A program made the translations under genes and the position numbers. DNA of 64,000 nucleotides from Ehretia macrophylla. Its lineage: Eukaryota > Streptophyta > Magnoliopsida > Boraginales > Ehretiaceae. The DNA is taken from assembly GCA_037974665.1 (NCBI GenBank), contig CM075773.1:48128080-48192079 (forward strand), read 5' to 3'. The notes beneath the pieces were generated by a model. It did no database searches and was not told the origin of the DNA. It was given only the letters and a program-made list of their open reading frames with translations. Every line of letters begins with the position of its first letter. Position 1 is the stretch's first letter. Below, piece by piece: positions 1 to 64,000 of this stretch.

Positions 1-498
1 AAAAAACATTTGCAGAAAAAAAGTTTGCAGCAAACAAACGGAGCCAAGTGACACGCCTAGGTAAGATCATCTCCAAGGCATATCCCCATAGAAGATTTAA
101 CTCATTACCTTTCTTTTCTTTATGAGTTTATTTAATTAACTTTGCCATCACAATCTTTCATAAGAGTTATAGTTTAATTAACGTTGTAAGGCTTATATAA
201 TTGTTAGAATTTTGTTGTTGGAATCTTAGCAGAGATTTTTGTTTTCATTAAGTGTTTTTGATAACGACAAACTTTATTTGAGATTTGTGTAAATCTTAGA
301 TTGACTTTTAGCTGCTCTTTTATGTAACTTATTGTATGTATTTTAGAGCACATAGGATTCTGCTTACACTTATCAACTACGACTCTTTCATGTATAAAGC
401 TTGTATTGATACAGCATATTGAATATAGAAAAACAAACACTTCACAACCTTTACAGTTTTACATAACTTCTGTCTTGTGATGTCTGCTCAACATTCGT

Positions 499-506
499 TA
501 TAAATA
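499..506 (+). promoter_or_regulatory. TATA box of broken family copy 1
   Basis: TATAAATA lies about 110 bp before the ATG at 614. The surrounding sequence (about 480-613) matches the segment before the copy at 61864, where the same TATAAATA is at 61749-61756. Conservation of the motif and its spacing between two separated copies supports a real core promoter. The gene behind this one is reduced to its first codons. Confidence 0.55.
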
Positions 507-613
507 AGCTTTCTACTTCTTGATCTACTACAAGTTCTATGACAAAAAAAGAAATCTACTACAAATCCTCCTCTCCTCTAACCGAGCATTTTTATCTTCA
601 CAGATGGTCTTAT

Positions 614-660
614 ATGGCAGAGGCTACAACAAGAAGTTATTTTCTTCACCTCTCAGGGAC
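614..660 (+). pseudogene. 4-TM family copy 1: first codons only
   Basis: From the ATG at 614 about 15 codons match the family start (MAEATTRSYFLHLSG). Homology then stops at a run beginning gggactaaatt. No membrane segment is left. An in-frame upstream ATG exists in the leader, as in the copy at 61864. It is the stump of a family member cut by an insertion and deletion. Confidence 0.7.
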
Positions 661-834
661 TAAATTAATTTTTTTTTTAAAATAATAGAGACTATGTTGG
701 TTAGTTTTGAACAATATAAACTATTTTGAATCACTTTTGTAAATATTATGAACTAATATAATTTTTTTTAAATATTAAGGATCAACTTGAAAAAATGTAT
801 AAACAATAGGGACTATATGCATAATTTACCCAAA
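656..834. mobile_element. Short AT-rich insertion in family copy 1
   Basis: About 175 bp that starts gggactaaatta and ends gggactatatgcataatttaccc. It interrupts the family match, and afterwards the leader region is seen a second time. The two ends carry 'gggacta' in the same direction. No clear terminal inverted repeat or target duplication was found, so the element class is open. Confidence 0.3.
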
Positions 835-835
835 A

Positions 836-922
836 ATGAAATCTACTACAAGTCCACTCCTCTAACCGAGCATTTTTATCTTCACATGTGGTCTTTTATT
901 GCAGAGGCTACAACAAGAAATT
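836..922 (+). repeat. Second copy of the family leader and start codons
   Basis: This stretch repeats 550-640 (leader, 'catttttatcttcaca', then gcagaggctacaacaag) but the ATG is changed (attgcagagg). It then joins directly to the 5' intergenic block of the next unit. This shows that a gene body was deleted between leader and next unit. Confidence 0.6.
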
Positions 923-1447
923 TTGTGTAATTTTAAGGTATTTTTAAGCTTAAAAACTCAGTTTTTAGTCCCCATGAAAAAGATTGATATGAATCATAAA
1001 TTATGTATTTTTTAGCTCACAATGAACAAAAATCCTGAATATGTCAAATTCTTAACCGGGGGTGTATGTAATATCCCACATTAGTAAAAAACAACATAGG
1101 TGTATAGTTTCCAAGTAGGTATTGTAGATTTGAATACTAACCCGAGTTAGTTGTTTTAGGTTAATGAATTTGAAACTAAAGTAATTATATTTTAAGCTTA
1201 TAATGCAAGCCTGAGGTTTTGATGTTGGGAGTGACTGTATAACACTGCGTGTATGTATGTATTAAGTATACATACATATACAAGTATTAAGGACAAGTAA
1301 AACTTTTCACTTATTACCTTTTCTTTCTCGTCATAAACCCCGAAATTCTATTATTAAAGGATTTTTCAATTCATTGATAAATTTGTGCTTCCAAAAGTCA
1401 ATCCAAATAAGAGAAAGATTTCCCTAATTCTCCCATTGTCTTTCTTT

Positions 1448-1505
<58 letters not shown>

Positions 1506-1745
1506 GAAAGTGTAATCCGAACCTATGTCCTAAGCTTTTATGTTGACCATGAGTCTAGTTTTTATTTTTATTTTTATTTTTTGTTAAGGTGATAACCAGA
1601 GGAGTAGGATCACTGATTGAATTTGACGATACCCGATCACCAATTAAGAAATTTATGGGTATAACAATATGCTCCAACACATATTACAAGTTAGTCAAGA
1701 ATTTGAAAGAGTTTTGAAGTCAAACATCCCATATGAGTCTTGTAT
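918..1745. repeat. Intergenic block of the duplicated unit, copy U1
   Basis: This block is clearly homologous to about 56190-56990 and 60830-61620. Shared marks are 'aaaaactcagtttttagtcc', 'cataccatacata'-type stretches near 1255, and 'gtcaaacatcccatatgag' near the end. Because three copies lie before family members or their remnants, it is the 5' part of the duplicated unit. U1 contains a TA microsatellite that the other two lack. No coding potential was seen. Confidence 0.7.
1450..1502. repeat. (AT)n microsatellite
   Basis: About 26 uninterrupted AT dinucleotides inside intergenic block U1. Confidence 0.95.
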
Positions 1746-1859
1746 CTTGATATTTTTTCCTTCCAACTCCTACATGACACTTATGTTTTTCAACCTCTAC
1801 ATGGCCTCATTTCTTTTATTTTTCAGACATGCATCACGTAAAAATAATCCCTAAAACTT

Positions 1860-2811
1860 TTGAATCTATCAATTACATGACAAATTTTAACCCTTTTTGA
1901 ATTCAACGAAGAAAAAATACCAACATATAGAGGTACATAGGTGAAGAATTTTAAATACATAATAATATGAATTCTTCATAAAAATCGTAATTTAATTGGT
2001 ATTTATTTCGTAGTAGATGCGGAATAGTTTGCAGGAATTTGTCACGTTAGTTCTACTGTATAAAGCCACAAATTGTAATCCAAAGTACGAGATAAAGGAT
2101 TAATTAGTTACGACTTAAATGCCCTATTTGATTTGATATTTACACATAGTAAATGACAGAGAGATTGAGAGAGGGAGAAAATCTAAGAAGAAGACTTACT
2201 GCCTTCTTATTTTCTGGTTTCAAGAACTAAACTGTATATCAGTTCTATTGTTTTTTTTTTTTCTAATTCCTATTTTAGAAATAGGATTAGAAGGTATGGG
2301 AATAACTTCTCATAACTTCTATGACCTATACAAACTGGTCGGGTTGGGTCAATCCATATTGGACGACCCAATCGCAAAATCCAACAATAGGCATATACAC
2401 AAATGTATTTATTAGAATGTTGAACTCACAACAAGTTGGTCTTTCGTATAAAATATACATATATATACAAGGGTGAGTCTTCGTATATATGTACATTTAG
2501 CAGAAAAATGAGATGCAACAGGCCTTCATCTTACAATATCATATACCAGAATAACTCCAACAACAAAGGTTGTTGGTCCTGCTCTTGAAGTTTTTCATGG
2601 AGTCTCGCGGTGGGGGTCAACATTGATGCAACTTTCTTTAATTCTTACAACTTGTGCATGTTTACAACTTTTCCACGTATACAACTTTTACAGGTATTTT
2701 ATGGGTTCGCTTCTAAGCTTATGCTATTTAAGTTCACAATTTCACTTCTTGATCTACAAGTACTCCATCTGCCTTCTTATCATTTTTCATCTTCATAACT
2801 TATTACTTTCT
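1860..2811. other. Non-coding 5' flank of copy 2
   Basis: AT-rich sequence with no recognisable gene. Stretches near 2450-2490 hold 'atatacatatatatac' runs. The last 100 bp (ttcacttcttgatctacaag ... catctgcc) resemble the leaders of the copies at 42122 and 45095. An ORF is open in frame from 2623, but sequence before 2812 does not match other copies at protein level, so I do not extend the gene. Confidence 0.4.
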
Positions 2812-3183
2812 ATGGCAGAGGCTACAAGAACAAGCCATTTTTTTCACCTTTCCGGAGAAAACATGTCTGGGCAGTTCAATGGCATGTATATGATGACAAT
2901 GAACACTCTTTGTTTGCAAAGCAACAATAATATTCTGCCTACTCTCCTTACTATTCTTGCACTCATTGTCCCAGTGTTGTTCAACTTTCTGCAATTGAAG
3001 TATCATGGGAAGAATGAGTCTCCACTCCATTCGAATCCCATCCAGCAACTATGTTTATCACCATTACTAGTCTACTTATATTTTGCTTGGCATCTTATGT
3101 TTCCATCCAGAATAACCTTCATCCATCAAGCTAGGTTTTTCCCACACAATGATGCGTACCAAGTAGATTCACTTCCTGTGTAA
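2812..3183 (+). CDS. 4-TM family copy 2, shortened but open (123 aa)
   Basis: I do not recognise a known family. The start at 2812 (MAEATRTSH) matches all other copies. Residues 1 to about 72 follow the intact copy at 42122 and include the first membrane segment. An extra 4 bp around 3023-3028 shifts the frame. A deletion of about 265 bp at about 3108-3116 then removes membrane segments 3 and 4 and brings the frame back. The ORF therefore still ends in the family tail IHQARFFPHNDAYQVDSLPV. The out-of-frame middle is hydrophobic by chance. It is either a short variant that could be expressed or a pseudogene that happens to stay open; I favour the latter. The 3' flank is well conserved. Confidence 0.6.
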   Translation: MAEATRTSHFFHLSGENMSGQFNGMYMMTMNTLCLQSNNNILPTLLTILALIVPVLFNFLQLKYHGKNESPLHSNPIQQLCLSPLLVYLYFAWHLMFPSRITFIHQARFFPHNDAYQVDSLPV

Positions 3184-3540
3184 CGAGGGGCTGAGCTACG
3201 ATTTTAAGGTCAAAATGTATGTAAGAGGGGTCAGTGTGTGATTTCAAATTGTCAGAATGATCTAATATAAAAAGTTTTTCCCATATTAAGAGTGTTCCTT
3301 GAGGGCATCCTCATGTCAATGTAACTTTGGCACTGTGTGTAACTATAGTATTGGTGTAACAAATTAATGGATAGATGATATGATTCCACATTTTGATGGT
3401 TTGATGAGCAGGGCAACAAAATTGTACAATATCCACTTTCTGGAACTTAGATTTACTTGATGGATTTTGTTAGTATTTGAAGGTTTGGTTAGTTGTGCAC
3501 AGCAGATAATACTAATTTTGATTTATACTCTTTATTAATA
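3184..3540 (+). repeat. Conserved 3' flank of family copy 2
   Basis: After the stop codon about 350 bp match the flanks after 33146, 42751 and 58988. Shared marks include a gctgagctacgat-type start, 'gatgatccaatata', 'gtaactgtagtattggtgtaac' and 'ttgatggtttgatgagcaggg'. It is likely the 3' UTR and terminator region of the family gene. No AATAAA is obvious. Confidence 0.6.
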
Positions 3541-3729
3541 TAATAACATGATTAAAAAGATCAATTTATAGTAGTGAATAACTCAAATCATTTCATCACT
3601 ATCAATTTCCTTAATGACATTATTTATTATTAGAAATTTTTATCATTTTGTCGCATCCATATTATAATATAATGACACAGGAATAAAATCTACGTAATAC
3701 ACTACAAGAAAAAACGATTTCGGCGACGG

Positions 3730-4195
3730 AGCGTCGCTATGCCGTCGCTTTTCTGCGAGGGCTTGGCGAGGGCCCACACTATCCCTCACCGATTCGGCGA
3801 GGCACGACACTCTTCCTCGCCGAATCGGCTAGGGAACTCACTGTCCCTTGCTGAATCGGCTAGGGAACTCGCTGTCCTTCGCCGAATCGGTGAGGCAAGG
3901 CCATGTCCCTCACCGAATCAGCGAGGGACAGTGTCGGCCCTCGCCGATTCGGCGAGGAAACTCGCTGTCCCTCGCGGAATCGGCGAGGGAAGGCCATGTC
4001 CCTCGCCGGATCGGCTAGGGACAGTGTTGGCCCTCGCCGAATCGGCGAGGGAAGGCTATGTGCCTCTCTGAATCGGCGAGGGACAATGTCGGCCCTCACC
4101 GAATCGGCGAAGGAAGGCCTTGTCCCTCACCGATTCGGCGAGGGAATGTACTGTCCCTCGCTGACTTGGCGAGGGAATTAGACGTTCATTGCCGA
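3730..4195. repeat. Left subterminal repeat array of the CACTA element
   Basis: About fifteen copies of a palindromic unit, close to 'ccctcgccgaatcggcgagggac' with variants, in both orientations. It is much richer in GC and CpG than the surrounding DNA. In CACTA elements such repeats bind the TnpA-type protein. Both strands are open as ORFs of repeated arginine-rich peptides, but these only reflect the repeat. Confidence 0.85.
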
Positions 4196-4199
4196 TTCA

Positions 4200-4994
4200 C
4201 TTTTATGTTTAGATTGAACAAATAAAATTAGAAAATTTAAGAAAGGTCAATTCGAACAATTAGGCGACTGACAATCATTCCCCTTGCCGATTCGACCCCA
4301 ACATTTTTTACGGTACATGAAAATAGTCGTAATTTATAATTACTACAAATAATTAGTTCTAAGTTTACATTTAACAATTATGATTATTTCATATAATAAT
4401 CATAATGAGTGTTTTAAAAGCATTGAATTTAAATTTAATAATATGTAGTAAATTTATTTTAAATAATTATACATGCAACTAGTGAGTAATTTTTTTCCTT
4501 TTTAAAATGTCCTAGATTGGCGTATACATAACTATATACAAAATTTATATTTAACGTCATGCAAAATAGAAATAATTATTTCTTTCAAATTGACATCACG
4601 AAATTATAATTAAAGCATTTTCTTATAAGAGTTAATGCATTACAAGCATAAACTTAATTTTACATTTTTGGGAATTACTAAAAGATTACATGGCGTGCAT
4701 TTTTTATAATGCAACACAACGAGTTAATACCTAACCCCCCATAAAGATTACACATTATTTTCGAGGGCTTACATAAACGCACCTACTTAATACCTAAAAC
4801 CCTATAAAGATTACAAATTATTTTCGAGGGCTTACATAAACACACCTACTTAATACCTAACATAGTATTGCAATATCACTAATATATAACAAGTGCACAC
4901 TACACATCAGGCAGAAGAACGTAGTAACATTGTTATATTTAGTAACAATTTCTACTATTGCTGATGCTTCTAAGATGATAAAAAGATATAGATA
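4200..4994. other. Non-coding CACTA interior, left part
   Basis: AT-rich, no gene. A unit of about 60-75 bp is duplicated near 4726-4860 (aataccta..accc, ataaagattaca, attattttcgagggcttacataaac). Confidence 0.5.
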
Positions 4995-5213
4995 TTAGGG
5001 AAAAAAGTTTGGTAAATAGATCCGCAGCATGTCGGCTTGAACTTTTTGGCCTACTTGGGCATTAGAAATGTATCCGTCGTACTTTGGCGGAGCATTTAGA
5101 TCAAGTTGGGGTTTAACGTATTCGCTGTAAATTGGATACTTTTGCATTGTATCCATCTCTTCATCTTTAGTCACTAGACGATTAGCTGAGTGGTGTTGTT
5201 GATCCTTACTCAT
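4995..5213 (-). CDS. Small gene candidate of unknown function inside the CACTA element (72 aa)
   Basis: ORF on the minus strand, opposite to the transposase genes: M at 5213, stop at 4995. The protein starts MSKDQQHHSANRLVTKDEE, is polar, rich in Asp, Gln, Lys and Tyr, has no signal peptide or membrane segment, and ends ADMLRIYLPNFFP. A TATAAATAG motif lies 75-80 bp before the ATG, a spacing typical of plant promoters. The composition is more balanced than the AT-rich surroundings. I do not recognise it. It may be an exon of a captured host gene or an element-specific cargo gene. No transposase-type domain is visible. Confidence 0.4.
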   Translation of the reverse strand: MSKDQQHHSANRLVTKDEEMDTMQKYPIYSEYVKPQLDLNAPPKYDGYISNAQVGQKVQADMLRIYLPNFFP

Positions 5214-5284
5214 CCTTCAAACAATTTAGATGAAATCTACAATTACTACTTTGAGATACTATGAGAAAACGCAATGCCAAGTGC

Positions 5285-5293
5285 TATTTATAG
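5285..5293 (-). promoter_or_regulatory. TATA box for the 72-aa reverse-strand ORF
   Basis: The minus strand reads CTATAAATAGC here, a near-perfect plant TATA box. The distance to the ATG at 5213 fits a short 5' UTR. The motif alone could occur by chance in AT-rich DNA, though the flanking C and GC are what plant TATA boxes usually show. Confidence 0.45.
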
Positions 5294-5429
5294 AAACTAG
5301 GTCATTAGATGAGAAGATTGATAGCTTGGTGAGCGTATGGAGACAACTCTTCATTTTTTCCAAGGGTCAATATATCAACGAATGTTTCGTTGACACGTGT
5401 TTGTGTACCATTGGACTTTGATGGGTCAA

Positions 5430-6860
5430 ATAATTGGGGACATAGAGTTTTTTATTATTTGGAGATTTAGAAGTTGTTGTGTCCATATCTTTTGCACAAC
5501 GAGGCCTTATCAGTTCTTACCACATTCTGCCCCGTGGTAGCCTATAAGATGTTCTCATAGTACTCATGACAAGATTAATCAATGGTCCATATGACAGCCC
5601 GTGATGAATAATATTATTGACGGGACTTCACGACATTTATGAAAGTTTTAAAAATTGTTATAAAAAACAAATTAATTATTAGAAAGAATAATAAAAAAAT
5701 TGTTTTCCTTGGAGACGTAAATGTACATATGTCAATATGTGAAATCATTGTCCACATGCATTATGCACGCTAACACAATGCATGCAAAACAGGTGTTTCG
5801 CCATTCCTATGCCAAAAGAAGCCCCTGGCATTTCATTATATTATGCCCTGTGGTTCGTGGGCACGTGGACACGACCCATTGGTCTTCTATCTATGAAATA
5901 ATTGGTGACAGGGCGTGCTTGGTATTTTGGAGATGGGGAAGTTCCTAAAGCCAACTCCATTGGAAGACGTGTCCTTGCAAGTTTGGACTATTTTATGGAG
6001 AGATTGTCGCGTATAACATATTCTCATCGTACGTTTCATTTCTCGTGAACAAAAAAGTCATGGTGATGGGACTTGGCGGCATTGATATTTACAATTTGAA
6101 CATATTATATTTATTTACAATTACATTATTTAATTATTTGTTTAATTGAATACTTTTAATACTTTAAAAACTATTTAAATTATTATGCTTATATAATTAA
6201 TTACATAATATTTATGGATTATTAAAATTATCCTAACTTGTATATCTTTCACATTATATATATATATCTCATCTTACATGAGAACTAATTCATAAAAATA
6301 ATCAGTTTATTAATATTTAATAATTTAAGAAGTAATAAAAAACTCTTTTTGTAGACAGCCTATGGTGTGTCAGGTTTTTGGAGAGGAAATTGGTCATCTA
6401 AAAAATGAAAGTGAAGTTAACCTTCGCTTAAAAAAAATAATTAGTATGGAAAAAAAATGCCAAAAAAAATAATTATCAAAACAAAAAGAAAAAGTTTAAA
6501 AAACAAACTACTAGCTAATTAATATAATTATTTTGATGAAAATATGAAAAAAATTAATTAAACAAGTAAAAAAGTTTAAAGTTAAAAAACAAAACAAATT
6601 TAATAAAACAAAATAATAGCTAATTAATATACTATTTATGTTATTAATTAGTTAAAATAAATTAATATGTAAATTTTTTTTGAAGAAAATCAATAAAAAA
6701 TATAGTGGAAAAAAACAAAACAAAATAATCTTTAATTAATATTACATTCATTATGAAAAAAATGTAAAACAAATTAACTATCAAAATTATTAGGTAAATA
6801 TAATAATACAAAAAATTCAAAAAAAAAAAGAGGAAACAGACCTGTTGGTCCCACTCTTAT
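5430..6860. other. CACTA interior, no gene seen
   Basis: Unannotated. About 5700-6080 is of mixed composition (tgggcacgtggacacgac near 5858 contains a CACGTG core) and might be upstream sequence of the reverse-strand small gene. From 6100 it is very A/T-rich with poly-A tracts. Confidence 0.4.
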
Positions 6861-6861
6861 A

Positions 6862-7866
6862 TATAATCCAATGGGCAAGGCCCATTGAATGTACAAATGG
6901 GCCTCCTGTGAGAATAAGAGAAATTAGCTAAGCCACAAAAAAATAAATATATATATGTCACCTAATATTCGTTATAAATAAATACATTATATGAAAAAAA
7001 AAGTGGCAAAAAATTACAAATTAAACAAAAAGAAAAAAGTGGAAAAAAACAAAGTAATAGCTAATTAATATAATTTTTTTGAAGAAAATATGAAAATAAA
7101 AATTAATTAAAAGAATTCAAAATTTTAAGATAATAACCAAAAAAAAGATAAAAAAAATAAAATATTTATATGCGTTATTAATAAAATTATTTCCAAGAAA
7201 ATATTAAAATGAAAAATAAATAAACAAGAAAAAATTTTAGAGCTAATAAACAAAAAAAGGTTAAAAAAATAATATCTAATAAATTTTTTGATGAATTTAT
7301 TAAAATATTCATTAATTAAAAAATTATTGAAGTTGCATTGAAAAAAAATAAATACAATAAAAAACAAAGAAATAACATATTAAACATACAAATTATGTTG
7401 CAAAAATTTAAAAATAAATTAATATAGAAAAATAAAAGGTAAGATAATAAACAAAAAATTTTAGTATTATAGAAACGAAACAAATTTATATTTAATTAAT
7501 ACAAAAATTATGAAGAAAAAAATTAAAACAAATGAATCATGAAAATTAAACAATAAGCCAAAAAAAAACAAAATAAAAATATAAAATAAAAAAATAAAAA
7601 AATAAAAAAAGGATACCCAAATTAAATCCAATGGGCGAGGCCCATTGGTAACGCCTATGGGCCTCCCCATTGGTTACTGGGCAGCGGCCCAGTATCATGC
7701 TAGGCCGCTGCCCAGAGGTAATAAAAAAATAAAAAAATTAAACAGGAGACGGACCTGGTCCGTCTCCCAAATTAAATACAATGGGCGAGGCCCATTGGTA
7801 ACGTACATGGGCCTCCCCATTGGTTTTTGGGTGGCGGCCCAGTATCTTGCTGGGCCGCAGCCCAGA
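6862..7866. repeat. Repeated GGGCC-rich palindromes within AT-rich DNA
   Basis: A motif 'ccaatgggc(g/a)aggcccattgg' followed by 'atgggcctcc' and 'cattggt' occurs at about 6866-6905, 7627-7675 and 7776-7830. The last two are followed by a second palindrome (ggcggcccagtat..gctgggccgc). Each block can fold into GC-rich hairpins. The rest of the interval is AT-rich, simple DNA. GGCCCA motifs are known plant promoter elements (TCP-type sites), so the block may be a regulatory region of the transposase gene downstream; this is inference. Confidence 0.65.
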
Positions 7867-8024
7867 AAAATATATATATATATATAATTATTACTTATTT
7901 TGGCGAGGGCCCACCGCCGCTGGGCCCTCGCCGAATTTGGGATCAAATCGAGGGCAGCAGCTGCTGCCCTTGATTTGAATCTCAAATAACAGAAAAAAAA
8001 ACCCCCCTGCCCCCTTAAAAATTT

Positions 8025-8115
8025 CAGCGACAGCGCCCCCCACCCCCCATCCTCCACTCCCCTACCCCGTAACTACCCCCCCTCCCACCCCTCCACCCCC
8101 CCTCCCCCCCTGCGC
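8025..8115. repeat. C-rich low-complexity tract
   Basis: Runs of C broken by A and T (ccccccaccccccatcctcc...). It lies between the palindromes and the transposase gene. ORFs over it are composition artefacts. Confidence 0.85.
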
Positions 8116-9182
8116 CCAATACTGGTAATTTTACTGTTTTTTTTAAAAAGATATTTACATATATCTATATATATCCTATATCTATATGTATGTATATATA
8201 TCTATTAATGTATATACATTATGTACTTTTACATTTTATACATGTTTTAATGATATATATGCATTTATTTATTTATTTATTTTTCGTAATATGTAGTGTT
8301 TAATTTTTTTGTATTTATGTTCTAGCTTTGAGTATTTTTTTCTATTTTTTTTTATTTTTAGATTTTTAAAATGATGAATTTATAAAGAAAATTCATATAT
8401 AATTATTTATTGTCAATTTTCAGAATTAAAAAATGGCATATATTTAAAAATCCGAAAATTTATTTTGGGTTTTTCATATTTAGGTTATTAAATTAATTTA
8501 TTTTAATATTTATTTTTTAAAGAATTATTTGTTTAATTTGGTGTGTTTGTTTTTCTTTGTTAGGTTTGGGGCATCCATACAAGCTTGACACTCTTAAAAA
8601 TTTCATAGGCTCAGGTTAGTGTTTTTTATTGATATAGTAATATGTTGAACAATATAGTATTTTGGCTTTATAATTTCGTTTCATAAAATGTATGATATTG
8701 TGGTGTTTTTTTGTTATATTCATGTTTAATAAATTGTGTAAATTGAGCCGTTGTGTTATTGTGAAGATGGATGTTTGTGTAAGTGGATGAAGGGGTGTGT
8801 TGCTCTTTGTAGATGCATTAACAAAACAAAGAATTAAGTAAGTTATATATGATGTATTATTATATAATATTAAGAATTAAGAAGAATAAGGTTAGTAGTT
8901 AAGTTAGCATATTGACAAGAAGCAAGTTAAGTTAATAAAGTATTTTAAGTAAGCTAATAGTTTTGTCATGCAAAAAGTTTAGTGAGAAGTACGTAAAGTT
9001 TACTAAAATAATAATTTGCTAAAGTTAAGAAACAAATTAACATGACTGTGTATTAACATGAGAGTATGATAAGTTAAAGTATTTTAGAAGTAAGTAAAGC
9101 TAACTAAGTTGGACAAAATTCTAGTCTTACAATATTGTTTCTAATATTAAATTACTATTTGTGCTACAATGTGTCAGTCAGA
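8116..9182. other. CACTA interior before TNP2, no gene seen
   Basis: AT-rich. A splice-like pattern near 8563-8617 (ttgttaggtttggggcatccatac ... ctcaggttagtg) could be a 5' UTR exon of the transposase gene. Not firm. Confidence 0.35.
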
Positions 9183-12100
9183 ATGGCATCATCACGTGAA
9201 TGGATGTATAATCGATGGCTTGATGGATACATTAATGAGGGCTTTGTTGAAGGTGTGCATGAATTTATAACATTCGCAAGTAGTCAACCATATTACATGG
9301 ACGGTGTAAAAATAAGATGTCCATGCATCAAATGCGAAAACTTGTGATATCTTACTGCTGACATTGTGATAAAATATCTTTATAGTAAGGGTTTCATGCC
9401 TAATTACTATGTATGGGTTGCACATGGGGAATATATGTCGAACAACATAAGGGTCACTGAACAACACATTGGTAATAATATGCTACACGACTTAGATTAT
9501 GGAAATAACTATCAGACAATGGTCTTTGATGCTGCTGGAGTAGATATGTTAAGGGATCAGAACGTGAGTGAAGAAGTACCAAACATGGAAGCACAATAAT
9601 TTTTTAATTTTTTGAATGCCTCTGAAAAACCATTGTTTGCGGGTTGTAGAAATCTTACCCAGTTGTCTGTTGTGGCTCGTTATCTAAATATGAAATCAGA
9701 ACATAATATGAGCAACGACCTATTTGATCGTGTGGTCTCAGAGTTTATGGAGTTGATGCCTTTAGAAAATAACCTACCTGAGAACTTATACAGGTTTAAG
9801 AAAATGCTGAAGCCATTGGGGTTAGCTTATCAGAAGATAGATGTATGTGTAAATGGATGTATTTTATTTTATAAGGACAGAAGTTCACTTGAAAATTGTC
9901 CCCATTGTGGCCATTGACGTTTCAAGACAACAACAGGTGTTACAATAGGGCGTAAGCTTATACCTTACCAACAATTAAGATATTTTCCTTTAACACCGAG
10001 GTTAGAAAGATTGTACATGTCGAAGGCTACAGCTGAACACATGCAGTGGCACAAGAAACACCAAACAGATGATGGTTATATTGGTCACCCTTCGGATGCT
10101 GAAGCATGGAAACACTTTGACAGGTTACATCCAGATTTTGCTCATCAGGCTAGAAATATTCGACTTGGTTTGTGTTCAGATGGGTTTACACCTTACAGTT
10201 CAAATGCAAAACCTTATTCATGCTGGTCAGTGATATTAACACCTTACAATCTGCCACCATGGATGTGCATATGCTTATCCCCGGTCCGAAAAATCTTGGT
10301 AAGACAATAGATGTGTATTTAGAGCCTCTCATTGTTGAATTACTAGAATTATGGTTGGAGGGTACACCGTGCTATGATGTTTCAACAAAGACTAATTTTC
10401 AATTGAGGGCAGCTTTGATGTGGACCATAAATGACTTCCCAGCTTATGGTATGTTGTCTGGCTGGAGCACACATGGAAGACTGTCGTGTCCATATTGCAT
10501 GAATAACTCTGATGCTTTTCGGTTGCAAGAAGGAAGGAAGAATTCATTCTTTGATTGTCATCGTAAATTCTTACCGAGTAATAGTTCTATACGACGGGAC
10601 ACAAAAAATTTTTTAAGGGGTAAAAGAGAGACTTGTGGGCCTCCACCCATATTAGATGGTGATCAAATATGGGAAAGTGTGATGAATTTGCCAAAGATCC
10701 AAGAAATGATGAATAACAGGAAAAAAATAAAGTTGAATGGGTTTGGGGAGTGGCACAACTGGACAAAGAGAAGTATTTTTTGGGACTTACCTTACTGGAA
10801 GATGCATCTTGTACGCCACAATTTGGATGTCATGCATATAGAAAAAAAATGTATTTGACAATGTTTTCAACACTGTTATGGGTGTCAAAGGAAAGAGCAA
10901 AGACAATGTAAGAGCGAGAAAAGACATGGAGGTATATTGTGACCGTCCCGAATTATGTGGAGAGTACGTTAATGTGATTGGTGTGTATACTCTCCCCGTG
11001 GCAAAGAGAAAACTACTTCTTGAATGGGTTGAAGAATTAAAATTTCCCGATAGCTATGCATCAAACTTAGCGAGATGTGTTGACATGCAACAATTAAAGA
11101 TGTCACACATGAAGAGCCACGACTGTCATGTCTTCATGGAAAGATTGCTTGTGATTGCATTACGCGAGCTGATGCCTAAATAAGTTTGGGAGGCTTTTGC
11201 ACAACTAAGTTTGTTCTTTACTAACATATGTTGCACAAGTTTGCAAAGTATGGATTTGGAAAGGATGCAAGAAGACATTGTCGTGACTCTTTGCAACTTG
11301 GAGAAGCTGCTACCTCCTGCATTCTTTGATTCAATAGAGCACTTGCCTGTTCATTTGGTCCACGAAGCGATTTGTTGTGGCCCTGTATAATATCGGTGGA
11401 TGTATCCCTTTGAGAGGTTTTTGCAGGGGTTAAAGAGGAAAGTAAAGAATAAGGCACATGTGGAAGGATCCATTTGTGAAGCCTACCACATACTAGAAAC
11501 GTCAACTTTTTGTTCTTATTATTTTGAAGAGCACGTGGCCACTAAGAGTAGAAGGCTTGGTCGGAATGACTAATATGACGATATGGAACACCCCGATGGA
11601 TGCTTGGCTCTATTTACTCATCCGGGCCGCTCAATCGGGAAATGGAAAGAGATGACAATAGCGGAAGAAGATTTCTATTTAGCACACCGCTATGTATTGA
11701 TGAATTGCATAGAGGTACTACCTTATGTCAGGTAAGGCTATGGTAATTTAATAATATGTTAACGTGTTGGGATTTAAATATACAAGATAAATTGACTAAT
11801 ATTTGACTATTTGCCAGCATGTTCGAGGATTACATTCGCAACCAATATGGCCCACTGAATCCGAGAGAACTCCAACTGCATGTTGACAACTTATTCCCGA
11901 AATGGTTATATGAATATGTATGTACATGTCTCATAACAAAAATTCATTTTATCCCTTACGGTATGCATACCTTAAAAGAAGAGTGATATATATTTGTAGG
12001 TTAAGCACAGGAATGATGTAGATCATCGTGTACATTGTCTTTCAATGTGGCCTTATAGATTGGTTAGGACCTCGTCAAGATACATGGTGAATGGATACAG

Positions 12101-12819
12101 ATTTGCAACACACGAATATGCTACATCGATGAAAACAAATAATAGTGGAGTATATGTGAAAGGATAAGCGACGGCAGGGCGGGGGATATTGGCTACTATG
12201 GTGTGTTGCACAACATTATTCAACTTGAATATAATAATCCAACTTTACAACATACAAGGGTAGTTCTCTTTAAGTGCGATTGGTATGATACCACAAATGA
12301 TAGAGGTATGAAATACTATCGCAAATCTAGTTTGGTTGAAGTGAATATGAAGAGAAAGTATCCCAAATATGAACCATTTGTATTGGCTGCCCAAGCTCGG
12401 CAAGTGTATTATTGTAGATATCCAGGGGCGAAGGGGAACCATAAAAATTGGCAAGCAGTAGTTAAAGTATGCCCTAGAAATATCTATGTCATGCCTGAAA
12501 GGAAAGAGTAGTGGAACAAAGAACAAGTTTCCAGTCCGATGAGATGCATGTGCCCGTAAGATAACAGAATGAAAGTAATTTGCCAACAATCCGTCGTGAT
12601 TCGGGTGAGAACAACGAAATATTGGAAGATGATCCAAATGACATCCATGGTCAGCTTATCATTGAACAAAATGAGGAGGAAGAACATGAAGAAGACGAAG
12701 AGGAATATGAAGATGAGACTGAAGATGAAGAGGAGTATGAAGATGCTACTGAAGATGACGACGATGATGATAATGGTGATGATGATGATGAAAATAGTGA
12801 TGAAGATACTGAATATTAG
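9183..12819 (+). pseudogene. CACTA transposase, TNP2-like (decayed)
   Basis: Domains in order: transposase-associated N-terminal domain at 9183-9460 (SREWMYNRWLDG ... IRCPCIKC, then GFMPNYYVW); TNP2 core at about 10000-10860 (ARNIRLGLCSDGFTPY, then IDVYLEPLIVELLELW and WTINDFPAYGMLSGWS); a DUF4218-like part at about 10880-11560; a DUF4216-like part at 12203-12511 (LFKCDWYDT ... VYYCRYPG); and a strongly acidic tail at 12640-12815. The family gene encodes the enzyme that cuts and joins CACTA ends. Here the first frame has stops at 9345 (TGA), 9597 (TAA) and 9915 (TGA). There are frameshifts near 10270 and 10850 and a TAA near 11180. Introns are visible in the second half (for example gtaaggctatgg at 11731). 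Two TGA stops fit CGA to TGA decay. It is non-functional. Confidence 0.88.
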
Positions 12820-13267
12820 TCTTTGGTAAAGATAGATAGTTGTTGGAATAACTTATGATATTTTGTGTTATCGCAACTAATGTAACATTAGATTTTTAAT
12901 AGACATTCATTTTGCTTGTAAGATATGAACTTAACTAATATATTAAGTGAACTATAACTAAGTTGTGTTAAATTTTAGATGAGATGTGGTAACGATAATG
13001 ACCCCAAGGGCAAAAAAATTAAATTGACGGATTTCTTAGGAAGGCGCAAAGAACGTGGGCAAGGGACAAACACATCAACAGGTTAGTAATGTATATAATA
13101 TTATTAATTTTACTCAATTAAAATTAATACTTCTGATTTCTATGTTCTGTATCATAGTTGACAAGTTTGTATGGTTTACAGGTACAGGGTAGCCATTATA
13201 TGGTCGCCGACAAACACATGGTCAAAGTCCGAGTGTTCGCCATTCCATAGGTGAACATGGTGTACCA

Positions 13268-16061
13268 GTGCATAACTCCACTTCAGCCTTCATTGGTACG
13301 GAGCAGCGGGTGGCAGACACTCCACTTCCACAGCAGGTAATGCCTCGTGAACGTTCACGTTCATCCGGAGCTCCCGTTGACCATGTAACTGGTCATACTA
13401 GTCCAAACATTCCACATCACCCTCACGTAACAGATACCCAAACCACTACCTCATTTGGATTACGACAAGATTTTGATGATCTACATGTTGAGAGGGATGG
13501 CACTCCTGTACATGGTGACACACAATGTCACCCGATGGCTGAGTCATCGAGAGCTGCAGAAGATCGAGCTGATGGCATTCCAGACTGGATAACATATGGA
13601 TTCTCATCTATGGAAGAATTTGCAACATGGGCCACTGATTCACGCAAGCATCTTAAAGTTAAAGGTGCTGGGTAAGTAGAATTATTCATTAACAATATAT
13701 CTATATAGTAAAAGTTAACTTTCATACCATATAACACAACAGTTTCTTTTATAATTTGTAGATGGGATCCATATAACGCGACCAGAGATATTAGGAAATC
13801 ACTACATGCAGGCTATTTAGAGCCTTGGACAACTTGGGGAAAGATTCCACCCGATGTGAAGGATAAATTTTTTGATTACTTTAAGGTTTGAAAAATGCAT
13901 TCAATTTATATATTATATAAACATATTATGTACTTGAGATATATATCATATGTACATCATATATTTTTATTATATGATTCACAGAGGATGTACAAGTGGT
14001 ATCCCTGCGATGAACCAACCGTTGCCGAGAGGTTTAGCTTTTTCGGGCAAACACGCGTAACTGATAACTTAAGCAAAGCGCGTAAACAAAATAAGAAGCC
14101 ATCGTGGCTCTCGTAGGATGTATGGGATAGAATGAAAGTGGTGTGGAGTAGCCAAGCATGGCAGAACAAATCCAAAAAAAACTCTGATAATAGAAAGAAA
14201 AATCATCTACGCATCATTTGGGATGTATCCCCGGACACGAATGGGCAAGGAGAATGGTAAGAATAAAGCTGACTGTATTGCTATAAGTGATGAATAATGA
14301 ACAATATTATCTTGTTCATTACATGTCGAGCTATCTGTTTTGGTGAATTTTTTATGTAGGCCGAAGAACGCGGGGATGAAGTGACATTTGTTGATGTTTT
14401 CAACAAAGCTTATCGGAAGGGTGGTGATGGACCATACACAGACGCACGGGCTGAACAGACAGTGGTAAGCTAGTTTCTTTAATCTTTAGAACGTTGATGA
14501 TTAATATACATAGAGTTTATACAAATGTTTTTTTCACACTGACGATGAAGAACTCGTATTCACTCACAAATTTGTTAAATTGTTGATTACACCCATAATT
14601 ATGTGAAATGTGATGATGCCAAGTACATGATTGAACTTAGGTTAGTGTGTTGAATGAAAAAAACTTCTATAATCTGGCATGATTGTTTGAAACTAAGTTA
14701 AAGTTGGTTGAACGATTTAATATCTGAGAAAGTTTAGTAAAGAATATTAGAATTGTATGATAATCAGAATTATAGACATAGTATTTCAATAGCAAATGAA
14801 AGGGCATGCATGAATATACAATTTTGTTTAGTAGAAACAGTTTGATTGCCTTAGAAACTTGTTTAATATTCATTATATTTGACTGTCAATGCTTGTATCT
14901 TGGGTTGTGGCTATATCTTCAGATAATACAGGTAACTGGTTACTTCATAGTACAAAGGAGATTCTGTCCGTTTGTGGGGTCCGAAAATTTTAAGGGAATT
15001 TGTTAATTGTTGATTACAAGCTTAATTATATGAAATGTAATGATGGCAATGGGGCAATTGAACTTAGGTTCAAGTGTTGAATGGTTAAAACTTGAGTAAT
15101 CATACATTCTTGTTTGCTACTAAGTTAAAGTTAAATCCGATATGTTAGATTGATATGATAATTGGAATTATAGCGGTAGTATTGAAATAGATAATGGAAA
15201 TGCATACATGAATGTAAGATTTTGTTTAATATTTCATTGTGTTTGAGTGTGAATGCAATGTATATTGCATTGTGACTATTTCTTCTGAGTGCAGGTAATT
15301 AGTTAGTCCACGGTACAGAGGAGATTTTGTCCGTTATTCAGGTCCAAACTTACCCTTTTAGCATGGGGTCTTGTCGGACCGCGACATTTTATGAAATTAA
15401 ATGTATGTTTTCCCTACTGCTTGTTTTGTTTGTTTCTCTGATGGTTTGGCCATTATATTTTTGGTATGAATCCGAAATTTTCAATATTATATTATTCATG
15501 TCTCTACGTGTTGATATTTGTGCGTTACAGGCTCGATACACAGAATTGCTTCAACAAGCATCACAACCAACCGAGGCATCTGAATCCGGTTCAGCTCCAA
15601 CTCCTGTTGATCGTAATGCATTATTTTTGGAGGTAGTTGGTAGACCACGCAAGGGTCGTTTATACGGGGTGGGATCACAAGTCTCTGTGGCGTCTACATC
15701 AAATAGTTACCCTACTACCGGAAACCACATCACGCAAAGAGATCTCCACGAGGCAGTTGCTCGAGCCACAGTATCTTTGGAAAGCAAGCTGGAACAAAGC
15801 AACGAGGTGTACTGCAAGCTGCAAGACAAGTTGGACAAGAATAACGAGGCGTACCACAATCTGCAAGAGAAGCTGGATAAGCAGAACGAGGCATACTACA
15901 AACTCCAACAAGAACATTCATCACAGCTCCGTGATGTCCAAGCACAACTAGCACTACTTGCTTCACGGTTACCTGACCCTGCACAACAACAGTGTTCGGC
16001 ATTTGCGTCTTCGTCTTCGTCTTCATCTTCGAATGATGGTCAAATTGGGTTGAATTTATAA
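13268..16061 (+). pseudogene. CACTA second gene, Transposase_24-like DNA-binding protein (decayed)
   Basis: Several exons can be read. About 13268-13672 encodes a polar segment. 13762-13887 encodes WDPYNATRDIRKSLHAGY. 13984-14266 encodes RMYKWYPCDEPTVAERF and continues after a TAG at 14114-14116. The last exon starts after 'gcgttacag' at about 15531 with ARYTELLQQ and has the family signature GRPRKGRLYGVGS. It then has a heptad-like coiled coil at about 15770-15960, built from three repeats of the type KLxKxNEAYxxLQ. This architecture is that of the second gene of plant CACTA elements, thought to bind the subterminal repeats and dimerise. The in-frame TAG makes it a probable pseudogene. The final serine run (16010-16030) is a simple repeat. 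Confidence 0.75.
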
Positions 16062-16269
16062 CTTTTTTACTGTTATGACATTATAAAACTCTATTACAAT
16101 CGGACTGTAATAACTATTAAGTTTACTTTGAACAATATTATTAGATATTTATTAGCTAATTCAATAAATATGTGCATTAGACATTATTTTTTTAGTATTA
16201 AATATTTAATTGACAGGCCAAACAACTTATTATTATAATGGATATTGTTACAAATATAAATTTACATTT

Positions 16270-16640
16270 GTGCGAGGGGTCGGCAAGGGACAAGTAATCG
16301 AGAGTCCGGCGAGGCCACGGCGAGGGACGAAAAAAGGCGAGGGCATGGCGAGGGACGAAAAAAGGCGAGGGCACGGCGAGGGAATAAAAAGGTGAGGGCA
16401 CGGCGAGGGACGAAAAAGGTGAGGGCACGGCGAGGGACGAAAAAGGCGAGGGCACGGCGATGGACGAAAAAGGCGAGGGCACAGTGAGGGACGAAAAAGG
16501 CGAGGGCACGGCGAGAGACGAAAAAGGCGAGGGCACGGAGAGGGACGAAAACTGCGAGGGCTAATTGTCCTCGCATAGTCATCGCCGAAATGGTCACTCG
16601 CCGAGTCATCGCCGAATAGCGTGGGCTCGGAAAGGGACTG
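16270..16640. repeat. Right subterminal repeat array of the CACTA element
   Basis: About eleven tandem copies of a 27-31 bp unit (ggcgagggcacggcgagggacgaaaaa with variants). It shares the 'ggcgaggg' core with the left array but is arranged as direct repeats, while the left array is palindromic. It ends 65 bp before the terminal CACTA. Confidence 0.85.
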
Positions 16641-16918
16641 CAATTCACCGACGAAGGTTTCGGCGAGAGAAGATTCCCCTCGCCGAAATTGATTTTTCTT
16701 GTAGTGGTATGAGTCTAACATGGGCGTTGCTGAGGTTGTCCCGTGACCACTGCTTCAATACGCAAAGAGAGGAGAAAGTTGTTTAGCTCAACACGTTGCT
16801 CTATAAATTTCTTCAAACCTTTAATAGATTTTTAGATTTCATAGTGCAAAACGTTATGTCTTTTATAGTAACGAAGATATGTTCATCAGGCTCATGAGGA
16901 CTGAGATTTTACTATGTG

Positions 16919-18165
16919 CAATTTCTTTCAAAAGCATGTAAAGCACGTAAACCAGTTGTAATGTCTCATATCGGTGAAAAAAATATTTTTTTTTTTTGTT
17001 ATTAGTAGGTTTTGCTAATTTTTTAAATAATAACTTGAGTTAATATTATGGATTAGTATATTAGAGGCTTAAATACTTAATTATTTGTTAAGTTTATGAC
17101 ACTAGTCTAGCTATCGGGTTTAAAATTTTGCGCCTGAGAATGGGTAAAATGGATGGAAATGTTGTTAAATTTTTGTGAGAAGAAAAAAAAAAGGATTGAA
17201 ATTTTTTTATGGAGAACATTTTTGTTTCTCCCAATTTCCTTCAAAAGCATGAAAACCACGTAAACCAATTGTAATGTGAAAAAAAAAATGTTAAATTTTA
17301 AGTCATAAGTAGGTTTTGCTAATTACAGTAGAATCTCTTTAAATTAATACTTGATAAATTAATAATCTCTTTTAATTAATAAAAATATCCGGTCCCGACT
17401 TGGGACCAGTGTAAAAAGTTGATAAATTCGATAAAATTATAAGATAATACATTTTAAAAAAATTATATTTTATTGACCCAAATATTTCATAAATTAATAA
17501 TTAGCTAAAAAGTACATAATAAATTGACTATGAGATTTTTTTAAAATATGAATTAAGAGTAGCTTGTATTTTGTTGAACTTCAAATCTAGTTGAATCTCA
17601 TATTTAATTATTTAAAGAGAAAAAATTGTGATAATCCTACAAGGATTAAGATATAAGATTAGAGAAATTAGTTCTCATTTTAATCCTACAAAGACTTGGA
17701 TATGAGATTAGAAAAACTTTTTCCTAATCTTACTAAATTAAATTTTATCTTCTATTCTCATTACTTATCTTTTCAAATTGGACCGAAAAAAGACATCATA
17801 ATCATAATATGTTTAACTATAGAGCCAAAAAATAAAAAATATCTCTATTAATTAATAGTTATTAATTTATTGATAAATTAATATCTCGCTAAATTAATAG
17901 AATTTGGTGGTTCCAATGCTATTAATTTAAAGAGGTTTTATTGTATTTAAATAATAACTTGAGTTAATATAATGGATTAGTAGATTAGAGGTTTAAGTAC
18001 TTATTTGTTAAGCTTATGACACTAGTTTCACTATCGGGTCTGAAATTTTGGGCCCGAGAATGCATAAAATGGATGGAAATGTTGTTGATTTTTTGTGAAA
18101 AAAAAAATAGAGGGATTGAAATTTTTTCTGTGGAGAACATTTTTGTTTCTCTCAAGTTGAGGAAA
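16919..18165. repeat. Two tandem copies of a 310-bp unit, the second split by a MITE
   Basis: The unit begins at 16919 ('caatttctttcaaaagcatg') and again at about 17230. Both contain 'aggttttgctaat', 'aataataacttgagttaat', 'gacactagt' and 'ggatggaaatgttgtt'. Copy 2 is interrupted at 17326-17943. No protein is evident. It is probably non-coding host or transposon DNA. Confidence 0.75.
17326..17943. mobile_element. Emigrant-like (mariner/pogo type) MITE
   Basis: 618 bp with inverted ends: left CAGTAGAATCTCTTTAAATT, right the complement of CAATAAAACCTCTTTAAATT. It is flanked by TA on both sides (17324-17325 and 17944-17945). The other copy of the tandem repeat around 17010-17025 shows the same site without the element. 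The end sequence matches the Emigrant/Lemi type of plant MITE as I know it. No ORF inside. Confidence 0.82.
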
Positions 18166-18295
18166 AATAGAAGGAAAATAAGTAATAGTATTATCATAAC
18201 AAAACCACTACCCTATCTTTCATTGTTGGTCTTGAATATTCTAGTAAATTTACATCTAAAATTATCATTTCATTTAATTTGTTTCTTTGAATCTT

Positions 18296-18450
18296 TACAA
18301 GAAATTATAAAATTCTTTCATTTCTTTTTTCTTCTTTGATTTTTACCATCCAAATGAAAAAATCTTTCTCCTTTTTCCATTTCCTTTTTGATTTTCCTTT
18401 AAATTCCCTTTCTAATTTCCAATCTCTCGCGAATGCAAACATAGTATAGG
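18296..18450. repeat. Diverged repeat shared with 59568-59728
   Basis: Both stretches read 'gaaat(t/c)ataaaattctttt', 'tactatccaaatgaaaaaa', 'aaattccctt' and 'aatctctcgc(g/a)aa'. The class is unknown. Confidence 0.55.
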
Positions 18451-18599
18451 ACAGCTCCTCGCGGCTGCAGTCATGACAGCTGTAAGGAAGCGTCCTTGCG
18501 GCCATGGATGAAGCACAACGAAGAAGAAGGGATGGAGAGGGGGGGAGGGGCGCTGGAATGGAAGAAAAAAAAATTATGATTTTTGGATTAGGGTTCAGA

Positions 18600-20560
18600 C
18601 CTGGTTGGGTTATTTTTATTTTGGTTTTCTTAATTATTTTAATTGGGCTTATGGACTTGGGCTGCCAATTAATACGTTAAGTTTTTCCTTTTTCTTTGGG
18701 CTAATGGGCATATATAAACTTGGGCCAACTTGATTTAGTCTTTAATAAAATAAGTTGGACTCCTTTTATTGTTTGATCTAAACTATTTTAAAATTTTGTT
18801 TTAAAATTAGTATGAACTCCTTTTGTGGTCCATGGTGGCCAAGTTGAATTCGGACTAAATAATTTTTTAGTGTGGACTATCTTTAATGTCCGAATTGGGC
18901 TATTTGTTTTCTTGGATTTGGACTGAAACAAAAATAAGAGTTGGACTTTTATTTTTCTGTTTTGGACTAAGTTTTAATTATATTGTTTGACAAATAATTA
19001 AAGGAGCCCAAAATAATATTTGACACTTTATATTAATAAATAGTTTATTAATAATTAAATATAATTTGATTATATTTATATTTTATAAATATGAAATATC
19101 TATGGAGTATATTTAATAAAGTGTTTATTAAATAGAATAAAAAGTTTATTAACTTGAAAAATCTAATGTAAAGAGTTTATATTAGAAAATTAATTGTGCT
19201 ATACTTGTAGTTAATTAATAAATTGTTTATTAATTAATTATTATAAATATAATGTGATTATATTTATTTAAATATGAGATATTTAAGGATTCAAATTAAT
19301 AAAGGTGTTTATTAATTGAATGAACCTAATATTATGAGATTATATTAGGAGACTAATTGTGCTATATTCGTTGATTACTTTTTTTTATTATTTGCTATGT
19401 TTTTGGGTGATCATGGACTAGTCTTGTGTGAATGAATAGATGAATGAATGAATGGATGACTTTCATTATTTAATTTATTTACCCATTTTGGGTTTTATGT
19501 AATATTTTAAAATGGGGCTTGCATGCCTCTTATCCCCGTTTTAAAGATGTAAAACTCCTATTTCCATTTATGTATCCCCGCTAGATTAGGAATCTATGTA
19601 CATAAATGTAATGAAAGATCAAGATAATGACATCAAGAGTTGATGGGTCCAGTTCACAAAAGGTGTTTTGTGAAGCCGAGGAGGAGCAACCCATGAATCT
19701 ATCATGTAGGCCCTTTATTTGATTTAGGAATTCAACCCAGTGGCTCGGGTTGATAGTGCTCCTAGTCCATGATCATCCCATTTTATTTTATGCATTTATT
19801 TATGCGATAAATATATGATGAATGCATGTATGTTTTTGTTTTATTTATGCGATAAATTGAAATTAGAAGCATATGAAAAGTGAGACCTAAACTAAAGACC
19901 AGCAAACCTTCCCGAACTAAATATTAAGTTAATAATGGTGTAGTCTTGAGAAGATTATATCATTGCCTTCCGTTATCGTAGATTAGTTTATGTGTTGGGC
20001 AAGTAAGTAGCTGGCTATGGACACATAGGGGTTATTTGTTTGTATCAACATATGAACTAAGTCTATATAAGCATGAGATGTGAAAATTTTGGATTTTTAC
20101 TGGCAACCAAAAAATCAATCATGTGAGGTGTCGGTATTGTATTGATCCAAATTTCCAGGATAATAGGTTTAACTTAAACAATATTGGATACCAAAAATCT
20201 ATAATGTGAGGTCGAAAGGATTAAAGGCAAAAATAATTGGAATTTGTATGAGATACATTGAATAAGAGGTTATTCACCTATTTGTTTTAACTTCACCAAA
20301 AATCTAAAATGTGAGGTGGGTTAAAGTAAATTGGCCCCCAATTCCACTAAGAAAAACACCTTATTGTTTTTCCCTTTTTCACTAGGGAAGTGTGGCATTC
20401 GAAAATTTTAGTGAGGGTTACTATTTGATTTAAAAACCCAAATCAAATGGTTAATAATATAATTATCTAACATCCTTAGAAATTACTGCCCATATATAAT
20501 ATCAAATGTGAACCCAACTTTCTATTTTGACTAGACCAAACTTCGATAACTAGCTCAATG
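18600..20560. other. AT-rich non-coding stretch, possible leader of a degraded retroelement
   Basis: No gene. Repeated 'tggact' and 'gggctt' words at 18640-18990. A motif close to 'aaaaatctaaaatgtgaggt' appears three times at about 20105, 20195 and 20295. It is directly upstream of copia gag-pol remnants but does not match the copia LTR at 23529. The 5' LTR and primer site of that element were not found here. Confidence 0.4.
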
Positions 20561-20562
20561 TT

Positions 20563-23528
20563 TTGAGAATTGTTCTCAAATCCGAGAAAGTTATACACGA
20601 TTTAAATGCCCAAAATAAGTTGTCAAGCAAGAGAGCATGGATAATGTATCCATCATTAATTACTTATAAGAGTTGTGAAGTAAACAAGATAGGACAACTA
20701 GGTATGAGTTATCTAGTGGTAGATATGATATATCTAGAAATTTGTTCCAAAGAATAACTAGATGAATTGATTTGAGAGCATGTGTTCTCAGGATGAGTAT
20801 CTTGAGTCCATGAGTTTATTCATGTTTTATCATATGCAGACAAATCTAATCCTCAAAGTCAATTCTTAGTTCTCTCTTGTCATTCATAATGAATTTTTCC
20901 GTATGAATGCATTTGACACAACCTTTGGACATGAGAGTCATGTATCAAGGATAGATTTGGAAAAGTGGAACTTAATTGGTAAAAGGAAAGTATTTCCACT
21001 GCAAGAAATGAGAATTACTAATAGAGGAAAATCCAAATGACTTCAAAGAGTTGAAGATAAATAGATGTCCTCTATAAATATATCTCATCTTCTCGTTTAC
21101 CCATCTGGGTGTTCATTAATTTTGGAATAATTGTTGTTCATGTGTTTCATTTATTTCAGAAATAAATGAGCTGACACTAGTAAATTAATGAATAAAGTCT
21201 TATATGGATGATGGCAAGATAAACGAGTAACATGAGAGATTTAAGAAGATACTAATAACTCTAGATTATTATGACACTTACGATTAGGTCATAGATGAGA
21301 GACAAGAATCATTCAATTGGTGAAAGAAGGACTGGTAAGCCCTTGAGGCCCCGGGACATTCCCAATACGTGAATCTTATGTTCTTAAAAATGATCAAATC
21401 ACCATTTGTGGAACAAAGTCAAAGGACCACAAATATATAGGGTTTATACATAGGGATGTATATGGGTCATTTGGCGAAATAGCCCAACAAGGATTTAGCT
21501 ACCCGACATATACTTATGATTGCCATAAGTATGGATCTGAACCGTTCAAAGAATTCAGAATTAAAGTAGTAAATCAAACTAGAAATGAAAACTAAGTCTC
21601 AATGATGAGATCGTGGAGTGTTCTTAGCCTCAATTTCTGATAGTATCTCAAAGGAAAATAACATAGTTATTTCATTAACTCCTTCTAGTATTCCGATACT
21701 TGATTGGAGAGAATGAGTTGGACCTTGTTAGACATGGCCTGTGAGGCTATATTCTCCTTATAGCAGTTCATATCTTGGATAAGGTCACATCCAAATTAAT
21801 CTTAAGTACTTCATATGGGATATGTGATAATAGGATACCTAGTCTTAAAGTGTTAAGAATGAGGGTTATCCTGCTTTCAATCAAAGACTTAAGATTGATA
21901 AATTGGAAATGAAATTGGAAGGTTAATTGGTTATCCCAAAGATTCGTTGGGATATAACTTTTATTCTCGTTGCTGACTAGAGAGTCTGTTAGCAAGTACA
22001 ACTTCTTCTTGGAAGAATAGTTCATCTAAGAAGATAGTGTGAGAAAGAAAAGTATGACTCAGTAGGAGTCACTAAGCAACCAGCTAACCCAAGTCGAATC
22101 TAGGATTTGATCCTAGATAACCTAATCCAAGAACAACCAGTCAATTTCACAGTTTTTCAGATCAGTAAGATGACAATAATCATGTTGATTTTATTGTCAA
22201 TTATGAAAAGTTATGTTTGACATAAGCTCAAATAGCTTGAGGCTATAAAATCTTAATTGAATAAAAGTGGAGACCTTTAAGACAAATGGTGAAAGATTAT
22301 TGTCATAGGAAAGGGGTTGACTATGAGGAAATCTTTTCACAAATTGGTGAAGTTCATTATGATTTATTGGTCATAGTTGCGCACACTACTATTATGAGAT
22401 ATGATAGATGGATATCAAAACGGCATTCCATAATTACTTCATTAATGAAGACATTAATATGGGATTGTCAATATGTTTTGAGTCCAGTGATAAATCACAA
22501 AGAGTGCAAGCTAAAACGATCCATTTATGGACTTAACCAAGCCTAAGCAATCTAGAATATTCGGTTTGACTTTATTGAAAATGAAGATAAACCTTGACCA
22601 CACAAGTAGGTCTAAGTTATTCAAATGAATTCTCCAAGTAAGTTTTGAAATAATCCGTCTAAATCCTTGGAAGATGATCTATAGCGATAGATCAAAAGGA
22701 TTATTGGGTTTTTCCAACAGGGTGTTAAAAGTGTTTAACATGTATATAGATTTTAAAAGGAGGATTGTTCTCTTTCAAAACATGACATTTATCTCTCTAG
22801 GGTTGTGAGTCCTAAGACTGCTAAGAGAGAGAGACTGGACGCATAAGGTTCAAAGTGTTGTAGCAATTGAGAATCTTATATACGTCATGCTGTGTACAAA
22901 GACATGATATCATAAATGCTATAAGTGTTATGAGCAGATGTCTGTCTAATCTAGGTTAGGAACGCTGGAAAGCAATCAAGAACATTCTTAAGTACCTGAG
23001 AAGCACTGAAAAATGTTCTTGGTATATGAAGAAAGATAAAACTTAAAGTTTTACAGTTTCAGGCTAAGAGTATGAAATGGATTATTGAAAATCCATATAT
23101 GGGTTTATACTCACCTATAACGGAAGAACAATTTTTGGAAAGGTTCCAAATATTGGTACAATTACAAATTCCAGAGGTTGAGTGTATCGTTGCATCAGAT
23201 GTAACAAAAGGAAACGGTTTGGATCTAGGAGTTCGTAACTGAACTAAGGATGGTTCTTTCCATTAAGTCAAACGGGTAGTGTTGTGACGACAATGAAGTT
23301 GTAGCGCAAGCTAAAGAACCTAGGTCTCACTAGAGATCCAAACGCATTAAAAATGCAATACCACATCGATCAGAGATTGTGGAAAGAATGATATTGTGCA
23401 GTAAATAATGTCAACGTTGATGGTGCTAGTCCACTGACTAAGGCAATGATTCAGCAATCATTAGATTGCCATCTTGAGAAGATAGGTATGAGATACTGGG
23501 GTAATTGGCTTTAGTCCAAGTGGGGGAT
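20563..23528 (+). pseudogene. Ty1/copia gag-pol remnants
   Basis: The reading frame is broken throughout, but fragments in order fit a copia polyprotein. 20563-20757 fits a gag-like part. About 21290-21560 fits the pre-integrase/integrase region (VKEGLVSPLRPRDIP, then FIHRDVYGSFGE). 22286-22546 is the start of the reverse transcriptase (GVDYEEIFS ... CKLKRSIYGLNQA). About 23400-23520 is the end of RNase H (VDGASPLTKAMIQQS). Order gag, integrase, RT, RNase H is that of Ty1/copia. The element is dead, and the 5' LTR was not recognised. Confidence 0.8.
23513..23528 (+). other. Polypurine tract of the copia element
   Basis: Agtccaagtgggggat lies directly before the TGTTAG start of the 3' LTR. 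This is the usual plus-strand primer site of copia elements. Confidence 0.7.
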
Positions 23529-23993
23529 TGTTAGATTATATGCCCTAAAAGTCAATTTTATGACATAATAATTATATTATTTATTTAATGTGGACAGTTT
23601 ATTTAAATATAATTAATGGGATTAATTATTTAAATAAGAGTCCTTAGAATAATATTTATAGATTATATCCTTAAGAGTAAGGATATGAGTGACAGAATTA
23701 ATATTCATAAATATATTCTAAAATAGTCCCCGATCGTAGGATAAATTAATTGAGCGTTGATTTATCTGAAAGATCGGATTACAGTCTACTATTCAAATAA
23801 TATGAGATATTGATTAGGGCGATTAGTCTCATATCGTAAAGGTAGATATATAAGTGCTTGCTGAGAACAAGTGACTGGACATGACCGCTAGTACAACGAA
23901 TTACATGGAATGGTCAATAATTCGTTGTACAGTGTAATAGGTACAATTAGTCTTTAGATATGAGACACCATGATTATCTTGTGTTAGGGATAC

Positions 23994-26900
23994 TGTAATA
24001 CCCCAACCCTGAGCATATAGTTATTTTATTTACTTGCGTATATTAATATGCTTATTTTAATCATTTACGTACATTTACATGTTTCCTTAATTGTTTGCAT
24101 ATAATTATTAGCATTACTTTTTATATTTCTTGGAAAATGTGCAATCGTTTTATTTAGTGTACATTTACGTGCATTTTTTTTATATTCTAAGTATCGTAGG
24201 CATATCGTAGGCAATAAAATAATTACACTATACTATACTAGCTAACTAGATTAGCCAAAATACTATAAGATGGCAAACTAGAAATATACACTTAATTAAG
24301 GGGGCAATTTGGTCTTTGGAGCCACCTAGATATTTTATCCAACATAAAACACACACAACACACCCCACACACACACAAAAATACTGCAACACACACACAC
24401 ACATCAGACCACACACAACACACACCAATCGATCAAAAGAAGAAAGAGGAGAAGAAGAAGAAATAAACAATCCCGAGCCGATTTTCTCGCATTTTTGTGC
24501 CTTAGCTCGCGCTCCTAGCATGTGTAAGGTGAGGGGAAATCTTTTAAAAAACTGATTTCAGAACTTACATTGCATATATATGTGTTTTTGAGTAAGAAAT
24601 TGTTGTATTAGACAAGTTTATACATGTATATGTTTGCAGGATTTTGTTGTAGCTGCTGTACTTTATGTATTGTTTGAGCAATTAATTATTTTGGAAAAAA
24701 TCTGGAAAAATCACATATTAATCTAGACTTGGAGAGGTACAACTTTCATGTTGGAAGAATTGTAAAGAAAAATCGTTTGTTTGCTCGTAATTTCTGAAAT
24801 CATTGAAGTTTTGTAGTTGACTGGAACTGGACAGTTTTACTTGCCTGAATTTCGTGGAGTTTTTGACCTAGTTAGATAACTTGGAAAATTATGAAAATTT
24901 TACAGGACCTAGATAAGCTAGTTTAGAACAAGTTCTGTTTAGGTCGAGTTGGCCAATTCCTCCATCTAGTGCCTCTAAGAAAATAAAAACCGAAACCTAA
25001 CAGAATTCGTGACCAATCTGGACAGCTTTGCGCGCTTGAGTTGTTTTAGTCATATCTTGATGAATTTAACTCAGAATCGAGTTCCGTTTGATTCTAGAGT
25101 TATCTAATTTCGAAGAGCTTTCTATACACGTAAAAAATAAGTTTCATAGGAGGTCATTTTCTTAGGTAATTGTGCAGCCAAAGTCGAGGTACTGCTGAGA
25201 TGTTGAAAGTGTTAAACTTATTTGTTTTGTGCTCTTTGGCTTCTTGAAGTTAAATAATGTACTATATATGCTTATCTATGCTTATTTTACTCTCAAATAT
25301 GGGTATAGAATATGTCTATGTGATTGGATAACTTGATTCATTACTAGTATTGCCTTATTGAATTAAAAAGGGAAAAAAATGAAGTGAATGTGGTGTGTTT
25401 GTGTGTGGTGAACCTAAGGGGCCGAGTAGTGTTCTTGTGTATAAGGGGTGTTTATGTGGTTTCTTGAGTTATATGAGTAGTTTAGGTGCTAAATGAATAA
25501 CTTGCCTTAAATTGTTCAACGGATTACTTTACTTGCGTGTTTGGCTATCATGTAGAATTACTTAATGTATTATGTTGTAGTGGATGCTAGGTAATTTGTT
25601 CAATTATGTGTAGGCTACATGTTTGCTAAAAGTTTTAAGAGAGGAATAGAAATGCGTTGCATACTAGTATATTGCTTGTAGTTAGTTTAGTGCATGAAAA
25701 CATCAAGTAGAACAAGAAGTGCATATTCGGTCAGCCCACTGCCCTGTCTTTCGAAGCACTTTTGACATAGGAAACGTGCTCTAAAATTAACAAAATTTAT
25801 ATGGCAGCTATATTAGACAGTTTAGAACAAATGTGGATTTCTAGAGCTAAGGAAAATTCTAACGCTTTGGCCCCGCGATTTATCTATTTCCGAAATGTGT
25901 CTGAAAATCGCTGGTGCAGGAGGCAGTTCGCGCAGTTGCACGGAAAATGTCATAACTTGTGGAATTTATATTGTAATTGAGTTCCGCTTGAGGCTAAAGT
26001 CATATACACTCAGAGAGCTACGTTTATATATTTAAATCAATCAGTTTAGAGGTCTATAGTATAGGTAACTGAATTGATTAAGTTAAGCCTTTGTTGGAGA
26101 AAATGGAAAATGTTTAGGTGATGTTTAGGGTTTTGTTGGATTCTATGTGAGTTAGCTAAGATTGTTGCCTAGTTGGTTATTTGGATTACTTAATTGCTAT
26201 AATTGATTATTAATTGAGTTATATATGTTGTACTTGGGTGAATAAACATGATAATGATTCTTAGATTTTGTTATAGTTGAATTATGTTTAAGTGTTAAGC
26301 ATAGTTGTCTTGATTTAATACTTAGTTTGATATTCCTTTGCAATATAAATGAAGTTGAATTAGTTATGAAGTTAACTTGTTAAAGTTGATATAGTTAATG
26401 TCCTTGGTAAGATTAAAGAAATGTTAGAGTTATTCGTTTGATTACTTAGGCTATGTGACAATATGACATACATGAATAATATGTGGTTATTTGGAATTAC
26501 GTGCTAATGTGGAGTTAATATAATCAATTGCTAAAGTGTTATACTTAAATGAATATACTAGGGATTTGCATATTCGAGCTAAAGGAAAGTTGGAGTAACT
26601 AAGCCATTTTTACATCTTGAAGCTTGATAAAGGTGAGGGACCTGCATCCTTACGTGCATTATAGTTTATTTTCTTGCTAAAAGAGTATATTGTTTAATAT
26701 AATTGCGTAATTGATATATGCTTATTGTTGCTAAGTTGTAACTTGGTGTGAGGACAACCTACTTTTTGTCCTTAAATGTATTTCTTGATTATATTTTCAT
26801 TGTTATCATTCTTGCATTGCATCGTGGTTGCGCAACCTCATTGTCGCGGCGAATGCGATGGCCTCGCTAGGCGGCATCGGGCTTGCCAGTGTTGGTTGCC

Positions 26901-27620
26901 TTAGCTCCGTCTGCTATTCCCTCACTCGCCTGGTCCGGAGATTTCCATGGGGTGTTGGGTCGTAGGATCGGGTACATCCGAAGTACCCATTGGTGTAAAG
27001 GATGCCGGCATATCGAGATTGAGATCATGGTTCGTGGATCGGGGATCGAAGATTTGGAGTGATAAGGGTTATCGATTGTATCCTTTTAAAATGTGGTATT
27101 AGAATTGTTATTCATTGCTTATTTATTGTATTAATTGTGTTAAGTTGCTGTATTGCACGCCCGGTATGCTGCATCACCTCACTCACTGAGTATACATGTT
27201 GTATACTCACTCTCGTTTCTAACACCTTTCAGGATCAGTGCTATCAGAGGTAGAAAAGAAGGCTCGAGATTTTCGTGTTGACTATGCTGGCTTACGTGGT
27301 TTGTCATTGAATTCAGTTTTGTAATTGTAAAGTTAAGTTTAGAATGTATTGATAGTTATGAATGGCTTGTAATGTTTTATTAATTTGTAATCTTTACCTT
27401 GTTGTCTAGTTGACTTGCATGCTTGTAAGGATGAAATGGATTGAGGTTGAAGATTATGGTCTTGTAGTTGTATGTTGTTGTTTGTAGGTTTCCAGATAGT
27501 CCTATATATAGGGAAAACTCCGTCCGTTTTTTCCTAAATTTCATGCCCGGGGTTTGGAATTAGGTTGAGAATAGCGTGATAAATAGGAGTCTTGGTCTTG
27601 TGAGGGATCGGGACGCTACA
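23994..27620 (+). mobile_element. Probable Ty3-type solo LTR inserted in the copia LTR
   Basis: It begins TGTAATACCCCAACCC at 23994, right after GATAC (23989-23993), and ends GGACGCTACA at 27620. TGTAATACCCC...CTACA ends are usual in long LTRs of plant Ty3 elements. No gag-pol protein was seen in 3.6 kb, so it is best read as a solo LTR. A block near 26900-27240 (cctcactcactgagtatacatgttg, then gatcagtgctatcagaggtag) is typical of the 3' part of such LTRs. A second GATAC is found only after the TRIM (28183-28187), not at 27621. Confidence 0.6.
24345..24430. repeat. CA-rich simple repeat
   Basis: Imperfect (CA)n with CCC and AAA breaks inside the Ty3-type LTR. It is followed by a GAA-rich purine run (24432-24465). 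Confidence 0.85.
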
Positions 27621-27627
27621 GAAGAGA

Positions 27628-28182
27628 TGTGGTGAACCCATCCCACATCGGAAGGTTACGAGCTGGGACCATTGAATATATAGTGGGAAGTGTCCCCTTA
27701 TATTCGAGTTGAGGCCTTTTCACGTGGTAAGTACCATGTGGGGAACAAAACCGTGAGGGCATGCTCATACGTTAAGTGTGGGGTGTTCCAAAGCGGACAA
27801 TATCAACTTATGTGGCGGTGCTGGTGTGCCTCTGCCTTTCGGGGTATTCGCTTAGCCGGGTCGTTATAGAAGTGGTATCAGAGCGGGCCTTCCTTTGTAT
27901 TAGTGACCCGCGAGGGCGCTGGGTCCTCCTAATGGGGGCAGATATGGTGAACCCATCCCACATTGGAAGGTTACGAGCTGGGACCATTGAATATATAATG
28001 GGAAGTGTCCCCTTATATTCGAGTTAAGGCCTTTTCACGTGGTAAGTTCCACGTGGGAATAAAACCGTGAGGGCACGCTCGTACGTTAAGTGCTGGGTAT
28101 TCCAAAGCGGACAATATCAACTTATGTGGCGACGCTGGTGTGCCTCTGCCTTTCGGGGTATTCGCTTAGCCGGGTCGTTACA
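27628..28182 (+). mobile_element. TRIM (miniature LTR retrotransposon), 555 bp
   Basis: Two direct repeats, 27628-27868 and 27943-28182 (241 and 240 bp), about 93 percent alike by eye. They begin T(G/A)TGGTGAACCCATCCCACAT and end GGGTCGTTA(T/C)A. Four bases after the first comes TGGTATCAGAGC, complementary to the 3' end of plant initiator methionine tRNA. A purine-rich AATGGGGGCAGA lies just before the second. Only 74 bp separate the repeats, so no gene fits. This is the full layout of a TRIM. I compared it with Cassandra and saw no 5S rRNA-like block. Confidence 0.85.
27873..27889 (+). other. tRNA-Met primer binding site of the TRIM
   Basis: TGGTATCAGAGCGGGCC follows the first LTR by 4 bases. 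The first 12 bases are the standard plant iMet primer site. Confidence 0.85.
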
Positions 28183-29196
28183 GATACCGTAATTTACTAG
28201 TGCAATCAAGCTAGTCCTAATCAAGGATTGAATAATGTACTCAGTGGTTACGATTTATTCTGGCATGGAGATAGGTAAGTGTAGATACGGAATCTGTCAA
28301 TTAGGGATCCTATGCGATCTATTAATCGAGTAACTGGAAATTTTTGGCCAAGATAGAATAGTAGAAGTCATTCCACAGATTATTCATAAGTTACTGATTA
28401 AATAAATTTGGACATATGATTGAGTAATAGAGTTTGACGACCTTATCCATGACTCTGGCTCAATCGGGATGATTTAGACAGAAGGAATTAGTTGCATGAT
28501 AATTACTAAGGGTTCGTAGAATTTACACTTCATCATTAGTTGGGTAGTCGTGATATCCTGCTAGGTATCACTCACGACTTGCGAGAAATAAATTAGAAGA
28601 GTTCTAATTAAATATTAATTGGATTAATATGATTTCGCTGCCAATTAATTATGAACCCGAGAGATCACACACAAAAGAGATTCAGAATTAATCAGCAAGA
28701 AAAATAAATTAAATGTTAGAAGAGTCTAATATTTAATTGGACTTAAGACTAATTAGATTGGAATATTAGTCCAATCATTTAATCAGTCCAAAGTCCAGTA
28801 ATTAGGACTGGCCCAAAAGCTAGCCCTAATATGTCTAGTATTTCCTATAAATAGGAAACAATGACAGACAGAAAAGCTAGCACAAATTCTGTCTTTCATA
28901 GCAAATATTTTTTCTCTAAAACTCGTAGTGGAGGCTTTTACTGATTGATGGCTTGAATCTCGTGTGGATACTTTCGAAGGCTTCACAATTGAGGAGCTCT
29001 GATTCAATCAATCTCTACAACAGATCCGTCATCATAAAAAGTAATCCTTAAATCTTTCTATACATAATTAATGTCAATTATTTATACATATATGTAATCT
29101 ACGTAAATAGTCATGAACGAGATGTATGTGTATTTAATTTCCACTGCATTTATTCTAATTATAAAATTTTTAAAATACCATGCACGATTCCCAACA

Positions 29197-30712
29197 GGTA
29201 TGTCATACAATCCGGTGGGGTTGGATAATGTAATTTTCTATTATCAATGAATGACGTTTTTCGTCAACCAAATAAAGAAAAATCAGTATGTCGTAGATAT
29301 ACCTACAGTCTAACAATTAGAAAAAAAATGTGAATGAGAAAACAACAAAATCAAAAAGAAGGTTGAAGTATATAGTATGGGTATTTGCTTTAGTGGTATG
29401 GTTCTCGTTTTGCGTGCTGAGAAGTTTTGTGATCGATTTTCAATAAGTATAACATCATTTGTATGCGATGTAATATTGATTTAGGTCTTCTTTAAAATAA
29501 AATTAAAAAAAATGAAAGTTGAAGTCGCACAACGCTGTCATAAATCAAACTATTTTCACAAAATTAGCTATGCCATCACAACTAGCTAGCTGCAAAATAA
29601 TTTGAGGTGAATAACTAATTATGTTATCTTTTGAAACTCTATTCGCGGTATATCGTTGGATTGATTTAGCTTTATATATATAAAGCACAAGTGATTACTC
29701 GGGATGGGGCTTACAACAGGCCCACAAGAATATTCTTTTTTGGGCGATGCATGCACACATATACACATATGAAATAGGGAAATACTGATCACTCATACTG
29801 GTGAAATTTTTTTAACTATGTAAATATTTTGCTGATTAATATACCTATGCTTGTTTTTTATCAACAAAAAAAAAAGGGGAAATAGGGCTTTGCTTAGGTT
29901 GCAAATAGCATATCCCTTAACATTTAAAATCAACCACCAAATAAATGAGAAACTATGATTATAATTTACAATTAATGTACATGTAAGTGTGTCATATAGA
30001 GATTTTCTGATACATCGGTATAAATTATAAAGGTTATTAGTATAAGATTCAAGATGCGAGGTTATTAGTACAAGATTCACACTTGTGGAGTCCATGTGAA
30101 TGTTGTTTCGGTCACACAGACTTTATGAAAAGTTTTTCATACATATGTAGATTCGCAACTAAGACAATGTCTTTTATTCAAAATTTTCTATATATAGAGT
30201 GCTAGCGAGTCTATCTCGAATGCATGGTCAAACGTAGTTCACAAGAAAATTTCTTCCCATATAAGCTGGGCCATCAATGTGGTATTCGTGTGTACGTTTG
30301 TGAGATTCAAGAGTAGACTAGTGGTGAATTATTTTTTCTGATAATTAGAAGATTAGGGTTCAAATCTCATGAAAAGTGGGGGACATAATAAAAAATAAAA
30401 GAAAATAAATGTCAATAATGAATCCGCCATGGTTGTCCACCGAACAGTGCCATACGACCTATTGTAGAACATTGCAGAGGCGTGATGACTACTCAATTCA
30501 CTTTGCATCATATTTATTGCGAAGTCAATACATGTACCGATTGGTTAGCAAACTTTGCATTAAGCAAACCTGTGGGTAGTCATATTTTACTATAGCCTCC
30601 GGCATGCCTTCTACCTTGTGTAGAGCGAGATCGTAGGGGTGTCACATCCTCAAGACTTGTTTCCTTGTAACACGGCTTTCGCCTCCTCAGAAGAGAAAAC
30701 TATATATATATA
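29197..30712. other. Non-coding stretch after the copia LTR
   Basis: No gene was found. It holds short AT repeats (29668-29680, 30702-30712) and no clear transposon ends. Confidence 0.4.
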
Positions 30713-30739
30713 TTTGTTAGGTCCTACCAAAGAAGATGC
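30713..30739. repeat. Single copy of an end motif found inverted at 44816 and 44992
   Basis: The sequence tttgttaggtcctaccaaag followed by aagatgc is the same as the right end of the 203-bp inverted-repeat element at 44816-45018. Only one end is present here. Confidence 0.55.
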
Positions 30740-30769
30740 GTTAGATTTTCAACAGAGATTTAGCAGAAA

Positions 30770-31650
30770 AAGGTTAAGATGGGCAATTAAAAAGTTATGC
30801 AAATTCTGATTTGTCCTATTACAACTAGCAATTAAGTCAATGTTGGAAAGAGATCGATGCAAAAATGTCAAAAAATAACTTGAGGGCTAAGGATGGGTCA
30901 GATTGCACACAATGGAGAGTTGTCTTTTCTGTTGCTTTGTGGTGGATTTGGAAATGGCGCAACGAAATAACTTTTGAGTTTGAGGAAGCTAAAACTTGTG
31001 ATGAGAATATAACTTTTATCCTTAGATACGCACGGGAAATGGCTCAAGCTTGGCAGTCTATCAATTTTACTTTCAACCAAGTTTTTCGAAGTTTGAGACC
31101 TATCTCTTGGATCAAACCCCAAGGGCGTTGGAAGCTCAATATTGACGGATATTCTAAGGGTAATCCGGGCATAGCTGCGGTAAGTGACATTTTCAGAGAT
31201 GAGGAGGGTTGTTGGAAAACTGGTTTTGTTATTATTTAGGCATTGCAACTAACAATGTTGCTGAGCTGACAGCATTAAGGGAAGGTCTTCTTAGAGCTAG
31301 CCAAATGGGTATTACCAAATTGGATGTCGAGTCCAACTCTCAGGTGATTATTCAACTCGTTTAACACAAGGCTGCCATCCAGAGCCCGCTTAAAAAGTTA
31401 TGCAAATTTTGATTTGTCCTATTACAAACATTCAACAAGAATTAATTAAGTCAAGGTTAAGATGGGCAATTAAAAAGTTATGCAAATTCTGATTTGTCCT
31501 ATTACAACTAGAATAGCCATTCAACAAGAATTAATTAAGTTAAGGTTAAGGTGGGCAATTAAAAAGTTATGCAAATTCTGATTTGTCCTATTACAACTAG
31601 CAATTAAGTCAATATGGGAAAGAGATCAACGCAAAAATGTCAAAAAATAA
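30770..31650. repeat. Direct repeats around an RNase H fragment
   Basis: The segment 'gttaagatgggcaattaaaaagttatgcaaattctgatttgtcctattacaa' (given here in words of the unit: gatgggcaat, aaaaagttatgc, gatttgtcctatt) occurs at about 30774, 31390, 31456 and 31548. The outer copies continue into 'gaaagagatc(g/a)a(t/c)gcaaaaatgtcaaa'. A diverged relative is at 62990-63040. The array suggests unequal exchange after the RNase H piece was inserted. Confidence 0.65.
30865..31396 (+). pseudogene. Plant RNase H domain fragment (non-LTR element or RVT_3 type)
   Basis: The ORF from 30865 reads ALWWIWKWRNEITF, a motif before the RNase H part in plant LINE-type polyproteins. WKLNIDGYSKGNPGIAAV and FRDEEGCW follow; here the first catalytic Asp is in NIDG. 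After a stop at 31237-31239 the homology continues in another frame with NNVAELTALREGLLRA (catalytic Glu) and LDVESNS (second Asp), and stops at about 31361. It is broken by a frameshift and a stop. Full LINEs would have a long RT upstream, which is absent. Either a truncated LINE or a domesticated-type RVT_3 gene piece. Confidence 0.75.
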
Positions 31651-32149
31651 TGAATAAAAAAACCTTGAACGGTTGGATGGGGGGCAGGTAATACTCTGTT
31701 GTAGTTAAAATACCCAAATTCAAATTAATTCATCTCATCATAGTTATTGCAATTTAATCTTACAACTATAACGTGCATATGATGGGTAAGATGGAGTAGT
31801 CGTGTAATTATTTATTATGATTAAAATTCTTTGAGTTTGAACATATATTATTATAAATATTATTTGGCCTTAACTGACCTAGGTAAACAATTAATTCCTA
31901 GCTATTCTTTAATTCATCTAGTCAAAAGCATGAGTATTTGTGTCATATCACTACCTCAAAAGAAAAAAAGAAAAAGGAAAAAGGATGATCGAAACTTACT
32001 CTAGAGTACGTGATTAATTCTGATTAGGTCATTAAGAGCTGGCAATATTTTGTAATTTTCTATTTTATAATTCCCAAAGATGGCAAAGATCTCTGGCCAC
32101 ACCAATGAATATCACATAGACTAGTAAAATTAACGAGCCAAAGAGAATT
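31651..32149. other. Upstream region of family copy 3, no gene
   Basis: AT-rich with no recognised feature. Confidence 0.4.
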
Positions 32150-32235
32150 GTGAAAGGTACTTGTAGGAGAAAAAAAAAATTCAAAGTTAATGTTAACTTT
32201 GAATTATTATTTTTTCTCCTACAAGTACCTTTCAC
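32150..32235. repeat. Foldback: 41-43 bp inverted repeat with a 2-base loop
   Basis: The arm gtgaaaggtacttgtaggag...aaagttaa is followed by tg and the complementary ttaacttt...ctcctacaagtacctttcac. The pairing is nearly perfect with a small A-run mismatch. One arm is found again at 32301-32340. It lies about 310 bp before the ATG of family copy 3. Confidence 0.85.
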
Positions 32236-32237
32236 AC

Positions 32238-32435
32238 CCTTTGACGAATTTCATCTATGCCCTGAGTGCTAACCAATAAAATGGATTAGCAAGACAATTG
32301 TGAAAGGTACTTGTAGAGAAAAAATAATAATTCAAAGTTAATGTTTATTGCTAAAAGTTTTGGAATTTCATGTCCACCCTTAGACGAATTTCATCTATTC
32401 CCTGAGTGCTAACCAATAAAATGCATTAGCATGTT
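32238..32435. repeat. Duplicated upstream segment with CCAAT motifs
   Basis: 'gacgaatttcatctat(g/t)ccctgagtgctaaccaataaaatg(g/c)attagca' occurs at 32243-32292 and 32378-32431. Each contains AACCAATAAAA, a CCAAT-type motif. The duplication includes one arm of the foldback. Confidence 0.75.
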
Positions 32436-32459
32436 TACCATCTCTTCCCACACTAGGGC

Positions 32460-32467
32460 TATTTAAG
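32460..32467 (+). promoter_or_regulatory. TATA-like box of family copy 3
   Basis: TATTTAAG lies about 85 bp before the ATG at 32547. The spacing is plausible, but the motif is not the TATAAATA of the copies at 614 and 61864, so this copy may have a different promoter. Confidence 0.4.
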
Positions 32468-32546
32468 CAAGCCTACGTGTTTCTTCATATACTCGTCTAA
32501 ATCACTAACCTCATTCATATTTCTTCTTAACAAGTGATCATCTTCC

Positions 32547-33110
32547 ATGGCCGAAACAAGAATAAACCATTTTGTTCACCAACTTACTGGAGAACACTTG
32601 TATGGCCGGTCCAATGTCATGTATATGATGACAATGAACTGTCTTTCTTTGCAAACCTACAATGTTTTGCCTACTCTCCTTACAATTCTTGCTTTCATTG
32701 TCCCAGTGATTCTCAACTTTCTGCAGTTGAAATACCTAGCCAAGAATGAATCTGCCTTCGAGACCCATCCAGCAACTACGCTCATCGCCATAACAAGTTT
32801 CCTTATATTTTGCTTGGTATGTTATGTTTTGTCGAGAACGACCAATCCCTCCTATTGTTATGCGAAACTTGTTCAAAAACGTATGGCTTTTTTTGGTACT
32901 CTGGCAGTGGCAGCTCTGTACTTGATTCTTTTCCCAGACTCTTTCCGTCCCACTCTATATTTGCTCCCCATTTGTTTTTCAGCAGGTGACATTCTATACA
33001 CCAAATTTTGCTCATTCAGGAGAGCTATGGTTAACATCCTGCAACAGCCACCCATGCAACAAAGATACAGAAAAGTACCCTTGATTCACCAAACTAGGAT
33101 TTTACCATAG
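32547..33110 (+). CDS. 4-TM family copy 3 (187 aa), tail lost by a nonsense codon
   Basis: The start MAETRINHFVHQLTGEHLYG matches the family block; the frame is open through all four membrane segments (about residues 40-62, 74-94, 107-128, 132-150). Compared with the copy at 42122 it lacks about 10 residues after the fourth segment (in-frame deletion in CSF..MVNILQQ). The TAG at 33108 stands where all others have CAG (Gln). Directly after it, in frame up to 33146, the remaining codons still encode the family tail. The change is thus a single C to T. It is the most complete copy after 42122. The function is unknown. It may still make a membrane protein without the conserved C-terminal tail. 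Confidence 0.7.
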   Translation: MAETRINHFVHQLTGEHLYGRSNVMYMMTMNCLSLQTYNVLPTLLTILAFIVPVILNFLQLKYLAKNESAFETHPATTLIAITSFLIFCLVCYVLSRTTNPSYCYAKLVQKRMAFFGTLAVAALYLILFPDSFRPTLYLLPICFSAGDILYTKFCSFRRAMVNILQQPPMQQRYRKVPLIHQTRILP

Positions 33111-33720
33111 ATTGATGCCTACCACGTAGATTCATTTCCTGTGTAACCAGGGGCCGAGCTACAACTCATATAGTAAAAGGGGTTAGTATGTGTATTCATA
33201 CTGTGAGGATGATCCAATATAATTATAAGTTTTTTTTTTTGTGGGAACAAAAAATAAGGTTCTTTGCCCTATTAAGAGTGTTCCCTAACACACCCTCATG
33301 TTTATGTAACTTTACTCATGTTGTGTGTAACTGTAGTATTGGTGTGACAAAGTTAATGGATAAATGATATGTTTTGAAGTTTTGATGGGTTTATGTTTTT
33401 GTGTTTGGTCAAACGTTTTGCTGGTTTGATGCATCCACTTAAATTTTGGAACTTGGATTACACCCTTTGTGCTACTTGGAACCTAAATGTTATTATACAA
33501 TAGTTTCGAGTTTTTTTGCTACTTGAGTTTCATGTAAAGATTCGAGTTTACTTGGTAAACCTTTCATTGTAATGTTTGTTGATGTTGAATGAATTATCTT
33601 ACTGGTTTAGCCAAAAAAAACTTGGATTAGTATACGTAGTTGATAGATTTTTTAGTATTTGAAGGTTTGGTTAGTTGTGCAGGGTACAGCAGATGGTACT
33701 AATTAATTGGGATTTGCTGC
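33111..33720 (+). repeat. Tail codons and 3' flank of family copy 3
   Basis: The 3' flank matches those of copies 2, 4 and 8 (cgagctac, 'gatgatccaatataa', 'gtaactgtagtattggtgtgac'). An insertion at about 33420-33620 is not in the others. Confidence 0.6.
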
Positions 33721-33729
33721 TTTAAACCT

Positions 33730-36069
33730 TAGAGATCAATGATAGTGAATAACTAAAATCATTTCATCACTATCAATCTCTTTAATTAATAAGGTTATTG
33801 TTATGTTGTGATAGCCTTGAGAGGCCTAGCAGAAACGAGTGTTCATAACTCATCTTGGTTTTGTTGCTTGAAAAGCTCCCAAACTGTGATGGGTAATAAC
33901 CAGGAAAATCTTATGGATGTAAGTAATAACTTAGACAAATTATTTTGAAAATCTTATGGTTTTGCTGCTGTGGCAATGAGGTGATGGAGGACGAGGTCAT
34001 TGACGAAGATTGTGGCAATGAGATTGACTAGGTCATTAATCACTAGAGACTAGAGTGAGACAGTGATGCACTCTGTCTTATGGATGTAAGTAATAACTTG
34101 GACTAATTATTTTGAATTAGTGAATTTGAAGCCAAAGTAATTATTTTTTAAGCATATAACATTAATGTCACTTGCAATCCTGAGATTTTGGACCTAAAGT
34201 GTGACAGTATGCATGTATGTATTAAAACATAGTTTTTTTTTGCTAAGTACGTATTAAAACATAGTTCTTTAGCATGATTGGTGGTTAAATTTAAGTTAGG
34301 CCAATTATTAATAGAGCCTAAAAGACTAGGAGAAAACAAAAATGGGATAAACATGAGAAAAATTGATGGATGCATGTTCATGGATCCAATGTCAATTTGT
34401 AATAATTCTAACTGACTTGAGGATTCAGGTAGTGTTTTTTCTTAAAAGTGGAAGGTGAAGAAGGTTTCGTTGCCTTGCGCTTGCTTACACAAGTGGGTTT
34501 TCACCTACTTTATTATGTTTAGGGATTTAAATGAAAAGTGTCGTTGTGTTTCTTTCTTTTTACGTGCATATTTAGTTGATAGATCGTTCATTAATCACCA
34601 TCTATGTATTAGTTAAATTTATATGTCGATTAGGTATAAAAAAAGAAGAATAAGATAAACGAGTAATTAAGAAAAAGTAACCATTTATGTGCTTATTAAG
34701 TTTGTATGTCGATTTGATCAATAAAATGGAAGCAGCATTGCGACCCAAATTTTTTGTTTTATGTTACTTAAGTGTGTCATCCTATTCAATTAGTTTATTG
34801 ATTCTATCACTGTAGTACTCATTGTGACTTTTGGTATACTTTATATTTGAAATAGTTTTAGTTAGAAGTTAGGCTAAAATTATGGAGAAAAACTTGAAAA
34901 ACAAGAAAATCACCAATTTTATTTTTTTCTTTTTCCATCTAGTTCCATACTCTCCAAATTTTAAAACACAAAAGGCGTGTCTCTCAATACAGGACAAGGT
35001 TCTAAACATGAATATTCATAGATTTACTTTCTTAAAATAACGCCACCAAATCTTGGCCCGACCAAGTGCTCCCAAAAAGAATGGATAGTGGAGAATTGTT
35101 AGAGGGTCAATGATGATACCGATGATTTGTCGTAGTCAGAGTATTAATGGATTTGGACTATAACTAGTTAATATTTTATAATTTAAGTGAGTCACCGTTA
35201 TTTTAATGGATGACACCAATTTTTATCGTACATATATACAAAACAAGTTTTGACTAAATGGAGCTGGATTCATTCTCACTTTGTCTTCGTTTAGTGCTCC
35301 TTATTTTTTTAAAATTCTTAAAATTTTCTTGCCCTCACTTAGTTTTCTTCTCTTTCAAGATATTATATGCCTACTGACTAACATTTATACAGTGAATGGT
35401 GGAAATCAATGGAGTATATACATGGAAACAGTTCTATATAGAAGCTTGGAGAAAATATTTATAGAACAAGAAATATCTTCGTTATGGCTAATTTTTAATA
35501 TTCAATTAGACTTAAAAAATAACGTGTAACCATTCAAAGCACATTATTTAACCATGCATGTTTGAAGCTACTTTTTAAGTCTAATCGAATATTAAAATCA
35601 ACGATTAGCATTTTGTCATTGAATATGCGGGAGCGAAAGTTGTCGAATCTATGTGCTTAAACCTTTCCTGATTGAGATGGGAAGCCACTCTGTATATATA
35701 TGCCCCATCAAAGTTATGCATGTCTGGCCCCTTTGGACATGTAACAAGATATTCTTTGAAATAAATAAATGTAAAGTTTGTATTAATTAAATTATCACCT
35801 AGAGAAATAGGATCCGGAATTAAGAATAAGAAAGTTCAAATTATTATATAATACTATATTATATTATTTATTATTTCTAAATATATACAGGAGATCTCTA
35901 GAGATTCGTTTTCTCTTTTTACCCTTACATGTCGGTCAGTTTCAATATTTCTAAATGAATGAAGGCGAGAGTTGATAATATATTAAATTACTACATCATT
36001 TAAAATGTTAAACTATTATACACGAATTTATTATATTATTTATTTTTTTAACAATTTGTTCTAACCTTT
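33730..36069. other. Long stretch without a recognised gene
   Basis: AT-rich non-coding DNA. About 34080-34240 is a diverged relative of the duplicated unit's intergenic block (tgaatttgaagccaaagtaatta, then cctgagattttgg). A short repeat 'acgtattaaaacatagtt' is duplicated at about 34219-34268. No transposon ends were seen. Confidence 0.45.
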
Positions 36070-36780
36070 CACTACAAGAAATTTGCAATTTTGCGACAGT
36101 GGATTTTGATCTCTAATTCGTCGCTAATTTGATTTAGAGATGAATTAGAGACGAAAATTACTGTGTCTCTAAACCCTCTATCGCTAATGTCTACATAGTC
36201 GCAAACATGTTGCTAATAGTGACGAATAAATTTTCGTCGCAAATAGCAACTAATTTGCGACAGGTTTTCTTAACCGTCACAATATTCATTTTGTAGCAAA
36301 AAGCGTCGCAAATTTTGTCGTAAATGTCGTAGCTAATGTCGTGACAAAAATTCGTCGCAAAAATAGTCTCAAATTTTGCTGAAAATGTCGTAGTTAATGT
36401 CGTGTCAAAAACTCATCGCAAATATTTGTCGCAAAATAGTAGCAAATTTTGTCAGAAATGTCGTAGTTAATGTCGTGTCAAAAACTCGTCACAAATATTT
36501 GTCGCAAAAATAGTCGTACATTTTGTCATAAATGTCGTAGTTAATGTCGTGGCAAAAACTCGTCGCAAAAATAGTTGCAAATTTTGTCGTAAATGTCGTA
36601 GTTAATGTCGTAGCAAAAACTCGTCGCAAAAATAGTCGCAAGTTTTGTCACCAAATGTCGTTGCTAAAGTCATGGAAAAAACTCGTAGCTAGAGGCGTCT
36701 CTAATTTTGTTGCTAATTTCGCCCCTCATTGCAATGTCATCACTAATAGTCGCTCTTAAATTGTCCCTAATTTTTATCCA
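36070..36780 (+). mobile_element. Left end of a second CACTA-type element
   Basis: CACTACAAGAAATTTGCAAT begins at 36070, followed by about 650 bp of imperfect repeats built from 'gtcgcaaa(t/a)', 'aatgtcgtagttaatgtcgtg' and 'caaaaactcgtc'. Start sequence and subterminal repeats fit CACTA elements. The mirrored right end was not found in the window, so it is a one-ended remnant or its right end was deleted. Confidence 0.65.
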
Positions 36781-37848
36781 TTTTATTTCATAATATTTAA
36801 AATTAATGAAATATAGGAGATAAAAATAAATAGTTAGTAAACAAAAAAGTTATATTAAATAACTTTTACAATTTCTAAAAGTTTACCAAAAATAGAAAAT
36901 ATTCAAAATATTTACAATATTCAACAAAGAATATGTAAGTCTCCAATATAAAGCCAGAAATCGTTCATAGTTTTATAACATCATACAACATAGTAATAGC
37001 AAAACTAAGTCTAAACTACAAGGGGAGCATAGTAAGAGATACAATCCTCATAACTTTGCAACACAATAATGGCTAAATTATAATTCAAACATGAAAGTTG
37101 TGCCGAAAATATGAACAATTCCCAATCAGTAGGATCAGAAATTACATAATCTTGAAAAACTTGACCAATAAAAAGTGGAACATGACTAATCAGTCCAAAA
37201 AACTTGTGCCCAAAATACCAGCATATTACTTCGAACAAATCCAATAGATAGTAGGATCAAGCACGTGCAACAAATCTACAAGAAAATATGAAAGCATCAA
37301 TCTAAAAACTTTGCAAGTTGCATACATCTAGATCAGCTAGCTTAGAAACTCTGGCTTCTTATTCTTTTTCAACTGAAATCACTTAATTTCAATTTAGCAA
37401 CAAAGACACATACAAGGACCAGATAACTACATTTGTTAATCTTGTTTATGGCTAATGATTATATATCTATGTATATTAAAATTACAAAGTTACATTAGAT
37501 AAAATTTCTCATAGAAAACATAAATCTTGCTTCAAGCAAAATTCTATCCACATAGTCAAATAACAAAATAACTAATAATCTTTTACATTACTTACTTGTT
37601 TTGCCCCTGTGAAAACCACTTGTCTACTTTTGTTTCATGCTAAACTCATGTTGATCTAAAACGAAGATATATGCATTGTCCACAATAGCACAATAAACTT
37701 TAACATTTCTTATGTTCCTATTGCTAGACAAATATGACAAAGGTATGGAAAGTATGCAAGACAGGAGCAAAAAGTTTGCACTTCAGGCTCATCAGATCTC
37801 ACTTTTACCATAGATTTCCACCAGGAGAAATGAATTAATGGGCAATTT
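36781..37848. other. Non-coding, possibly interior of the second CACTA remnant
   Basis: No transposase motif and no acyl-CoA oxidase exon was found on either strand. It runs directly into the truncated copia LTR. Confidence 0.4.
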
Positions 37849-39251
37849 ATTTATTTATAATTAATGTGTTAATTAATATTTAAATAAAGTCCTTAGATTT
37901 ATCTTATAGATCTTATTCTTAAGTTGTTAAGAACATGAGTGACGAGATCTATAATGAAAGATAGAATCCTAGAATAAATCTTCGATCGTAGGATGAATTA
38001 ATTAAGCGTAAATTCATCCGGATAGATTGGAGTACAGTCTACTACCTCAATTAATATGAGATATTAATAATAAGGGCAATTAGTCTCATATTGTATTAGT
38101 AGATGTATAAGTACTTGTTGGGAACAAGTAATTGGGCATGACCGATCATATAACAAATTACGTGAATGGTCAATAATTTGTTATATGCTATAATTGCATA
38201 ATTATTCCTTAGATCTGAAACACCATGGTTATCTTATGTATGGAATACCATAATTTGCTAGTGCAAACAATTCGGTTCCAATAATGGACTGGATCATAGA
38301 CTCGGTGGTTATGATTTATTCCTGCATGGAGATATGTGTGTGTTAGATATAGAATCCGTCAATAGGTGTCATATGCGATCTATTAATTGAGTAACCGAAA
38401 ATCCTTGGCCGAGGTAGAATAGTAGAAGTCATTCTACAATTCATTGACGAGTTACAAATTAATTAGATTTGGTCATATGATTAAGTAAGTGAGATTGACA
38501 TCCTTATACATGTCTCTCACTTAATTGGGACGGTAGACGGAATGAATTAATTATGCGGTAATTATCAGTTACAGGGTTCGATTTCACTTCATCATTAATT
38601 AGGTAGTCGTGATACACTACTAGGTGTCACTCACAACTTGCGAAAAATTAATTAGAAGAGGTCTAATTAAATATTAATTGGATTAATATTTCGCTACCAA
38701 TTAATTATGAACCCAAGAGATCATACACAAAAGAGATCCGGAAATTAGTCAGCAAGAAAATGAATTAAATATTGGAGTGTCCAATTATTTAATTAGACTT
38801 AAGACTAATTAGATTGAAATTTTAGTCCAGTCAATTTATCAATCCAAGTCCAGCATTTAGAACTGACCCAAAAGCTAGACCTAGCCTGTAAAGTGTTTCC
38901 TATAAATAGAAAACTATGATAGACAGACAAGCAAGCACAAATCATGTCTTGTCATAGAAAATATTTTTCTCTAAAACTCTGAGTGGGGGTTTTGCTGAAT
39001 GGTAATCTGGGATCTCATGTGGATACTATCGGAGGCTTCACGTTTGGGGAGCTCTGAATTCATTAGATTCTACATTGGATTTAGCATCTAGAGGTAATCC
39101 TAAAATTCCTTTTATGCGTATTTAATATTGATTAATTATGCATGTTTGTAATCTACGTAATTAACCATGAACGGATGCATGTGTATTTATTATTTATTTT
39201 CGCTGCGTTTATTTAACTAAAAATTTTAAATACTATGCACGATTCCTAACA
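37849..39251 (+). mobile_element. Truncated solo LTR of the copia family
   Basis: It is homologous throughout to the 3' LTR at 23529-29196 but lacks about the first 90-100 bp and the nested insertion. It ends GATTCCTAACA. It gives the unoccupied version of the Ty3/TRIM insertion site at about 38247 (ggaataccataatttgctag). No internal copia sequence follows, and no target duplication can be tested because the 5' end is missing. Confidence 0.8.
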
Positions 39252-39352
39252 CACATAAATATGCGATATATACGAATGAAATAATGCAAAAAAACTATAA
39301 GCTAATATGCAATAAATCTAGTATAACAGTTTAAATTAATAGTGAAAGTTAC

Positions 39353-40417
39353 CCAGTGAGGATCAGTAAAAGCCGGTTCATCCACAAAAAACCTTAGTTT
39401 GGATGCTTCTTCCTCTGCAAATGAAAGTAAAAAGTCATGGAATGAAAGCAAACATAAATAAGACTCAGCCAAGGAAATATGAATAAAAGTACTAAACGTT
39501 AATGCCTCAAATGAAGCCTCACCAGATAGACGTAATTCATTTATCAGCTTCCACGCATATGCTGCTTTCCTGAGCGTGTTTTTAAACAATTCCTTCCATG
39601 CAAGCATAGTCCTGTTCTCTTTTCCGAAGGCCTGTATCCATGATAAAACATGATAAGAATGTGATACCCAGAAAACAAAGAGGCTCTCGTAAAGCCAATA
39701 GCAAGCCTTACAGCCACCTTTCCTCGGGAATATAGAGCCACACCTAGGTACACTGTGTTATCAAATAATCACCAGGCCCTTTCTCGTGATTTTCAGAATG
39801 ATTCTTTTGAAGCATTTATACTAAACACATTACAACAAGTCAATATTTTTGTTTCTACATTAAAAGACAATTAATTTATCAATCAAAACCTATCAGAATA
39901 AAAACACACCACTATAAAATATAAAATACACATACTAATCTATCAATCCTTTTGGAAAATTCAGTGTATATATCTGGACACGTCAATTGGAAAAATGCAG
40001 AACTTCATTCGCAGCTCACTGACCTAGGATCAGCAAAAATCAAATACACATGAACAAAAAAAAATTGTAAAAAAATACATACATACACACACACATTCAT
40101 ACATATATATGTACATGTTTTTCGCAAAATTGACATAAATTTCACTAATTCTTCAGCTTTTAGAGATGAAATGGTTACGTTCAAATGGAGATTAATAATT
40201 CAGCTAAAAAAAGAAAATTTGACTAAAAATTTGAGAAATTACACGATTATTAGCCAAAAAAAAAAATTGAGAAAATTACAGGATCATTAGCGACGAGCTT
40301 GGAAATGCGATCGGAGACTTCGAAGGTGTGACGCGAGCCGGCCCAGACTATCTTCATCTCTTCAACATCAAACTCTGCTTTCTTCCTCTCTTCAGCTAAG
40401 TAATCTAATTTCTCCAT
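39353..40417 (-). pseudogene. ACX1-like: Acyl-CoA oxidase 1-like, first three exons only
   Basis: Exon 1 (40417-40280, 46 codons) encodes MEKLDYLAEERKKAEFDVEE and KIVWAGSRHTFEVSDRI. Exon 2 is 39631-39523 (109 bp; NRTMLAWKELFKNTLRK). Exon 3 is 39414-39353 (62 bp; EASKLRFFVDEPAFTDPHW). All borders are AG/GT and the joined 309 bp stay in frame (103 codons). The family enzyme is peroxisomal, uses FAD, oxidises acyl-CoA to enoyl-CoA in beta-oxidation and in jasmonate synthesis, and has about 660 residues. Everything after residue 103, including FAD-binding and catalytic parts, is missing. Transposon DNA begins 100 bp past exon 3. It is therefore a 3'-truncated gene piece. The coding part shows no stop codon, which suggests recent loss or a longer intron than I could search. 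Confidence 0.85.
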
Positions 40418-40486
40418 TTTCACTCAATTTTAGCAACAAGTTTACCACAAAAATCTTAAATTATTAACTATAGCTTCACTTTTCAC

Positions 40487-40495
40487 TCTCTCTCT

Positions 40496-40555
<60 letters not shown>

Positions 40556-40611
40556 TTATTTATATTTATATATGTATCTATATATGTAATATGTGTGTGT
40601 GTGTGTGTGTC
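40487..40611. repeat. (CT)n, (TA)n and (GT)n microsatellites
   Basis: CT run at 40487-40498, 26 TA units at 40499-40551, then a GT run at 40591-40610. They lie about 70 bp before the ACX1-like ATG on the minus strand. Confidence 0.92.
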
Positions 40612-40619
40612 AGTAAGAA

Positions 40620-42121
40620 TATGTATTTATATATGTGATGTGTAGCCAAAGATTACATAGTGATTAAAGTTGCTATTTGTACGGTAGTGTTTCCTAAAAG
40701 GCGAAAGACGAAGACGGGTTGGTTGTTTGCGCTTTCCTATTGGACAACATGAGAAGCAGGTTTTTGGCACCTTTTGTTATGTTTAGATAAAAGTTGAAAT
40801 TTAAAAAATTTAAAAAAAAATTAAAAAATTTTAAATTGAAATTTTTCAAAAGAGATTTTTGTAAAGCTGTTTTATATAATGTGAGAAGTTGTTTTTTTTT
40901 TTTTAAATATACTTTTTTATATTTTTTAAAGTTCGATATTATCTCAAAATTCTTAAAAACTCAACGTTGTCTAACACAGGCTAAACAATTAATAACTTTA
41001 GTTCAACAACAGTTTTAACAAAAACTCTACTCTGAAAACTCTAACGCTTAAAATCTGACATTTTATAAATAAGCCAAACAGAACCTAAGAAATGGATAAA
41101 TCCTATTTTAACTCCATATGTTTAATGGAGAATTTCAAATTTCTCTTGAATTCTTTTTTTTTTAACCCCCAATGGACATTGTCACATTGACTCGGTGAAG
41201 GTTTCATTAGGTTTCTAAGGATACAACTGATATTTTACATTTAAAGATAATCGAAAAAAAGTTGTTGACAAAATGAACCATTTAGAAATTGGATGTGACA
41301 CGAGCTTGTTGGTGCCAAACTCACAAAACGGTGTAAAGGGCGGAGGCAGCATTTTTCTTTAGTGAGGTTAAATCATACAATTAAATATTTATATATATAC
41401 AATTTTTTTTAATGGGAGTCAATTTAATTTTTCAATCTAAAAATACACACATTTTTTGAGAAAATTTGAGCTAAGTAGGGACTGCAGCCCCCACAATCTT
41501 AAGAGTGGCTCCGCCACTGGGTGCAGGCACAAAAAATCCTATATTATCTTCAAAATTTTCCAATTCCATTAAAAAAATCGGATTTCAATATTCTGTTTCA
41601 TTCTTGCGAACACTTTGTAAGTGTTTCTTGTGTTTTATTTATGACCTGAAATGTGTTTTATTTGTTGCTATTCTTATTCAAAAACCCAAATTTTTGGACA
41701 AAGATGTTCAAAGTTAAAAAAGTTAGATATACACTATTAAACCAAACTATTTGTAGGACTTGAAATATTGAGGATAGCACATTTTGATAAGTGTATTGGA
41801 ATTATGTAAATATTTTTGTCAATAATATAATCCACTTGCTGATAGCAAAAAAAAAAAAAAAAACCAAATTTTTACATGTTATGTTTTGTTAGGGAACAAT
41901 AAAATATAGTAGTCAATTGCCCAATAAATTTAACATATTCTCCTTCACTAAGAATCTGCTCCTGGTCGGTTTCTCAAGTGCCCAAGGACTGTTGTGAAGT
42001 TGAGACCAAAAAAAAAAAGACAGTAGTGAAGTTATTGGGATTCAGGTCGCTTTCGTTACCTATTGAAAGTAGTCCATCTGCCTGCTTATAGATCATTTTT
42101 CCTCTTCATAACTTGCTTTTT
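40620..42121. other. Non-coding flank before family copy 4
   Basis: AT-rich with poly-A and poly-T tracts. About 41340-41520 has 'gggcggaggcagcattttt' at one end and 'agtggctccgccactggg' at the other, resembling ends of plant MITEs, but the ends do not pair well. The last 60 bp are the family leader (gtagtccatctgcctgcttat). Confidence 0.45.
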
Positions 42122-42751
42122 ATGGTGCCAGAGGCTACAAGACCAAGCCATTTTCTTCACCTTTCCGAAGAAAACATGAATGGGCAGTTGAATGTGATGT
42201 ATATGATGACAATGAACACTCTTTGTTTGCAAAGCAACAATAATTTTCTGCCTACTCTCCTTACTATTCTTGCATTCATTGTTCCAGTGCTGCTCAACTT
42301 TCTGCAATTGAAGTATATAGCCAAGAATGAATCTCCATTCGAAACCCATCCAGCAACAATGTTTATCGCCATTACTAGTCTCCTCATATTTTGCTTGGCA
42401 TGTTATGTTTCATCTAGATTTTCATCGACCAATCCCTCCCATTCTTATGCCAAAATCGTTCAAAAAGGTATGGTGTTTTTCGGTACTCTAGCAGTGGTAG
42501 CTCTGTACTCGATTCTTTTCCCAGACTCTTTCCGTCCCATTCTATATTTGCTCCCCATTTGCTTTTCAGCAGGTGACCTTCTATACTCCAAATTTTGCTC
42601 TTTTTGGAGTTTTCTATACCGCAGAGTACTTCTGGCTAACATCCTCCAGCAGTCACACGTGCAACAAAGGTTCAGAAGATCGGTATTGATCCACCAATCT
42701 AGGTTTTTGCCACAGAATGATTCGTACCAAGTAGATTCCCTTCCTGTATAA
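42122..42751 (+). CDS. 4-TM family copy 4: intact reference member (209 aa)
   Basis: This is the only copy with a full, uninterrupted frame. The start at 42122 is chosen because the next codons (VPEATRPSHFLHL) align with MAEATRTSHFLHL elsewhere. Layout: conserved N-terminus (1-42, with NVMYMMTMN at 24-32); hydrophobic segments at about 43-65, 78-96, 113-133 and 138-156; a basic stretch with FLYRR and ILQQ (164-188); and the tail IHQSRFLPQNDSYQVDSLPV (190-209). Asn-Glu-Ser (69-71) after segment 1 and AGD (150-152) in segment 4 are kept in all copies. No signal peptide; probably a multi-pass membrane protein. I do not recognise the family and give no function. Intronless. Substitutions versus other copies are spread through the gene. 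Whether it is expressed cannot be told. Confidence 0.75.
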   Translation: MVPEATRPSHFLHLSEENMNGQLNVMYMMTMNTLCLQSNNNFLPTLLTILAFIVPVLLNFLQLKYIAKNESPFETHPATMFIAITSLLIFCLACYVSSRFSSTNPSHSYAKIVQKGMVFFGTLAVVALYSILFPDSFRPILYLLPICFSAGDLLYSKFCSFWSFLYRRVLLANILQQSHVQQRFRRSVLIHQSRFLPQNDSYQVDSLPV

Positions 42752-43140
42752 CCAGAGGCGGCTGAGCTATGATCCTAAGGTAAGAGTGTATACTCGTATA
42801 ATAAAAGGGGTCAGTGTGTATTCATATTGTGAGAATGATCCAATACAATAAGTTCTTCTTTGTGAGAACAAAAAATAAGTTTTTTTTTCCTGTATTAAGA
42901 GCGTTCCCTGAGCACACCCTCATGTCGATGTAATTTTGCTATTGTGTAACTGTAGTATTGGTGTAACAAATTAATGGATAGATTATATGATTCCACATTT
43001 TGATGGTTTGATGAGCAGGGCAACAAAATGGTACAATATCCACTTTCTGGAACTTCGATTTACTTCTTGATCGATTTTTTAGTGTTTGAAGGTTTGGTTA
43101 GTTGTGCACAGCAGATAATGCTAATTTGGATTTATACCCT
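42752..43140 (+). repeat. 3' flank of family copy 4
   Basis: It matches the flank of copy 2 closely, up to 'ttgtgcacagcagataatgctaatttggatttata'-type sequence near 43125. Copy 5 begins only about 100 bp later, so copies 4 and 5 are direct neighbours. Confidence 0.65.
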
Positions 43141-43242
43141 TTAGTAACATAATAACGTGATAAACCTATCTACTACTTCGTCTGCCAATAATCCAACAAC
43201 TTGCTCTTCATTCTTGTTTTCCAAAGGTGAGAGAGAGCTTCT

Positions 43243-43772
43243 ATGGCAGAGGCTACAAGAACAATTCATTTTCTCCACCTCTTGGGATAAAATTTCTATG
43301 CCCAGTTTAATGTCATATGTATGAAAATGAAGTGTCTTCGTCTGCAAAGCTACCATACTTTGGTGACTCACCTTACTATTCTTGCATTCATCGTTCCAAT
43401 TCTGCTCAACTTTCTGGAATTGAAGTATCAAGCAAAAAATGAGTCTCCATTGGAAACCCATCTGGAAACAATGTTTGTAGCCATTACAAGTCTGCTCATG
43501 TATTGCTTGTCGTATCATGTTATTTCGAAAATTCCGTTGAGCATTAATTCCTCCCCATTCTTATGCGAAAATTGTTCAAAAAGTTATGGTGTTTTTTGCT
43601 ACTCTGTCAATGGCGTCTCTGTACTCTGTTCTTTTCCCAGGAGGTCCGTCCCGTTCTGTATCTGCTGCCCTTTTGTTTTTCAGTAGGTGACTTGCTATAC
43701 TGCAAATTCTGCACATTGTGGCGTTTGTTATACTGGAAAATTATGGTTAAGGTTGATTCACTTCCTGTGTAG
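43243..43772 (+). pseudogene. 4-TM family copy 5, pseudogene
   Basis: ATG at 43243 (MAEATRTIHFLHLLG) is followed by TAA at 43288, where others have GAA. The family frame continues from about 43321 (CLRLQSYHTLVTHLTILAFIVP) through membrane segments 1 and 2. An extra base near 43553 shifts the frame; the other frame then carries RPVLYLLPFCFSVGDLLY (segment 4). A deletion joins the end of the basic stretch directly to VDSLPV and a stop at 43770-43772. At least one nonsense codon, one frameshift and one deletion make it dead. It resembles the copy at 61864 more than the copy at 42122 (LELK and SYHT shared). Confidence 0.88.
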
Positions 43773-43785
43773 CTACAGTATATAT

Positions 43786-44110
43786 CACTACAACAAAAAT
43801 GGATACAATTTCGGCAGATACTACTGCTTATGACATCTCACGTATTTCAACAAGGGCGGATGTAAGTTCAGGACAGTGGAGATTGCAATTTCCATTGGTC
43901 TAAAAGAACGTGAATAAATTAAATTGGTGTATTTTTAAAAAAAAAATTAAATATCAATGTATTTTTGTTTAAAAAAATTAAATAGCCCCATTGAAAAAAA
44001 ATGTACTCATATAATTGAAAAATAATGTGTTTTACCACCCATTAAGAAGAATTCCTGAATACGATATATATTGAAATTTTTCTATTTTTGTTGTCTCTGT
44101 AAAACTTTTT
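43786..44110. mobile_element. Remnant starting with a CACTA-like end
   Basis: CACTACAACAAAAATGGATA begins at 43786 followed by 'caatttcggcagata'. The matching inverted end was not found. The rest is AT-rich with 'attaaat' runs. It separates pseudogene copy 5 from the tail fragment at 44120. Confidence 0.45.
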
Positions 44111-44119
44111 ATTGTTCAC

Positions 44120-44226
44120 CTCCACAAAATAAGAAGCATGAAGACAGGTCTATTCATAGGCTCCATCATCAGACTTGGTTTTTGCCACAGAATGATGTAT
44201 ATCAAGTAGATTCACTTCCAGTATAA
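44120..44226 (+). pseudogene. 4-TM family, C-terminal tail fragment
   Basis: In one frame up to the stop at 44224-44226 the DNA encodes HRLHHQTWFLPQNDVYQVDS and LPV, the family tail. No other part of the gene is next to it. Since copy 5 has its own VDSLPV, this is the end of another copy or of an older version of copy 5. Confidence 0.75.
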
Positions 44227-44229
44227 GTA

Positions 44230-44815
44230 CCGTGTGTAGTAGTTGATAGATTCACTTCCTTTAAAATGGACAAGAAATGTTCCTTTCAATTTGTTGAAAC
44301 ATGACTTTTATGCCACCGTGTAGGATAAGCTTTATATTGATATTACTATGAATGAAAAGTTTCACTATTTTGTCTCTAAATATGGGAAAACTATCGCAGT
44401 CCATCAGGCCATATAATAAGGGTCGGACCTGCATATAAGTGGGATCTACTCTCACACTTACAGTCTGACCTTCATCAAGTTGTGTGAAACAATTTTACCT
44501 AAATATGTAAATTTCCCTATATAGACTTTGAGAAACAATATAAACTTTTAGTAGTCTCTTAAATATCAAATACAACACACATACACAATCAAGAGTTAGA
44601 TAAAATACTCAAGTACCATTTTATTGTAATCAAATTTAAATTATAGTTTCAATCTCTATGGTATAAAATGAAAACAAATAAAGAACACAATGACCATGTT
44701 TATTTATGTGAAAGTAAAATTAGACAAGGGTGTGAATGGAGAGGAGGGAGTTTAAAGGTAGTGGGGTAGGGAAAATATATAGAAAAAATGGATGTCAAGG
44801 AAATATTTGTTGGTA
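44230..44815. other. Non-coding stretch
   Basis: No gene or transposon end was recognised. Confidence 0.4.
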
Positions 44816-45018
44816 GCATCTTCTTTGGTAGGACCTAACAAATATATAAATATATTGTCAAATTTCGGCCCAGCCATGTCAAATTTCGACCAACAAGGGG
44901 GAAAATCTTCGGCCTTCAGCCACGTCGAATTTCGGCCAACAAGAGCTGATTTTCCCCTCAGTTGCTAGTCGTTCTTTTGAAAAAAAAAAAGTTTGTTGGA
45001 TCCTACCAAAGAAGATGC
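44816..45018. mobile_element. 203-bp element with 27-bp inverted ends, just before copy 7
   Basis: The left end gcatcttctttggtaggacc (44816-44842 in full) is mirrored at 44992-45018 with two mismatches. A single matching end lies at 30713-30739. The middle has repeated words 'aaatttcggccaacaag'. No clear target duplication. It fits a MITE or foldback of unknown class, 76 bp before the ATG of copy 7. Confidence 0.6.
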
Positions 45019-45094
45019 TTTAAGTACACCATTTCAGTTCTTGATGGTCAAGTAGTCCCATCTTCTGCTTTCCCTTTTTCACAAGTGCTCTTAT

Positions 45095-45382
45095 ATGGCA
45101 GAGACTACAAGAACAAGCCATTTTCTTCAACTCTTCGGACAAAACTTGTATGCGCAGTTTATTGTCATGTACATGACGACAATGAACACTCTTTGTTTGC
45201 AAAGCTACAATATTCTGCTTGCTCTCCTTACTATTCTTGCATTCATTGTCCCAGTGCTGCTCAACTTTCCGCAATTGAAGTATCAAGGGAAGCATGAGTC
45301 TCCATTCGAGACCCATGATTTTGGATCGTGCATGTGGTTCGCAATTCACCTACATAACTCAAGTACCGATACATTTTCTTAA
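45095..45382 (+). pseudogene. 4-TM family copy 7, truncated after membrane segment 1
   Basis: The frame is clean from MAETTRTSHFLQLFGQNLYA through segment 1 and the loop (KHESPFETH). Homology ends at about 45317, and the ORF then runs 21 unrelated codons to a stop. Segments 2-4 and the tail are missing. The leader (gtagtcccatcttctgctttccctttttc) matches that of copy 8 at 58352, and both share FGQN and ETTR/ETAR, so these two form a subgroup. Confidence 0.85.
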
Positions 45383-45384
45383 AT

Positions 45385-45957
45385 CCAGTTATTAAGTGGC
45401 TTTTATAACTACATTGTTTAACAAGTTTAGAATATACTTGATACAAAGCCACTAAAACCTATTTATACTAGTAAGTATGAAAACTAGAAATACTAAAAGA
45501 CACAAGCTAAATACATAATTAGATTCATCATACTTCAATATTCCTCAATTAATCTTCTTAATAATTTGAACGTTTAATGTGCTTGACATTTCCCCATAAT
45601 TCCAAGAACTAAAATGTCATCTTGAAATTTAATTTACATTCTCCAACACCCCTCTTTAAAGATATACGACGACCATAGGTCAAGAAAAAGATATATCTTG
45701 AGATAGACAATCGAGTACTAATTAGTGTCAAATAACTACTTGAAATTTCATCCTAAAATTAATAAATGTATACTGTCTTAAAAATCTTAATCTATCAACA
45801 AAGCACTTATGGTATATACATTTTGCATTAAACTCGTCAAAAGAAGATTTTGTCTTCTCATTACGTGGTAAGATGTACTAATCCCACTTCTTTCCTAAGA
45901 TTTTGTTGTAATTATTTTATCTACTCCTATGGCCATTTTGATCTCATATTATATATA
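45385..45957. other. Non-coding stretch between copy 7 and the Helitron
   Basis: AT-rich, no gene. It ends in the TA-rich insertion site of the Helitron. Confidence 0.4.
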
Positions 45958-45969
45958 CTAGTTAGGGTG

Positions 45970-45987
45970 CATATACCAATGTATATG
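45970..45987 (-). terminator. Helitron 3' hairpin
   Basis: 7-bp perfect stem with 4-base loop, 12 bp inside the CTAG end. In Helitrons this hairpin is the signal that ends rolling-circle copying; it is not a transcription terminator by proof. Confidence 0.65.
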
Positions 45988-46179
45988 AAAAACATATTAT
46001 AAATAAAATTATTTACAATGAAAATCAACTTGTATTAATGAATTGCGGAGTGAATGAAGGCTACAATCCCACAACTTAAGAAGTAAATACACATGATAGT
46101 TTGTTTGGCAGCATTTCCATTTATTTGTTTAACCATAATGATACACTGACTACCAAAAAAAAATTGTAATTTTTATGAA

Positions 46180-47120
46180 GGATCACCAAAATGGATGTGA
46201 GCTACTTTTTGTCTCTAACAACCTCTCTAAAGGGGCTTTATGGTACCCAGATGCAGCCTGAGCTAGACCATGTGGGTGTTTACCTGAAATGCAAAATAGA
46301 TAACTGAGTAGACGATTCCTATTTGGGATCTCCACAAACATGCACTGATGAATATAAACTTGTTCCCACATTGCTGACTTCCTCTGGATATTTCATTCAT
46401 AAAAAGTGCATCTCTGTTTTTGTAGCATGGAGAATAATTTTCAGTCCCTGCAAAAATTGAAGATAAATGAGTCAGCAAGATCAATTTGTGGTGTTGACTG
46501 AGAATAACGGAGCTTAATTTTGCAGCAAATACCAGTATTTCTCTCTGATGCTGTTCAATCAACAGTTGTTGTCTCACAATCTGATCCTTTGATTAGCTGT
46601 TCTGAATCCCTTCCTTAATATGACTTTGCTTGAAGTTGTTTTATTTTCCATCTAGACCATAACAGCGAATTATATTAACATCCTTGACATTGGCATACAC
46701 AGTCTTATGAAATGATTGTTTCACTTAAAGTTGTGAATTGGATGAGAATAACCATACATTTATCTGTTCAGGGGCAACTTCTCTGGGAGAGTTGTCAGAC
46801 TCTTTGCAAGTTGTTTTCATCTGCAAAATTAGCAAAAGTAAACATAGAGAAAGCGCAAAGACCAATGAACAACATGGTTTTGAAAATAATAAATAGTGAT
46901 TTAGGAAACTGGCGATATATCAGATTAACAACAAAAAATAAAAGAGTTTGATAAACGATGAAGAATTAACAATATGCTCTGCACAGCACACTTGGAGAAG
47001 GATGAAGAAATTAGACTTACCTGTTGTTTTTGGCTTCCTAACCGATGCTCAAACTCTTACTTTGCCTAGCATATTCTCCACAATCTGTGCAAAATGAAAG
47101 CATTCATTCTCAGAGAATAT
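46180..47120 (-). other. Exon-like pieces of unknown origin in the Helitron
   Basis: Several short segments on the minus strand sit between AG and GT. One runs from about 47090 to 47035 (gcacag before ATTGTGGAG, GTAAGT after). One begins at about 46818 (tttgcag before ATGAAAACAAC). One near 46590-46510 encodes RQQLLIEQHQREILVFAAKL. One begins at about 46288 (atttcag before GTAAACACCC). None matched a protein I know. They suggest more captured exons but each is too short to be sure. Confidence 0.35.
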
Positions 47121-47692
47121 AATCATTTGCATTAAAGAATAAGCAATCTTGACAACACACAGGTGGAATCACTCCATTGTGTTAATGATAAGAAGGAAGC
47201 TTCTACTTGGACTTTTTCTTTAATTATAGGGGAGACTTTCTGCATGATACAATGTTTAGACAATAAGAACAAAAGAAAACATAACATTCACCTGAATACT
47301 TCTTTCATTAAGGAAAATTTTCAAATAAACTACTTATCCAGAGTACTCGTGATGTTCCTGTTATCTAGTCATTTACTTTTTGTACTTTCTACAACACAGA
47401 ATACTGATTAAATAGAAGATGTTAATCATTTCATCACCATAAACTATCCTTTGCTTGCCCCAGGGATGTTCTAAGCTTACATTCATAACATATAAGTGCT
47501 GCAACATGGCTCTTCAACTTATTTCCACAAAAAGAGAAATTTGAAAATATGGCCCCCCACTGACAAGATTGCGACCATCAAATTTTGGAAAAGAAACTGT
47601 TTCATGCACGTTAGGCAATAGCCAACCATATACACTAATGATATACAGAGAATACACCAGTTAGAAAAAAATAATTGCATCAGCCTTTTTAC

Positions 47693-48071
47693 CTGACAAA
47701 AACAGAGAATGAGCAACCGAAGTCATGAAAATTGAGTGTGCTTTTTGCCAATTTGCACATTGCAAAAAATGTTCAAGAGCCTTTGGGAGATCACCAAAGT
47801 AATTGAAATACACTACCTGCATAAGATACACAGCCAGAGGAACTAGATCCCTCATAATAATGATTGACCAGCAACTTTGCACCATCTTTGTGACAAAGAA
47901 ACACCAACTGACCAGAGCTTCATGCAACCATGCTGAAGGGATGCCTAATTCCTCAATGAATCGCTGTTGCATGTCCTGAGTACTCCAAATTTCACAATAT
48001 TGGAAGAGGATCTCTCTTATAAGATTAGCCTGTAAATAGGGATAATCTTCACGATAGAGCAAGTGAAGCAC
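47693..48071 (-). pseudogene. NUP96-like: NUP96 exon fragments captured in the Helitron
   Basis: Two exons: 48071-47913 (53 codons; YREDYPYLQANLIREILFQY, ending SAWLHEAL before GTCAGT) and 47816-47693 (124 bp; VYFNYFGDLPKALEHFL, ending AHSIFMTSVAHSLFLS before GTAAAA). The intron between them (96 bp) happens to be open. This matches a conserved part in the C-terminal half of plant NUP96 (MOS3/SAR3), a scaffold protein of the nuclear pore about 1,000 residues long. Only about 94 residues are present here; flanking NUP96 exons were looked for and not found. The exons have no stop codon. A transcript of the Helitron could include them, but no functional NUP96 can come from it. Confidence 0.85.
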
Positions 48072-48348
48072 AAAAATACATCAAAATAGAAAAATCTGAT
48101 TAGAAATCAGAAAAGGTCAAAAACGTGGATAAAGAGAAAGAAATATGAGTAGAAAATACAGATACTCTCTTCACGTACACACACCACCACTACACACACA
48201 GACACACACACTTCACACTCGCGCACACACACACTTCACACATCAACCCACCTACACATCCACACATATATTTACGCACACGCACAAAGAAGCTTACTTT
48301 GCAAATTAGATATATTTGAAGAGAAAAAGAAAAGGAAGAAGTACTTAC

Positions 48349-48414
48349 TGAACAAATCGACAGAGCTTGGTCTGTGTTTGTGTGTTTGCGAGAGAGCAAG
48401 AGAGGGCAAACGTT
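48349..48414 (-). other. 22-codon exon-like piece in the Helitron
   Basis: Between tatttcag and GTAAGTAC, 66 bp encode NVCPLLLSRKHTNTDQALSI and two more residues in phase 0. I do not recognise it. Another likely piece is at about 48697-48654 (DLAQLPSASLLQCS). Confidence 0.35.
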
Positions 48415-49202
48415 CTGAAATAAAAGATTTTTTTTGTCAGATTCCACTATGGGTAATATGGTCATAAAGTAAAACGTATAAAACAAAATTCTTTGAGCAA
48501 TATAAGGAATTTAGAAATAACAAAGATAAATGATGAAAAGATACATATAGGAAAAGACCAATAAAAATAAGATAACATAAGGAATTTACCAAAAGTAAAG
48601 ATAAATAATCAGAACACACAAAGAGGAATAAAAATTAGAAATAGTACCTTGAGCACTGTAAAAGAGAAGCCGAAGGTAGTTGAGCAAGATCCTATTGAAA
48701 GGGTAAAAGATTGAGATGAACGATAACATAGAGGAAATAGAAATGTTGTCTTATTGATCAACATAAAATGCTAAACTTTTCTAAATCCACATACAAAAAT
48801 TGGTATGCACGTTACATATGCCCAACGAGTTATTTTTTCATGGAAAAGAATTATCCAGTCAGAACAGGCACTCATAAGCAATGGAAGTTCAAAGTAGTTC
48901 GTGATATGCATTCTTGGATGACATTCACCAATTATCTAGCAACATTCAGATGAAAAATCTCTATCTAGAAAAGACATAACTACAAATTATGATGATCTCA
49001 CACCACAATGCAGAATACAAACTCACATTGGGAGTTAATATTTGACATTAAGGTAATCTCCCTATGTCTTAAGATGCTGAATAACGTAGCTTATCTTAAA
49101 AAATTACACGACTGTACTTAAGAGAGTAAAAAATTTAAGTTTTTGATTCATGAAAGAATATCCTAAAGTAAAAGATTGACCAAGAAGTTGAGACTAATTC
49201 AC

Positions 49203-49328
49203 CATGTAAGCCTTTTCTAGTTCCACAATATTCATCCCAGGGAAAAGGTCAATTGCTTGAAGTAAAATGGAGCAAATATATGTGAATATCTCTTTGATGC
49301 CAATAACTTTTCCGTCTCTACCCATATC
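49203..49328 (-). other. 42-codon exon-like piece in the Helitron
   Basis: Exactly 126 bp between an AG acceptor (aattaaag) and a GT donor (GTGAATTAG), open in phase 0: DMGRDGKVIGIKEIFTYICS, then ILLQAIDLFPGMN and ELEKAYM. Length, phase and composition look like a real exon of a conserved helical protein. I cannot name the source gene. It is not part of NUP96 as far as I know. Confidence 0.5.
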
Positions 49329-49611
49329 CTTTAATTGTTTAAACAATAAAACAAATAGGTATTAGGCGAACTAAAGGAAACAAAAAGACACTCACAACTA
49401 CTCCTGAAACAAAGATGTATACTGAAATCAACTTCTATACGTAACATATACGGACAAAGACCTATTCCTCTTTTCCATGTCCTTTAGGTAACTTGACTAG
49501 TTTCACTTCTTGTCGCCTCTGTTTGCGAAGTACCAATCGTATCTCCTTCTCCAAACGAATTCTCATTGTTTCCAAGCATTGGTCTCCTACCCAATTCAAA
49601 TATCATCTTCA

Positions 49612-49614
<3 letters not shown>

Positions 49615-49671
<57 letters not shown>
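49615..49671. repeat. (AT)n microsatellite inside the Helitron
   Basis: About 28 AT units. ORFs that read YIYIYI across it are artefacts. Confidence 0.95.
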
Positions 49672-49673
<2 letters not shown>

Positions 49674-50439
49674 TATCTACTCATTCAACTACAAACCCTA
49701 AAATCTTTATAATTCTAAACCCTAAAAAACTACATAAAACACCATACCCATATGCTCAAACCTATAAATTATTATAAAAAATCCTATCTTTAATCATTTA
49801 AGCTTCAAAAAACCTAATTTTTTCATGATCAAATATAGAAAAAAGACATACCTTGGCATAATAATTTTTGCAAACCTGGAAGAGATAGATTTAGCTAATG
49901 GTCCAATGAAGAAGGAAAGAAAATATCTCTGATCGGAAGATGTGGTGGAAAAGATAAGAAATAGTAAAGCTACAGGACGTTGGGAAGTGGCTAAGGAAAG
50001 AAGTCAAAAAGACCATAATAGCCCTACCAGTGCATTTCGAATATTCTAGTTAAGGGTTATAAAGTAATTTTGTCAGCAAACATTTAATGTAAAGTTGGCT
50101 CATGTCTTTTCACTCAAAAGTTATCTGAGTCAAGGGCATTGTGGTCATAAAATAAGCAGTTTAAAATTTATAACACATGGTACAACCACTTTAATGCGTT
50201 CAACGAATTACGAATATTTGTTTGGACAAAATGTATCCCTGCATATTCTAATATGATGTAGGGGCATTAAGGTCATAAAAGAAAAGGTACCAAAATATCA
50301 TCACATGGTACAAGCACTTGAGCTACAAATATGCACCCTGAACAATTATACCCCTGCATATTCTTTTATATAATAGTAAAGATATATAAAGGTGTCTATA
50401 TGTTCTCACCAGATATATCGTTACCCATTGATGATGCTC

Positions 50440-50640
50440 AATAGATACATTCAGGGCCACCCTGCTGTGATCATGAGGTGGGACCCACATAAAATGGGGC
50501 CACCCCATGTAAGGGAGTCCGAAGCAGCCCATGGATTTATGGATTAACTATCCAATTCTATCTCGACTGCTGACATTGTTTTTTTTGTCGTCAGACATAG
50601 CAAATCAAGCATGAGTATTTTCAGTTGACTTCGACAACGT
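50440..50640. repeat. Duplicated flank block, left piece (copy A)
   Basis: 'gctgtgatcatg', 'gggacccacataaaatgggg' and 'ccaccccatgtaa' also occur at 59935-60000. The block continues behind the Harbinger element at 55753. It is the same host unit that holds the MITE in copy B. Confidence 0.75.
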
Positions 50641-50769
50641 AAGGCTATTCTTAATAGAATTTTTATATGAGTTTATATAAATTATTTATAGAGATTTATA
50701 TAGAGATTAAATAGTATTTTAGAGATTTATTTAAAGATTAAGGCAAAAAAATTATTTTAGAGATTCATT

Positions 50770-51560
50770 TAAAGACCAAGATAAAAAAAAATCTACAATG
50801 ACGGTCTCTATAAAATTGAATTCCTATATCGTGTTAATTTTAATTTTACATAATAATTTGATTATGTGTAATTTTTTATCGTGTGTTACTTTTTTTTTAA
50901 TTAACTGTTATTTAGATTATCTCAATTTTTTTCCCAAATATTTCAAGCAAAAAAATATATAATTTGCGTCAAACATAACGTTTAAAAAACTAGAATTACG
51001 TTTAATTACATAATTACATTTTCAAAAAAATGCATTAAAAATCTCTAATTAAAAAAAACCCTACGTAAAAAAAATATTAATTAAAAATCCTCATTAATTT
51101 ACCCATTAAATTAAAATTTTCTCGTGTGTTGCGTTTATATTTGTTTTTTTGTTCTTCATTTTATTTAATTTGTAAATTAATTAATTTTATTAATTTAATC
51201 ACAAATCTAAAATTAATTAATTTTACCTAAACTAAAAAAACATAAAATAAAAAAATTACAAAAACTAAAAAATTTTACCAAAGCAAAAAAAACTAAATTA
51301 AAAAATTAAAATAAAAAAATAAAATACAAAACCATAATTTTAAAAAAAAAAGTCTAATTAAAATAAAATAAAAAAACGCAAAGCAGCAAAAGCAAAAACA
51401 ACAATGGTTGCATTTTGAAAAAAACTAATTAAAAATCTCTAATAATAATTTACCATACGTAAAAAAAATCTTAATTAAAAATCCGCGTGTGTTGCGTTTA
51501 TATTTGTTTTTGTTCTTCATTTTATTCAATTTGTAAATTAATTAATTTTATTAATTTACT
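50770..51560. repeat. AT-rich part of Harbinger with a 130-bp direct duplication
   Basis: The stretch at about 51024-51195 (aaaatctctaatt, 'gtgtgttgcgtttatatttg', 'aatttgtaaattaattaatt') is repeated at about 51427-51570. No coding sequence. Poly-A runs between. Confidence 0.65.
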
Positions 51561-51587
51561 CACAAATCTTTTATCTAAATAATATCC

Positions 51588-52030
51588 ATTGGATTGGATT
51601 TTCTATACTCAATCTCATCCGTCCGTTTGTTATCTCAATATCAAATATCTTATCCATTGTGACATCTATTGGATTGGATTACCTTTCTTCAATCTCATCC
51701 GTCCATTTGTTATCTCAATCACAAATCTTTTATCTAAATAATATCCATTGGATTGGATTTTCTATACTCAATCTCATCCGTCCATTTGTTATCTCAATAT
51801 CCAATATCTTATCCAAACACCATCCATTGGATTGGATTTTCTTTCCTCAATCTCATCCATTCATTTCTTATCTATTTTGCATTCAATTTCCTATATATAT
51901 TAAGCCCTCAATCCTTTAACACTCACAACAATTCAAGCATACAATCTCTCACCATTGAATTGTATTTCTTTTCCTCAATCTCATCCATTCGTTTCATTTC
52001 TATTTTGCTTTAAATTTCCTAAATATATAA
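51588..52030. repeat. Five tandem repeats of about 79 bp before the transposase gene
   Basis: Units begin at about 51588, 51665, 51744, 51823 and 51951. Each has 'attggattggatt' and 'ctcaatctcatccgtcc(a/g)tttgttatct'. They end at the transposase ATG (52032). They lie in the promoter or leader region and may regulate the gene or bind the Myb-type protein; this is inference. Confidence 0.78.
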
Positions 52031-52031
52031 A

Positions 52032-53342
52032 ATGGCCCAACAAGGAACCGATTCCCCCCCATCCGACAACGAAGTCCATAACCATGCGAACGCGATGATG
52101 ATGATGTACACACAATATCAATCAGTAGTGCAGGCTGCATAGGAAGCAATTACAGATCAACATGAAGGAATATCGTCGCGTCGACGATCCATACAAAGAG
52201 ATCGGGTAGGTGCTCATAATAGGCTAATGAATGATTATTTTGTTGACCGTCCTTTGTATCCTGCTTCTGAATTCCAAAATAGGTTTCGCATGAGGCGCGA
52301 AATGTTTTTGAGAATTATGGGGGATATTGTGCATTTTGACGATTACTTCAAACAGAAACCGGATGCAGCCGGAAAGCTTGGTTTCTCACCGTATGTAAAG
52401 ATGACAGCCGCGCTTCGTATGCTTGCCTATAGAAACCCAGCAGATGCAAATGACGATTATTTGAAAATTGCAGAGACCACATGTTTGGAGTCGATGATGA
52501 GATTCTGTCGTGCCGTAAATGCAATGTATGGAGACGAGTATCTTCGTCGACCAAACAATGCAGACATGTATAGGCTACTGCGAAAAGCCGATGAACGGGG
52601 ATTTCCTGGAATGATAGGTAGTATCGATTGCATGCACTGGGAATGGAAAATTTGTCCAACCGCGTGGGCGGGTACATATGCTGGGCACCATGGTTCTCCT
52701 ACCATAATCCTTGAAGCGGTTGCATCGTACGACACTTGGATATGGCATTCATACTTCGGTCCACTAGGTGCACGCAATGATCTTAATGTATTATACAGCT
52801 CACCTATATTTAATGATGTTCTTGAAGGACTAGCAACGCGCATTCGGTTCACCGTCAACGGGAGACGATACAAACAAGGATATTATCTGGCTGATGGTAT
52901 ATATCCTAAATGGTCCACCATCGTTCAAGCATTTACCGATCCACAAGGTGAAGATAAAATCTTATTTACAAGATTGCAACAGGCATACCGTAAGGATGTC
53001 GAAAGGGCTTTTGGAATCCTTCAAGCTCGGTTTAAGATTGTCAAAGGGCCATATCGTTTTTGGCATGAAGATGATATTGGGGAGATTATGAAGACATGTA
53101 TAATTCTTCATAATATGATTGTTGAAGATAACCGGATAGAAGAAGGCGATAATTTTGTCGATGATCCGTCTCGTTTTCATGTAGACGAGCCACCTGTTGT
53201 GCCCGATCAAGATCCAATTACGATTAACGAATATTTAAACAATCGTGGACAAGTCAGGGACGAAACTGCGTACTTTCTCCTCCGAAGTGACCTTGTTCAA
53301 CATGTGTGGAACGAATTTCGTGTAGGAAATATAAATTTGTAA
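52032..53342 (+). pseudogene. PIF/Harbinger transposase (DDE_Tnp_4, HARBI1-like), one nonsense codon
   Basis: The family ATG is at 52032 (MAQQGTDSPPSDNEVHN). Codon 37 is TAG (52140-52142); after it the frame is open to 53342. The next internal Met is at 52227 and gives 371 residues. The catalytic acids are visible: Asp in SIDCMHWEWK, Asp in GARNDLNVL and Glu in ERAFGILQARF, with ADGIYP between the second and third. An N-terminal helix-turn-helix-like region (FRMRREMFLRIM) is kept. The enzyme cuts the element ends together with the Myb-type partner. Intronless. If translation starts at 52227 the domain is nearly whole, so some activity cannot be excluded. Confidence 0.88.
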
Positions 53343-53435
53343 TCTCATTATGCAATCTGATATCTAATAAAACATATATTTAACTAATTAAAATATGAAT
53401 TACAAACACATAGCTGATAAATAATACAAATACAT

Positions 53436-54349
53436 CTATTGTTCTTCGTCAAGTGAAGTCATATGAGGATGATAAACGTCATTATCAAAGTTAATGGAAC
53501 GGGATGCCCTTTTTGCCATAATTGCATTTTGTTCCTCAATCATCCACGCTTTCCTAGCTGGAGTTTCGATTGTCGAAGTCTTCGTCATCATAATCTTATA
53601 ATCGTTAGAAGTTTCTATTTCCTGTTTGTACTCATTCATTGTTTTTGCCATGTTTTTCGCTTGTTCATTAAGATTTTCCGCAACGGCCTTACCCTTTGCT
53701 TGTTTTCTAGCCTTTTTGTTTCCAATCGGCCTTGACGATCTCGAGGTTTCCGGCACTGATTCCATGGGATCATCATTATCAAGAGAAAAATCTGTCTCAG
53801 GTGGACTCATATTCATCATTGGACTCGCAATATCGATTATTGATCGACATTTTTTCCCGTGTTGTAAAATTGACCAACAGTGTTCGAGATTGAAATTCTG
53901 ACCCATAGCTGTGTATAAACGTCTTGCGTCATCCATCTACAAAACAATTAAATATCTCTCAAAATTTAATTTTAAAATTTGTTAGGTATTAAATACAATA
54001 TACTCTATAAAAATACAATTACTTTGGCTAAAAAACTCACATTGTCAACGATATTTGCTCCGCTCCTTGGTCTCATATTAACTTGAGCAAGACATTCCGC
54101 AAATTTTGTGCATTTTTGGTTTATTTGCGTCCATCAGGATTTAAGGCTCTTCGTTGTTCTTTTTTCACTTGGATTGTTGGGAGGGTGAAACTCTTCATAT
54201 TTTTGTAGAACTCGATTCCACATTGTTCCTGATGTTTGGTTTATCCCAATCAAAGGATCTTCGCTAATCGCGATATAGGCCCGGCACAAAGCCTTATCAT
54301 CTTCATGCGTGAAATTACGTCCCTTTGAAAGTCCGTCTGTGCATTCCAT
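53436..54349 (-). pseudogene. Harbinger Myb/SANT-like second gene, with an in-frame TGA
   Basis: Exon 1 (54349-54041, 103 codons) encodes KGRNFTHEDDKALCRAYIAI and SEDPLIGINQ, a trihelix/SANT-type DNA-binding domain. TGA at 54136-54134 stands where related proteins have Arg before W (CGA to TGA). Reading goes on behind it (TQINQKCTKFAECLAQVNMR). Intron 54040-53937 has GTGAGT and TAG ends. Exon 2 (53936-53436) encodes ARRLYTAMGQNFNLEHCWSI, the NAM-associated type C-terminal domain, and a basic, lysine-rich stretch (GNKKARKQAKGK). The protein brings the transposase into the nucleus and to the element ends in related systems. It runs toward the transposase gene with about 90 bp between the stop codons. 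Confidence 0.85.
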
Positions 54350-54849
54350 ATCTACTAATCTATAAATAGGAAAATAATGATAGTTAGGTTGATTTATTTA
54401 AAAATATACTAATACTAATTCAATAAATAAAGCTAAAAAAAAAAAAATAGAAGTTCCTAATTTTAAAAAAAAAAACCCTAATTACAACTATAAATAATTC
54501 ATATAATTACAATTAAAATAATGTAAACCTTAAATAAAAACATAAAAAATCAAAAATCTAAAAAAAGTTTAATTCCAATTCAAAAATAACCAAACTAACA
54601 AAACTAAAACAAAAAACATTAAAAAAAAACTATAAAAACTAAAAAAGCTATACAAACCAAAAAACTAAATTAAAAAAGTAAAAATAACCAAACTAAAAAA
54701 ACTAAAACAAAAAACATTAAAAAAAAACTATAAAAACTAAAAAAGTTATACAAACCAAAAAATTAAATTAAAAAAGTAAAAAATAAAACATTAATTAAAA
54801 TATATATTAAAAAACTTAATTAAAAAAAAAATAACCCTAACTATAAAAC

Positions 54850-55145
54850 ACCCCCCCCCCCCCTTTTCCCTCCCCTTCTACCTTTCCCTTTCCCCACGCC
54901 GCACCACCAATAGGCGCACCACCCCCCTACCCCACGCCATCCCACCCCCAGCGGCCCCGTCCCCTCCCCTCTGCCTCCCCCCCACCATCGCGCACCTCCC
55001 CCCCACCCCACTGCCCCCCCCCCCCACCATCGCGCACCCCTCATCGCGCTCCCCACCCCACTGCGCCCCCCACCATCGCGCTCCCCACCCCACTGCGCCC
55101 CCCACCATTGCGCGCCCCACACCACTGCCCCCCCTCCCCCCCACT
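54850..55145. repeat. C-rich low-complexity tract in Harbinger
   Basis: Long C runs with repeated 'caccatcgcgc(a/t)cccc' and 'ccccactgc'. ORFs on the minus strand (Gly/Trp-rich) are composition artefacts. A similar C-rich tract lies in the CACTA element at 8025-8115. Confidence 0.85.
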
Positions 55146-55752
55146 CTCTGCCTTGCTACCATCAACCATTTTTTTTTCTCTGTTTATTTACCTTTTTTTT
55201 TCTGTTTGTTGAGGAAAACAAGCTTAAAAATTTGTTTAAAAATCTGTGGTATGTTTCAAAATTTGTTTGTGGATGAAGATTTGTGAATTTGTTGTTGGGT
55301 TTTTTTGTTCAGATCTGGTTGCATATATAGATGAATTCAACGGTTCCTTTTTTTTCTAGCTTTTGCAGGATGTTAAACAGCTACATTGTCAGAATGTTGA
55401 TTTTTTTATTTTTATTTTTTGTTTTCTTCTCTGATCAAAAAAAAAAATTTGTATTTTTTTTCTTCAGATTTGACGTTTTGACAAGAACGTCAGATCATCA
55501 CATGCCAAATTTAGAGACTCATTTTTGTCTTCTTATATAGTCTCTATTTTCTTCAACAAATTTGTTGAAGGAAATGGAGACTAGGTGCTATTTTAGAGAC
55601 TCAAAACTTGAGTGATGTCATAATTTTGTCAAAAACTATCAAATAGTGTTTTAGAGACTCCCATTGGTGATGAATTTTGATCAATAGATTCTTTAAAATA
55701 GCAATTATTGCTATTTAGAGACCCATTAGAGACTCCATTGAGGATGCCCTAA

Positions 55753-57140
55753 GTCTTCGAAAAAGCTTGAGAATCCAGCAGATTCATCTCTCTTTGTATC
55801 CATGTATAATGTCTTATATATGTGGAAGATGTTATAAATATATAGTTTATAAGTAAATGTTATATGTTTAAGTAAAAATTTGAATTAATTATTTTGTGTT
55901 AGTGAATTAAAAGTTTAAATAGTTATTTTTTTTAGTGTATAACACCGTCTTGTTTGTGAGCTTAGAGCGTGACAAAATATTATTCAACGCCTGCACTAGC
56001 CAATCTTGAAAGCTAAGTGTCATATAGAGCTACACTAATAAGGTAATAGAAGCCATCTCTTAAACTTTAAGGAGTCACCTCTAAAATCTTGCATCGCTAA
56101 GTACTAGTATTTGTGCCAATTACAAGTATAGGCGTATTTACTTGGTGGAGCAACACTATGAAAGAGTGAGTTGAAACTATATTTTAAAATTTTGTGTATA
56201 TTTTAAGGGTCAAAAACTCAGTTTTTAGTCCCCTGAAAAAGATATCCATGTATGAATTATAAATTATGTATTTTTAGCTCATACTGAACAAAAATCATGA
56301 GTATGTCAAATCCTTAACGAAGGGTATGTGTAATATCACACATTGGTGAAAAACAATATAGGTGTATAGTTCCTAAGTAGGTGTCACGGATTTGAATATT
56401 AACCTGAGTTAACTATTTTAGGCTAGTAAATTTGAAACTAAAGTAATTATATTTAAAACTTATAATGCAAGCATGAGGTTTTGATGTTGGGAAGTGATAG
56501 TATAACAATAAGTGCATGTATGTATTAGTGTAAATACATATACAACTATTAAGAACAAGTAAAACTTTTCATTTGTTACCTTTTCTTTCTCGCCATAAAT
56601 CCCGAAATTCCATTGTTAAAAGGTTTTTCAATTCATTGATAAATTTGCGCTTCCAAAGTCAATCCAAATGAGAGAAAGATTGTCCTAATTATCCCATTGC
56701 CTTTTTATTTTTTTCTTAAATTCTTTTTTCAGAAAGTGCAATCCAAACGTATGTCCTAAGGTTTTATGTTCACCATGAGTCTAGTTTTTATTTTTATTTT
56801 TATTTTTTGTTAAAGTGATAAATCAGTTAGTGAAGTACGATCACCGATTGAATTTGATGAAACCCAATCACTAATTAATAAATTCATAAATGTAGTAGTG
56901 TATTTCAACACATATTATAAATAAGTCAAAATTTGAACCTAATAAGCAACAAAAGACTTTTGTAAGTCAAACATCCCATATGAGTCTAGTTCCTTATTAT
57001 GAACAGGGCACCAGCAGTTTCTCTGCAGCTTCGTGAATGACATGCTAAACAATTTTCAACAACTTTTGGGGTTGAAAGTGACAAATAACCTTTCTACTTC
57101 TTGATCTACTACAAGTTTTATGACGACAAAAGAAATCTAC
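55753..57140. repeat. Intergenic block of the duplicated unit, copy U2 (copy A right piece)
   Basis: It follows 60613-61800 with few gaps. At about 57085 a deletion of about 38 bp, compared with 61705-61752, joins 'ttgaaagtgac' to 'aaataaccttt' and removes most of the TATA box. The leader ends at 57145 and no family gene body follows. The block also holds the unoccupied MITE site at about 55858-55868. Confidence 0.75.
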
Positions 57141-58351
57141 TACTAGAAAAGTTGGGGTGCTGTGAGACACGGGTTGGCTGGGGTATTTCAAGAAAAGTTG
57201 CAAGCTAATTTGGAGTGGAAAGGGGATAAAATTGGTTATAGAGAGTAGAGATGTTATTTTATGAGGTTTTAAAAAAAAAATTAACAAATTTCTGATAAAA
57301 GGGGTGTAAGTCTCATTTTTAAAAAAATATAAGCTTTAAGTCTCATATATATATATAAAAGTAGAAAGGGTTTAAGTCAAAAATACCCGTATTTATTACT
57401 ATATACTATCTTATTTTCATCACTAATTTATCACATCTCATATAGATACTTAATTGAAATTCTAAAATAATAAACTTTTTTATTTATCTCTTCATGCAAA
57501 CTAAACATTCACATAAAAATTGATAAATTAGTGATAAAAATAAGATTGTATTTTTTTTTTTAAGTAAAAAAATAAGATAGTATCCAATATTAGTCATATT
57601 CATATTACTTGTACTTTACATACATAGACCCGCAAAGAAAAGCTAAACCAATCCAAAAAGGAAAAATAAATTCAACAGATATAGCCAATAAAGTTTCAAA
57701 AGTTGAAAATGGCCCCTCGCAGTTCTCCAGAATTTCGAAAATATTCAAGTTGATACATTCCCATTGCTAGTAGAATCAGCCAATCGTTCATGTAGTCAAT
57801 GTCGGCGGAGGTAGCCATGAACATAGATGCTGTAGGCGTCCACCTTTCTTTGCTTTCTAACTAGAAATTTCAGTGAAGGAAGGGCATGTAAACCCAAAAA
57901 AAAAAACAAAAACAAAAATCATATGCACCAATCATTAACTGCCAAAGCATTATCAGGGAAAAAGGTTTTTAATATGTAGGAAAAAAAGGTGGTGCCCATA
58001 TTCCCCGACAAATTCCACTGGGTAGTCTATCTCTTACGCCAAACGGTTGTTTTACTTGTCCCACCTTGCAAGTTTTAACTCACCACTTCAACAATCTCGA
58101 TCAGGTATCATAATGACATGTCTCTTACACAAATGTTTTTTTGCTAGGAGCAAGGAGGATGTCAACTTAGTTTGGATGGTCGTAGGTCTCACTGTTGAAG
58201 GTTTTTCTCCACTTCAACTCTTGTTAGTTTCTAACGTCATGCTATTTAGACCCCATGTCACTTCAACGTCATGCTATTTAGACACCATGTCACTTCTTTT
58301 TTTCTTTTTTTTTAGTAGTCCCATCTTCGGCTTTCCCTTTTTCCTCTTCCC
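57141..58351. other. Non-coding stretch before family copy 8
   Basis: No gene. A 36-bp direct repeat (cgtcatgctatttagac.ccatgtcacttc) is at 58234 and 58269. The last 50 bp are the family leader. Confidence 0.45.
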
Positions 58352-58988
58352 ATGGCAGAGACTGCAAGAACGAGCCATTTTCTTCACCTCTTCGGACAAA
58401 ACTGGTATGCGCAGTTTAATGTCATGTATATCATAACGAATTCTCATTGTTTGCAAAGCTACAATAATATTCTCCCCTACACTCTCCTTACTGTTCTTGC
58501 ATTCATTGTCCCAGTGCTGATAAACTTTCTGCAATTGAAGTATCAAGCAAAAAATGAATCTCCATTCGAAACCCATCCAGCAACAATGTTTATCGCCATT
58601 ACAAGTCTGCTCCTTATGTTTTGCTTGGCATGTTATGTAATGTCAAAAACTTCATTGACCAATTCCTCACATTCTTATAATGCCAAAATAATTGTTCAAA
58701 AAGTAATGGTGTTTTGTGATACTCTGTCAGTGACAGTTCTATACTTTGTTCTTTTCCCAGACTCTTTCCATCCCATTCTATATTTGCTCCCCATTTGCTT
58801 TTCCGGCAGGTGACATTCTATACTCCAAATTTTGTTCTTTTTGGAGTTTTCTATACTGGAGAGTTATGGTTAACATCCTCCAGCAATCACACATGCAACA
58901 AAGGTTCACAAGAGACGTAACATTGATCCACCAAGCTAGGTTTTTGCCACAGAATGATGCGCACCAAGTAGATTCCCTTCCTGTGTAA
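58352..58988 (+). pseudogene. 4-TM family copy 8, full length with one frameshift
   Basis: From MAETARTSHFLHLFGQNWYA the frame is open for 154 codons through segment 4 (ILYLLPICFS). One extra base at about 58805 (ttttccggcagg instead of ttttcagcagg) causes a stop at 58811-58813. The next frame continues with GDILYSKFCSFWSFLYWRVM and the full tail ending HQVDSLPV at 58988. Without the extra base it would be about 211 residues, like the copy at 42122. A sequencing or assembly error could explain a single-base change, so this copy is the best candidate for a second functional gene. Confidence 0.85.
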
Positions 58989-59340
58989 CCACGGGTCGAA
59001 CTACGATTCTAAGATCAGGGTGTACACTCATATAATAAGAGAGATCAGCATGTGTATTCATACTATGAGAATGATCCAATATAATAAGTTTTTTTTTGTG
59101 TAAGTTCTTTTCCCCTAATTAAGAGTGTCCCCTGCACATACTCTCATGTCAATGTAACTTTGCCATTGTATGTAACTGTAGTATATGCGTAACAAATTAA
59201 TGGATAAATGATATGATTCCACGTTTTGATGGTTTGATGAGCAGGGCAACAAAATGTTACAATATCCACTTTTTGAAGGTTTGGACAGTAGATAATACTA
59301 ATTTGGATTTAAATCCTTTAACATAATAGTATTATTAGAG
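58989..59340 (+). repeat. 3' flank of family copy 8
   Basis: Same flank as after copies 2 and 4, with small deletions. Confidence 0.6.
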
Positions 59341-59929
59341 ATATCAATGGTAGTGAATAACTCAAATACCAAACAAAATACACTAGGCATAGAAACATTT
59401 TACTATTAAAAAATAATTTATCATGCCATTTAAACAAGCAGAACAAGCTCCGATTCCACTTGAAATTTAACACAAATGATGCTAGGATGAACTCAGAGAA
59501 AGAATGAAGAACACAATGTAGGCCATGATTATTAGGAAATTCCTTTATTTCATTATCCAATTTAAACAAGAAATCATAAAATTCTTTTATTTCCTTTCTC
59601 TTGTTTGATTTTTACTTTTACTATCCAAATGAAAAAAAAAAAAATTCTCTTTTTTTCATTTCCATTGTGATTTTTTCTTCTAAATTCCCTTCCTTTACAA
59701 TCTCTCGCAAATCCGGACATACTATAGCACAAGTCTTTAACCACTAGAGTGAGAGAACAATTAAAATAAAAGTAGTAGTTTTTTTATAGCGAATTTACTT
59801 TTATTTAATGACGAGAAACTCAAGTGACGAAGTCTCATCAATAGCTTATACATATGCATCAGGCTCGCGATGCACTCGGTGTCTTTGTCATCGTACAAAA
59901 TTCTATCGATAAATTATTCCATACATCCA
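59341..59929. other. Non-coding stretch with the repeat shared with 18296-18450
   Basis: No gene. The repeat is at 59568-59728. Confidence 0.45.
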
Positions 59930-60095
59930 CGGCCACCCAGCTGTGATCATGGGAGCTGGGACCCACATAAAATGGGGCCACCCCATGTAAATGAATCCGA
60001 CATAGCAAATCTAGCATATTCATCTCTCGTATCCATGCATAATATCGTACATATATGGTTCAGGGTACAAATATATAGTTTGTAAGTGAATGTTA
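59930..60095. repeat. Duplicated flank block, copy B left piece
   Basis: Partner of 50440-50640 and of 55775-55865. Confidence 0.7.
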
Positions 60096-60612
60096 GGACA
60101 TCTTCAATAAAGTTTTAAAACATAATAATTATAATTTTTTAGTAAATATAGAGATTTTAGAAGAAAAAAAGTAATACTAATGGTACATATAAAGCCTCAA
60201 ATCCAAATTTTTGATAAAAAGTTGTCATGCTTCAACAAATTTAGAACTCGGGCTCTATTTTGTTCAATAAATTTGTTGAATAAAATAGAGTCTCAAGAAA
60301 AAGACAAAAAAATTTAGAGCCCACATGGGTCACTTCTAAATCAGATTTGATCACATGAGTCTCTTTAACAAATCAGATTTGACATTTGACTGACAACTTT
60401 AACCAAAAAAAAAAAATAGCAACTTAGGCTCAAAAAAATGGAAGGGACGGCGGGTCCCACCATAGATCTTTAAATTTAGAACCTCCACTGGTGATGAATT
60501 TTTTTAAGAGCCCCTAAAAAACACATAGGGCTCTAAATGAGACTCTAAAAAACAAAGGGACTCTAAATTTATTTTTAGAACCCCTCAATTTAGAGTCTCC
60601 ATTGAGGATACC
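60096..60612. mobile_element. Harbinger-type MITE, 517 bp
   Basis: Left end GGACATCTTCAATAAAGTTT, right end the complement of GGTATCCTCAATGGAGACTC, related to the ends of the Harbinger element at 50643-55749. TTA flanks both sides (60093-60095, 60613-60615). Copy A of the block shows the empty site 'aatgttatatgtt' with a single TTA. No ORF inside, so it would need a transposase in trans. Confidence 0.82.
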
Positions 60613-60615
60613 TTA

Positions 60616-61748
60616 TATGTTATTCAACGCTTGTCACCAGCCAAGCTTGAAAGCTAAGTGTTGTGTACTATTATACCAAGAAGATAGTAGAAGCTATCTC
60701 TTAAATCTAAATGAGTCACCTCTAAAATCCTGCATCGCTAGGTAGTAGTATTTGTGCCAGTTACGAGTATAGGCGTATTTACTTGTTGGAGTAGCACTAT
60801 GAATGAGTGAATTGAAGCTGTATTTTGAATTTTTTTGAAATTTTTAAGGTATTTTAAGGCTTAAAAACTCAGTTTTTAGTCCCCCAAAAAAAGATATCGA
60901 TATATGAATTATAAATTATTTGTTTTTAGCTCACACTGAACAAAAATTCTGAGTATGTCAAGTCTTTAATGGGGATTTATGTAACGTCCCACATTAGTGA
61001 AAAACAACATAGGTCTATAGTTCTTAAGTAGATGTTGTGAATTTGAGTACAAACCTGAGTTAATTATTTTAGGTTAGTGAATTTGAAACTAAAATAATTA
61101 TATTTTAAGCTTATAATACCAGCCTGAGGTTTTGATGTTGGGAAGTGATGGTTTAACAATGCGTGCATGTATGTGTTAAGTATACATACATATACAACTA
61201 TTGAGGACAAGTAAAACTTTTCACTTGTTACCTTTTCTTTCTCGCCATAAACCCCGAAATTCTATTATTAAAGGATTTTTCAATTCATTGATAAATTTTC
61301 ACTTTCAAAAGTCAATCCAAATAAGAGAAAGATTTTCCTAATTACCTCCTTGTCTTTTTTTTTTTTTTTCTTAAATTCTTTGCTCAGAAAGTGCAATCCA
61401 AACCAATGTCCTAAGGTTTTATGTCGACCATGAGTCTAGTTTTTATTTTTATTTTTTGTTAAAGTGATAACCCAGTTACAGGAGTTCGATCCCCGATTGA
61501 ATTTGATGATACCCAATCACCAATTTAAAAATTCACAAATATAACAATGTGTTCCAACACATACTAGAAATCAATCAAGAATTTGAAAGACTTTCAAAGT
61601 CAAACATCCCATATGAGTCTACTTCCTATTATGAACAGGGCTCCAGCAGTTTCTCTGCAGCTTCGTGAATGACATGCTAAACAATTTCAACAACTTTCGG
61701 GGTTGAAAGTGACATCCCAGGGTTGGCTGATGCTGACTCAACATTCGT
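60616..61748. repeat. Intergenic block of the duplicated unit, copy U3
   Basis: Same order as U1 and U2 and the most complete copy, running without a break into promoter and gene copy 9. Confidence 0.75.
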
Positions 61749-61756
61749 TATAAATA
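61749..61756 (+). promoter_or_regulatory. TATA box of family copy 9
   Basis: TATAAATA, 108 bp before the ATG at 61864, conserved with 499-506. An in-frame upstream ATG at 61789 would add 25 residues; it is also present and in frame at copy 1, so the true start is not settled. Confidence 0.55.
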
Positions 61757-61863
61757 ACCTTTCTACTTCTTGATCTACTACAAGTTTTATGACAAAAAAA
61801 GTAATCTACTACAAATCCTCCTCTCCTCTAGCCAAGCATTTTTATCTTCACAGGTGGTCTTAT

Positions 61864-62505
61864 ATGGAAGAGGCTACAACAAGAAGTTATCTTCTTCACC
61901 TCTTCGGAGAAAACTTGTATGCCCAGTTTAATGTCATGTATATGATGACAATTAAGTGTTTTTTGTCGCAAAGCTACCATACCCTAGCTGCTCACCACAC
62001 TATTCTTGCATTCATAGTCCCAGTGCTGCTCAACTTTCTGGAATTGAAGTTTCAAGGCAAAAATGAATCTCCAGCAACAATGCTTATAGCCAATGCGAGT
62101 CTGCTCATATATTACTTTTCATACCATGTTCTGCTGGGAATTTCATTGAGCAATTCTCCCCATTTTTATGCGAAAATTGTTCAAAAAGTTTTGGTGTTTT
62201 TTGGTACTCTGTCAATGGCGTCTCTGTACTCTATTCTTTTTTCAGACTCCATACGCCCCGTTCTATATTTGCTGCCAGTCTGTTTTTCAGCAGGTGACCT
62301 GTTATACAGCAAACTTTGCACGTTATAGAGATTGTTATACTGGAAAATTATGATTAAGATTGGTCGCCGATCACATGTGCAAGAAAGGCTCAGAAGACGA
62401 ACCTTATTCCACCAAACCTAGGTTTTGCCACAGAATGATGCATACCAACAAACTTGGGTTTTACCACAGAACGATGAACACCGAATAGATTTGCTTCCTG
62501 TTTAA
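61864..62505 (+). pseudogene. 4-TM family copy 9, two stop codons and a duplicated tail
   Basis: The frame MEEATTRSYLLHLFGENLYA is open for 154 codons, through all four membrane segments. A TAG at 62326-62328 replaces the Trp codon found in the relatives. A second TAG is at 62419-62421. The same frame runs on to TAA at 62503-62505 and shows the tail motif twice: LPQNDAYQ and then LPQNDEHRIDLLPV, from a duplicated segment of about 36 bp. Compared with copy 4 it lacks a few residues in the first loop. The part before the first stop could still give a 154-residue protein with the four membrane segments. Confidence 0.85.
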
Positions 62506-63364
62506 CACAGTATAGGTGGAACAAAATATTTACAATCCCACTTTTTGAAGATCTAATCAGTGTACAATAATAGTTACTGCTGCCTAATATTACAAGCCCT
62601 GTATCTTCTCTTTTCAATAATTAGGTTTCGTTTTCTCAGTGTCTTTCAGACACTCTATGCTAACTTTTAGTAGTCTTACGCTCCAAAGTACAGAAGGCAC
62701 AGAGACATTTTCCTATTTATAAAAAAACATAATCATGTCATTTAGACAAGACCGAAGGGTTCTTCAACGGTTGGGGGCGCCACCCCTATTTCTAGAGCAT
62801 GGGTCACACCTGCGTGGAAACGCGCTAGTGGGGCACAGTCCACAACTCTTAAGAATTACAGGACTTATCGAGATGAATGAATGATGTCAGGACAAACTCA
62901 GTGAAAGAATAAAGAAGAATATAGAACAGAGAGAGCTCATGTCATGCCCTTTAACATAACCGACAGGATGTAGGCCAATGCTCATTAAGATGGCCCGTTA
63001 AATAATTATGCAAGTTTCAGCTTGTCGCATTACATGTGGCATAATGGTGGACAGCCACGCAAATAGACAGCTACAGGTATTAGCTTATCTACTCTCCCAA
63101 TAGTACTATAAGAATCGGTATTGAACTAGAAGCATAACATAAACAAGACTTGATGCAAGCAGGAAAAGATACTCGACACATAGATGTCGAACAATATTTT
63201 TAGATGTTAAAGATACTGTGATTTAAGTTAAGGATCCATAGACCCAAGCTTATTAAGCCAGTACAACAAATTAATTATCACCAATATAAACCAGTCTACA
63301 AACTATTCTTGTACTAACAGGATATTTCTAAAAGCATGCCCCTAATCTATCCTTCATCACAATA
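62506..63364. other. Region between family copy 9 and the MYB gene; 3' UTR of the latter on the minus strand
   Basis: No ORF of note. It probably contains the 3' UTR of the MYB gene (reading leftward from 63364). About 62990-63040 is a distant match to the repeat at 30774. Confidence 0.45.
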
Positions 63365-63871
63365 CTACACAGCATGGATTGGATTATGGCTAGAATTCAT
63401 GCCTGAACTGCCTGAAGCAGAATTAGCATGAAAAGCCGACTGCCTTGTCGAGCCTTCAACTAATTTCAATGAGAGAGAAGCAGGACGTGAAACACCAATG
63501 GATTCCCCTAAGCTCAGTTTTGAAATGCCGAGAAGCTCATCAACATTGATTGGGCTCTTGGAATGAACTGCTGTTGGCTTAAGCACTTCATGTGTCCCTT
63601 CTTTCGCCTGCTCTACATTGTACCCAGGCCAAATTGGATAAGACAACGGGAAAATTGGTGCAACGTAGGAAGGATATACAACTGGATAAGAGTTCTGTGA
63701 GCTCTCTGTCTTAGGAACCACAGCTTCAGCATCGGTAGAGTTAGTGGAATCCATTAATTCACCTGCGTCATCCTTGGGGAGAGCAGCAGGCAACAGGTCA
63801 TTGCTTTGTGTCACCATTTGTTGAGAGTTTTCAGAGATAAAATCCCTTGATAACATTGGGGTGTCAACTGG
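63365..63871 (-). CDS. MYBS3-like: MYBS3/KUA1-like MYB-related transcription factor, last exon (partial)
   Basis: The exon starts after 'attctgtag' at 63871 (PVDTPMLSRDFI) and ends at the stop at 63365-63367, with 169 residues minus the stop. Conserved blocks are SYPVVYPSYVAPIFPLSYPI, then VLKPTAVHSKSPINVDELL and KLSLGE. LSLKLVEGSTRQSAFHANSA and GSSGMNSSHNPIHAV follow, the C-terminus of plant MYBS3/KUA1 (MYBH) factors. These nuclear proteins bind I-box/TATCCA-type sites through a single SHAQKYF MYB repeat and act as repressors in sugar signalling, growth and senescence. The zinc-finger and MYB repeat exons lie beyond 64000. The LSLKL stretch is an EAR-type repression motif. No damage is visible in this part. 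Confidence 0.9.
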   Translation of the reverse strand, partial: PVDTPMLSRDFISENSQQMVTQSNDLLPAALPKDDAGELMDSTNSTDAEAVVPKTESSQNSYPVVYPSYVAPIFPLSYPIWPGYNVEQAKEGTHEVLKPTAVHSKSPINVDELLGISKLSLGESIGVSRPASLSLKLVEGSTRQSAFHANSASGSSGMNSSHNPIHAV

Positions 63872-64000
63872 CTACAGAATGTCAAGGAGAAAATTGTCAC
63901 AAAAAGTTTGATGCGTCGTAGAAAAGAAGCATAAATAAAAGAACAATTATCATTTCAAGTAGGAGGGAAAATAATATTTCTAGTGAAAAAGTTTTAATCC
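63872..64000 (-). other. Intron of the MYBS3/KUA1-like gene, cut by the window end
   Basis: T-rich on the minus strand and ending in TGTAG. The donor is outside the window. Confidence 0.7.

Follow-up and report, generated by a model that had tools for sequence, protein, structure and literature searches.

The window analysed here, a 64,000-nucleotide stretch of the Ehretia macrophylla genome (C10:48,128,080-48,192,079), forms the right-hand end of an array of about 4.4 Mb on one chromosome (genome 1.58 Gb, 20 contigs) in which a gene for a membrane protein of about 205 amino acids is repeated. The nine copies or pieces that an initial annotation had counted in the window were all recovered, eight of them by tblastn at E ~1e-5 or better with the 42122-42751 open reading frame (ORF) as query, and the ninth by blastn (Table 1). 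One of the nine is intact, and it corresponds to C10:48170201, one of 150 scored places on C10. The 3′ end is retained in seven of the nine, with the terminal residues VDSLPV in five (those at 2812, 42122, 43243, 44161, and 58352), VDSFPV after an in-frame stop in the copy at 32547, and IDLLPV in the copy at 61864.

Table 1. Family copies, conserved elements, and the associated upstream block in the window (positions are those of the window).
Feature	Position	Strand	Evidence or remark
5′ piece only	609..666	+	blastn 83% over 58 bases, E 8e-9; protein match weak, E 0.88
Internally deleted copy, both ends kept, 123-aa ORF, tail VDSLPV	2812..3183	+	tblastn 2818-3180
Near-complete copy, one in-frame TAG, tail VDSFPV	32547..33146	+	tblastn 32556-33143
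Intact copy, 209 aa, single ORF, tail VDSLPV	42122..42751	+	tblastn 42122-42748
Loop 1 KNESPFETHP codons, residues 68-77 of intact copy	42323..42352	+	
VDSLPV tail codons, residues 204-209 of intact copy	42731..42748	+	
Broken copy (stops, frameshift), tail VDSLPV	43243..43853	+	tblastn 43249-43853
3′ piece, ending QVDSLPV	44161..44226	+	tblastn 44161-44223
5′ piece	45095..45316	+	tblastn 45101-45316
Frameshifted copy, tail VDSLPV in another frame	58352..58988	+	tblastn 58358-58985
Upstream block of some units	60827..61362	+	other window copies ~917-1448, ~56187-56704
Rightmost array copy found, two in-frame stops, tail IDLLPV	61864..62502	+	tblastn 61870-62448

The array extends from approximately C10:43.786 Mb to 48.191 Mb, bordered on its left by acyl-CoA-oxidase and OB-fold ORFs and on its right by a MYB-domain ORF, with no family copy within 30 kb to the right of the window. 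A genome search returned 628 candidates, of which 150 were scored, a sample that leaves room for distant relatives on other chromosomes. All 150 scored matches fall within C10:43.80-48.19 Mb and 149 lie on the forward strand, so that the copies are same-strand as well as tandem, the latter in keeping with the earlier description. A genome search for the motif KNESPFETHP gave 223 sites, 220 of them forward, compared with none for a control pattern, and the sites among the matches listed are all on C10. By integrity, 58 of the 150 scored matches are free of stops across residues 12-200, 41 cover the same span with a stop, and 51 are shorter. The array holds well over a hundred copies, many of them broken. 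A second family site on C9 was considered and rejected: its three matches to the tail pattern are attributable to chance, as the control pattern also gave three, and tblastn of these loci found no family match at E 1e-3. One of the C9 loci carries ORFs that by eye are EF-hand/exchanger-like, and another is without a family ORF.

The intact copy has hydrophobic segments at residues ~42-62, 78-97, and 114-134, and a weaker one at ~139-160. Family-mean hydropathy in 19-residue windows peaks near residues 52, 88, and 124, so three of the four segments originally described are clear, but the fourth (139-157) is weaker, with a family-mean peak of 1.3 and a value in the intact window copy below the 1.4 that the first three alone pass. 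Two AlphaFold models, in which the fourth segment is helical, are of poor confidence (pLDDT 58.4 and 50.6), and a Foldseek comparison of a pLDDT 58 model with the PDB yielded 53 matches up to an E value of 10, not one of which reached E ≤ 0.001; the models and this search were set aside. Four membrane passes with both termini inside are the most likely topology, given that most arginine and lysine residues fall in the C-terminal part and loop 2, although the net acidic N-terminal part of the intact copy (E4, R7, E16, E17) argues somewhat against an internal N-terminus. With both ends inside, the KNESPFETHP loop between segments 1 and 2 would be placed on the outer or luminal side, where it is a likely site of action through binding or ion coordination.

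In line with the initial annotation, which knew of no named family with this layout, searches of Pfam, NCBIfam, and the PDB matched the protein to none. Five family ORFs from the window gave no match reaching a curated Pfam-A cut-off, and among 40 members searched against Pfam the best E value was 0.0029, which is at chance level, with no Pfam family matched by more than seven members. Three proteins compared with NCBIfam, a bacterial and archaeal library, scored at most 16.2 bits, where the cut-off was 40. A 40-member profile had no PDB match at E up to 10, and a single protein query had two (E 0.44 and 0.86). Viral contigs, plasmids, and prokaryote genome contigs held no relatives, as expected for a plant gene. 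A literature search by titles and the beginnings of abstracts found no description of the family, and five peptide strings led to no paper.

Conservation in the protein is highest in the loop that joins segments 1 and 2. Across 32 intact copies KNESPFETHP is the top ten-residue window, with a mean pairwise identity of 0.917 compared with a family mean of 0.70, and variation is greater in loop 2 and the C-terminal part. The VDSLPV tail, which had been described as invariant, is not so, and the data do not support its special retention: it is exact in 17 of the 32 intact copies genome-wide, and it comes 38th among the 203 six-residue windows scored. Among the remaining 15 copies there are twelve distinct endings, including VDSLLV, VDLLPV, VDFLPV, VDSLSM, and IDLLHV. 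Selection on the tail as a sorting or protein-binding signal, a possibility first raised in the initial annotation, now appears improbable. Its identity does exceed that of the preceding C-terminal stretch (0.79 versus 0.63), Asp205 is the one tail residue constant in all 32 copies, with Leu207 nearly so, and pN/pS is 0.36 in the 20-column window containing the tail versus 0.70 just before it. These points are set against the many alternative endings and the presence of the tail in broken copies as well, which shared descent alone would give, as the initial annotation itself cautioned.

Codon models fitted to 33 intact paralogous ORFs of this one genome, an approach that exchange between copies can distort, returned an omega of 0.58 (lnL -6106.7 versus -6141.9 at omega 1; 2dlnL ~70), and six overlapping subsets gave 0.51-0.67 (2dlnL 7.2-46.8). 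A dN/dS near 1, which the initial annotation had named as part of a refuting result for comparisons across species, was not found among these paralogues. Nei-Gojobori ratios were 0.37-0.62 in seven bins with dS >0.02, compared with 0.67-0.80 in neutral simulations, and the sole pair with dS <0.02 had a ratio of 1.31. The omega of 0.58 indicates weak purifying selection on the family. However, dN/dS between broken pieces and their nearest intact relatives (0.46, interval 0.39-0.51, 26 pieces) equals that of intact copies among themselves (0.44, 0.39-0.49, 24 pairs), so an omega below 1 does not establish present constraint or function. The ratio of differences at codon positions 1+2 to those at position 3 is 0.74-0.88 in 78 pairs below 12% divergence and 0.68 in 450 more distant pairs, and the higher ratio in close pairs makes constraint look weaker lately.

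This pattern bears on whether the gene is merely a passenger in a segmental expansion, with most copies idle and their constraint inherited from an ancestral functional gene, an explanation that we consider possible though not probable. The equal dN/dS of pieces and intact copies, the apparently weaker constraint in close pairs, the block duplication described below, and the 92 of 150 scored matches that are stopped or short are all consistent with it. Conversely, 58 of the 150 are near full length and stop-free, omega is below 1 in each of the six subsets, and a NUP96 piece, the one neighbour examined, matched nine places in the genome but just two in the array, and was rejected as a sequence that might travel with the gene.

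Tandem birth-and-death families combine many diverged copies, pseudogenes, and block duplications at one locus. The copies described here are likewise clustered, mostly on the same strand, and diverged, with pseudogenes among them; what differs from such families in general is the unit, a membrane protein without a name, the size of the array, which exceeds 4 Mb, and the location of almost all scored copies on one strand. Within the array six members recur in order in a repeat of ~83.6 kb, four in triplicate and two in duplicate, and one block-repeat pair shows 96.6% identity across 861 bases. The closest pairs align in both flanks over 3.5 kb, and some pairs are ~93% alike in coding sequence with flanks that do not align at the scoring used. 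A positions-only test for block periodicity was not above random (10 shared offsets versus a random mean of 9.3 and maximum of 12), and the block-duplication claim is based on member order, member type, and the 96.6% pair. Taken together, these observations make it likely that this is an unnamed gene family in an almost wholly one-strand array, evolving by birth and death, with tandem and block duplication as the source of new copies. The family would have grown by tandem duplication first and later by duplication of blocks, one of which (~83.6 kb) occurs in triplicate; copies have probably also exchanged sequence, and many have decayed.

Transposase ORFs of the Plant_tran and tnp2 types (Pfam) occur in the window, and an upstream block accompanies some units, with copies 85-87% identical to one another in the window. 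Genome-wide, with 40 of 114 candidates scored, the best 24 of 42 matches to this block lie in the array, and parts of it are weakly matched on other contigs. These features would suit copies that belong to a transposable element targeting the region, which is nonetheless a most improbable account: the 150 scored of 628 candidates are not dispersed in both orientations, with 149 on one strand and none outside the 4.4-Mb region, and the closest pairs share both flanks, as in tandem duplication. Searches of the window for tRNAs and Rfam families gave no match.

As for the role of the protein, we tentatively put forward a small oligomeric receptor or channel-like membrane protein as the leading candidate, while regarding even this as doubtful. 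Two plant systems offer possible analogies, compared here by description rather than by sequence. SE1/SE2/SEA of the Convolvulaceae are described as stigma proteins that are candidate female self-incompatibility determinants, with four predicted transmembrane domains and no other domain, encoded by homologous genes of one plant family, and PrpS of Papaver as the male determinant, a pollen S-determinant whose alleles lie at the S-locus and a hydrophobic membrane protein of ~20 kDa that has several predicted segments but lacks any known domain (PMC13033167). The present family may resemble the former in having about four predicted segments and no other domain, and the latter in being a small hydrophobic membrane protein without a known domain. 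This feature, represented here by three clear segments plus a fourth, weaker one, is a loose one found in many unrelated proteins. The differences are that SE1/SE2/SEA are three named genes of the stigma whereas the array holds more than 100 copies without a known link to pollen or stigma, and that PrpS is described as a pollen determinant with S-locus alleles. A recognition locus, in which dozens of diverse intact four-segment receptors would distinguish self from non-self or detect pathogens by way of their outer loop and variable tail, would be an independent counterpart in kind of PrpS and the atypical SE receptors, and is a slim prospect.

If the copies are expressed, the plant would set aside ~4.4 Mb of one chromosome for one membrane protein without a name, and an array of that size would be compatible with a function in recognition or dosage; if they are silent, the locus would be a clear case of a passenger gene array. 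The acyl-CoA-oxidase/OB-fold and MYB genes that flank the array, together with the conserved loop, provide handles for the single-copy ancestor in other plants.

All nine copies and pieces that the initial annotation had claimed were recovered by tblastn and blastn with the ORF at 42122-42751 as query, all on the forward strand, the piece near 609-666 being clear as DNA only (blastn versus tblastn of the window). One of the nine is intact, with a 209-amino-acid coding sequence in a single reading frame without introns as read from genomic DNA (42122-42751); the other eight carry stops, frameshifts or deletions, or are mere pieces. They belong to an array that is real, unnamed, unusually large and confined to a single locus, ordinary in kind and striking in scale. 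The window, C10:48,128,080-48,192,079, comes from a plant, judging by its plant-type transposases (Plant_tran, tnp2) and by the genes beside the array. A search of the whole assembly (1.58 Gb, 20 contigs) with the reference protein placed all 150 matches scored, of 628 candidates, on contig C10 between 43,797,746 and 48,190,530, and 149 of them on the forward strand. Residues 12-200 are covered without a stop in 58 of these matches and with a stop in 41, the remaining 51 being shorter; a match without a stop is not necessarily an intact gene, as at least two (in loci L021 and L049), as we read them, lack an ATG where the family normally starts. For the core of loop 1, which lies between hydrophobic segments 1 and 2, a degenerate DNA pattern found 223 sites genome-wide at up to two mismatches (220 forward, 3 reverse; control 0), and every match listed is on C10. 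The pattern for the six-residue C-terminal tail gave 118 sites (109 forward, 9 reverse); three on contig C9, among the matches listed, were examined and taken as chance, the control pattern also having given three.

A fragment at C10:43,786,377 extends the left end of the array. Searching the 30 kb to the right of the window (loci L012-L014) and loci L015 and L016 on the left revealed no family copy. The array is split by 513 kb without scored matches (C10:46.126-46.639 Mb), two 10 kb samples of which (L019, L020) yielded no family copy.

Features within and beside the array (window positions unless prefixed C10)
Feature	Position	Side	Remark
Upstream block	60827-61362; also 917-1448, 56187-56704		common to some units
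31-base tandem repeat	3782-4177		about 13 copies, inverted repeat in each
27-base array	16308-16561		
Transposon ORFs	10172-12511; 52227-53936		two types, within gene array
Nuclear pore protein piece	47661-48071 (-)		exon-like; Nup96 domain, E 1e-6
ORFs with acyl-CoA-oxidase domains	C10:43.760-43.770 Mb (L015)	left	
OB-fold ORF	C10:43.760-43.770 Mb (L015)	left	presumably STN1-like, by eye
ORF like zinc-knuckle start of a MYB		right	type we take to be KUA1/MYBS3; by eye, no Pfam match
ORF	63365-63856	right	may belong to the KUA1/MYBS3-like ORF; by eye, no Pfam match
MYB-domain ORF		right	

The array is probably the product of birth and death. An ordered set of six members repeats about every 83.6 kb (C10:46.857-47.055 Mb), four of them present three times and two twice, and the single pair compared from these blocks, L049 and L021, is 96.6% identical over 861 bases. 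Positions taken alone gave no block periodicity beyond the random level: 10 offsets were shared, against a mean of 9.3 and a maximum of 12 in random sets. The closest copy pairs have 3.5 kb in common, both flanks included, whereas other pairs, under the scoring applied, are about 93% identical from the start codon to the vicinity of the stop, a confinement that likely reflects exchange between copies. In the alignment, the copies at L030:1195-1782 and L031:1195-1815 look by eye like mosaics of two subtypes, joining the front of one to the C-terminal part of another, which suggests such exchange. For the upstream block, scoring 40 of 114 candidates gave 42 matches, the best 24 of them inside the array; since parts of it also match other contigs weakly, it may include a dispersed repeat.

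The tail VDSLPV, described initially as invariant even in broken copies, is not special. Of 33 intact copies, one stops short of the tail and was set aside; in the remaining 32, VDSLPV is exact in 17, and among window copies with a 3' end in five of seven. Mean pairwise identity is 0.79 in the tail versus 0.63 in the C-terminal stretch before it, a rank of 38th among 203 scored six-residue windows, and Asp205 is identical in all 32. In the same copies the loop-1 core KNESPFETHP is better conserved than any other ten-residue window (mean pairwise identity 0.917); the hydrophobic segments reach 0.73-0.77, the N-terminal part 0.64 and the whole protein 0.70.

Selection was assessed on 33 ORFs of at least 195 amino acids from the fetched loci. 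Nei-Gojobori dN/dS was 1.31 for the single pair with dS below 0.02, then 0.46 (3 pairs), 0.62 (22), 0.52 (46) and 0.48 (61) in successive higher dS bins, and 0.42 (77), 0.40 (231) and 0.37 (87) in the three highest; simulations of neutral evolution that used the observed transition bias yielded 0.67-0.80. A codon model estimated omega at 0.576 (second estimate 0.571; lnL -6106.73 versus -6141.91 at omega = 1), and six overlapping subsets gave 0.51-0.67 (2dlnL 7.2-46.8). Divergence of the 3' flank exceeded dS in a binned comparison that took in 437 of 528 pairs, the flank alignment being uncertain. Two results count against present function. First, dN/dS of 26 broken pieces against their nearest intact copy (0.46; 0.39-0.51) is the same as that of 24 intact pairs (0.44; 0.39-0.49). 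Second, codon positions 1 and 2 differ more, relative to position 3, in the 78 close pairs (ratio 0.74-0.88) than in the other 450 (0.68). Taken as a whole, the sequence comparisons indicate that weak purifying selection acted over the family's history.

As the initial annotation had supposed, no named family matched: Pfam gave chance-level matches only (best E 0.0029, 40 members), as did an NCBIfam scan of three proteins, and a PDB profile search was empty. The predicted structure was too poor to use. Of the four hydrophobic segments claimed, three appear as clear peaks of family-mean hydropathy and the fourth is weaker, below 1.4. In the intact copy, most of the arginine and lysine falls within the C-terminal part and loop 2, and by the positive-inside rule the protein probably has its C-terminus inside; four segments would then also place the N-terminus inside and loop 1 on the outer side, a topology weakened by the net acidic N-terminal part. 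According to the review PMC13033167, PrpS of Papaver and SE1/SE2/SEA of Convolvulaceae are membrane proteins without other domains, having multiple and four predicted segments, respectively, whose homologues are absent outside their own plant families, and the discussion there treats them as receptors of an atypical kind or as channel-like proteins. The array family, set beside them by description, is like them in size and segments only. We tentatively hypothesize, as the most likely mechanism though still a doubtful one, that the family encodes a small, probably oligomeric membrane protein, receptor or channel-like, that would act through its conserved outer loop, loop 1.

The Nup96 piece matched nine places genome-wide (C10, C14, C15 and C19), one other being inside the array. 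One transposon type is tnp2-type (Transposase_21, DUF4216) and the second is a Plant_tran ORF adjoining a NAM-associated ORF. The 27-base array has a core, GGCGAGGG, similar to that of the 31-base repeat.
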